Source of the DNA: a virus
Reading direction: 5' to 3' (one strand)
Length of the DNA stretch: 36,004 nucleotides
IMG/VR virus record: IMGVR_UViG_3300030328_001411
Span: 1 to 36,004 of that record
Part shown: positions 1-36,004 of the stretch, piece by piece
Position numbering within the stretch: the first letter of the stretch is position 1
How the letters are laid out: each line of letters starts with the position of its first letter
Made by a program: the position numbers and the translations under genes
Notes under the pieces: generated by a model
Told to the model about the DNA's origin: nothing
Database searches by the model: none
What the model saw: the letters and a program-made list of their open reading frames with translations, nothing else

Positions 1-100
1 TATTTAAAGAGTTCTTTTGAAATAGGTTATGGTAGATCACCAGCTATGACAGCTCTTGCTGATACCAAAATGCTTAATAAAATGAGTGAAGTATCTATAC
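1..100. repeat. Left copy of 100-bp terminal overlap
   Basis: Bases 1-100 are repeated at 35905-36004 with one difference (A at 99, T at 36003). The repeat lies inside the portal coding sequence and keeps its frame, so it marks an arbitrary cut in a circular or circularly permuted molecule. A biological terminal repeat would be expected in non-coding DNA. The single mismatch may be strain variation or an end-of-read error. Confidence 0.9.
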
Positions 101-828
101 GTTATGCTCAGAAACTTGTAGATCCTCCTCTTATAGTTCCAGATGATGGTTTTATGCTGCCTATAAGAACTGTTCCAGGTGGATTAAATTTTAAAAGATC
201 TGGGACCAGGGACACAATAGAACCATTGAATGTTAATACTGGTAATCCTTTAGGTATGCAGATGGAAACGCAAAGGCGTGAAATGATACGCCAGGCTTTT
301 TATGTAGACCAATTAATCCTGGGTGCGTCACCAAACATGACAGCAACCGAAGTTATGCAGCGTACTGAAGAAAAGATGCGTTTACTAGGTCCAGTTATGG
401 GACGTCTGCAAGCAGAATTATTACAACCATTAATAGAAAGAGCTTACAATATTCTTTCCAGGGATAATGCTTTTGCAGAAACACCGGAAGTATTGCAAGG
501 AACTGATATAGAAATTGATTATGTATCCCCATTAGCAAAAGCTCAACGCCAGGGAGATGTACAATCAGCTCTACAATTATTAGAAATTATGGCTCCACTT
601 GCCCAGGTAGATCCTTCTATCATGGATTATATAGATGTTGATGGAATGTCGAAGCATATCATAAAGACTCTAGGAGTCCCAGCAACAGCTGTAAGAGGTG
701 ATGAAGAGGTTAGAGGAGTCAGACAGCAAAGACAAGCTGCCCAGGCTGCTGAACAAGAGAAACAAGACGCATTACAAGCAGCTGAAGCAGCTGGTAACGC
801 AGCACCAATACTTAAAGCTCTAACTTAA
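1..828 (+). CDS. Portal (head-tail connector) protein, C-terminal part
   Basis: This is the C-terminal 275 residues of the T7 gp8-like portal that begins at 35134. Position 1 is the first base of a codon and joins in frame to position 35904, giving a full protein of about 532 residues, close to the T7 connector (536). The portal forms the dodecameric ring at the capsid vertex that nucleates assembly, passes DNA during packaging and binds tail tubular protein A. The first Met in this part, at 46, is internal and not a real start. The C-terminus is alanine- and glutamine-rich and helical, as usual for the wing/crown end. The stop codon overlaps the next start (TAATG), a sign of coupled translation. 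Confidence 0.93.
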   Translation, partial: YLKSSFEIGYGRSPAMTALADTKMLNKMSEVSIRYAQKLVDPPLIVPDDGFMLPIRTVPGGLNFKRSGTRDTIEPLNVNTGNPLGMQMETQRREMIRQAFYVDQLILGASPNMTATEVMQRTEEKMRLLGPVMGRLQAELLQPLIERAYNILSRDNAFAETPEVLQGTDIEIDYVSPLAKAQRQGDVQSALQLLEIMAPLAQVDPSIMDYIDVDGMSKHIIKTLGVPATAVRGDEEVRGVRQQRQAAQAAEQEKQDALQAAEAAGNAAPILKALT

Positions 829-1040
829 TGGATAAAGATTTAAAAAAAAGCTACCAGGTTCTGTTTGCAACAGATGATGGGACAAAAGTTTTAGATGATT
901 TACACAAAAGGTTTCATGTAGATCAATCCACATTTTCTAATGATGCTTTAGAGATGGCATTTTTAGAAGGTCAACGTAGCGTAATGCTATTTATTTTAAG
1001 ATCAATAACAGAAGAGAAGGAGATTATAAACAATGAGTGA
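828..1040 (+). CDS. Bbp19-like small protein
   Basis: This 70-residue acidic protein resembles the Bbp19 family of podoviruses. It has an aspartate/glycine segment followed by VLxDLxxRF near residues 20-28, then a central acidic stretch and FLEGQRSVMLFIL near residues 45-57. Family members sit between portal and scaffold genes and have no proven function; a packaging or assembly accessory role is inferred from place. It starts on the A of the portal stop codon and overlaps the scaffold gene by 8 bases, so the three genes are probably translated as one unit. Confidence 0.6.
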   Translation: MDKDLKKSYQVLFATDDGTKVLDDLHKRFHVDQSTFSNDALEMAFLEGQRSVMLFILRSITEEKEIINNE

Positions 1041-1872
1041 AGAAGTAGCAGAAGCTCCAGCAGCTGATCTAGTCGATCAAGCTAATGGACAAGCATCTGT
1101 GGATTGGAAGGCGTCAATTCCAGAAGAAATTAGGGGACATAAATCATTAGAAACTATCCAGGACGTACCATCATTAGCAAAGAGTTATGTAAATGCTCAA
1201 TCTATGATAGGTGCTGACAAGATTGCATTACCTGGTAAATCATCAACACCAGAGCAATGGGGTGAGATATATTCTAAATTAGGCAGACCAGAAGCTGCTG
1301 ATAAGTATGAGTTGGCAAACAATCTTCCAGAAGGACAAGAGCTGGATCCTACTTTAATGGGTGGTTTTACAAATACTGCCCATGCTGCTGGATTAAGCAC
1401 TAAGCAAGCTCAATCTTTACTCGATTGGTATAATGGTGTCCTGGTTGACAGTACAGCTCAGACAACAGCTGCTGAACAAGCTCAACTGGAACAAAGGACC
1501 AATGAATTGAAACAACATTATGGTCCAGCTTTTGAAGATAGAATTAACCTGGCTAAAGCAGTATCAGCTCAGTTTACAGAAGGTGATGAGAATATCTTTG
1601 ATGTAAAACTTGCAGATGGATCTCTCCTGGGCAATCACCCAGACTTTATAAAAATGACAGCAAACATGGGCGTTTTTATGAAAGAGAAGATGGGAGAAGA
1701 TACGCTTGAAGGTGTTAAAACAAGTGGAGCTTCTTCCAGGCATGAACTGGAAGGTAAAGTTGCTCAACTGCAAGCACCAGATAGTCCATACTGGGATAAT
1801 AAACACCCAGAACATAATTGGTATGTGAATGAAGTTACCAGGGTAAATGGTGAACTTTATCCAGATGAATAG
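1033..1872 (+). CDS. Capsid assembly scaffolding protein
   Basis: This 279-residue, acidic, alanine/glutamine-rich protein lies between portal and major capsid genes, the classic place of the T7 gp9-type scaffold, which guides procapsid assembly and is then released. The N-terminal 20 residues look disordered. A helical stretch follows (LAKSYVNAQSMIG at about 48-60), a motif seen in many podovirus scaffolds, and the tail holds a helix likely to bind capsid protein. The start is set by AGAAGGAG about 12 bases upstream. Identification rests on position and composition more than on catalytic motifs. Confidence 0.8.
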   Translation: MSEEVAEAPAADLVDQANGQASVDWKASIPEEIRGHKSLETIQDVPSLAKSYVNAQSMIGADKIALPGKSSTPEQWGEIYSKLGRPEAADKYELANNLPEGQELDPTLMGGFTNTAHAAGLSTKQAQSLLDWYNGVLVDSTAQTTAAEQAQLEQRTNELKQHYGPAFEDRINLAKAVSAQFTEGDENIFDVKLADGSLLGNHPDFIKMTANMGVFMKEKMGEDTLEGVKTSGASSRHELEGKVAQLQAPDSPYWDNKHPEHNWYVNEVTRVNGELYPDE

Positions 1873-1914
1873 AGTTACCTGGGAAACCAGGGAATAAGGG
1901 TAGCCTTTAGGTCC

Positions 1915-1932
1915 TTACGTTGGCAAACGTAA
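1915..1932 (+). other. Intergenic stem-loop before capsid gene
   Basis: TTACGTT and AACGTAA form a perfect 7-bp stem with a GGCA loop in the 132-base gap between scaffold and capsid genes. No T-tract follows, so it is not an ordinary terminator. It may be an mRNA processing or stability element ahead of the highly expressed capsid gene (inference). The 7-mer GGGTAGC occurs on each side of it, near 1898 and 1961. Confidence 0.5.
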
Positions 1933-2004
1933 AATGCAAAAACCTTTCGTCCAAATAATTGGGTAGCGATCTTAATTTTAATTTAATATAAAGGAGATAC
2001 TCTT

Positions 2005-2868
2005 ATGAGTACGCAAATAACTACTGCTTTTGTGCAGCAGTTTAGCTCCAATATTACGCTTTTATCTACTCAGAAAGGTTCCAGACTTAGAGGATCCGTT
2101 GATGAAGAGAGCGTAACTGGTGAAAAAGCATTTTTTGACCAGATTGGTTCTGTAGCTGCAATCGAAAGAACTTCACGCCATGGTGACACACCATTGGTTG
2201 AAACCCCCCACTCAAGACGAATGGTTACAATGAAAACTTTTGAATGGGCAGATCTTATTGATGATGCTGATAAAGTTCGATTACTGGCTGATCCAACAAG
2301 TGTTTATGCTAAGACAGCAGCAAACGCTCTAGGTAAAGCTATGGACGATCAGATCATTAGTGCTGCAACTGGTTCAGCTGCTACTGGCAAAGCTGGTGCA
2401 AGTTCAACTTCAATGTTGGCTGCTAATCAGATTGCTCATGGATCAGCTGATCTAACAATCGCAAAACTTATTTCTGCAAAAGAAATACTTGATGCTGCTG
2501 ATGTGGACCCAGATATACCAAGATATATCGCAGTTGCACCAGCTCAGATTTCTGCATTGTTAGGTACAACGCAAGTTACAAGCAGCGATTTTAACTCTGT
2601 GAAAGCTCTTGCTCAAGGTCAAGTTGATAGCTTTATGGGATTTAAATTCATAATCTCAAATCGTTTGTCTGTAGCAAGTAGTATTCGTAAATGTTTTGCC
2701 TGGGCAGAAGATGGTCTTAAATTGGCTGTTGGGAAAGATGTCATGGCAAAAATTGACGAGAGAGCAGACAAGAGTTATTCAACTCAAGTCTATTACTGTG
2801 CGACTTTTGGTGCAACGAGAATGGAAGAAGCAAAAATCGTAGAAATTAATTGTGATGAGTCAGCATAG
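2005..2868 (+). CDS. Major capsid protein
   Basis: This 287-residue protein sits downstream of the scaffold and upstream of the tail genes. It resembles the HK97-fold capsid proteins of temperate T7-like podoviruses of Proteobacteria: an N-terminal segment around SRLRGSVDEESVTGEKAFFDQ with the family's RxxxTP/VETPHSRR region near 60-72, and alanine-rich spine helices with a KEILDAADVDPD segment. It would form the icosahedral shell. AAGGAG lies 9 bases before the ATG, and a hairpin upstream and a terminator downstream of the next gene frame a capsid transcription unit. CCWGG is almost absent here (one copy, near 2699), unlike neighbouring genes. HK97 fold is inferred, not demonstrated. Confidence 0.88.
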   Translation: MSTQITTAFVQQFSSNITLLSTQKGSRLRGSVDEESVTGEKAFFDQIGSVAAIERTSRHGDTPLVETPHSRRMVTMKTFEWADLIDDADKVRLLADPTSVYAKTAANALGKAMDDQIISAATGSAATGKAGASSTSMLAANQIAHGSADLTIAKLISAKEILDAADVDPDIPRYIAVAPAQISALLGTTQVTSSDFNSVKALAQGQVDSFMGFKFIISNRLSVASSIRKCFAWAEDGLKLAVGKDVMAKIDERADKSYSTQVYYCATFGATRMEEAKIVEINCDESA

Positions 2869-2878
2869 GAGGTAGATC

Positions 2879-3382
2879 ATGGCGAATGTTAATACAACTC
2901 TAGTGACTAATTTCCATGCCGATCCAATGGTTATGAGTCCTTCTCACAACTTACATGGCGTTAAGCGTGTAGCTTGTGGAACAATAGCTCTTGCAGCTGG
3001 TGATTTATCAGCTACTGACACAGTAATGTTAGCTCCAATTCCAACCAATGCAGCAATAACAAGTATTATGTTGTTCAATGATGATCTTGATTCTGGATCA
3101 ACAAACACTTGTGATGTAGGTTTATATACAGCTGATGGCAATTATACAGCGAAAGATGATGATTGCTATGCGTCTGCTATTACAGACCTAAGAGGAGCAG
3201 TTACTGTTGGAACTGAAGTAGCATTTGAAGCAAGGAATATTAACTTACTTGGACAGCAAGTTTACCTAGATGCTGGTGACACAACTGATCCAGGTGGTTA
3301 TTATCATGTTGGCTTGAAATTTGACGCAGCTGGTGACACAGCTGGTGATCTAAGTTTCATCATTGAGTATATTGTTACTTAA
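2879..3382 (+). CDS. Putative capsid decoration/head protein
   Basis: This 167-residue protein follows the capsid gene by 10 bases, with GGAGGTAGATC as ribosome site. It is rich in Asp, Thr, Ala and Gly, with beta-prone segments and no Cys-rich or membrane region. Small proteins like this after the capsid gene are common in marine podoviruses and are thought to be decoration or head-completion proteins. No catalytic motif is visible, so the role is inferred from place. A strong terminator follows it, so it shares the capsid transcript. Confidence 0.55.
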   Translation: MANVNTTLVTNFHADPMVMSPSHNLHGVKRVACGTIALAAGDLSATDTVMLAPIPTNAAITSIMLFNDDLDSGSTNTCDVGLYTADGNYTAKDDDCYASAITDLRGAVTVGTEVAFEARNINLLGQQVYLDAGDTTDPGGYYHVGLKFDAAGDTAGDLSFIIEYIVT

Positions 3383-3394
3383 ATAAACCCTGGG

Positions 3395-3425
3395 GAGCAG
3401 CTAGTGCATAGCTGCTCTCTTTTCA
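3395..3425 (+). terminator. Intrinsic terminator after capsid unit
   Basis: A perfect 9-bp stem, GAGCAGCTA with TAGCTGCTC (3395-3403 and 3409-3417), has a 5-base loop and is followed by TCTTTTCATTT. It sits after the capsid and decoration genes, the same place as the main late terminator in T7-type genomes, where it lowers tail gene transcription relative to capsid. Confidence 0.8.
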
Positions 3426-3429
3426 TTTA

Positions 3430-3503
3430 TGAGGTCCTATTTTCGCAAGGAGAATGGGTTACATTTTGTAGTTGGATATAAATTTTAACCAGGGACCTCA
3501 CCA
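3430..3503 (+). ncRNA. Predicted three-way-junction, tRNA-like RNA element
   Basis: The gap before tail tubular A can fold into three helices: an outer 8-bp stem TGAGGTCC/GGACCTCA (3430-3437 with 3493-3500), a 6-bp hairpin (3439-3444 with 3450-3455) and a 5-bp hairpin GGTTA/TAACC (3457-3461 with 3486-3490). The 3' end reads acceptor-like 7-mer, then A, then CCA (3501-3503), which imitates a tRNA 3' end. No anticodon arm or proper T-arm is visible, so it is not called a tRNA. It may be a processing or stability element, or the remnant of a tRNA. Confidence 0.4.
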
Positions 3504-3521
3504 AATTTTGGAGATAATTAA

Positions 3522-4112
3522 ATGGCAAGTGTCGTAGATATTTGTAATAGTGCATTAAATATGCTTGGTGCGTCTACAATCACAGCTCTTACGGAGGATA
3601 GTAAGGCTGCCAGGATATGCAATCAAAGGTATGATTTTATTCGTGATGCTACATTTAGATCTCACCCCTGGAACTGTTTAATTAATAGAGTAACTTTAGC
3701 ACCAGATAGTACTGGTCCAGCTTTTGGTTTTACAAATTACTTTACTCTTCCTACAGATCCATTCTGTTTAAGGATTTTACAGCTATCTAGTTTAGACCTG
3801 GTGTATAGAGTTGAAGGAAGAAAAATTGCGACAGATGAAAGCACATTAAATGTTATCTATGTTGGAAGAGATACTGACCCTAATAACTATGACACACTTT
3901 TAATTGAAACAGTATCAGCGTCACTCGCAGCTGATATAGCTTATCCATTAATTGGCAGTTCATCTTTGGCTGCACAAATGTTCACAATTCATCAAAACAA
4001 ATTAAAAGAAGCTCGATTTGTAGATGCAACAGAAGGAACACCTGGAGCAATATCTTCTGTGACAGAACCAGGTGGTTTACAATCAGATATATTTACAGCT
4101 GCAAGGTTATAA
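3522..4112 (+). CDS. Tail tubular protein A (T7 gp11-like)
   Basis: This 196-residue protein has the family hallmarks: an N-terminal 'ICNSALNMLGA' helix (residues about 6-16), 'RICNQRYDFIRDATFRSHPWNC' helices, and a hydrophobic 'ASLAADIAYPL' helix in the C-terminal half. Tail tubular A (adaptor/gatekeeper) binds the portal as a dodecamer and the nozzle protein below it. It starts at an ATG with GGAG 9 bases upstream, right after the folded intergenic RNA, and ends 3 bases before tail tubular B, with which it forms the tail core. Confidence 0.92.
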   Translation: MASVVDICNSALNMLGASTITALTEDSKAARICNQRYDFIRDATFRSHPWNCLINRVTLAPDSTGPAFGFTNYFTLPTDPFCLRILQLSSLDLVYRVEGRKIATDESTLNVIYVGRDTDPNNYDTLLIETVSASLAADIAYPLIGSSSLAAQMFTIHQNKLKEARFVDATEGTPGAISSVTEPGGLQSDIFTAARL

Positions 4113-4115
4113 AAA

Positions 4116-6707
4116 ATGGCTAAAGCGTCAGCTGCATTATCAAATTTTACTGGTGGCGAATTATCGCCCAGGTTAGATGGAAGGACAGATCTATCTAAAT
4201 ATTTTAATGGCTGCAAAAAATTACAGAACTTTGTTATTCACCCTCATGGTGGAGCGAGTAGACGCCCAGGAACAATTCATATTGCAGAGGTTAAAAACTC
4301 TGCTCATGGTTGCCGATTAATACCTTTTGAATTTAATGTTACCCAGGCGTATATCCTGGAATTTGGTGACGAATATTTTAGAGTTTATAAAGATGGAGGC
4401 CAGATAGTAGATGGTGGTAGTGCTGTTGAAGTAGCAACGCCTTACGATCATACAGAATTAAGTGAGTTGAAGTTTACACAATCAGCTGACGTTATGTATA
4501 TTGTTCACCCAAGTTATGCTCCCAGAAAAATTACCAGGACAAGTCATACAGCCTGGTCAATATCGGAAGTGGACTTCACTAGAGGTCCAATGCAAGATCC
4601 TAATACAACGACAACAACTTTAACAGCTAGTGCCAGAACTGGCAGCGTGACAATTACTGCAAGTGCCAGCACTTTTGCATCTAGTGATGTTGGACGCCTG
4701 GTAAAATTACATGATGGTTATGCAAAGATAACTGCATATTCAAGTGCAACTTCTGTCACAGCAACTGTCCAGGACAATGAAGATGGTGTAGCTGAACTTG
4801 CACCTTCTTATACAGCAACTACTATTGCTTTTCATGAAGGTGATCCTAGTACAACTGGATTAGAACATAACGATAGAATTACAGATAGTGCTGCTAATTT
4901 TGTTGACCAGGGTTTTAAAGCTAATACAAAAGTTACAATAAGTGGTGCAAGCAATGGAGGTAATAATAAATCAACAGCTGTTTTAATTGTCCAGGTCACA
5001 GCTGATACAATATTGTTTTCACCTTCTGTAGATTTTGTAGCAGAGTCAGCTAGTCAGAGTGTGACAATAAATGGAGCATTAACAGCTGATAATAACTTTT
5101 CATTAGGAGCTTTTTCTACAACAACTGGGTTTCCAGCTGCGACAGCTTTTTTTGAACAACGCCTGGTTTTTGCAAATACTGCTACACAACCACAAACAAT
5201 TTTCTTTTCAGTAGGTGGTGATTTTGAAAACTTTACAGCTGGTACAGATAATGATGATGCACTAACTTATACTATTGGATCTAACCAGGTTAATGTTATT
5301 CGTTATTTAAGTTCTGGTAGATCTCTCATTGTGGGAACTAGTGGTGGTGAATTTGCTGTCACAGCGTCTGGAAGCTCTGAGCCTTTAACGCCAACTAATG
5401 CACAAATAAAACGCCAGGCAAGTTATGGTAGTGCAGATATACAACCAGTAAGCGTTGGTAATGTAACTTTGTTTGTTCAGCGTGCCAGGAGAAAACTAAG
5501 AGAGCTGGTTTATGATTATAACTCAGACAGTTATTTAGCACCGGATCTTACATTATTAGCAGAACATATTACAGCAAGTGGCATAAAAGAAATTAGTTAT
5601 ATGCAAGAGCCAGATAACATTGTCTGGTGTGTTTTAAACAATGGTAAACTTGCTGGCATGACTTATCGAAGAGAAGAACAAGTTGTTGCCTGGCACGAGC
5701 ATATTATTGGTGGAGTATCTGGAAGTGCTACAGTAACTGTTTCAGATTATGCAAACATAGCAACTGGAGCAACTTTAAAAATAACTAAATCTGACGGAGA
5801 AACCATTACTTTTACTTGCCAGGGAGCTGGAAGTTCAACGCCAGATACAAACAAGTTTTTTCATAATGAAAGCAATAATACAACAGCTGATAATATTTAT
5901 ACTGCTATTAATGCACATGATGATTTTACTGTTGCTAATCCAGCAGCAGCTGTGGTGACAATCGAAGAAACACAAAGAGCTGGTAATGGATTTTTAACTA
6001 TCGTTAGTTCTGACACAACTAGACTTGCAGTAACAGATCAAAGTTATGCTTTAGTAGAAAGTATTTCAACTATTCCAGGAGCGATAGACGAAGATAGTCT
6101 TTACATGGTTGTTCAAAGAACAATTAATGGAGCAACCAAAAGGTATGTTGAGTACCTAAACTTCTTTAATTTTGGGGATAATGTTCTTGATGCTTATTTT
6201 GTTGATAGTGGTTTATCTTATAGTGGAAGTTCCACTTCTTCTTTATCTGGGTTATCTCATTTAGAAGGTGAGCCAGTAACAATAGTTACCAATGGATCTA
6301 CCCACCCACGCAAATCAGTTTCAAGCTCTGCTATTACTTTAGACAGAGCTACAACAAGTGCTTATGTAGGATTAGGTTATACATCAACATTGCAAACAAT
6401 GCGTCTTGATGCTGGTGGGCAAGAAGGAACTAGCCAGGGAAAAACTAAAAGAATACATGATATAACATTAAGATTATTTAGAACGATTGGATCAAAAATA
6501 GGATCTTCTGAAACATTAGTTGATCTTATACCATTTCGTTCTAGTGCAGATCAAATGGACCAGGCACTCGATTTATTTACTGGTGACAAGGAAGTAGAAT
6601 TTAGGGGTGGCTATGATAATGATGGTTTTGTTGTTGTTGTTCAAGATGATGCAATGCCATTAACTGTCCTGGCTATTTTCCCAAGATTGCAAACTTTCGA
6701 TCAATAA
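4116..6707 (+). CDS. Tail tubular protein B / nozzle (T7 gp12-like)
   Basis: This 863-residue protein is a little longer than T7 gp12 (794). The N-terminus carries family signatures: 'NFTGGELSPRLDGRTDLSKYFNGC' followed by 'NFVIHPHGGASRRPGT' (residues about 9-54). The rest is beta-rich, as expected of the nozzle propeller. Six copies form the tail tube end that contacts the fibres. A Thr/Ser-rich insertion (residues about 160-310) is probably an added immunoglobulin-like or beta domain, which accounts for the extra length. CCWGG occurs about 20 times in this gene. Confidence 0.93.
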   Translation: MAKASAALSNFTGGELSPRLDGRTDLSKYFNGCKKLQNFVIHPHGGASRRPGTIHIAEVKNSAHGCRLIPFEFNVTQAYILEFGDEYFRVYKDGGQIVDGGSAVEVATPYDHTELSELKFTQSADVMYIVHPSYAPRKITRTSHTAWSISEVDFTRGPMQDPNTTTTTLTASARTGSVTITASASTFASSDVGRLVKLHDGYAKITAYSSATSVTATVQDNEDGVAELAPSYTATTIAFHEGDPSTTGLEHNDRITDSAANFVDQGFKANTKVTISGASNGGNNKSTAVLIVQVTADTILFSPSVDFVAESASQSVTINGALTADNNFSLGAFSTTTGFPAATAFFEQRLVFANTATQPQTIFFSVGGDFENFTAGTDNDDALTYTIGSNQVNVIRYLSSGRSLIVGTSGGEFAVTASGSSEPLTPTNAQIKRQASYGSADIQPVSVGNVTLFVQRARRKLRELVYDYNSDSYLAPDLTLLAEHITASGIKEISYMQEPDNIVWCVLNNGKLAGMTYRREEQVVAWHEHIIGGVSGSATVTVSDYANIATGATLKITKSDGETITFTCQGAGSSTPDTNKFFHNESNNTTADNIYTAINAHDDFTVANPAAAVVTIEETQRAGNGFLTIVSSDTTRLAVTDQSYALVESISTIPGAIDEDSLYMVVQRTINGATKRYVEYLNFFNFGDNVLDAYFVDSGLSYSGSSTSSLSGLSHLEGEPVTIVTNGSTHPRKSVSSSAITLDRATTSAYVGLGYTSTLQTMRLDAGGQEGTSQGKTKRIHDITLRLFRTIGSKIGSSETLVDLIPFRSSADQMDQALDLFTGDKEVEFRGGYDNDGFVVVVQDDAMPLTVLAIFPRLQTFDQ

Positions 6708-6708
6708 G

Positions 6709-7161
6709 TTGATTAGAATTGTAAATTATAAACCAGTTCATGCAGTTGAGATTTTTCATAGAGGTATGAATATAGGATCTCCTCCTGGTAAGGAAGAATA
6801 CTTAGCGTATGCAGCAAAGTTAAATGTTCCAGGTCAAGCGTTCACAGCGATTGATGAAGAAGGTATGCTTGTTTGTTCAGCTGGTATCTTTGATGTTTGG
6901 AAAGGTGTTGGTGAAGCCTGGTTAGTTGGGTCCAGTATTCTTAATGAAAGAGGGATTGCTTTAACCAGGATTATTTCCAGGCGATTTAAAATTATTATTA
7001 AAACGCAAAAGTACAAAAGAATACAATGCGTAGTTCACAACGAGTGGACAATTTCACAAAAGTTTGTGGAGCTGTTGGGTTTTAAGAATGAAGGTTTAAT
7101 GCGTAAGTACGGACCAGATGGTTGGGATTACGTTAGATATGCTCTTATTATAGGTGAATAG
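6709..7161 (+). CDS. GNAT-like virion-module protein (T7 gp13-like position)
   Basis: This 150-residue protein has a GNAT-like pattern: a beta strand with CSAGIFDVW (about 51-59), a long helix, a 'CVVHNEW' strand, a helix and a terminal 'LLGFKNEGLMRKYGPDGWDYVRYAL' segment typical of acetyltransferase folds in marine podoviruses. T7 gp13, at this place, is needed for virion assembly and is distantly GNAT-like; enzymatic activity is unproven. The start is a TTG directly after the nozzle stop, and the next gene begins right after this stop, so expression depends on tight coupling. Confidence 0.7.
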   Translation: MIRIVNYKPVHAVEIFHRGMNIGSPPGKEEYLAYAAKLNVPGQAFTAIDEEGMLVCSAGIFDVWKGVGEAWLVGSSILNERGIALTRIISRRFKIIIKTQKYKRIQCVVHNEWTISQKFVELLGFKNEGLMRKYGPDGWDYVRYALIIGE

Positions 7162-7659
7162 ATGATAGATAAACTACTTATGGCAGCTATGGCAGCGTCA
7201 ACAGCTGTATCAGCAGCTTCTCAGTTTGCAGCTGGCAAGCAACAAAAATCTGCCTATGATTATAATGCACAAATAGATGAGAGAAATTCCCAGGCTAAAG
7301 TAATCCAGGCTGAAGTATTTAAAAGAAATGCTAATTTACAAATACAAAAATTTCAAAAAGATTTTAGAAGATTAAATGATGCAACAAGCCAGGCATTTAG
7401 AGCAAATGGTTTTGTAGCAACTGGAGGAACGCCATTACTAGTTGCCCTGGAGAACGCACAAAATGCAGATGAAGAGATAGCAATAAGACAATATAATGCG
7501 TCAGTAGGTGAACAGCAAATAGAAGAGAGTGCTGTTAATGATAGGCTATCAGCTAATTTAAATCGAATGTACGGACAAGCAGCTCAAAAATCAGCCGTTA
7601 TTGGAGCTGGTAAAACGCTTATGTCTGGTGCGTCATCAATGTACTCAATGGGTAGATAA
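7162..7659 (+). CDS. Internal virion protein B (T7 gp14-like)
   Basis: This 165-residue protein has an alanine-rich hydrophobic N-terminus (residues 4-25) followed by a long Gln-rich amphipathic helix with AKVIQAEVFKRNA and 'FRANGFVATGGTPLLVALENA'. This layout is typical of T7 gp14-like ejection proteins, which insert into the outer membrane and begin the DNA channel. It shares its stop with the start of the following large ejection protein (ATAATG). Identification is by composition, motif and order. Confidence 0.85.
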   Translation: MIDKLLMAAMAASTAVSAASQFAAGKQQKSAYDYNAQIDERNSQAKVIQAEVFKRNANLQIQKFQKDFRRLNDATSQAFRANGFVATGGTPLLVALENAQNADEEIAIRQYNASVGEQQIEESAVNDRLSANLNRMYGQAAQKSAVIGAGKTLMSGASSMYSMGR

Positions 7660-10379
7660 TGAAAGTTCCAACTTTTCAAGTTCAAAGCCAAAGGACAAGT
7701 GAACCAAACACTTCTCCATTACAAGCAAAAGCAAATCCTAATATCCTGGCGTCACCACAAAATGCAATGGCAGATTTTGCTAATACTGCTTTTAATATCT
7801 CCAGCGATTTTTATAAAAAAGAATTAAAAATAAGAGATGATAGACAGCTAACTGAAGCTGTAAATGCTTTTTCTGAAGGATTAAATTTAGCGTCTATTGA
7901 AGCAAATAAGGAAACAGATCCAGGAAAAATTAAGCCAAAGTTTGATGAATTAACTGCTACTTTACTTGCAGAACAATCTGGAACAATAACCAGCAAAGCT
8001 ATAAGAAGCGTTTTTGAAAGCAAAGGTAAGAGCTTATTAACTAATTATAATATTAATATTAATAACCAGGTCAGAACTAAAGAAATTAAAAAAGACTTTG
8101 GTGAAAAGATTGTTTTAGAAAAAAAATTAATAGATGACGCTATTAATGGTAATAACGCTCAAAAGGTTGCAGCTTTTAATGATCTGTTTGGTAATGATGA
8201 TATTGGTGTAATAGGACTATACGATCAAATGTCTGGGTCTTTGATGGACCCTGGTGATGCTTTTAACAGAAGTGAAACAGTTAAAAAGACAATCGCAAAA
8301 CAAACAGTAATTAAAAATTTTAATGATCTTACTACTGTAGAAACAAAACAAGCATTTGTTGCTAATTTTAAAACTAATCCACCAAAAGCTCTTATGCCTT
8401 CAACTGTTGATGAGCTGACTAATAAATTAACTAGAGCTATTGATACAAGTATTAATAAAGCTAGGACGCTGAAAAACATTGCGTCTAAAGAAGGAGTAGC
8501 TGAGTTATTAGCTGGTATTGAAACAATGTCAGCAGAACAGCTTACTGCAAAGTTTAAAGAGATGGGGGACACAACCCCAGAAAATTTATTACTTACAGTT
8601 GGTGATTACACACAAGCAAGATTAACTTTGCAATCTAGGATCCGATTTTTAGAAAACCAAGCAGAATTAGAAAAAAATAAAGAGATGGTTGCTAACCTTG
8701 GCAAATTACAACTAGAGGTTGCAAACGCTGGTGATGATGAAGAAAAACTTGCAGCTATCTTAGAAAAAGTACAAGCAATAGATCCTGGTGTTGAGTTCCT
8801 TAAAGAAGGTCAAATTGCAGCTGTGGTAACTTCCTTAAATGCAAAAATAAAATTATTAGGCAAAGAAGATTCTGCTGATTTTTTGAATAACGAAAAAATA
8901 AAAATTCTACAAATGCAAATCAATGGGGACCTTAAAGGTCTTAACGAAATGATGATTAAGCATGGTGAGAATGATGAGTTATTAAAATCAGATGCTGGTA
9001 ATTATTTATCAATTTTAGGATCCCTGGAAAGTGGCATTAATAAATTAGAGAGTGATTTAAAATCTTCACAATCAGCCTTAGACAAAGAATTAAAAGAATT
9101 TGTATCTTTAATTCAAAGTGGTGGAACAGTAAATGAAGATATGTTTACTAACTTAGAAGAAAGAGCTGCTAACTTAGGAGATTATGGTCAAAACTTTTTG
9201 ATTAAACTTAACCAAGCAAAGGATCTTAATAACATACTTGGCACTATGAAAACTATGACACCTTCTGAGATTGAAGCTGCTGTAGCAAGTTTTTCTGGTG
9301 GTGTTACAGATACACAAGAAACTCCAGATGGAGATTTAGTCACAACAAATTTTGGTGGTCCAGGTGTTAATACTCAATTTGAAAAGACACTAATTAAAAG
9401 CAGCAAAACACTTTTAAATAATGTGCGTAGTGGTTTGAAGAATGATCCATTAACCTGGGCAGACACAGCTGGAATATTACAGCAACCTATCCAACAATTA
9501 TTTTTTGACCCAGGTGATCCAGGGTCCTCCATACAATCTTTTGCAATAAGAAAACAACAAGCAGATCAAGTTGCAGCTCATTATGGATTAAATAAAGTTA
9601 CATTTTTAAAGCCTAATGAAAAACTAGAGCTTACAGATGCTTTATATAATGGAACTAAAAAAACCAGACTTGATCTTTTAAATTTACTGGTTGGTGGTTT
9701 TGGTGCAGATGCTCCAGACGTTCTAGGAGAAATTTCTAAAAGTGGACCAGAGTTTGCTCATATAGGTGGTCTAATGAACCTGGGAGCAGACAGAGCTGTA
9801 GATCTTGCATTAGATGGATTGGACCTTAAAAAAGATGGACTAACAGCTCCAAACTTTACAACAGAAAACAGTAATATAATTTTTGGTATTCAAGTTGGTA
9901 ACGCTTTAGGTGCTAATATGTCTATGGCTGGTGACTTGGCAAGTGGCAAAAATATTGCGAGTGCAATTTATTTAGCTTTAGCAACCAGGAAGGGTTTTAC
10001 TGATTTTGATGATGGTGAATATGCAGATGCAATTCAGATGGCATTTGGTGCTAACCTGGATAATGGAACTGGTGGCATACAAGAAATAAGAAACAATCCT
10101 ACTTTAGTTCCTCCAGGCATGGACGCTGATATGATAGAAACTGCAATCAACGCAATGTCCCAGGAGTATTTAAGGTCCAGGGGTTACAATGTAGATCCTG
10201 GTTTATTTGACGAAATTACAAAAAAGAAAAGTTACTATCCTATCTATAAATTAATGGCTGTTGGTAATGGTTTGTATCAATTCCAGGAAGATCTTACAGA
10301 TGAAAATTCAGTAGCAGCTGATTTGGACGGAAACATAATTCAAGTATTAATTAGTGATTTAATAGAATTTCAACAATGA
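7659..10379 (+). CDS. Internal virion protein C (T7 gp15-like ejection protein)
   Basis: This 906-residue, mostly helical, charged protein has long coiled-coil stretches (residues about 270-500) and no membrane segment. It fits the gp15-type core protein, which forms the periplasmic tunnel during ejection; T7 gp15 is 747 residues. The N-terminal region 'FQVQSQRTSEPNTSPLQAKANPN' is like that of many marine podovirus homologues. The gene lies between the gp14-like protein and the polyvalent protein, overlapping both by 1-4 bases. The C-terminal part holds no recognised enzyme. Confidence 0.82.
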   Translation: MKVPTFQVQSQRTSEPNTSPLQAKANPNILASPQNAMADFANTAFNISSDFYKKELKIRDDRQLTEAVNAFSEGLNLASIEANKETDPGKIKPKFDELTATLLAEQSGTITSKAIRSVFESKGKSLLTNYNININNQVRTKEIKKDFGEKIVLEKKLIDDAINGNNAQKVAAFNDLFGNDDIGVIGLYDQMSGSLMDPGDAFNRSETVKKTIAKQTVIKNFNDLTTVETKQAFVANFKTNPPKALMPSTVDELTNKLTRAIDTSINKARTLKNIASKEGVAELLAGIETMSAEQLTAKFKEMGDTTPENLLLTVGDYTQARLTLQSRIRFLENQAELEKNKEMVANLGKLQLEVANAGDDEEKLAAILEKVQAIDPGVEFLKEGQIAAVVTSLNAKIKLLGKEDSADFLNNEKIKILQMQINGDLKGLNEMMIKHGENDELLKSDAGNYLSILGSLESGINKLESDLKSSQSALDKELKEFVSLIQSGGTVNEDMFTNLEERAANLGDYGQNFLIKLNQAKDLNNILGTMKTMTPSEIEAAVASFSGGVTDTQETPDGDLVTTNFGGPGVNTQFEKTLIKSSKTLLNNVRSGLKNDPLTWADTAGILQQPIQQLFFDPGDPGSSIQSFAIRKQQADQVAAHYGLNKVTFLKPNEKLELTDALYNGTKKTRLDLLNLLVGGFGADAPDVLGEISKSGPEFAHIGGLMNLGADRAVDLALDGLDLKKDGLTAPNFTTENSNIIFGIQVGNALGANMSMAGDLASGKNIASAIYLALATRKGFTDFDDGEYADAIQMAFGANLDNGTGGIQEIRNNPTLVPPGMDADMIETAINAMSQEYLRSRGYNVDPGLFDEITKKKSYYPIYKLMAVGNGLYQFQEDLTDENSVAADLDGNIIQVLISDLIEFQQ

Positions 10380-13300
10380 GTTTTCTTTTTAACGACAATA
10401 CACCAACAGCTAATAATTCTGTTCAACCATTTCCTACAAATTACAGATCAAAAGCACGAGGAACTTTTGGTGAGAATTTAAGAGCTGGTTTTGGTATGTT
10501 TACAACCAATGAAACTACCTGGTCACCAGCTATTGTCCTGGAAGAAATCTGGGATCCTATTATAGATTTAATTCGTGAAAGAGGGTCAGAAGAGTTTGAC
10601 ACTTCATTAAGATCACAAATGACTAATAATCCCTGGTTTCCACAGAACGCTGGAACATTTGGCGTTAGTGCAATACAAAATCCAGCAACTCAATTACGCA
10701 TTGGTGTTTTAAATGATTTAGACCAAAGACTACGAAATGGTAATTCTGCGTATGTTCGTCATGCGTCAATGTACTTAAAACATATTAATGATAATCCAGA
10801 TAAATACCCAGAGTTACAAGGATTAACTCTTGAAAAGATCCTGGAACAAGGAAGAGAATACGCTACAAAGAAAAGAACAGACTTTGATGAGTTAGCTCAA
10901 AGATCACCAGGAGCTACAAAAGCAATAGCAAGATTTATTGGACAAGCTGGTGGTGTTATAAATGAGCCAGTTGTTGTTGGGTCCATGATGTTAGGTGGTG
11001 GACTTAACTCTGGATTATTTAAAATTGCTTTAACTGAGGCTGTTATAGGAGCTGGATCTGAAGCTATCTTACAGCCAAAAGTAGCTCAATGGTATAAAGA
11101 GCTGGGTCTGGAAATGTCCTGGGGTGATTATTTTACCAGGGTAGCAGCTGGAGGATTGTTTGGTTTTACAACTCCTTATGCAATAGCTGGAACAGTAAAA
11201 GGCATATCTATATCAACAAACAAAATACGCCAAGGTATAAATGTATTAACTGACGCAACAAGGGTAAGAGCTGAAGCAAATCCTAATGATGCAAAATTAA
11301 ATACAACTGCTACAGAAGTTGAACAAAACAACCAGGCAATAAATGAAGTAGCAGATGATATTGAAACCACTCAAACAAAGCCTATTGAAAATACTGAGGA
11401 ACATAACTTTAGATTAAATGAAGCTGAGAGGGCATTAAACGCAAATGAAATGCCCAATATACCAGAGCAGCCTATTAGTGATGTAAACCAGGCAAAAACA
11501 GTTTATGACAATGATCCACGATATGTAGATATAATTGATGTAGATTTTGATAGAGTTGATGTAGACGCCAGGTCATTTCAATATAAAGAAGGTGGTGATG
11601 CTTTTGGAGTCTTGCCAACATTGCAAGGTGTTACAAAATGGGATCCAATGAAAGCAGATCTCATAACTATATATGAAAGAGCAGATGGTAAACAATTTGT
11701 AGCAGATGGACACCAAAGATTTGGTTTAGCAAAAAGAATAAAACAAACAGATCCATCTCAAGATGTAAGATTAAAAGCATACGTTCTAAAAGAAACAGAT
11801 GGAATTACTGTTGACCAGGCACGAATAATTGCAGCTTTAAAAAATATTGCCCAGGGATCTGGTTCAGCTATTGATGCAGCAAAAGTTTTAAGAGTTGACC
11901 CAAATCAAGCTGGTGAATTACCTCCTAATTCATCATTAGTTAGAACAGCTAAAAACCTGGTTAACTTATCAGATGATAATTTTTTAATGGTAGTTAATAA
12001 TGTTATTCCAACAAACTTTGGTGCTAAAGTTGGTGAGCTAATACCAGATAATCCAGAACTACAAATAGCTGCTATTAATGTTTTATCTAAAACACAGCCA
12101 TCTAATATTGCACAAGCAACCTCTATTATTAACCAGGTTAAAAGTTTACCAACTGACCAGGTAAAGCAAACAAGTCTTTTTGGTGAAGAAGTAATATCTG
12201 AAAGTTTTTACCTGGAAAGAGCAAAGGTCCTGGACCAAACTGTAAAACAATTAAGACAAGACCAAAAATCTTTTGAAAACTTGATTAAAAATGCAGATAG
12301 TTTTAAAGAAGAAGGTAATGTTTTAGCACAAAAAGCAAATGAAACGAGAGTAGACAATGACCAAAAAGCAACGCAATTCCTCGAAAAACTTGCGAACAGA
12401 AGAGGGGAAATCTCAGAAAAGCTCAATGAAGCAGCAAAAAGAGCTAGGGCAGATGGAAACACGAAAAACGCTACAGCAGATTTTCTCCAGTTTATCAGAG
12501 GACGAATTGAACGAGGTGAACTATCACTTATCGAGGAACTTAATGCTGGAAGCCATTACCAAAATAAAACGAAAAGGTACACAAGCGAGAATGAAGAAGT
12601 CCAACAAGGTATTGATGAACCAGGAGGAGTTGAAGCTCAACGACAAGCAGATAGTTTAAAAAATGATTTAGACCCACCACGAGAGGCTTTTCAAGAAGAT
12701 CTTAATGAACGATTAGACCTGGAAAGTAAAATGAACGCTGGTGATTTTACTGTTGAGCAAATAGAACAACACCCAGCAGTTAAAAAAGCTGTTAATCAAA
12801 TGTACGATATACCAGAAACGATTGAACCTGGTAAAAAATCACTTGCAGATCTTACAGAAGAATATTTAGAAAATCGTCAATTTGTTGTTAAAGATAAAGC
12901 TGGACTAACAAGAAATGTCAAAGGTTACACAACTGGTGTTGCAGCTTTATATAATTACTTAACAAAATTTGCCTGGTTAGATGATGGTATAGATCCACCA
13001 GTAAATTCAGTAGCACAAGAAAAAAAAGCAGTAATATTATTAGGACAACCAGCGTCTGGTAAAAGCTCGATTGCTAATCCTATTGCTAGAAAAATGAAAG
13101 CTATTATAGCTGATAGTGATGAAGCAAAAAAGATATTACCAGAATACCAGGGTGGCATAGGAGCAAACGCTGTTCATAGTGAAAGCTCAATGATTAATGA
13201 TCTTATTTTATTTAATGCAGTAAGAAATGGTGATAATATCGTTATACCACAAACTGGTGGTAGACTTGAAACTATAGAAAAAAACATTAAATTATTAGTA

Positions 13301-14149
13301 GATGCTGGTTATGATGTTACACTTGGAAATGTAGATGTAACATTCGACAATGCAATGAACCGAATGATTAGAAGGTTTATATCTACTGGCAGATTAATTC
13401 CATTAGAAGTAATGAAAGAAATTGGAAATCTTCCAAAAAACAATTACAATCAAATAAAAGGTAAAGTTAATGGCTACTTTGAAATCGACAACAACCAGCC
13501 AAAAGGCGAAAGGCAAACCCTCCTCGAAGATAGCAGAGAGTTCCTTAAACCAATCCCAATCGACTACAAGCTGGGGGGACAAGGAGCTGTACGCCAGGAA
13601 CCTGGTGGAGTCACCACGAGGGCAGAAACTGGTAGACCAGATCAACCAGGAGATCAAACGCCAGGGCAAGTAGACAAGGATCTATTTGACCAAGCAGCTG
13701 ATAGTCAACCAGGCGAAAGACAGACAGACTTAGAATTAATTATTGAAGAAGCCACAACAGCAACTGGCAAAGTTGACTTAGATGATCCTTTTGCCCAGGG
13801 TCCACTTTCAATAGATCAACTTAAAAATGTTGTTATGGAACAATATCCAGGAAGATTTGATGTAGATACTGGACCTAATGGTGGATTAATTGTTACTGAA
13901 AATACTTCATTAAATCGTGTTGGAGAAAAATTAAAAGATGAATATGATCTTGCCTTAGATGATCTGAAAGGTTATAAAGAACCTATTAAAGTTGAGGATC
14001 CTATCGAGGAGCTTGACGTTGAAATTCCAGATGTAAAAATTGATGATGCAACTGGTAATGAAATTCTTACAACAACAACACCACGACAAATAAAAGCAGA
14101 GATAGATCAAGACCAGCGTATGCTTGATCGCCTGGAAGGTTGCGTATGA
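10376..14149 (+). CDS. Polyvalent ejection protein with ParB-like and zeta-kinase-like domains
   Basis: This 1257-residue protein sits among the ejection genes. Residues 1-290 are unassigned, with alanine/glycine-rich hydrophobic stretches near 190-270. A ParB/sulfiredoxin-like domain follows (about 395-490), with WDPMKA and 'VADGHQRFGLAKR' at 442-454. After a coiled coil comes a P-loop domain: GQPASGKS at 890-897, IADSDEAKKILPEY, an HSESS segment, 'NIVIPQTGG' and an Arg-rich MIRRFISTGRLIP stretch, which match zeta-toxin-type kinases. Such multi-domain proteins delivered with phage DNA are known as polyvalent proteins. Targets here are unknown. It overlaps the next gene by ATGA. Confidence 0.75.
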   Translation: MSFLFNDNTPTANNSVQPFPTNYRSKARGTFGENLRAGFGMFTTNETTWSPAIVLEEIWDPIIDLIRERGSEEFDTSLRSQMTNNPWFPQNAGTFGVSAIQNPATQLRIGVLNDLDQRLRNGNSAYVRHASMYLKHINDNPDKYPELQGLTLEKILEQGREYATKKRTDFDELAQRSPGATKAIARFIGQAGGVINEPVVVGSMMLGGGLNSGLFKIALTEAVIGAGSEAILQPKVAQWYKELGLEMSWGDYFTRVAAGGLFGFTTPYAIAGTVKGISISTNKIRQGINVLTDATRVRAEANPNDAKLNTTATEVEQNNQAINEVADDIETTQTKPIENTEEHNFRLNEAERALNANEMPNIPEQPISDVNQAKTVYDNDPRYVDIIDVDFDRVDVDARSFQYKEGGDAFGVLPTLQGVTKWDPMKADLITIYERADGKQFVADGHQRFGLAKRIKQTDPSQDVRLKAYVLKETDGITVDQARIIAALKNIAQGSGSAIDAAKVLRVDPNQAGELPPNSSLVRTAKNLVNLSDDNFLMVVNNVIPTNFGAKVGELIPDNPELQIAAINVLSKTQPSNIAQATSIINQVKSLPTDQVKQTSLFGEEVISESFYLERAKVLDQTVKQLRQDQKSFENLIKNADSFKEEGNVLAQKANETRVDNDQKATQFLEKLANRRGEISEKLNEAAKRARADGNTKNATADFLQFIRGRIERGELSLIEELNAGSHYQNKTKRYTSENEEVQQGIDEPGGVEAQRQADSLKNDLDPPREAFQEDLNERLDLESKMNAGDFTVEQIEQHPAVKKAVNQMYDIPETIEPGKKSLADLTEEYLENRQFVVKDKAGLTRNVKGYTTGVAALYNYLTKFAWLDDGIDPPVNSVAQEKKAVILLGQPASGKSSIANPIARKMKAIIADSDEAKKILPEYQGGIGANAVHSESSMINDLILFNAVRNGDNIVIPQTGGRLETIEKNIKLLVDAGYDVTLGNVDVTFDNAMNRMIRRFISTGRLIPLEVMKEIGNLPKNNYNQIKGKVNGYFEIDNNQPKGERQTLLEDSREFLKPIPIDYKLGGQGAVRQEPGGVTTRAETGRPDQPGDQTPGQVDKDLFDQAADSQPGERQTDLELIIEEATTATGKVDLDDPFAQGPLSIDQLKNVVMEQYPGRFDVDTGPNGGLIVTENTSLNRVGEKLKDEYDLALDDLKGYKEPIKVEDPIEELDVEIPDVKIDDATGNEILTTTTPRQIKAEIDQDQRMLDRLEGCV

Positions 14150-16620
14150 GCTTAGTAGATTGCATTGAAAATGCTTTTGATGAAGGAACTATCACAGCAG
14201 ACCAAAGGCGAAATGCCCTGGACCTTTTTGTTCAAAATAAAGTTGAGTTAGAAAAAAACCAGGGAATGAGTGCAGCTGATGCAGATATACAAGCAGCAAG
14301 AGATACTTTTGATGCTCTTAAACATGCTTCTGTAGAAAAGGCTAGGAAACTAGTTATGCAACAGAAAGCCTGGAAACAGATTGAATTAAATGTCAATGAA
14401 TATAGAGATAGCTCTGGTAATGTAAACTGGGGTAGGGCAGCTGCTGCATTACTAGAAGAAGATAGACGTAGTAAATTCTCTTCTGTAAAACAAAGGATCC
14501 AGGCAGTTGAAAACTCAGCCATTAGAAACTTAGATAATTTTCTGGTTACATTTAAAAGAAATCTAGTAGGAGCTGTAAGAAACAAAGCCAAACTTGATAA
14601 CATGGTTAGAGAAGTTTTTGGTCAAGATACTGGTGATGTATCAGCCAGGGAAATGGCACGAGCTTGGGCAGACACAGCAGAGAAATTAAGAAAACGATTT
14701 AATGCAGCTGGTGGATCTATAGCTAAAAGAATTGGCTGGGGATTGCCACAAACACATGATGCTATTGCTATTCGTAAAGCTGGTAAAGAAGAATGGGTAA
14801 ATTTTGTAAGGTCCAGGCTAGACGAAGCTAAAATGATTGATGAGCAAACTGGAAAGCAAATTCCATTTAGTGAACTTAATTATGTATTAGACCAGGTTTA
14901 TGAAACGATTATAACAGATGGATTAAATAAACTTAATCCTAGTCGTGCTAGAGGTGGCAAGTCATTAGGCAATAGAAGAACAGATCATAGATTTTTAATA
15001 TTTAAAGATGCTGATAGCTGGTTAGAATATTCTGCAAGGTTTGCAAAAGGTACGCCTTTTGATGTAATGATTGGACATATTAAATCAATGTCCAGGGACA
15101 TAGGTCAAATGGAAATCCTGGGACCTAACCCAGCGTCAACTATTGAGTTGATGAAACAAAATGTTAAAAAATCAAACATTAATAAAGCAAATGGTGAACG
15201 AAGAACTAACATTGATAATAATAATATAGATCAACTTTATAGAGCTTTAGCTGGTCAAAACGATAATGCTGTTGACTCAGCTATAGGATCTTCTTTTGCT
15301 GGATTACGACAAGTTCTACAAGCAGCACAATTAGGAATGGCAGCTGTTCTGGCAACAACAGATTTAAACTTTCAACGTATTGCTAGAAGAACATCTGGTT
15401 TAAGCCAGGTTAATATGATTGGTCAATACTTTAAATTGTTGCAGCCACTTGGTAGAAATGAACAACAAAAACTTGCAGTAAGATTAGGATTAATTTCAGA
15501 AGGTTGGCTTTCAATAGCGTCAGCTCAACAGAGATTTGTTGGAGAAATATCTGGTCCAGAAGTTACCAGGAGAATAGGTGACTTTGTTATGAGAGCGTCT
15601 GGATTGTCACCCTGGACCCAGGCTGGACGTTGGGCATTTGGCATGGAGTTCCTGGGAAATCTTGCTGATAATGTAGGTAAAACATTTGATGAGCTTGATG
15701 CACCATTACAGCAAACTTTAAAACAATATGGAATTGAAAGTGATAGCTGGAACATTATGCGTACTACAGATCTGTATGAGCATAAAGGAGCTACATTTTT
15801 AAGAGCTGAAGAAATAGAAGCCAGGACAGATATTAGTCCAGAACTATCCAGGAAACTTGGAACCAGGTTAATGGAGATGGTCGATACTGAAACTAACTTT
15901 GCTGTTCCTTCAACAAGTATAAGAGGAAGAACATTTTTAACTGGTGATACCAAACCAGGAACGATTGCTGGTGAGCTTACCAGGTCATTTGCAATGTATA
16001 AAAACTTTGGTGTTACCCTGGTACACACGCATATTATGCGTGGTATTGCCCAGGTTGGTTTCCAGAGAAAAGGAATGTACCTGGCAGACATGATTATTTC
16101 AGCCACTATTATGGGTGGAATAGCCATGCAATTTAAAGAGATGGCAAAAGGTAGGGATCCTAGACCTATGAACTCACCACAGTTCTGGGGAGCTGCATTT
16201 ATGCAAGGTGGTGGTTTAGGTATATTTGGAGATTTTTTATTCTGGGACGTCAACAGATATGGTGGAGGATTGTCAAAAACTGTTGCTGGTCCAGTTGTTG
16301 GTTTTATGGGCGATTTAAATACGCTTACTACTGGTAACATACTCCAGGCAATGAGTGGAGAAGATACAAATTTTTCAAATGAATTAATCAACTTTATAGG
16401 CAGATACACTCCAGGCTCTTCTCTTTGGTACATGAGATTAGCAATGGAAAGAAATATATTGGATAGGCTTAAACTATGGGCAGATCCAATGGAATCCAGG
16501 AAGGCTTTTAGGAGAACTGAAAGAAACTGGAAAAACAATTATGGTCAAAAGTTCTGGTGGCGTCCAGGTAAACTTCAACCAGATAGATTACCCAATTTAT
16601 ATAACGCATTAGGAAATTAA
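14146..16620 (+). CDS. Large internal virion/ejection protein
   Basis: This protein is about 824 residues when started at the ATG that overlaps the previous stop (ATGA); a TTG six bases earlier is possible but less likely. The N-terminal half is helical and charged. The C-terminal half has several hydrophobic stretches (for example around QAAQLGMAAVLATTDL, YLADMIISATIMGGIAM and FMQGGGLGIFGDFLFW), which suggest membrane insertion during DNA ejection. No lytic transglycosylase Glu motif like that of T7 gp16 was found. It closes the ejection block before the tail fibre. Its function is inferred from place and hydrophobicity. Confidence 0.7.
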   Translation: MSLVDCIENAFDEGTITADQRRNALDLFVQNKVELEKNQGMSAADADIQAARDTFDALKHASVEKARKLVMQQKAWKQIELNVNEYRDSSGNVNWGRAAAALLEEDRRSKFSSVKQRIQAVENSAIRNLDNFLVTFKRNLVGAVRNKAKLDNMVREVFGQDTGDVSAREMARAWADTAEKLRKRFNAAGGSIAKRIGWGLPQTHDAIAIRKAGKEEWVNFVRSRLDEAKMIDEQTGKQIPFSELNYVLDQVYETIITDGLNKLNPSRARGGKSLGNRRTDHRFLIFKDADSWLEYSARFAKGTPFDVMIGHIKSMSRDIGQMEILGPNPASTIELMKQNVKKSNINKANGERRTNIDNNNIDQLYRALAGQNDNAVDSAIGSSFAGLRQVLQAAQLGMAAVLATTDLNFQRIARRTSGLSQVNMIGQYFKLLQPLGRNEQQKLAVRLGLISEGWLSIASAQQRFVGEISGPEVTRRIGDFVMRASGLSPWTQAGRWAFGMEFLGNLADNVGKTFDELDAPLQQTLKQYGIESDSWNIMRTTDLYEHKGATFLRAEEIEARTDISPELSRKLGTRLMEMVDTETNFAVPSTSIRGRTFLTGDTKPGTIAGELTRSFAMYKNFGVTLVHTHIMRGIAQVGFQRKGMYLADMIISATIMGGIAMQFKEMAKGRDPRPMNSPQFWGAAFMQGGGLGIFGDFLFWDVNRYGGGLSKTVAGPVVGFMGDLNTLTTGNILQAMSGEDTNFSNELINFIGRYTPGSSLWYMRLAMERNILDRLKLWADPMESRKAFRRTERNWKNNYGQKFWWRPGKLQPDRLPNLYNALGN

Positions 16621-16621
16621 T

Positions 16622-19600
16622 ATGACAGTATCAAGTACAAATAATAAGGCGAGTTATAGTGCTAATGGATCAACTACGACTTTTGCTTATAACTTTACCA
16701 TCACAGCTGCGTCTGAATTAAAGGTATTTATAAGAAGTGCAACTGGAACTGAAACACTTAAAACTTTAACAACACATTATACATTAACCAATGTTGGTGT
16801 TTCTGGTGGTGGTAATGTGGTTTTTGTAACAAGTCCTTCAGATCACACTCCAGCAGATGGTGAAACAGTTGTTGTGCAAAGAGTGGTCCCATTAACTCAA
16901 GCAACAGATTATGTAGAAAATGATCCTTTTCCAGCTGCTACCCATGAAGATGCCCTGGATAAATTAACTTTTATTGCTCAACAGCTCCAGGAAGAAGTTG
17001 ATAGATCTCTAAAATTGTCTGTGACAAATACAATGACAAGTACAGAGTTTACTAAATCAGCTACTGATAGAGCTAACAAAATTATAGCTTTTGATGGTTC
17101 TGGAGAATTGTCTGTAACAACGGAGCTTGGAACTTTTAGAGGAAACTGGGCAGCTAGTACATCTTATAACTTGCGTGATTTGGTCAAGCAAAATTCAGCG
17201 AGTGATAGCTCAACATATAAAAGTATTTATATTTGCACAACTGCACACACAAGTACTGGATCTTATCTAACACAAAATGACACAAGCAACTGGTCGGTCC
17301 TGGTAGATTTAGCTGCACATGATACAATATCAGAATTAACTGATACTAATATATCAAGTTTAGCTAGTGGTCATGTACTAATATATGATGGTTCAGATAG
17401 CTTTGATAATAAAGCAATATCTGGTGATGCAACACTTGCCAATACTGGTGCTTTGACAATAGCAGCTGATGCTATCGAAAGTACTATGTTAAACGATAAT
17501 ATTATAAGTGGTCAGACAGCCATTACTTCTGGATTAGCTGCTACTGATGAATTACTTTTCTCAGATGCTGGAACAATTAAAAGAATGGACGTATCAGTTC
17601 TTACTGATTACTATAAAGCTCTTGAAGTAACTGAAACAAACAAAACATTAACATCACCTAAAATAAACGAAGATGTAGCACTTACAGCAACTGCTACAGA
17701 GCTTAATTTACTAGATGATGTGTCTGGGTTAGTGAAAGCAGACTTTACAAAACTTGCTGGCGTTGATTCAACAGCTACAGAACTTAATATTGTAGATGGT
17801 AATACCTCTGTTGGAACAACTACAGTTTCAGATGGACATGGTATTGTTATGAATCATGGTGGTACTATGGCACAAACTACAGTACAAACACTTGCTGCTT
17901 ATCTTGATGATGAAATAACTGCAATGCCAAATCTTGTAACAACTGCTGCAACAACAGTTGGAGCTTTAAATAGTGGTTCAATAACAAGTGGGTTTGGAGC
18001 TATTGACAATGGTTCTTCTGCTATAACCACAACTGGAACAGTTACATACGGAAGTCTTAGTGATGGATCAATAACAGTTACTGCGTTTGTTGACGAAGAT
18101 AATATGTCTAGTGATAGTGCTACTTTAATTCCTACTCAACAAAGTGTTAAGGCTTATGTTGATAATCAAACTTTATCATTAATTGATGAAGATAATATGG
18201 CAACAGATTCAGCATCAAGACCACCATCTCAACAGAGTGTTAAGGCTTACATAGCAACTCAAATAGCTACAAAAGATAATTCAGATGAAATTACAGAAGG
18301 GTCAAGTAATTTATACTTTACCAATGCAAGAGCAGATGCGAGGATTACAAATGCACTAATTGACGAAGATGATATGTCAACTAATAGTGCTACAAAAATT
18401 CCATCACAACAATCTGTTAAGGCTTATGTTGATGCACAAAAAGCTGATATGCAGTTCGTCCTGGAAGATGGTGATGGAACAGAAGTACAGATAACCAAAG
18501 ACAAAGAAGTTAAGTTTGTTGAAGGTGGTGGTATTGATATTAACTGGACTGATACAGACAACGGAACAGACGGAGATCCGTTTGATTTAACATTTACAAT
18601 TAATGCAGATCAAACAGACATTACTTCAATACTTGCGACAGATGTTAAGATTGGCGAAGATGACCAAACCAAAATAGATTTTGAAACAAATAATCAAATT
18701 AATTTTTATGCAGATAATACCAAACGAGTAACGATTGATTCAACTGGTTTAACTGTTAACTCTGGCAGTTTAGAAACAGCAACCATTGATTATACAGATG
18801 GCGATAATGCCATGACGATTGCAGATGGTGGTGCAGTTACATTCGCACAAGTTCCAGTTTTTCCAGATGACACGATTGAAACAAACGATATCCAGGACAA
18901 TGCTGTAACATTGGCAAAGATGGCTGGTTTGGCAAGAGGTAAACTAATTACTGGAGATAGTAGTGGTGATCCAACAGCATTAGCTATTGGTACAAATGGT
19001 CAGTATTTAAAATCAGATGGCAATGATTTGGTATGGGGTTCGGCTACAGTAAGTGGGTTAGCTTGTGATGATTTAACTGTGGGTGATAGTGCCGTTACAA
19101 TTTCTACATCATCTGGTAATATAACTTTAGATGCTCAAGGAGCTGATACTGACATCATTTTTAAAGGTACTGATGGTAGTGCAGATACAACCTTTTTAAC
19201 GATTGATGGTAGTGATGCTGGAAAGTTGTTACCTAATAATGGAATTGATTTAAATGCCAAAGAGTTAATATTAGATGCAGATGCTGATACTTCTATTACT
19301 GCCGATACAGATGACCAGATAGATTTTAAAGCTGGAAATGTTATAAGAGCATCTGTAATTTCAACTGGATTACAAATAGGTGGCACAGCCTATTTTGCTT
19401 CTCCAACATTAACTTTAAAAGACCCAGATAGTGGTGTTGGTGGTGGTACTATTGGTGGAAAAATAGATTTTCATACTAGTGATTCAACTGGTACTGGTGT
19501 TTCAGCAAAAATACAAGCTAAATATGAAGATGCTAATGGTAATACGTCTGTTTCTTTTGAAACTGGTAGTGGGGGAAGTACTTCTGAAAAAATGAACATA

Positions 19601-20116
19601 GCATCTGGTGGTAACGTAACAATAAGTGATGGTGATTTAGTTATTGGCACAAGTGGTCATGGAATTGATTTTAGTGCTACTGCAAATGCAAGTGGTGGTA
19701 GTAGTATTAACGAAATTTTGTCGGATTATGAAAAAGGTACGTTTACTGGAACTATGGTAGGTTCAAGTGGTTCTGCTGGAGCTGTAGCTGGAAATGCACA
19801 GACTTTTACATACGTTAAAATTGGTGAAATGGTAATGATTAATGGTTCACCAGCACTAACAAATACTGGCAGTTATAGTGGTGACGTAAGAATAACTGGA
19901 TTACCTTTTGCTAATGGTGCAAACCATAGTTTTAGCATACAATGTACTTGGCATAATTTTAATTCAAGAAATGATGCTTCAGCAAACATATATCCTTTTG
20001 GTTATGCTGGTCAAAGTTACTTACAATTTTCATACCCAGACACAAATTATGTTCAATGGTCAGCTGTTGGAACTGGATATTATGGTGTTGGTGGTGTTTA
20101 CCCAACTTTTGGATAA
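16622..20116 (+). CDS. Tail fibre protein with T7-type N-terminus
   Basis: This 1164-residue protein has an N-terminal T7 gp17-like attachment domain (residues 1-150, with SANGSTTTFAYNF, VQRVVPLTQATDYVEND and LTFIAQQLQEEVDRS). The shaft carries three copies of a DEDxMxxxSAxxxPxQQSVKAYV repeat starting at residues 491, 522 and 581, common in marine phage fibres. The C-terminus is Gly/Ser/Thr-rich and ends in an aromatic receptor-binding tip. Six trimers would bind the cell surface. Only five CCWGG sites occur in this 3.5-kb gene, against 7-11 per kb in its neighbours, and the last 1.2 kb has none, consistent with exchange of the fibre module. Confidence 0.9.
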   Translation: MTVSSTNNKASYSANGSTTTFAYNFTITAASELKVFIRSATGTETLKTLTTHYTLTNVGVSGGGNVVFVTSPSDHTPADGETVVVQRVVPLTQATDYVENDPFPAATHEDALDKLTFIAQQLQEEVDRSLKLSVTNTMTSTEFTKSATDRANKIIAFDGSGELSVTTELGTFRGNWAASTSYNLRDLVKQNSASDSSTYKSIYICTTAHTSTGSYLTQNDTSNWSVLVDLAAHDTISELTDTNISSLASGHVLIYDGSDSFDNKAISGDATLANTGALTIAADAIESTMLNDNIISGQTAITSGLAATDELLFSDAGTIKRMDVSVLTDYYKALEVTETNKTLTSPKINEDVALTATATELNLLDDVSGLVKADFTKLAGVDSTATELNIVDGNTSVGTTTVSDGHGIVMNHGGTMAQTTVQTLAAYLDDEITAMPNLVTTAATTVGALNSGSITSGFGAIDNGSSAITTTGTVTYGSLSDGSITVTAFVDEDNMSSDSATLIPTQQSVKAYVDNQTLSLIDEDNMATDSASRPPSQQSVKAYIATQIATKDNSDEITEGSSNLYFTNARADARITNALIDEDDMSTNSATKIPSQQSVKAYVDAQKADMQFVLEDGDGTEVQITKDKEVKFVEGGGIDINWTDTDNGTDGDPFDLTFTINADQTDITSILATDVKIGEDDQTKIDFETNNQINFYADNTKRVTIDSTGLTVNSGSLETATIDYTDGDNAMTIADGGAVTFAQVPVFPDDTIETNDIQDNAVTLAKMAGLARGKLITGDSSGDPTALAIGTNGQYLKSDGNDLVWGSATVSGLACDDLTVGDSAVTISTSSGNITLDAQGADTDIIFKGTDGSADTTFLTIDGSDAGKLLPNNGIDLNAKELILDADADTSITADTDDQIDFKAGNVIRASVISTGLQIGGTAYFASPTLTLKDPDSGVGGGTIGGKIDFHTSDSTGTGVSAKIQAKYEDANGNTSVSFETGSGGSTSEKMNIASGGNVTISDGDLVIGTSGHGIDFSATANASGGSSINEILSDYEKGTFTGTMVGSSGSAGAVAGNAQTFTYVKIGEMVMINGSPALTNTGSYSGDVRITGLPFANGANHSFSIQCTWHNFNSRNDASANIYPFGYAGQSYLQFSYPDTNYVQWSAVGTGYYGVGGVYPTFG

Positions 20117-20137
20117 TAAAATATTAGGAGAAAAAAT

Positions 20138-20452
20138 ATGGCTCAAGGCGATATAACAAAAGAAATAGAATTTGATAAAATTGAAATTGTTGGAACTTGG
20201 AATGTGCAAGTTCGCAAGGCTACAAAGATAATGGAAGAACAAGCTGATGGAAGTAAGAAGGAATTAACTCGTGATTTTCATCGCCATGTCTTGCAACCAT
20301 TTTGGTCTGTAAAAGGTGAAGATGGTAAGTGGACACATACACCAACTGATTTAAGTGGTGAAGATGCAAGAGTGAAGGCAATTTCTGAAAGTGCTTGGAC
20401 AGATGACGTAAAGACAGCATACAAAACACATACAGAAAGTCAAACTCTCTAA
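20138..20452 (+). CDS. Tail fibre-associated hypothetical protein
   Basis: This 104-residue protein is not assigned to a named family. It holds IEFDKIEIVGTWNVQVR-type beta strands, FHRHVLQPFW, and a terminal helix with SAWTDDVKTAYKTH. Similar short proteins follow fibre genes in marine podoviruses and may be fibre chaperones or tip-binding subunits. AGGAG precedes the ATG. It has no CCWGG site, like the adjoining fibre end, so it probably travels with the fibre as one module; the motif returns at 20465. Confidence 0.55.
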   Translation: MAQGDITKEIEFDKIEIVGTWNVQVRKATKIMEEQADGSKKELTRDFHRHVLQPFWSVKGEDGKWTHTPTDLSGEDARVKAISESAWTDDVKTAYKTHTESQTL

Positions 20453-20477
20453 CTAACTTCCTCCCAGGCGAAAATGA

Positions 20478-20939
20478 ATGGATCCTATAACGATTGCTGC
20501 TGCGAGCTTTGCAGCCATAAAATCTGGCGTGGCTGCTGGAAAGGAATTGCACGAGCTTTCAAAACATATCGGATCTCTATGGGGTGCAATAGACCAGGCA
20601 AGAAATGACCATAGCTCTGCCAGGAGTAGTCCTTTTCGTGGGTCCACAGAAGAGGAGGCTATGGATACTTTTGTTAGCCTTCAAAAAGCAAAGGATTTTG
20701 AGGACCAGCTGCGTAGTGTAATACTGGAAACCAGGGGTTATGGTGCATGGCAAGAGCTAATTAAAATTAGAGCTGACATAAAAGAAAGAAAACGCAAAGC
20801 AGAAATAGCCAGGCAACTTGCTCGAAGAGAGCGAATAGAGATGATAGGTAAAATACTTTTAACTCTTTTAGGTGTATCAACTGTAATTGGGTTAATTGTT
20901 ATAGGCGTTCTTATAATGCAAAAACAAGGAATGTTATGA
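20478..20939 (+). CDS. Lysis-cassette membrane protein, C-terminal anchor
   Basis: This 153-residue protein has a mildly hydrophobic N-terminus, a helical highly charged middle (residues 55-122, Lys/Arg/Glu-rich) and a single strong transmembrane segment at 124-147 (ILLTLLGVSTVIGLIVIGVL). Comparable proteins are common between fibre and holin genes of small marine phages. It may be a spanin-like or holin-accessory protein, but no lipobox or Cys is visible, so no function is assigned. It overlaps the next gene by 4 bases (ATGA). Confidence 0.6.
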   Translation: MDPITIAAASFAAIKSGVAAGKELHELSKHIGSLWGAIDQARNDHSSARSSPFRGSTEEEAMDTFVSLQKAKDFEDQLRSVILETRGYGAWQELIKIRADIKERKRKAEIARQLARRERIEMIGKILLTLLGVSTVIGLIVIGVLIMQKQGML

Positions 20940-21250
20940 ACCCAGGAAGAATAGAAGAATACAAGGCAGCTTTCGATCTTAATAAAGATGGTGAGTTGAC
21001 CTCAGAAGAGATCCAGCAAAGTAAAGAAATCATGGAGCTAGAACTTAAAGAGGAGAAGGCTGAAGCTCATAAGAGAATGACCTGGGTAAGTCTGATAGCA
21101 ATGATTGTATTTACTGGATTTTTATTTAGTCCGATTATTAGCGTTGCTAAAGTCAATGCCCTGGGAGAAATCTTTGGATTGTTTTATCTTGCCCAGGCTA
21201 GTGTCATTGGTTTTTATTTTGGAGCTACTGCCTATATGACCAGGCGTTAA
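20936..21250 (+). CDS. EF-hand membrane protein, holin candidate
   Basis: This 104-residue protein has a textbook 12-residue EF-hand loop at 14-25 (D14, N16, D18, E20, T22, E25; Gly at 19), a charged helix, then two transmembrane segments (about 48-68 and 76-98). Two-TM proteins in this position are holin-like. A cytoplasmic EF hand in front suggests calcium-responsive behaviour, which is inference. The start overlaps the previous stop and the stop overlaps the next start (TAATG). Confidence 0.6.
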   Translation: MNPGRIEEYKAAFDLNKDGELTSEEIQQSKEIMELELKEEKAEAHKRMTWVSLIAMIVFTGFLFSPIISVAKVNALGEIFGLFYLAQASVIGFYFGATAYMTRR

Positions 21251-21432
21251 TGTTTTGGGTCCTGGTTGTCTTTATCAATGGACAGCCAACACCATATTCA
21301 GAAATCAGCTTTTCAGATTTGGATAGCTGTTTAGAAGTCCAGGCGAAATTAAGAAACCAGGCAATGCACATGGAACGAGCTGGTGATAAGTCACCACAGT
21401 TCTGGTGCTTGCCTAAAGCTAAAGGTGAGTAA
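21250..21432 (+). CDS. Small hypothetical protein in lysis cassette
   Basis: This 60-residue protein has a short hydrophobic N-terminus (MFWVLVVFING) and two Cys (about 28 and 53), which would suit a small exported or membrane-peripheral protein with a possible disulfide. It has no recognised family. It is translationally coupled on both sides and belongs to the lysis operon by position. Confidence 0.5.
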   Translation: MFWVLVVFINGQPTPYSEISFSDLDSCLEVQAKLRNQAMHMERAGDKSPQFWCLPKAKGE

Positions 21433-21639
21433 ATGGATTTAGTTCATATTATTGATGGTCTTATAGCTTTGATTGTTATGGGTGGTGGATACTTTTTAGG
21501 CTCCCAGGCAAAAGAAGTTAAACGATTAGATATTCTTCTTAATAAAACCAGGGAAGATTACGCCAAGCGTGATGATGTAACTGTAGCCATTTATAAACTC
21601 GAAGAAAAAATTGACAGAATTTTGGAGAGGTTAAAATGA
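21433..21639 (+). CDS. Small single-TM coiled-coil protein
   Basis: This 68-residue protein has a transmembrane segment at residues 6-24 (IIDGLIALIVMGGGYFLG) followed by a charged coiled coil (VKRLDILLNKTREDYAKRD and KLEEKIDRILERL). This N-in, one-TM plus coil design is common among holin-accessory or antiholin-like proteins. It overlaps the 3TM holin gene by 4 bases (ATGA), which supports a joint role in lysis timing (inference). Confidence 0.55.
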   Translation: MDLVHIIDGLIALIVMGGGYFLGSQAKEVKRLDILLNKTREDYAKRDDVTVAIYKLEEKIDRILERLK

Positions 21640-22031
21640 TTGGCACTATACTCGGAGCAGCTGCTCCTATCATTGATAAATTTGTTGAAAATAAAGATCA
21701 AAAAAATAAATTAAAAGCAGAGCTGGAACAAAGTTTAATATCATTAGATCTTGCCCAGGCTCAAGCTAATATTGAACAAGCAAAACACAGCTCAATATTT
21801 GTAGCTGGAGCAAGACCAGCTATCATGTGGATTTGTGCATTAGGTTTGTTTTTTCATTTTATAATTTTTCCCCTGGCTGAATGGGTGATTACTATTTGGT
21901 ATCCTAATTTGTTTTTACCTAGCCTAGATACAGACCAGATTTTAGGACTAACTGTTTCATTATTAGGATTAGGTGGCATGAGGTCCTGGGAAAAGTCAAA
22001 GGGCATAGCTCGTAAATCATTAAAAGAATAG
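21636..22031 (+). CDS. 3TM holin (gene-transfer-agent holin family)
   Basis: This 131-residue protein matches the GTA_holin_3TM pattern: a short hydrophobic N-terminus (MIGTILGAAAPIID), a charged Lys/Glu helix, then 'AGARPAIMWICALGLFFHFII' and a last membrane segment ending in SLLGLGGMRSWEKSKG, the conserved family ending. Holins permeabilise the inner membrane so that the endolysin reaches the wall. The family is common in alphaproteobacterial phages and gene transfer agents, which gives a host hint. Confidence 0.8.
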   Translation: MIGTILGAAAPIIDKFVENKDQKNKLKAELEQSLISLDLAQAQANIEQAKHSSIFVAGARPAIMWICALGLFFHFIIFPLAEWVITIWYPNLFLPSLDTDQILGLTVSLLGLGGMRSWEKSKGIARKSLKE

Positions 22032-22042
22032 GAGATTATTTG

Positions 22043-22186
22043 ATGGCAAAAAGACCTGGACTTTATGCAAACATGAACGCAAGGAAAAAGGCTGGTACGA
22101 GCAGACCTAAATCTAAATCAACCATTACAGCAAAAGCATATAAAAATATGAAAGCTGGTTTTCCTAAAAATAAAAAGAAAGGATAA
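22043..22186 (+). CDS. Tiny basic protein, KRPGLYANMNA type
   Basis: This 47-residue, Lys-rich protein begins MAKRPGLYANMNARKKAG. Proteins with this opening are widespread as very small genes in tailed phages, usually near lysis or fibre genes; function unknown. GGAG lies 9 bases before the ATG. The very basic charge suggests nucleic-acid or membrane-surface binding (inference). Confidence 0.65.
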   Translation: MAKRPGLYANMNARKKAGTSRPKSKSTITAKAYKNMKAGFPKNKKKG

Positions 22187-22190
22187 GACT

Positions 22191-22295
22191 ATGCCAAGAA
22201 AAGGACAAGGCAGATTAGCTAAAGAATATAAAGCAACAAAAGTCAAATCAAAAAAAGTTGCAACTGCTAGTCAGAAAACAACTAAGAAAAAGTAA
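22191..22295 (+). CDS. Tiny basic hypothetical protein
   Basis: This 34-residue protein (MPRKGQGRLAKEYKATKVKS onward) is extremely Lys-rich and has no family assignment. It follows the previous tiny gene by 4 bases and overlaps the endolysin start (TAATG). Arrangement and coupling support it as a gene, but its small size keeps confidence modest. Confidence 0.45.
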   Translation: MPRKGQGRLAKEYKATKVKSKKVATASQKTTKKK

Positions 22296-22753
22296 TGCAG
22301 CTTTCTGAAAATTTTAGCCTGGGCGAGATGACTAAATCTCAAACAGCTGAACGCAAAGGTATCGATAACTTCCCTGGCAAAGACCACATAGAGTCTATGA
22401 AAAAACTTTGTGAGAATATTTTGCAGCCTATCAGAGATCACTATGGGAAACCTTTTATTGTTTCGTCTGGTTATAGATGTCCAGAGTTATGCCTGGCAAT
22501 AGGCAGCTCTATCAAATCACAACACGCCAAAGGACAAGCAGCTGATTTTGAAGTTCCAGGTATTAGTAACATGGCACTTGCTGAATATATAAAAGATAAC
22601 CTGGAGTTCGATCAGTTAATCCTGGAGTGTTACAAAGGTGGTAATAGTGGCTGGGTCCATTGCAGCTACATACATGAACCCAGGAAAGAAGTATTAACAT
22701 TCGATAGATCTAATGGATATAGAGCTGGTTTAATATCAGATATTAAATCTTAA
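22295..22753 (+). CDS. Peptidase M15 endolysin
   Basis: This 152-residue peptidase of the M15 (D-Ala-D-Ala carboxypeptidase/VanY-like) type is complete. The zinc ligands are in the expected order: SQHAKGQAADF with H77 and D84, and GWVHCSY with H122. FIVSSGYRCPE at 54-64 is the usual strand before the active site. It would cleave peptidoglycan cross-bridges after holin action. It has no signal peptide, so export depends on the holin. It is the last gene of the late operon. Confidence 0.88.
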   Translation: MQLSENFSLGEMTKSQTAERKGIDNFPGKDHIESMKKLCENILQPIRDHYGKPFIVSSGYRCPELCLAIGSSIKSQHAKGQAADFEVPGISNMALAEYIKDNLEFDQLILECYKGGNSGWVHCSYIHEPRKEVLTFDRSNGYRAGLISDIKS

Positions 22754-22762
22754 TAATTATGG

Positions 22763-22790
22763 GAAAGGTTAACATGGGTGTCAGCCTTTC
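22763..22790 (+). other. Stem-loop at end of late operon
   Basis: GAAAGGTT and AGCCTTTC form an 8-bp stem with one G-U pair and a 12-base loop, beginning 10 bases after the endolysin stop. There is no T-tract directly after it, so it is a weak candidate for a terminator or 3' stability element. Confidence 0.35.
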
Positions 22791-22820
22791 TCGCCAGTTA
22801 TGAGGGATAATTGTTTAAAC

Positions 22821-22839
22821 TTTAATAAACTTTATTAAA
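22821..22839. repeat. AT-only 19-bp palindrome
   Basis: TTTAATAAA and TTTATTAAA form a perfect 9-1-9 palindrome inside an AT-rich stretch (about 22808-22865) at the left edge of the attP region. It could be a bend or IHF-type region of the attachment site, or an unwinding element. No protein can be assigned from sequence. Confidence 0.5.
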
Positions 22840-22944
22840 TTATTTAATTGCTAAATATAATCTGCAATTATCTCTCGCCAAGATTTGGTTCCAAGCCAGA
22901 ATTAAAATGTAATTAAACTGGAACCAAACTGTCACCAAATTTTC

Positions 22945-23043
22945 ATCAACGTAGATCAACGTACTTGACCGAAGATCAATGTAATGCTAAGTATATCAAC
23001 AAATGACGTTGATGTTCGTTGATAGGCGTTGATGTACAATGAT
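22945..23043. repeat. Helically phased inverted repeat array, likely integrase arm sites
   Basis: Left half: ATCAACGTA at 22945 and 22955, ATCAATGTA at 22975, ATCAACAAA at 22995. Right half, opposite orientation: CGTTGAT at 23007, 23017 and 23027, and a degenerate CAATGAT at 23037. Every unit lies on a 10-bp register, with two vacant registers at 22965 and 22985. The array ends 12 bases before the tRNA-like core. Lambda-type integrase arm sites are also phased at about 10 bp, so this is best read as an arm of attP. An iteron-type replication origin is the main alternative. Confidence 0.7.
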
Positions 23044-23055
23044 GGGGGACACCAT

Positions 23056-23081
23056 TTCAAATCTGGTCACCCCGACCATTT
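23056..23081 (+). other. attP core resembling 3' end of a tRNA-Pro gene
   Basis: The segment reads as T-loop TTCAAAT, T-stem CTGGT, acceptor strand CACCCCG, discriminator A and CCA at 23076-23078, in perfect tRNA spacing. The implied 5' acceptor strand, CGGGGTG, is that of common bacterial tRNA-Pro genes. No 5' part of a tRNA is present, so this is not a tRNA gene. It is the portion a tyrosine integrase would share with the host attB, so integration would restore the host tRNA. It lies 160 bases upstream of the integrase. Confidence 0.65.
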
Positions 23082-23114
23082 AAGTCTTTGATTTCATTGT
23101 ATTCTACTACCTAT

Positions 23115-23148
23115 TTGGAACCAAATTGGAACCAAACTGGAACCAACC
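23115..23148. repeat. Three tandem TTGGAACCAA-type sites, 11-bp period
   Basis: GGAACC occurs at 23117, 23128 and 23139, exactly 11 bp apart, each inside a nearly symmetrical TTGGAACCAA context. Single copies lie at 22887 (inverted) and 22920, so the sites flank the attP core on both sides. Two inverted copies with the same period occur between the terminase genes (32437 and 32448). The binding protein is unknown; excisionase, an accessory factor or terminase are candidates. Confidence 0.6.
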
Positions 23149-23189
23149 TATTTTAATAAATAGGGGGGTCACCAGTAACAGCCTTGTAA

Positions 23190-23223
23190 TTGACGTTAAA
23201 CGTCATTATATTAGTTATATAAC
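23190..23223 (+). promoter_or_regulatory. Integrase promoter region with operator
   Basis: A perfect 7-1-7 palindrome, TGACGTT-A-AACGTCA, lies at 23191-23205 and overlaps TTGACG at 23190-23195, a good -35 box. An AT-rich run follows (TATATT, TTATATAAC) but no -10 at the ideal distance is clear. This is the best copy of the operator found upstream of the other early and accessory genes. Confidence 0.7.
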
Positions 23224-23240
23224 ATCAAGGAGGTTACAGT

Positions 23241-24392
23241 ATGTTAGACAATGTTAAAACTTATTTCGTTCCATCTAAAAAGAAATGGTGTGTTGATGAG
23301 CGTATAATGGTTGATGGGAAAAGGTCTGGTGATATGGCTTGGTTCATCAAGCGTGATGACGCAACAAAGTATTTAAGATTATTAGAGAATGAAAAACCAG
23401 CAAGTTCTACAGATAGTTTTAAATGGAACATGAAAACCCTGGTCCAAGAATATTTAAAAGAAGAGAAGTCCAGGTTTGATATTGGTGAAGTAGGCGATAG
23501 TGTTTATACTAGAGTCCATTTTGTTTGTAATAGTTTTTTAAATTATACTATTGACAGTATGCCAGTTGCAGATCTTAAAGTTCATTACATATCTGCTACT
23601 ATGGTCCAGTTTGATATCATGCAGCAGCTGGTAAAAGACAGAGCTAAAAGAACTGTCCAGGAACATCTGAATTATTTACGAGGTATGTTTAGTTTTGCAG
23701 TTCAGAAAGGCTGTAGAATTTCTAATCCTTTCAATGAAATAAAACCTAAACTTACCAGGGAAAGTAATCTTACAGTTAAGAAAATTAAAAAGATTAGTCC
23801 CCATATTATCTCAGCTATATTTAATGAGCTTCAAGAACCTTGGAGATTGATGAGTAGGTTTGCAGCTCTTACTGGTTTAAGATCTGGTGAACAAGCTGTA
23901 TTGACCTGGGGAGATGTTGACCTGGATAATCTAACTGTTCATGTTACCAAAGCTCTCAAAGGTAAATCAAAAGAATATGCAAAGATTGCAGATCCAAAAA
24001 CTTTTAATGGTATTAGAAGAGTTTACCTGGACCATGCACCAGAATTAGTTACAGAATTAAAAGAGCTGTTTATTAAACAAGGTAGACCAGCTCCGGACAA
24101 ATATGTTTTTCCAACTAAAGATGGCAGCTATCAGAAAAGAAGAAGGAAGAGAGAGAAACTTCAAGCAGCTTGTAACAAAGCTGGACAAGATCAAATTACC
24201 TGGCATGACCTTCGTCACTTTTATGCAAGTATCTTAATAGCCAGGATCCCAGAAGATATAAAAACGATTAGTGAACAGCTCGGTCATGGTAGTACCAGGA
24301 TAACTGAAGAGGTTTACGGACATTGGATTGATGATCCACTAAAAGAGAACTCAACCAGGGCCAAACTACAAAAAGTGGGGTCAGTTCTCTAA
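23241..24392 (+). CDS. int: Tyrosine recombinase integrase
   Basis: This 383-residue integrase has the full catalytic set: R214 in TGLRSGEQ, K253, H322-xx-R325 in WHDLRHFYAS, H349 in LGHGSTRITEEVYGHW and nucleophile Y359. The N-terminal ~60 residues resemble an arm-binding domain and 65-160 a SAM-like core-binding domain. AAGGAGG precedes the ATG. It would recombine attP with a host tRNA gene. An operator covers its promoter, which would shut it off under repressor. The phage is therefore temperate. Confidence 0.95.
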   Translation: MLDNVKTYFVPSKKKWCVDERIMVDGKRSGDMAWFIKRDDATKYLRLLENEKPASSTDSFKWNMKTLVQEYLKEEKSRFDIGEVGDSVYTRVHFVCNSFLNYTIDSMPVADLKVHYISATMVQFDIMQQLVKDRAKRTVQEHLNYLRGMFSFAVQKGCRISNPFNEIKPKLTRESNLTVKKIKKISPHIISAIFNELQEPWRLMSRFAALTGLRSGEQAVLTWGDVDLDNLTVHVTKALKGKSKEYAKIADPKTFNGIRRVYLDHAPELVTELKELFIKQGRPAPDKYVFPTKDGSYQKRRRKREKLQAACNKAGQDQITWHDLRHFYASILIARIPEDIKTISEQLGHGSTRITEEVYGHWIDDPLKENSTRAKLQKVGSVL

Positions 24393-24461
24393 ATTATCTC
24401 GATATAAGAGTCACCAGGGGGGTGGAATAAACCTTCCTGGTATGATCGGACCTAAGAAATT

Positions 24462-24484
24462 ACCCTCTACTCAGAGGGTTTTTT
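24462..24484 (+). terminator. Intrinsic terminator after integrase
   Basis: ACCCTCT and AGAGGGT form a perfect 7-bp stem with an ACTC loop, followed directly by six T (one of them the last stem base). It lies 70 bases after the integrase stop and before the convergent early operon ends at 24567. Confidence 0.88.
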
Positions 24485-24566
24485 ATTGGTGAGGGAATGA
24501 TGGACACAATAAGAATAAACATCAAACCACATACCACTATGGTCCGAGGAGAAAACCACCACTCCC

Positions 24567-24698
24567 TCATAACTCGTTATTTTTTTTATTAGCCAAAGTT
24601 TCTTCGAGGGACGCAGCTAAAATTCTGTAAGCTAGTGTTTGAAACTTTAACTGGTCGTATGGAACAGAATAAAATTTGCCATTTAGAATAACACACAT
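24567..24698 (-). CDS. Small hypothetical protein
   Basis: This is 43 residues if started at the ATG opposite 24698 (MCVILNGKFYSVPYDQLKFQ onward); the reading frame is open further upstream to 24812, but that part lies within the preceding gene. A beta-strand start is followed by a helix with LAYRILAASLEETLANKK. It is the last gene of the leftward early operon, just after the excisionase-like gene. No family is recognised. Confidence 0.4.
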   Translation of the reverse strand: MCVILNGKFYSVPYDQLKFQTLAYRILAASLEETLANKKNNEL

Positions 24699-24708
24699 TT
24701 CACCAGGT

Positions 24709-24966
24709 CTAGGATAAATTAATATCGTGCCTGGTAAATTGTCGTTGCATTTCGTCAATGACTGCTTTCGGAATATATACTTTTCTACCAATCTTAAAAT
24801 TGAAGATACCATCTTTACCTTCTCTATGAAGTTTGCAAGCGTGTCTTAATCTTTGTAAATATCTCACCAGGACTTTCCCATTTTTATCCAGGCACTCATC
24901 ACCATAAAAATATGGAGCTGCTTCTTCTGGTGTAAAGATAGATTTAGTTTCTACTAGGGAGGGCAA
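24709..24966 (-). CDS. Excisionase-like winged-helix protein
   Basis: From a TTG start this gives 85 residues. The open frame runs upstream to 25041, but AAGGAG lies 6 bases before the TTG and upstream codons fall inside the previous gene. The pattern 'FTPEEAAPYFYG', a charged turn, then 'LQRLRHACKLHREGKDGIFNFKIGRKVYIPKAVIDEM' matches MerR/excisionase-type DNA-binding proteins (helix, wing, 'YIPK' segment). Position convergent to the integrase supports a role as recombination directionality factor. A regulator of another kind remains possible. Confidence 0.55.
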   Translation of the reverse strand: MPSLVETKSIFTPEEAAPYFYGDECLDKNGKVLVRYLQRLRHACKLHREGKDGIFNFKIGRKVYIPKAVIDEMQRQFTRHDINLS

Positions 24967-25312
24967 TGTTAGCTCCTTGTGGTTGTGTTGTTGTTTCAGT
25001 TTTAGGAGCTGGTTCTCTGTTCTCCTGGTCATCATTAGCAAACAATTTAAATTTCATCTTCTCTAACCAAGACCTGGCTTGTTGTCCTTCAATTCTTTCT
25101 CTAATAACAATAGATAGTGATAAGCCATTGCTATTAATCATATCCATAATTTCACCAATAGTATTATATTGCTCTGTTGTAATTGGTTTAGGCTGGTTTG
25201 TTTCATTATCCCAGTTATCTGAAGGCTGGACCCAGCAGCTCACCTGGTAGTCTGGTCCAACATTTATTACACCTTTTGCTTTTACTCTTGCGTTTCCAAA
25301 GTTAGTTCCCAT
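24944..25312 (-). CDS. Hypothetical protein, SSB-like candidate
   Basis: This 122-residue protein has a strand-rich N-terminal half (RVKAKGVINVG, YQVSCWVQPS) and a Pro/Thr/Glu-rich, probably disordered C-terminus (about 95-122). Next to an annealing protein and an exonuclease, this shape suggests a single-strand-binding or recombination accessory protein, which is inference only. Its ATG overlaps the end of the annealing-protein gene by 11 bases, and its end overlaps the excisionase-like gene start. Confidence 0.45.
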   Translation of the reverse strand: MGTNFGNARVKAKGVINVGPDYQVSCWVQPSDNWDNETNQPKPITTEQYNTIGEIMDMINSNGLSLSIVIRERIEGQQARSWLEKMKFKLFANDDQENREPAPKTETTTQPQGANIALPSRN

Positions 25313-26000
25313 TTTCTAAATCTTCCTTTCTTTGATTGAATGTTAGTTCAACATCAAGTGATAAACTTTTGTTGTTTGCTTTATCCCAAGCTATAAGCTC
25401 TTCGTATTTTTTTTGATTCTTAGTTATCCAGGCTAGTAATGAAGCCTGGCTTTGCATTTTTACTATTTCCTGGATCCATCTTAATGATATTTTATGCCAG
25501 GCATTTTCTTCTGGACTTACATCTGGATCATCTTTTATTTCTTGATCTTCTTCCTGGTGCTTTCTAATTCCTTCAGATTTTTCTATTTCATTGATACTGG
25601 CATATTCGCCACCATGTAATCCAAGACTTGATAAAGCTCTTCCGATTGCAGACGTTTCACAATTTTCAACAGCTGATGTTTCATTTACATGAGGTGAGTT
25701 TGCAAAAACTCTTCCTCTTACTTCTTCAGCTAGTCCAGATCCAATAACTTTTTCATTTAAAGTTATAAGTGCTTTTACTACAACTTTTTCACCATCATCT
25801 TTTACAATACTTGTATCTATTCCATAATCCATTCCAAAAATTTCTCTGAATATTTCCATACGTTTAGATACCTGGAGATAATTTTTACCACCTTTTACTC
25901 TAACACCTTGTGTTTTATTCTGCTCGTTAGCCTTTTCCATTGCATGAATAAGCTGCATGGTTGTTCCTTTTAAACTTTCAGCTGGTAATGTTTTTTTCAT
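25302..26000 (-). CDS. Putative single-strand annealing protein
   Basis: The start is the ATG that overlaps the upstream nuclease stop (ATGA at 26000-25997), giving 232 residues; a longer frame to 26051 is less likely. The core 'YLQVSKRMEIFREIFGMDYGI', a strand-rich middle and 'NCETSAIGRALSSLGLHGG' are typical of phage recombination (Sak/Rad52-like or Erf-like) proteins, followed by a charged linker and a C-terminal helix domain. It would anneal resected single strands in concert with the adjacent exonuclease. The exact SSAP family is uncertain. Confidence 0.6.
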   Translation of the reverse strand: MKKTLPAESLKGTTMQLIHAMEKANEQNKTQGVRVKGGKNYLQVSKRMEIFREIFGMDYGIDTSIVKDDGEKVVVKALITLNEKVIGSGLAEEVRGRVFANSPHVNETSAVENCETSAIGRALSSLGLHGGEYASINEIEKSEGIRKHQEEDQEIKDDPDVSPEENAWHKISLRWIQEIVKMQSQASLLAWITKNQKKYEELIAWDKANNKSLSLDVELTFNQRKEDLENGN

Positions 26001-26929
26001 TCCCAAAACTTTCTTGCTTCTTGAATTATAACTGGTGGTTCTTTCCAGCAAAGATCTGAATAATCTGTGTGTTCCATTTCAAAGAGCTGTTCTTTTGTAC
26101 TGCAAACTTTCAATAATCTTTCAGTAACTTTATTGTAATTAATTATATTCTTAACAATCCTAGCCAGGTTTTCATTAGACAGCTCTGGTGAATTGTCCTG
26201 GTCAAATACTCTGTAGTCTTTTTCAGTTGCATAAACCAGGAAAGGAGGAAGTCCTCCGTTTACTGCCCAGAAACCAGCGACCTGGTATAAGTGCGACTTC
26301 TCAAAAGGTCCAGATAAACTGGAGGGAAGGGACCCAGCTCTCCAGCCAGATTTAGTTGTAGCTACTGTTGACCATTTAGTTTTAAGATCACCACGCCTAG
26401 CATAATCTGGCTTTGTATTGTATGGCAGCTCATTACCTGGAAGGATCCCCAGGTAATCAGTTTCACCAATGATTTTATTCTCCTTACTCAATGCCTGGCG
26501 TAATCCAGTTAAAGCATTTTTAGCAACAAGGGGAACCTCCTCGTAATACTTATTATACTTTTTATAGTCTAATCCCTCGTCCCATTCTCTGTGTTGGTAG
26601 CCAAGTAATAAATCTTCCTTCACAGATTTCAGAGCGTCCTCAAATTGTACCTCATTTAATAAAACAAGATCGCATATAGCTTGGACAGCTCGTCCAGCTA
26701 ACATATTTGCATTGTCTGATTGGTTACGTTTAGAATCAAACTTATCCAGAATACGCCAGGCATCTTTCTTTTTATTACTGTCAGACTCCTCGTCTTTAAT
26801 AATTTCCCAGGCGTGCGAAACCATAGGACGAATATGAACTTTATCAAAGAAAGTCTTACACCTGGTCTTACTCATAGGATTACTATGATGTAAGTAGTTG
26901 TGTCTGATTGCCCATGATATATCGTTCAT
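25997..26929 (-). CDS. PD-(D/E)XK exonuclease
   Basis: This 310-residue protein has the nuclease core: E156 in GETDYL, PD at 174-175 and D181-L-K183 in RRGDLKTKW, then the YQVAGFWAVNGG motif (215-226), which is the RecB/Cas4-type motif IV. It pairs with the following annealing protein as a two-part recombination system like lambda Exo-Bet. The gene begins the leftward early operon behind an operator-bearing promoter. GAGG lies 12 bases before the ATG inside a 29-bp inverted repeat. Confidence 0.72.
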   Translation of the reverse strand: MNDISWAIRHNYLHHSNPMSKTRCKTFFDKVHIRPMVSHAWEIIKDEESDSNKKKDAWRILDKFDSKRNQSDNANMLAGRAVQAICDLVLLNEVQFEDALKSVKEDLLLGYQHREWDEGLDYKKYNKYYEEVPLVAKNALTGLRQALSKENKIIGETDYLGILPGNELPYNTKPDYARRGDLKTKWSTVATTKSGWRAGSLPSSLSGPFEKSHLYQVAGFWAVNGGLPPFLVYATEKDYRVFDQDNSPELSNENLARIVKNIINYNKVTERLLKVCSTKEQLFEMEHTDYSDLCWKEPPVIIQEARKFWE

Positions 26930-26934
26930 AAAAA

Positions 26935-26963
26935 AAGTTCCTCAAGTAATACTTGAAGAACTT
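26935..26963 (-). promoter_or_regulatory. 29-bp interrupted palindrome over start of early operon
   Basis: AAGTTC-CT-CAAGTA-A-TACTTG-AA-GAACTT reads as a double-armed inverted repeat. It covers the -10 box of the operon promoter at one end and the ribosome binding site of the exonuclease at the other. As DNA it could bind a dimeric regulator. As RNA its inner arms could cover the ribosome site, but the predicted transcript start lies within the repeat, so the full hairpin would form only in longer transcripts. Confidence 0.6.
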
Positions 26964-26987
26964 AATTTGTCTGACGCTTAACGTCAA
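26959..26987 (-). promoter_or_regulatory. Early leftward promoter with operator
   Basis: On the minus strand TTGACG (26987-26982), 17 bases, then TAAGTT (26964-26959). The -35 box is part of operator TGACGCTTAACGTCA (26972-26986), one mismatch from symmetry. It would drive exonuclease, annealing protein and excisionase under repressor control. Confidence 0.65.
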
Positions 26988-27022
26988 TAGCCTTGATACA
27001 TTTTTTTTAAGTCATTGACGTT

Positions 27023-27856
27023 TTATAAGGTATATCCTTGATTTGAATAGTTATTTATTTCGCCATTGGTATATGTATCAATGAAGTTTTTTTCCAGTTG
27101 AACGACTACTGGACACGCCCAGTTTACTGTAATTCCCTTGTAGTTATTCGATTCGTCTGACTTGGCTACTTCCCACATACCAGTTATATCAAAAAGTTCA
27201 CCATCTGACCTGGGCATTAAACGTCCAGTAAGTATTGTGTCTTTACCATCTACAGTACAGCCACAAATTGACCAGGCATTTATTGATCTTTCGTCAATGC
27301 ACTTGTTTTTATTTTGCATATCAAACAAATCAACAGCTCCATACTTTAAAGAATTTGGATTGCTTGTTAATATTCTTTGACCTTCAAAAAAAGATGGAAA
27401 GTTTGTAGGTAAATACAAATTTTCTTCATTTTTAATAAGTTCTGTTTCCCTGGATAAATATTTTCTACTTGTTTTAATAATAATTGGATCTGGTTCAAAC
27501 TGGACCACGCCAGGTGGCAGCTTTAACAGATCTGCAAGTTTAATTATATCTTCCTTGCTTGCTTGTTGTTTGTTTTTTAACCATCTATTCAAGGTTTCTG
27601 GAGGTTTCTCCAGTTCCTTTGCTAGACTAGCCTGGGTAAAACCTTGTTTCTCCATGGCTGCTTGTACTAATTTATTCATCAGTTCCCCTTTTATTTTAAT
27701 TCTCTTTCCAAAAAAAGTTATTGACGGAGGAGTAAGTTTATTATGTTTTCTTAGTTGTCTTATTGTTTGTTTACTAAAATAATCATTGATTTGAATAACA
27801 GTTTTCTTTTGACCTTTCCAATAAGACAACTGCTCATTAAGTGTCCCTTGTTTCAT
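27023..27856 (-). CDS. Repressor-like protein with XRE helix-turn-helix
   Basis: This 277-residue protein has an XRE-type HTH at residues about 60-115 (MNKLVQAAMEKQGFTQASLA, then KPPETLNRWLKNKQ). The C-terminal part is not a clear S24 peptidase, so SOS cleavage is not supported. There are two possible starts, both with good ribosome sites: ATG at 27856 (AAGGAG) and ATG at 27679, codon 60, exactly before the HTH (AAGGGG). It lies leftward and divergent from the Cro-like gene, with operators between, as an immunity repressor would. Confidence 0.65.
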   Translation of the reverse strand: MKQGTLNEQLSYWKGQKKTVIQINDYFSKQTIRQLRKHNKLTPPSITFFGKRIKIKGELMNKLVQAAMEKQGFTQASLAKELEKPPETLNRWLKNKQQASKEDIIKLADLLKLPPGVVQFEPDPIIIKTSRKYLSRETELIKNEENLYLPTNFPSFFEGQRILTSNPNSLKYGAVDLFDMQNKNKCIDERSINAWSICGCTVDGKDTILTGRLMPRSDGELFDITGMWEVAKSDESNNYKGITVNWACPVVVQLEKNFIDTYTNGEINNYSNQGYTL

Positions 27857-28010
27857 TAAAATTACTCCTTCCTGGTGGTGAATTTTGCCTTCGGAATAAA
27901 CCCCACCCCCATTTAGAGTTTTTTCCTTTAGTGGGTCTTAGGCTTCCATTCATACCTAACCCATGTCTGGATTTAATTAGATTAATTTTGTTACTAACTA
28001 TTGTTGCCAT
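27837..28010 (-). CDS. 57-residue ORF ahead of repressor gene
   Basis: ATG at 28010 is preceded by GGGAGG at about 10 bases, and the frame stays open for 57 codons, overlapping the repressor start by 20 bases. The product is basic with KGKNSKWGWGLFRRQ near its middle. No family is recognised. It may be a real small protein, or a leader ORF that couples to repressor translation. Confidence 0.4.
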   Translation of the reverse strand: MATIVSNKINLIKSRHGLGMNGSLRPTKGKNSKWGWGLFRRQNSPPGRSNFNETRDT

Positions 28011-28040
28011 TTAAAAACACCCTCCCTTTCTTCCTAATGT

Positions 28041-28055
28041 TGTCGTTAAACGTCA
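28041..28055. promoter_or_regulatory. Operator, repressor side
   Basis: TGTCGTTAAACGTCA has one mismatch from the perfect palindrome seen before the integrase. It lies 30 bases upstream of the 57-residue leftward ORF and 40 bp, centre to centre, from the operator at 28081. The pair forms the intergenic switch between the repressor and Cro-like genes. Confidence 0.7.
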
Positions 28056-28079
28056 TGTGTAAAAAAGTTTTTAAAACTA

Positions 28080-28109
28080 TTGACCATAAACGTCAAGTTA
28101 ATTTATATT
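28080..28109 (+). promoter_or_regulatory. Rightward early promoter with operator, apparently leaderless
   Basis: TTGACC (28080-28085), 18 bases, then TATATT (28104-28109). The degenerate operator TGACCATAAACGTCA (28081-28095) overlaps the -35 box. The expected transcript start falls within about a base of the ATG at 28117, and no purine-rich ribosome site lies upstream. Confidence 0.65.
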
Positions 28110-28116
28110 TGATTAC

Positions 28117-28332
28117 ATGAAACTTGATAAATGGCGAAAAGAAAATAACCTCAGTTACTCTGAATTAGCCAGGAAACTGGGACAAAACGAGGCAACAATA
28201 GCAAGACGCTGGTGTTATCCTCCTGGAGATAATCGACAGCTCATTCCAAGAAAAGGACCCAACATGGACCGAATCATTGAAATTACTGGAGGAGCTGTTA
28301 TGCCAAATGATTTTTACATGAGGGACGATTAA
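28117..28332 (+). CDS. Cro/CI-like small DNA-binding protein
   Basis: This 71-residue protein is nearly all helix-turn-helix: LDKWRKENNLSYSELARKLG, then NEATIARRWCYPPGD, of Cro/C1/YdaS-like type. It opens the rightward early genes, divergent to the repressor, and would act as Cro does by binding the shared operators. The mRNA is probably leaderless, as lambda cI is from its maintenance promoter. Its stop overlaps the next ATG (TAATG). Confidence 0.72.
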   Translation: MKLDKWRKENNLSYSELARKLGQNEATIARRWCYPPGDNRQLIPRKGPNMDRIIEITGGAVMPNDFYMRDD

Positions 28333-28646
28333 TGGGAAAAATGTCCAGGGATAAAGGAGCCAGGAGAGAGCGTGAGCTGGTTAACTTGTTTAAAGACAAT
28401 AACATACACGCAGAAAGGGTCCCTTTGTCTGGTGCAGCTGGAGGACGTTTTTCTGGTGATGTAGATGTTTATATCAATGGCAAAGATGAACAGCCACTTG
28501 TCGCAGAATTAAAAGCCAGGGCAAGTGGATCTGGTTTTATTACATTAGAGAAATGGCTTGGAGAAAATGATCTCCTGGTCTTATGGCGTGATCGCCAGGA
28601 ACCATTAGTGGTCCAAACTTTATCTAACTGGATAGGAGTTAAGTAA
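28332..28646 (+). CDS. Hjc-like Holliday junction resolvase/nuclease
   Basis: This 104-residue protein shows the Hjc-type endonuclease pattern: KGARRERELVNLF (E13/E15), GGRFSGDVDVYI with D43 and D45, and AELKAR with E59 and K61, followed by a beta strand and helix. It would resolve recombination intermediates before packaging. It is coupled to the Cro-like gene. The small size equals the catalytic core only. Confidence 0.75.
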   Translation: MGKMSRDKGARRERELVNLFKDNNIHAERVPLSGAAGGRFSGDVDVYINGKDEQPLVAELKARASGSGFITLEKWLGENDLLVLWRDRQEPLVVQTLSNWIGVK

Positions 28647-28793
28647 ATGCAAAAGAAAAAAAGGGGACGCCCTAGAAAGGTAAAAGAAATGCTAAAAGAA
28701 CCGATTAAAACACTTAAAGATATTCCCCAGGAATTTAAATCAAAAAAGAGAGTGAGCTTTTGGGCATGGCTATTTCCAAAGATCTGGAAGTAA
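28647..28793 (+). CDS. Small AT-hook protein
   Basis: This 48-residue protein begins MQKKKRGRPRKVKEM; RGRP flanked by Lys/Arg is the AT-hook core that binds AT-rich minor groove. The C-terminus is aromatic (SFWAWLFPKIWK) and may touch membrane or protein. It begins directly after the resolvase stop, and its end overlaps the next gene by 28 bases. Confidence 0.5.
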   Translation: MQKKKRGRPRKVKEMLKEPIKTLKDIPQEFKSKKRVSFWAWLFPKIWK

Positions 28794-28933
28794 GTTCAGA
28801 CTTTTGTCCAATATGCAAATCTAAGCTCAATGTTATGACCAGGGAAAAAGATTTAATTATAAGGTGCTGCCCTACTTGCAAGGTAATTATTCAAGATAAA
28901 TTAAAAAGGGGATTGCCAGATGAGAAAAAATAG
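28766..28933 (+). CDS. Small zinc-ribbon protein
   Basis: This 55-residue protein has CPIC at about 14-17 and CPTC at 35-38, spaced as a one-zinc ribbon. Such miniproteins in early regions are often transcription or replication accessories, but no role can be assigned. Its end overlaps the next ATG by 14 bases. Confidence 0.5.
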   Translation: MAISKDLEVSSDFCPICKSKLNVMTREKDLIIRCCPTCKVIIQDKLKRGLPDEKK

Positions 28934-29222
28934 TTTATCTCCTTCCAGGTATAACAACGAAGCAAGACCTCGAGGTTATAACCCCACTAATACTTATTCT
29001 TTACTACAAGGTATAACTAAGAGTACTAGTTATAACTATGTCCAGGCCGTTAAAAGAAACAAGGAACGGCCATTTGAAGAGCAGCAACGCAGAGTCCTAA
29101 AAAAACTTAGATCCAGGCTATCCAGGGACGCTTACATGGAATTTGTAAACGCATTGCAGCAACAATCATTAATGAAAAGAGCTATGACTCTAAAAGACCT
29201 GGAAGTAAAACTTGGAAAATGA
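28920..29222 (+). CDS. Hypothetical early protein
   Basis: This 100-residue, strongly basic, Arg/Lys/Gln-rich, helical protein has RPRGYNPTNTYSLLQG near its start and RRVLKKLRSRLSRDAYMEF in the middle. It is probably nucleic-acid binding by charge. It overlaps the zinc-ribbon gene before it and the DUF6362-like gene after it, so it belongs to the rightward early operon. Confidence 0.5.
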   Translation: MRKNSLSPSRYNNEARPRGYNPTNTYSLLQGITKSTSYNYVQAVKRNKERPFEEQQRRVLKKLRSRLSRDAYMEFVNALQQQSLMKRAMTLKDLEVKLGK

Positions 29223-29616
29223 ATTTACGACTTTAAGCCTGGACGAGCTGTTCATGGAAGCAGCTGAAACTGAACGCAAGCTCCCACCAGCTACAAGGAA
29301 AGCTATGTTGTCGAGCTGGGTTGATTATGATCCAGGCTGGTCAGCTTATGGTTATACAGTATTGACACCGACTAAGCTCAAAGCAAACGCCCAGGAAATA
29401 TCCAGGTTAGACCAGGCACTTGAGCTGGGTTTGATGTTAACTTCTGAGGAAAGGCGAATAGTCTGGGCAGTAGCTCATTCGGCTGCTTTTCGTGATCGTG
29501 GACCAGCCTGGTCAAAGATTGCCAGGTTACTGCACATGAAAGATCCACGCATAATAAAAAGGCGTTACCTGGATATCATGGTACGCCTTTATTTTAGGTT
29601 GAAAGCTAGGAGTTAG
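29212..29616 (+). CDS. DUF6362-like protein, possible late regulator
   Basis: This 134-residue protein starts at TTG (29212), overlapping the previous gene. The segment 'SRLDQALELGLMLTSEERRIVWAVAHSAAFRDRGPAWSKIARLLHMKDPRIIKRRYLDIMVRL' looks like the DUF6362 family found in alphaproteobacterial phages and reads as a helix-turn-helix-like region. As last gene of the early rightward operon, ahead of the late leader, it is the best candidate for a late activator or antiterminator (inference). Its stop overlaps the convergent gene's stop. Confidence 0.55.
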   Translation: MENEFTTLSLDELFMEAAETERKLPPATRKAMLSSWVDYDPGWSAYGYTVLTPTKLKANAQEISRLDQALELGLMLTSEERRIVWAVAHSAAFRDRGPAWSKIARLLHMKDPRIIKRRYLDIMVRLYFRLKARS

Positions 29617-29879
29617 CTGTATTTAAAGTGAGTAGCTCCGTCCTGGTCCTTGTAAGCCTTGTCCCAGGCGTAACCTTCAACAATACATGGTCTTAAATGT
29701 GTTCCGTCCTGGTTTGTATATCGCATGATATACTTTTTACCATCTTGACCAACATGACCTTTTTTATTCCATTCTTCTTTTGTAATTTTAACGTACTTAA
29801 TTCCATCTATTTCAATTAAGTCCATGTATTTTTTTCTCCTTTCATTTATTTCTGCAATTTCTTTTTTATCCAAAAACAT
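29613..29879 (-). CDS. Hypothetical accessory protein
   Basis: This 88-residue, charged protein is strand-rich in the second half (KYIMRYTNQDGTHLRP and IVEGYAWDKAYKDQDGATHFKYS). A second start at residue 19 has its own AAGGAG and would give 70 residues. It is last in the leftward group 30852-29613. No family is recognised. Confidence 0.5.
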   Translation of the reverse strand: MFLDKKEIAEINERRKKYMDLIEIDGIKYVKITKEEWNKKGHVGQDGKKYIMRYTNQDGTHLRPCIVEGYAWDKAYKDQDGATHFKYS

Positions 29880-29881
29880 AA

Positions 29882-30397
29882 TTATTTAACCTCCAATCCG
29901 TTTTTAGCAATACAAGCAGCTGCTTTGTAGTTTATCGCCTGGTTGATTTGTTTAAGAACTTTGTCCTGGTTTTCTTTTGTCGCTGTAGGATCTGTTCCAG
30001 CTGGTTTGAATGTGAACTTGACACCTTCCATAACCTCGTTAAAAGCATTAACTTTGCAGATCTCAGCTTTCTGGGTGTCTGTTAACATCTCCCAGTATTT
30101 GTCAGCAAACTCTGCGATACCATCTGGATTTCTGTCACAAGCGTCACAATAAACGTAACCATTAGGCTCCTGGGTAACTATCATTGCTGTCATGTAAGTT
30201 CCCTTTTTAGGCTTACACCATTGACCAGTTTTTGGGTTCTTTGTAGCGTAGCAAAATCTATCGCCAAAACCTTTTTTAGTTTCTACCCAGTATCTTCTCT
30301 GGGTCTTGAACTTGTAACCCCAGGGATAATTGTCTACCTGGATCCCGGTTTCAAAATCTTTAGCCTGGGGAAATGCTTGTTTAGTTTGCATCAACAT
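29882..30397 (-). CDS. Hypothetical accessory protein with Cys pairs
   Basis: This 171-residue protein has a middle segment YVYCDACDRNPDGI (a CxxC that could bind metal) and several aromatic residues in the N-terminal half; the C-terminus is helical. It starts on the stop codon of the gene before it (TAATG). No family or catalytic motif is recognised. Confidence 0.5.
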   Translation of the reverse strand: MLMQTKQAFPQAKDFETGIQVDNYPWGYKFKTQRRYWVETKKGFGDRFCYATKNPKTGQWCKPKKGTYMTAMIVTQEPNGYVYCDACDRNPDGIAEFADKYWEMLTDTQKAEICKVNAFNEVMEGVKFTFKPAGTDPTATKENQDKVLKQINQAINYKAAACIAKNGLEVK

Positions 30398-30642
30398 TAT
30401 TGGTCCTCCTTTAATAAAACATTAAACATAGTGCCTTTTTTACCAACATAATATTCTTTGCCAGTAAGCTCTGTCATTGCTTTGGCTTTTTCCAAATGTT
30501 CTTTGTACATTGTAAAACCAGCAACATCTTGGTCTTTAATTTCATCAAATGGCTTTTTGGGTTCATTCATATATTCAAAATATTCGTCCATTTTAGCCTT
30601 AAACTTTCGTTGTCTTTCAGTTAATTTAATTTCTTTTTTCAA
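30397..30642 (-). CDS. Hypothetical accessory protein
   Basis: This 81-residue, Lys/Glu-rich, helical protein (EIKLTERQRKFKAKMDEYFE at the start) has a strand-like end (KEYYVGKKGTMFNVLL). It is in an operon with its neighbours by overlap. No function is assigned. Confidence 0.5.
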   Translation of the reverse strand: MKKEIKLTERQRKFKAKMDEYFEYMNEPKKPFDEIKDQDVAGFTMYKEHLEKAKAMTELTGKEYYVGKKGTMFNVLLKEDQ

Positions 30643-30654
30643 TCTACTGTATCC

Positions 30655-30852
30655 TTATTTGGTTGTTGTAATTTCCTCGTACCATCTACCACCATCAGTA
30701 AGGGTTGTTACCTTGCCAGTAGTATCGCTAACAATTTGTATTGTTGCGTATTTAAGATAGTGGTCAGCAATCCAGTTGCTTATTTCATCTTTGTTAATAT
30801 GCTCTTTGTTGGCTTTTGTGCCGTCTAGTTTGATTTGAAAAACTGTGTACAT
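30655..30852 (-). CDS. Hypothetical accessory protein, operon head
   Basis: This 65-residue protein with beta strands and a helix (MYTVFQIKLDGTKANKEHIN, then 'ISNWIADHYLKYATIQIV') is first gene of a leftward operon behind a strong, operator-covered promoter. AAGGAG is 10 bases before the ATG. No family is recognised. Confidence 0.55.
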   Translation of the reverse strand: MYTVFQIKLDGTKANKEHINKDEISNWIADHYLKYATIQIVSDTTGKVTTLTDGGRWYEEITTTK

Positions 30853-30879
30853 TAAATAAAAACTCCTTCCTACACCTTT

Positions 30880-30908
30880 TATATAAGTACGTTGTCGTTA
30901 AACGTCAA
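30880..30908 (-). promoter_or_regulatory. Leftward accessory promoter with operator
   Basis: On the minus strand TTGACG (30908-30903), 17 bases, then TATATA (30885-30880), the best promoter in the window. The operator TGTCGTTAAACGTCA (30893-30907) covers the -35 box and spacer. Confidence 0.78.
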
Positions 30909-30918
30909 GGTCATTGAC

Positions 30919-30951
30919 AAAAAAAAATGACATTTACATTAAAATATGTCA
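30919..30951 (-). terminator. Intrinsic terminator after TGT-like gene
   Basis: On the minus strand TGACAT and ATGTCA form a 6-bp stem (30951-30946 with 30933-30928) around a 12-base AT-rich loop, followed by nine T. The stem includes the stop codon of the gene it ends. Confidence 0.65.
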
Positions 30952-31698
30952 ATGAGCTACCTCGAAGAGTGGCATTTCAGCAAGCTCAATGCCTTTGACC
31001 TTGGCTGCTAGTCTGTCTGCAAACTCTCTAACATGGTTAATAAATTTCTTTTTTGTTCTGCAATGGTTGATTGCAATGTTGCAGCTATCGGCACTATCAA
31101 AGCCTATCTTGTGAAAGACACCTAGACCTCTCATCATGTGGATCCAGGGACGATCTTTATTATACTTTCTTTCCCAGTAATTCATGTGAGCAAAAACTTC
31201 TTTGATCTTTTCCATGTAAGCACTACCAGTTTTGTTCCTTGCTATATCAAATTCCTGGCAACTGCCAAAACCAACAAAGTTAAATATTCTGAATAACTTC
31301 TCTAACTGCTCCAGGCTTTCATTTAAATGCCAGATTGCCATAGCTCTTTCTGGGTATTTTAATTTGTCCTGGCGAAGAGCTTTAGCTATGAGCTGTAAGT
31401 TTTCTTCCTCGTTGCCATCAATCACATCTGGGATTACTGCAACAGCCTGGGGACATCTGTCCATTGCTGCATTTGCCCAGGCGTAAAAGCCGTCCCACCA
31501 GGCATCATCAAGAGTCAATCCTTGTTTCCAGGCTGTGAAAGCTCCATTGTCCAGGATTAGGATCTGGTCCTTACCAACCAGCTCAATACATTCGTCAAGC
31601 TGTTCTGGGTTCATATAACTGACGCAGAAGCTGCCACCTTTGAGCTGTGGTAGTAATCTCTTTGGAGTGATTGGAGTCCCATGAACTAGTCTTTTCAT
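30949..31698 (-). CDS. tRNA-guanine-transglycosylase-like protein (DpdA/DUF7221-like)
   Basis: This 249-residue protein resembles phage TIM-barrel proteins related to queuine tRNA-ribosyltransferase. Visible marks are ILILDNGAFTAWKQG (an Asp/Asn-Gly-Ala-Phe motif), AVAVIPDVIDGNEEEN with an Asp that fits a catalytic position, IWHLNE, FVGFGSC and GLGVF near the C-terminus. Members of this group insert 7-deazaguanines into DNA or act on tRNA. No preQ0 biosynthesis genes are present, so the base would have to come from the host. The AAGGAGG site is strong, and the gene is alone under an operator-bearing promoter. Confidence 0.6.
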   Translation of the reverse strand: MKRLVHGTPITPKRLLPQLKGGSFCVSYMNPEQLDECIELVGKDQILILDNGAFTAWKQGLTLDDAWWDGFYAWANAAMDRCPQAVAVIPDVIDGNEEENLQLIAKALRQDKLKYPERAMAIWHLNESLEQLEKLFRIFNFVGFGSCQEFDIARNKTGSAYMEKIKEVFAHMNYWERKYNKDRPWIHMMRGLGVFHKIGFDSADSCNIAINHCRTKKKFINHVREFADRLAAKVKGIELAEMPLFEVAH

Positions 31699-31725
31699 TG
31701 ATTACCTCCTTGTTGTTACACCTTT

Positions 31726-31754
31726 AATATGGATATCATGACGTTTAGTGTCAA
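31726..31754 (-). promoter_or_regulatory. Promoter of TGT-like gene with operator
   Basis: On the minus strand consensus TTGACA (31754-31749), 17 bases, CATATT (31731-31726). A degenerate operator, TGACGTTTAGTGTCA (31739-31753), overlaps the -35 box, with two mismatches from symmetry. Confidence 0.6.
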
Positions 31755-31805
31755 GGGCAATGATGAAAAAAACTTTAAAAAAGTTATAAAACATCAAAAT
31801 AATGT

Positions 31806-31834
31806 TTGACGGAATGTTCTGGAAAGTTTACAAA
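31806..31834 (+). promoter_or_regulatory. Late promoter candidate
   Basis: TTGACG (31806-31811), 17 bases, TACAAA (31829-31834), pointing at the terminase genes. No operator palindrome overlaps it, unlike the early promoters. All upstream genes nearby are leftward, so late transcription should begin in this gap. Confidence 0.55.
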
Positions 31835-31844
31835 TTTACCTAAA

Positions 31845-31921
31845 ATGGGGTGATGCTTCTACATACAAGTATATATTTCCTCCCAATGAAATGATTAATA
31901 ATTACTCACCTCATTTTTTTT
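31845..31921 (+). terminator. Late leader hairpin with T-tract
   Basis: ATGGGGTGA (31845-31853) and TCACCTCAT (31906-31914) pair over 9 bp with one G-U, enclosing 52 bases, followed by seven T. GATGCTT (31852-31858) can instead pair with AAGCATC (31932-31938), so the leader may switch between structures. Confidence 0.45.
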
Positions 31922-31948
31922 AAACATTGTTAAGCATCTAAACTAGGA

Positions 31949-31979
31949 CCAGGGCAGCTCAAACTGTCCTGGCTTTTTT
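31949..31979 (+). terminator. Intrinsic terminator abutting terminase start
   Basis: CCAGGGCAG and CTGTCCTGG (31949-31957, 31964-31972) form a 9-bp stem with one G-U and a 6-base loop, then C and six T, ending directly at the A of the terminase small subunit ATG. It should stop late transcription unless it is antiterminated. Confidence 0.75.
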
Positions 31980-32372
31980 ATGAAAAAAGAACGAGTTACA
32001 AAGAAACAAATGGAGCTTATCTGTAATGAGCTTATGGAAGGCAAGAGCCTGGCTAAGATATGCCAGGGCAATGCAGATCTTCCCAGCTCAAGAACAGTTA
32101 CCAGGCATCTCCAGGACAGCGAAGAGAGTTACGTCCAGTATCGCAAAGCAAGAGCGATCCAGGGTGAATTGCTGCGTGATGAGATCATTGACCTGGTAGA
32201 GCAGAAACTTCCAGAAGATCCTAAACTGGCAATGGCAGAAGTAGGACGCAGACGCCTCGAGGTAGAACATAAGGACAAGTATATTAGGCAGCTGCAACCA
32301 CTAGGAATAAGAGATAGAGCAGAGGATAAGAGCGACCAGGTAAGTGGTACGATAACTTTGTCCTGGGAGTAG
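31980..32372 (+). CDS. Terminase small subunit
   Basis: This 130-residue helical protein has an N-terminal HTH-like region (KKQMELICNELMEGKSLAKI, then LPSSRTVTRHLQDSEE) and a helical oligomerisation middle, typical of small terminase. It recognises the packaging site and recruits the large subunit. No ribosome site lies upstream of the ATG; the T-tract of the terminator is there instead. The next in-frame Met (32010) has none either. Confidence 0.8.
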   Translation: MKKERVTKKQMELICNELMEGKSLAKICQGNADLPSSRTVTRHLQDSEESYVQYRKARAIQGELLRDEIIDLVEQKLPEDPKLAMAEVGRRRLEVEHKDKYIRQLQPLGIRDRAEDKSDQVSGTITLSWE

Positions 32373-32616
32373 TACGTTTTTTTCTACGCTCTGTGTCCTG
32401 GCTCACGCGTGCGAGGAAAGATTTAACCAGGCATTTGGTTCCAGTTTGGTTCCAATCCTGGCTGTAATCGTTGCTGTAGCTGCGTAGGGTCACCAGTTTA
32501 CAGCTATGGACCCCCTTGTTTTCTGGGTTTTTCTGGGATTTTTGACCCCCACCACCCCCAAATCTTTGGGCGTGCGTGCTATGTTATTATGATACCAAGA
32601 TGAGGAGGTACAGCTT
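32373..32616. other. 244-base gap between terminase genes, possible packaging site
   Basis: The gap holds two GGTTCC sites 11 bp apart (32437, 32448) matching, inverted, the repeat right of attP, a GGGTCACCAG box, and a pyrimidine/C-rich stretch (about 32544-32559). It ends with GAGGAGG for the GTG start of the large subunit. A pac/cos signal is plausible here, but it is not demonstrable from sequence. Confidence 0.35.
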
Positions 32617-33915
32617 GTGACACACATCAATATACCTTACAAGCCAAGACCACTACAAAAGGAATTGCACCAGGCTATATCAGAGCATAGATGGTCTGTC
32701 GTGGTATGTCACAGACGCTTTGGTAAAACAGTAGCTGCGATTAACCATTTGCTGAGAGATGCTATCCTTACCTCGAAGTCTAACCCCAGGTTTGCTTATA
32801 TAGCTCCAACGTATAGACAAGCGAAGAACGTAGCCTGGGACTATTTGAAACAATTTGCTAGTGCAATACCTATGGCAAGGTTTCATGAAACAGAACTTAG
32901 AGCAGACTTGCCTAATGGTGCAAGGATCCAGTTACTGGGAGCTGAGAACCCAGACAGTTTAAGAGGAATATATCTTGATGGTTGTGTACTTGATGAAGTC
33001 GCAGATATGCCAGAAAGTTTATTTCCAGAAGTTATAAGACCAGCGTTATCAGATAGGAACACCAAGGAGAAGCCTACCTGGGCGTTATTTATTGGTACAC
33101 CTAAAGGCACTAATGCTTTTTATGATTTATATGAAGCTGCCCAGGAACAAGAGGATTGGTTTAGTGTTATTTATAAAGCAAGTGAAACTGGCATTGTTGA
33201 CGAAGAAGAGCTAGACGCAGCTCAAGCTATGATGACGCCAGACCAGTTTGCCCAGGAGTTTGAATGTTCCTGGGTTGCAAATGTTCCTGGGTCCATTTAT
33301 GGCAAAGAGTGCCAGGCTGCATTAGATGAGAAGAGAATATCGAATGTGCCTTACGATCCTTCAGCCAAGGTTGATACCTGGTGGGATCTTGGTATTGGCG
33401 ATAGTACAGCGATTATCTTTACGCAAAGTATAGGTAGAGCTATTCATGTTATTGATTTTTATGAAAGTAGAGGTGAGGGACTCCCCCACTATGTAGATGT
33501 ATTGTCCAGGAAGAATTACCTTTATGGGACCCACAATGCTCCACATGACATTGATGTGAGGGAACTGGGTACTGGAAAATCCAGGAGAGAGATTGCCTGG
33601 GACCTTGGGATTAACTTTCGTGTAGTTCCAAAGCTGCCAATAGAAGATGGTATTCACGCAGCTCAGTTGCTGATAGCCAGGACCTGGTTTGATAGAGATA
33701 ATTGTAAACATTTTTTAGAAGCCTTACGCCAATACCATAGGGCATATAATGAAAAGACAAGATCCTTTCGTGCAACGCCAGTTCACGATTGGTCAAGCCA
33801 CGCAGCAGACGCCTGGCGTTATTGTGCTGTAGGTATAAGAGAAGGGAAGGGATATGATAGACCTCCCCAGAATTTTGCTGATAATAAATATAACCCTCTA
33901 GGAGTTGCAGTATAA
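32617..33915 (+). CDS. Terminase large subunit
   Basis: This 432-residue protein starts at GTG with GAGGAGG upstream. The ATPase has Walker A RRFGKT at 33-38, Walker B-like GCVLDEVAD, and a coupling motif (FIGTPKGTN). The nuclease has Asp in WWDLGIGDSTAI and in HDWSSHAADAWRY. It packages DNA with the small subunit through the portal. It belongs to the phage terminase 6 type used by headful packagers, which suits a circularly permuted genome. Confidence 0.95.
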   Translation: MTHINIPYKPRPLQKELHQAISEHRWSVVVCHRRFGKTVAAINHLLRDAILTSKSNPRFAYIAPTYRQAKNVAWDYLKQFASAIPMARFHETELRADLPNGARIQLLGAENPDSLRGIYLDGCVLDEVADMPESLFPEVIRPALSDRNTKEKPTWALFIGTPKGTNAFYDLYEAAQEQEDWFSVIYKASETGIVDEEELDAAQAMMTPDQFAQEFECSWVANVPGSIYGKECQAALDEKRISNVPYDPSAKVDTWWDLGIGDSTAIIFTQSIGRAIHVIDFYESRGEGLPHYVDVLSRKNYLYGTHNAPHDIDVRELGTGKSRREIAWDLGINFRVVPKLPIEDGIHAAQLLIARTWFDRDNCKHFLEALRQYHRAYNEKTRSFRATPVHDWSSHAADAWRYCAVGIREGKGYDRPPQNFADNKYNPLGVAV

Positions 33916-34208
33916 TGGGATTTTTAAAACCAAAAGTACCACCACCACCTCCAGCTCCTCCTCCAGCACCACCAGTAAGTGGTCCTGGGAGTGTGAAGCC
34001 AGGTACAAATCCATATAAACCAGTAACAGAAGAAGATGCTGAAACAACAACAATCACACCAAAAGATGTTGTTAGAGCTGGTTCAGAAGAAGAGTTTTTG
34101 AAAAAGCAAATGAAAAATAAAAAGGGACGCAAATCTACAATACTTTCTGGATCTATGGGCGATACGTCAAAAGCTCCAGTTCAGTATGGTAGTTTATTGA
34201 AAAACTAA
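33915..34208 (+). CDS. Proline-rich head-associated protein, paralogue 1
   Basis: This 97-residue protein has a poly-proline N-terminal part (residues 8-20), then 'ITPKDVVRAGSEEE' and a C-terminal KKGRKSTILSGSMGD ... SLLKN segment. The C-terminal pattern (TIL-G-D, then LL) recurs in the protein at 34774 and in many small proteins next to portal genes. An anchor role in the head is inferred. Confidence 0.6.
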   Translation: MGFLKPKVPPPPPAPPPAPPVSGPGSVKPGTNPYKPVTEEDAETTTITPKDVVRAGSEEEFLKKQMKNKKGRKSTILSGSMGDTSKAPVQYGSLLKN

Positions 34209-34376
34209 ATGAATTGTTGGCATTGTAAGCATGAACTGATTTGGGGTGGAGATCACGACCTGGAAGAAGATGATATGATGGTCACGAATTTATCATGTCC
34301 AAAATGTGAAAGTTACGTTGAGGTTTATTTGCCAAATAATAGCCAAGATAAAGAAAAGAAAAACACCATAAAGTGA
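34209..34376 (+). CDS. Small zinc-ribbon protein of packaging module
   Basis: This 55-residue protein has MNCWHCKHELIWGGDHD at the start and SCPKCES in the middle, two CxxC pairs forming a zinc ribbon. Near-identical openings are common in marine podoviruses. The C-terminus is basic. Its end overlaps the GTG start of the next gene. Confidence 0.7.
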   Translation: MNCWHCKHELIWGGDHDLEEDDMMVTNLSCPKCESYVEVYLPNNSQDKEKKNTIK

Positions 34377-34771
34377 TTACCCCATTTTATGGCAATCAGA
34401 ACATTGCCAGGTATCAGCTTTTAAAAGCAATGGATAAAACTGATTACCAATATAAAGACAAACACCAGAAAATTATTGATTATTCAATAATCCTGGAGTG
34501 CGTTAACAAGCATAGAGAAGTAGCTGGTTATATCTGGTTTTATAAAACAAGGAACGCAGAAACAAAATGGGTTGCTCATGTCCTGGTATATGAGAGCTTT
34601 CAGAAAAAGTTTTTTACCAGGACTTTAGTCAATTCTGTTTTTGCATTTGCCTGGGTAATGGGTGCAGAAGAAATATTAACAGAAAACTTTGAAACAGTTT
34701 TAAATGAGCGAATGGGTGCAAAGCTCGTTGAAGGTCAAGTTATATACAAACTTCCACATGAATGGAGATAA
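34373..34771 (+). CDS. GNAT-like protein in packaging module
   Basis: This 132-residue protein, GTG start, has alternating strands and helices with YIWFYKTRNAETKWVAHVLVY, 'FFTRTLVNSVFAFAWVMGAEEIL' and LNERMGAKLVEGQVIYKL, the order of a GNAT fold. A catalytic role is unproven. It is similar in kind, not in sequence, to the protein at 6709. Confidence 0.5.
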   Translation: MITPFYGNQNIARYQLLKAMDKTDYQYKDKHQKIIDYSIILECVNKHREVAGYIWFYKTRNAETKWVAHVLVYESFQKKFFTRTLVNSVFAFAWVMGAEEILTENFETVLNERMGAKLVEGQVIYKLPHEWR

Positions 34772-34773
34772 GC

Positions 34774-35133
34774 ATGGGTGCAGTTGTAAATTTAATTAAA
34801 AAGGTTACTGGTGCAGCTACTGGTAAAACACCAGCAGCACCACCAGCAGAAGAGGAAGAAGTTACACCTACGCCTACGCCTACGCCAGTTGTAACGCCAA
34901 CTCCAGTTGTGACACCAACTCCAGTTGTAACGCCAGCTCCAGTTGTTTCAGAGCCAGAGCCAGAGCCAGAGCCAATAACGCCTAAAGATCCAGTAAGGCA
35001 AGGTGATCCTGGTGCTGTAGGTACTGGACAATATAAAAAGAAAAGAAGGACCAGGACAAAAACAGTAATGACAAGTTCAAGTGGTGTTCTTGGTGATGCA
35101 CCAGTTAAAAAGAAAACTTTATTAGGATCTTAA
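34774..35133 (+). CDS. Proline/threonine-repeat head-associated protein, paralogue 2
   Basis: This is 119 residues from ATG 34774; GGAG lies 7 bases before it, which favours it over the in-frame ATG at 34762. The middle is TPTPVV and EPEPEP repeats. 'ITPKDPVRQGDPG' and 'KTVMTSSSGVLGDAPVKKKTLLGS' match the parts of the 33915 gene. It lies directly before the portal. Confidence 0.62.
   Translation: MGAVVNLIKKVTGAATGKTPAAPPAEEEEVTPTPTPTPVVTPTPVVTPTPVVTPAPVVSEPEPEPEPITPKDPVRQGDPGAVGTGQYKKKRRTRTKTVMTSSSGVLGDAPVKKKTLLGS
34868..34974 (+). repeat. Coding tandem repeats
   Basis: An 18-base unit starting CCAGTTGT occurs at 34885, 34903, 34921 and 34939, preceded by CCTACG steps and followed by GAGCCA hexamers. 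It encodes TPxPVV and EP repeats. Such arrays change length by slippage. Confidence 0.8.
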
Positions 35134-36004
35134 ATGTCAGATAAAAAAGCAGAACAAATTGTTAAACAGTTTGATAGTTTAGCAGCTCAAAGATCTAACT
35201 GGGAAAGTCATTGGCAAGAGATTGGTGATTATATTATCCCCAGGAAAGCAGATGTTACAAAAGCAAGAAGTGATGGTGATAAAAGATCAGAGCTTGTTTT
35301 TGATGGTACAGCTCTTCATGCAGCAGAATTATTATCAGCTAGTTTACATGGAATGTTGACTAATTCCAGTACAGCCTGGTTTTCTTTACGCTTTCGTAAT
35401 GCAGAGCTTGATGGGAATGATGAAGCAAAAGAATGGCTGCAATCTGTAGAAGATGTTATGTACCTGGCTTTTTCCAGGTCAAACTTCCATGAACAAGTGC
35501 ATGAGCTTTACCATGACTTAATTACTTTTGGTACAGCTGTGATGTTTATTGAAAATGATCCTAAGTATCAATTACAGTTTTCAACCAGGCATATATCAGA
35601 ATGTTACTTATCAGAAGATGAGAAGGGCAGAGTTGATACAGTATATAGAAAATTTCAAATGCCAAATCGTGCTGTACTGCAAAGATTTGGTGAAAAGGTT
35701 TTATCAACTAAAAGATTAACAGAAATAAAAGAAAATCCTTACAATAATACAACTCTTCTTCATGCTGTGTTTCCAAATAGCGAAAGAGATATAACAAAGG
35801 TTACGAATAATAATAAACCATTTTCTTCTATTTATGTGGACCATGAAGAAAAAATTACATTATCAGAAGGTGGTTTTGATGAATTACCTTATTGCTGTCC
35901 CAGGTATTTAAAGAGTTCTTTTGAAATAGGTTATGGTAGATCACCAGCTATGACAGCTCTTGCTGATACCAAAATGCTTAATAAAATGAGTGAAGTATCT
36001 ATTC
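35134..36004 (+). CDS. Portal (head-tail connector) protein, N-terminal part
   Basis: ATG follows the previous stop by one base. The first 257 codons before the join carry family marks: 'RSNWESHWQEIGDYIIPRKAD' (residues 20-40), 'ELLSASLHGMLTNSSTAWFSLRF' and ELYHDLITFGTAVMFIEND. It continues at position 1. It is the T7 gp8-like connector, about 532 residues in all. Confidence 0.95.
   Translation, partial: MSDKKAEQIVKQFDSLAAQRSNWESHWQEIGDYIIPRKADVTKARSDGDKRSELVFDGTALHAAELLSASLHGMLTNSSTAWFSLRFRNAELDGNDEAKEWLQSVEDVMYLAFSRSNFHEQVHELYHDLITFGTAVMFIENDPKYQLQFSTRHISECYLSEDEKGRVDTVYRKFQMPNRAVLQRFGEKVLSTKRLTEIKENPYNNTTLLHAVFPNSERDITKVTNNNKPFSSIYVDHEEKITLSEGGFDELPYCCPRYLKSSFEIGYGRSPAMTALADTKMLNKMSEVSI
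35905..36004. repeat. Right copy of 100-bp terminal overlap
   Basis: This is identical to bases 1-100 except at 36003 (T for A). If joined, the molecule is 35904 bases. Confidence 0.9.

Follow-up and report, generated by a model that had tools for sequence, protein, structure and literature searches.

The window analysed here, i.e. the whole stretch of 36,004 bp, corresponds to positions 1-36004 of the IMG/VR virus record IMGVR_UViG_3300030328_001411. It is bounded by a direct terminal repeat, and the record is therefore an essentially complete genome (Table 1). In addition to the terminase, integrase and repressor proteins, the window codes for head-tail adaptor and capsid proteins. A Pfam scan of the putative tail-fibre-type gene gave no match. 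The presence of a tyrosine integrase suggests that the phage is temperate, and the profile match of the DpdA/TGT-like protein means that this protein may insert 7-deazaguanine into DNA. By terminase comparison, the nearest cultured relatives are HTVC010P-type Pelagibacter phages (51-59% identity), which show little or no enrichment of the CCWGG word described below (×1.2 in HTVC010P and ×1.8 in HTVC024P). The window is the genome of a marine-type phage, probably of an alphaproteobacterial lineage.

Table 1. Features located in the 36,004-bp window
Feature	Coordinates	Strand	Basis or remark
Direct terminal repeat, copy 1 (98 bp)	1..98	+	Identical to 35905-36002
Direct terminal repeat, copy 2 (98 bp)	35905..36002	+	
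Major capsid gene	2005..2868	+	phrog_3437
Putative tail-fibre-type gene	16622..20116	+	Named by size and position
Tyrosine integrase	23241..24392	+	PF00589, E 3.3e-18
Repressor-like HTH protein	27023..27856	-	PF01381, phrog_8
DpdA/TGT-like protein	30949..31698	-	phrog_887, E 1.7e-29
Terminase small subunit	31980..32372	+	PF20901, phrog_1482
Terminase large subunit	32617..33915	+	PF03237; basis of the family tree

The pentanucleotide CCWGG occurs 288 times in the window (165 CCAGG and 123 CCTGG), i.e. 8.0 times per kb with a median spacing of 81 bp. Base composition predicts 27.4 copies, so that the roughly ten-fold excess reported in the initial annotation amounts to 10.5-fold, and a maximal-order Markov model predicts 128.6. 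The hand counts on which that annotation relied are exact (18 in 1-2000, 20 in 4116-6707, 18 in 7659-10379 and 26 in 20453-22753). It had also proposed a codon-preserving shuffle as a refuting test. The excess stands in that shuffle, which preserves both codons and proteins: the coding DNA contains 267 CCWGG against 56.2±4.6 expected, and the corresponding z of 41 is the highest among all 5-mers. The copies are spread over all three codon phases (41, 94 and 132, with 37.6, 6.9 and 12.6 expected), the coding-strand split is 161 CCAGG to 106 CCTGG, and intergenic DNA harbours 23 copies against 2.3 expected. The shuffle, the phase split and the intergenic counts rule out protein sequence or codon usage as the cause. 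The initial annotation was thus right on three points: protein sequence fails to account for the excess, the effect lies at the level of double-stranded DNA, and an excess of this kind is unusual in a phage.

The density of CCWGG is uneven along the genome. About 45% of the possible sites are used in most genes, including 52% in the terminase large subunit gene. In contrast, the major capsid gene and the putative tail-fibre gene are CCWGG deserts, with 1 of 16 and 5 of 36 possible sites used, respectively. The desert in the capsid gene would be accounted for if the preference for CCWGG is weak and gives way to codon selection where expression is high.

The core of the motif is subject to an equally strict rule. 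All 288 copies of CAGG/CCTG in the window lie within CCWGG (hereafter, the CAGG lock): NCAGG is found 288 times with C in the first position and never with A, G or T, although about 160 CAGG/CCTG would be expected outside CCWGG. The absence holds among synonymous alternatives, as none of the 632 slots open to DCAGG and none of the 541 slots open to CCTGH is used that way, with about 130 and 40 uses expected, respectively. Any explanation of the CCWGG pattern must cover this lock. The other one-base neighbours of CCWGG behave differently, with observed-to-expected ratios in the window of 1.69 for DCTGG, 0.65 for CTWGG and 0.92 for CAWGG, compared with 0.00 for DCAGG. Further words are wholly absent from the window, including GGATG, GAGAC, CACTG, GCGC, CCGC, AGCCC, AAGCTT, CTGCAG, TGATCA, GAATTC, CAATTG, GAGCTC and ATGCAT. 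This many zero-count words point to a phage exposed to heavy restriction. Both the lock and the many absent words had gone unnoticed in the initial annotation.

We modelled synonymous codon usage to separate attraction to CCWGG from avoidance of DCAGG. In a conditional-choice model, CCAGG received by far the largest positive weight. We then used Gibbs sampling over synonymous codon sequences and counted CCWGG and DCAGG under various settings of avoidance and attraction. Unconstrained sampling yielded 56 CCWGG, and forbidding DCAGG and the other absent words raised this number only to 60, compared with 267 observed. With avoidance in place, attraction weights of 3.0 and 3.5 gave 254 and 299 CCWGG, respectively, so that the observed number is reached only with a weight of about 3.1 (interpolated between the two), which corresponds to an approximately 20-fold preference per possible site. 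Conversely, attraction without avoidance left 145 DCAGG. Two distinct forces are thus at work, one that draws sequence towards CCWGG and one that removes bare CAGG. The attraction is also visible in raw codon usage, as 59-71% of the codons preceding CTG, CAG, TGG and AGG end in C, compared with about 10-15% before most codons.

The CCWGG sites are conserved beyond control 5-mers. At about 88% DNA identity, 170 of 198 sites (0.859) are kept, as against 68% (0.683) for other 5-mers with four G/C. Four relatives with about 70% identity (L006, L041, L068 and L079) keep 44-54% of the CCWGG sites and 21-22% of the controls, and conservation is weaker in L045 (33% vs 16%) and L080 (25% vs 14%). We fetched 80 terminase relatives and placed the lock on a terminase tree of 59 rows. 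It characterizes two low-GC lineages, one made up of the window and L002-L004 and the other of L006 and L040-L081; complete in the window, it is nearly so across both lineages. Because this tree was built by a quick method and several of its forks lack support, the number of origins of the lock is uncertain. Two high-GC clades (L043-L060 and L007-L016) display a weaker CCWGG enrichment, and their DCAGG counts are little reduced. CCWGG is also the most over-represented coding 5-mer in L006, L008, L041, L055, L060 and L079, whose GC contents range from 38 to 58%. Three other relatives (L023, L037 and L062) contain no CCWGG at all, and in their hosts this word seems to be a restriction target. 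The six-base palindromes GAGCTC, CTGCAG, GAATTC and CAATTG are missing from both locked lineages, as is nearly all TGATCA, which suggests that the two lineages have similar hosts. No lock was found in 80 other viral loci picked for dense CCWGG. An artefact is ruled out, since the independent contigs L002-L004 and the second locked lineage agree with the window.

A related major capsid gene is present in 94 of 385 alphaproteobacterial genomes, which gave access to the host side of the related family. In the prophages of 18 of these genomes, the CCWGG level relative to a codon shuffle tracks that of the host DNA in the same genome (rho 0.96, n=18), over a range of ×0.1-1.5 rather than at ×5; some of these prophage stretches are only 4-5 kb long, and integrated DNA may have drifted towards host composition. 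The correlations for other motifs are lower (rho about 0.49-0.75). As prophage bias follows host bias, it is probably the host that imposes the CCWGG bias on the phage, a conclusion that for the window itself is supported but falls short of proof. Searches for that host gave no match. A terminase scan of genome contigs yielded one MAG at 49%, devoid of CCWGG excess, and a dense-CCWGG search over the 385 alphaproteobacterial genomes found none with the fingerprint of high CCWGG and absent DCAGG. The candidates from this search were high-GC genomes with CCWGG near ×1, except G384, which has CCWGG at ×1.9-2.0, no lock and CCGCC as its top word; it codes for a C5 methylase and has no Vsr. Among about 40 alphaproteobacterial genomes sampled for composition, none had CCWGG above ×2.0 or a lock, and the orders of G384 and G121 contained nothing usable.

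The pattern looks like the imprint of host enzymes that mark DNA and of others that cut it. We tentatively propose, at a little below an even chance, that CCWGG is a host-methylated, highly iterated palindrome (HIP) and that CAGG is restricted where unprotected. The phage would take the palindrome over from the DNA regime of its host. Every possible CCWGG is favoured about 20-fold. Outside it, CAGG/CCTG is eliminated in the way that restriction sites are, the palindrome itself being spared. In the simplest mechanism, the host would methylate CCWGG by way of a cytosine methylase of the Dcm, DISARM or restriction-modification type, and this mark would block a CAGG-reading nuclease, such that CAGG survives only within CCWGG. 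We know of no enzyme with CAGG specificity that is blocked by CCWGG methylation. The window and 17 related viral records yielded no C5 or N4/N6 methyltransferase, and therefore the mark would have to come from the host. The suggestion in the initial annotation that CCWGG is a modification target thus survives as the best remaining reading, with no phage methyltransferase to go with it. CCWGG might build up because the cell reads marked DNA as its own. Alternatively, repair directed by methylation could be biased towards retaining mutations that generate a new site for the mark, as in the ratchet put forward by Elhai for cyanobacterial HIP1. The methylation-directed repair ratchet proposed for HIPs would affect the bases beside the methylase site (PMC4390886). 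A simple ratchet would require all neighbours of CCWGG to be depleted, and DCTGG, which is as near to CCWGG as DCAGG is, is enriched, an observation that goes against our best explanation. The narrower version in which the host cuts CAGG unless it carries the CCWGG mark, and the phages both purge bare CAGG and actively pack the marked palindrome, is possible but rather doubtful.

The alternative that fares best is that CCWGG is a host signal for recombination, replication or DNA uptake, similar to Chi or to uptake words and independent of methylation; a Chi-like or uptake-like signal was also among the causes listed in the initial annotation. The density and conservation of the motif, its presence in both coding and intergenic DNA and the agreement between prophages and hosts would fit any signal read by the host. 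However, a signal would not by itself explain the DCAGG purge, and the Chi and uptake words known so far are mostly longer than CCWGG and asymmetric. We regard this reading as unlikely.

We find it less likely still that the DpdA-like enzyme of the phage introduces 7-deazaguanine into CCWGG and thereby shields it from host nucleases, unshielded CAGG being lost. The gene is present in the window and in several locked relatives, and bases made by DpdA do protect phage DNA from restriction (PMC6884629). Nevertheless, the pattern does not follow the presence of the gene, which is thus not needed for it. Around the terminase, L068 is nearly identical to L079, and although only the latter has the gene, both have CCWGG at ×3.7-4.0 and DCAGG at about 0.1; a recent loss or gain of the gene in L068 could still apply here. 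The gene is also missing from the L080 (32.8 kb) and L006 (20.8 kb) records, and Pam5 and Vibrio phage D105 harbour it, yet have low CCWGG.

The initial annotation had listed Dcm/Vsr-type very short patch repair, which converts CTWGG to CCWGG, among the possible causes. That this process alone generates the excess is improbable, and we reject it as the sole cause. In its favour, NCC codons precede Trp in 33 of 41 [Ala/Pro/Thr]-Trp pairs, compared with a 9% background, which is the change that Vsr would make, and CTWGG is somewhat low in the window (60 vs 92 expected). However, CTWGG is undepleted in the second locked lineage (278 vs 264, a ratio of 1.05) and hardly depleted in the other enriched clades (0.81 and 0.95). 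In addition, Vsr restores C at the second position of CCWGG only, and the outer position is also pulled to C. In the window, 30% of the codons before Leu-G end in C, compared with 8-19% before other bases, and the corresponding values are 32% and 12-14% in the second locked lineage. This pull is absent from unenriched relatives (23% vs 15-26%) and from Pelagibacter phages (9% vs 8-9%). The codon-final C before Leu-G occupies the first base of CCWGG, out of reach of Vsr, and therefore counts against Vsr acting alone. Vsr would also leave the absence of DCAGG unexplained, and a Pfam scan of 26 window proteins detected no Vsr gene. The rarity of NCA before Trp was considered as a further argument and dropped, since NCA before Trp is also rare in the unenriched MED606 genome.

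Finally, pure restriction avoidance, in which DCAGG and other sites are lost and CCWGG increases merely because it is the neighbour still allowed, would fit the similar sizes of the CCWGG gain (256 vs 53 expected in the neighbour-class count) and the DCAGG loss (0 vs 164), but it is very improbable and is refuted for the CCWGG excess by the Gibbs runs with all absent words forbidden, by the attraction to CCTGG of [Ala/Pro/Thr]-Trp pairs, in which DCAGG plays no part, and by the two high-GC clades, in which CCWGG reaches ×1.9-3.1 with DCAGG down only mildly (0.64-0.71). For the DCAGG half of the pattern, avoidance is still the explanation that we retain.

If the narrower version, with host cleavage of unmarked CAGG and active packing of the palindrome by the phages, is indeed correct, this would be, to our knowledge, the first case of a phage maintaining a highly iterated palindrome, and it would imply a restriction activity defined by its exempt context. 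The pattern predicts a nuclease that reads CAGG except within CCWGG, and the combination of high CCWGG with absent DCAGG provides a fingerprint for finding the uncultured host. What causes massive palindrome iteration in genomes has been an open question since HIP1. Within this single phage family, CCWGG is found purged to zero, neutral, enriched, or enriched together with a lock on its core, and these states constitute natural replicates whose host side can be read from prophages.

Several known systems resemble parts of this pattern. The Dcm/Vsr imprint on the Escherichia coli genome involves the same motif and the same direction of enrichment; in the phage groups, by contrast, CTWGG is not generally depleted and the pull extends to the outermost base of the motif. 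The methylase of DISARM, a defence system that reviews name alongside CCWGG, marks CCWGG as self, and a host self-mark of this kind would favour CCWGG-dense DNA, but DISARM predicts nothing about CAGG. Like the cyanobacterial HIPs (HIP1, GCGATCGC, and the alternate HIPs), CCWGG is a short palindrome that is many-fold over-represented in genic and intergenic DNA and is conserved. In contrast with them, it is found in a phage lineage, comprises 5 bp and reaches 8 per kb, as against about 1 per kb for the HIPs, and the phage bans the core word CAGG absolutely outside the palindrome while enriching DCTGG. HIPs accompany matching methylases in cyanobacteria (PMC4390886); none was found in the window or in the 17 related viral records, and in the phage case such a methylase would belong to the host. 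Zero-count palindromes and restriction-site avoidance are documented for viruses generally (PMC6286503), and the window likewise has many palindromes and asymmetric 5-mers at zero. It departs from plain restriction-site avoidance in that CAGG is avoided after A, G or T but strongly preferred after C.

GGWCC is also in excess across the whole window, with 65 occurrences versus 28 expected from composition, and GAGCT and CAGCTG are likewise over-represented. The GGWCC excess is present in the lineage of the window and absent from the second clade in which the CAGG core is locked inside CCWGG. Other words are almost missing from the whole window, namely SGATG (GGATG 0, CGATG 1) and CAGTG/CAGTC (0 and 2, respectively). 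These are additional asymmetric avoided words, and such words vary from relative to relative. The related viral record L021 provides one more clean purge of a single word, GCAGC, with a count of 0 versus 34 expected from a codon shuffle.

Several genes of the window are listed in the table. The 1257-aa protein matches phrog_10691 in its central region and harbours a zeta-toxin-like kinase domain (PF06414) at residues 881-1024. Some relatives also carry the DpdA/TGT-like gene; a relative, L068, has small ORFs in its place. No other 7-deazaguanine synthesis genes were recognised close to the DpdA/TGT-like gene of the window.

Features of the window
Feature	Position	Strand	Remark
Capsid gene	2005-2868		CCWGG desert relative to other long genes
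1257-aa protein	10376-14149	+	Within structural-gene block
Putative tail-fibre gene	16622-20116		CCWGG desert relative to other long genes
DpdA/TGT-like gene	30949-31698	-	phrog_887

The capsid family of the window is common as prophage-like genes among Alphaproteobacteria, being found in 94 of 385 genomes. In the alphaproteobacterial genome G384, GGWCC is scarce (10 versus 115). At one locus of this genome (L274:5607-7711), the gene for a C5 methylase precedes that for an unrecognised protein of 333 aa, possibly a new restriction enzyme.
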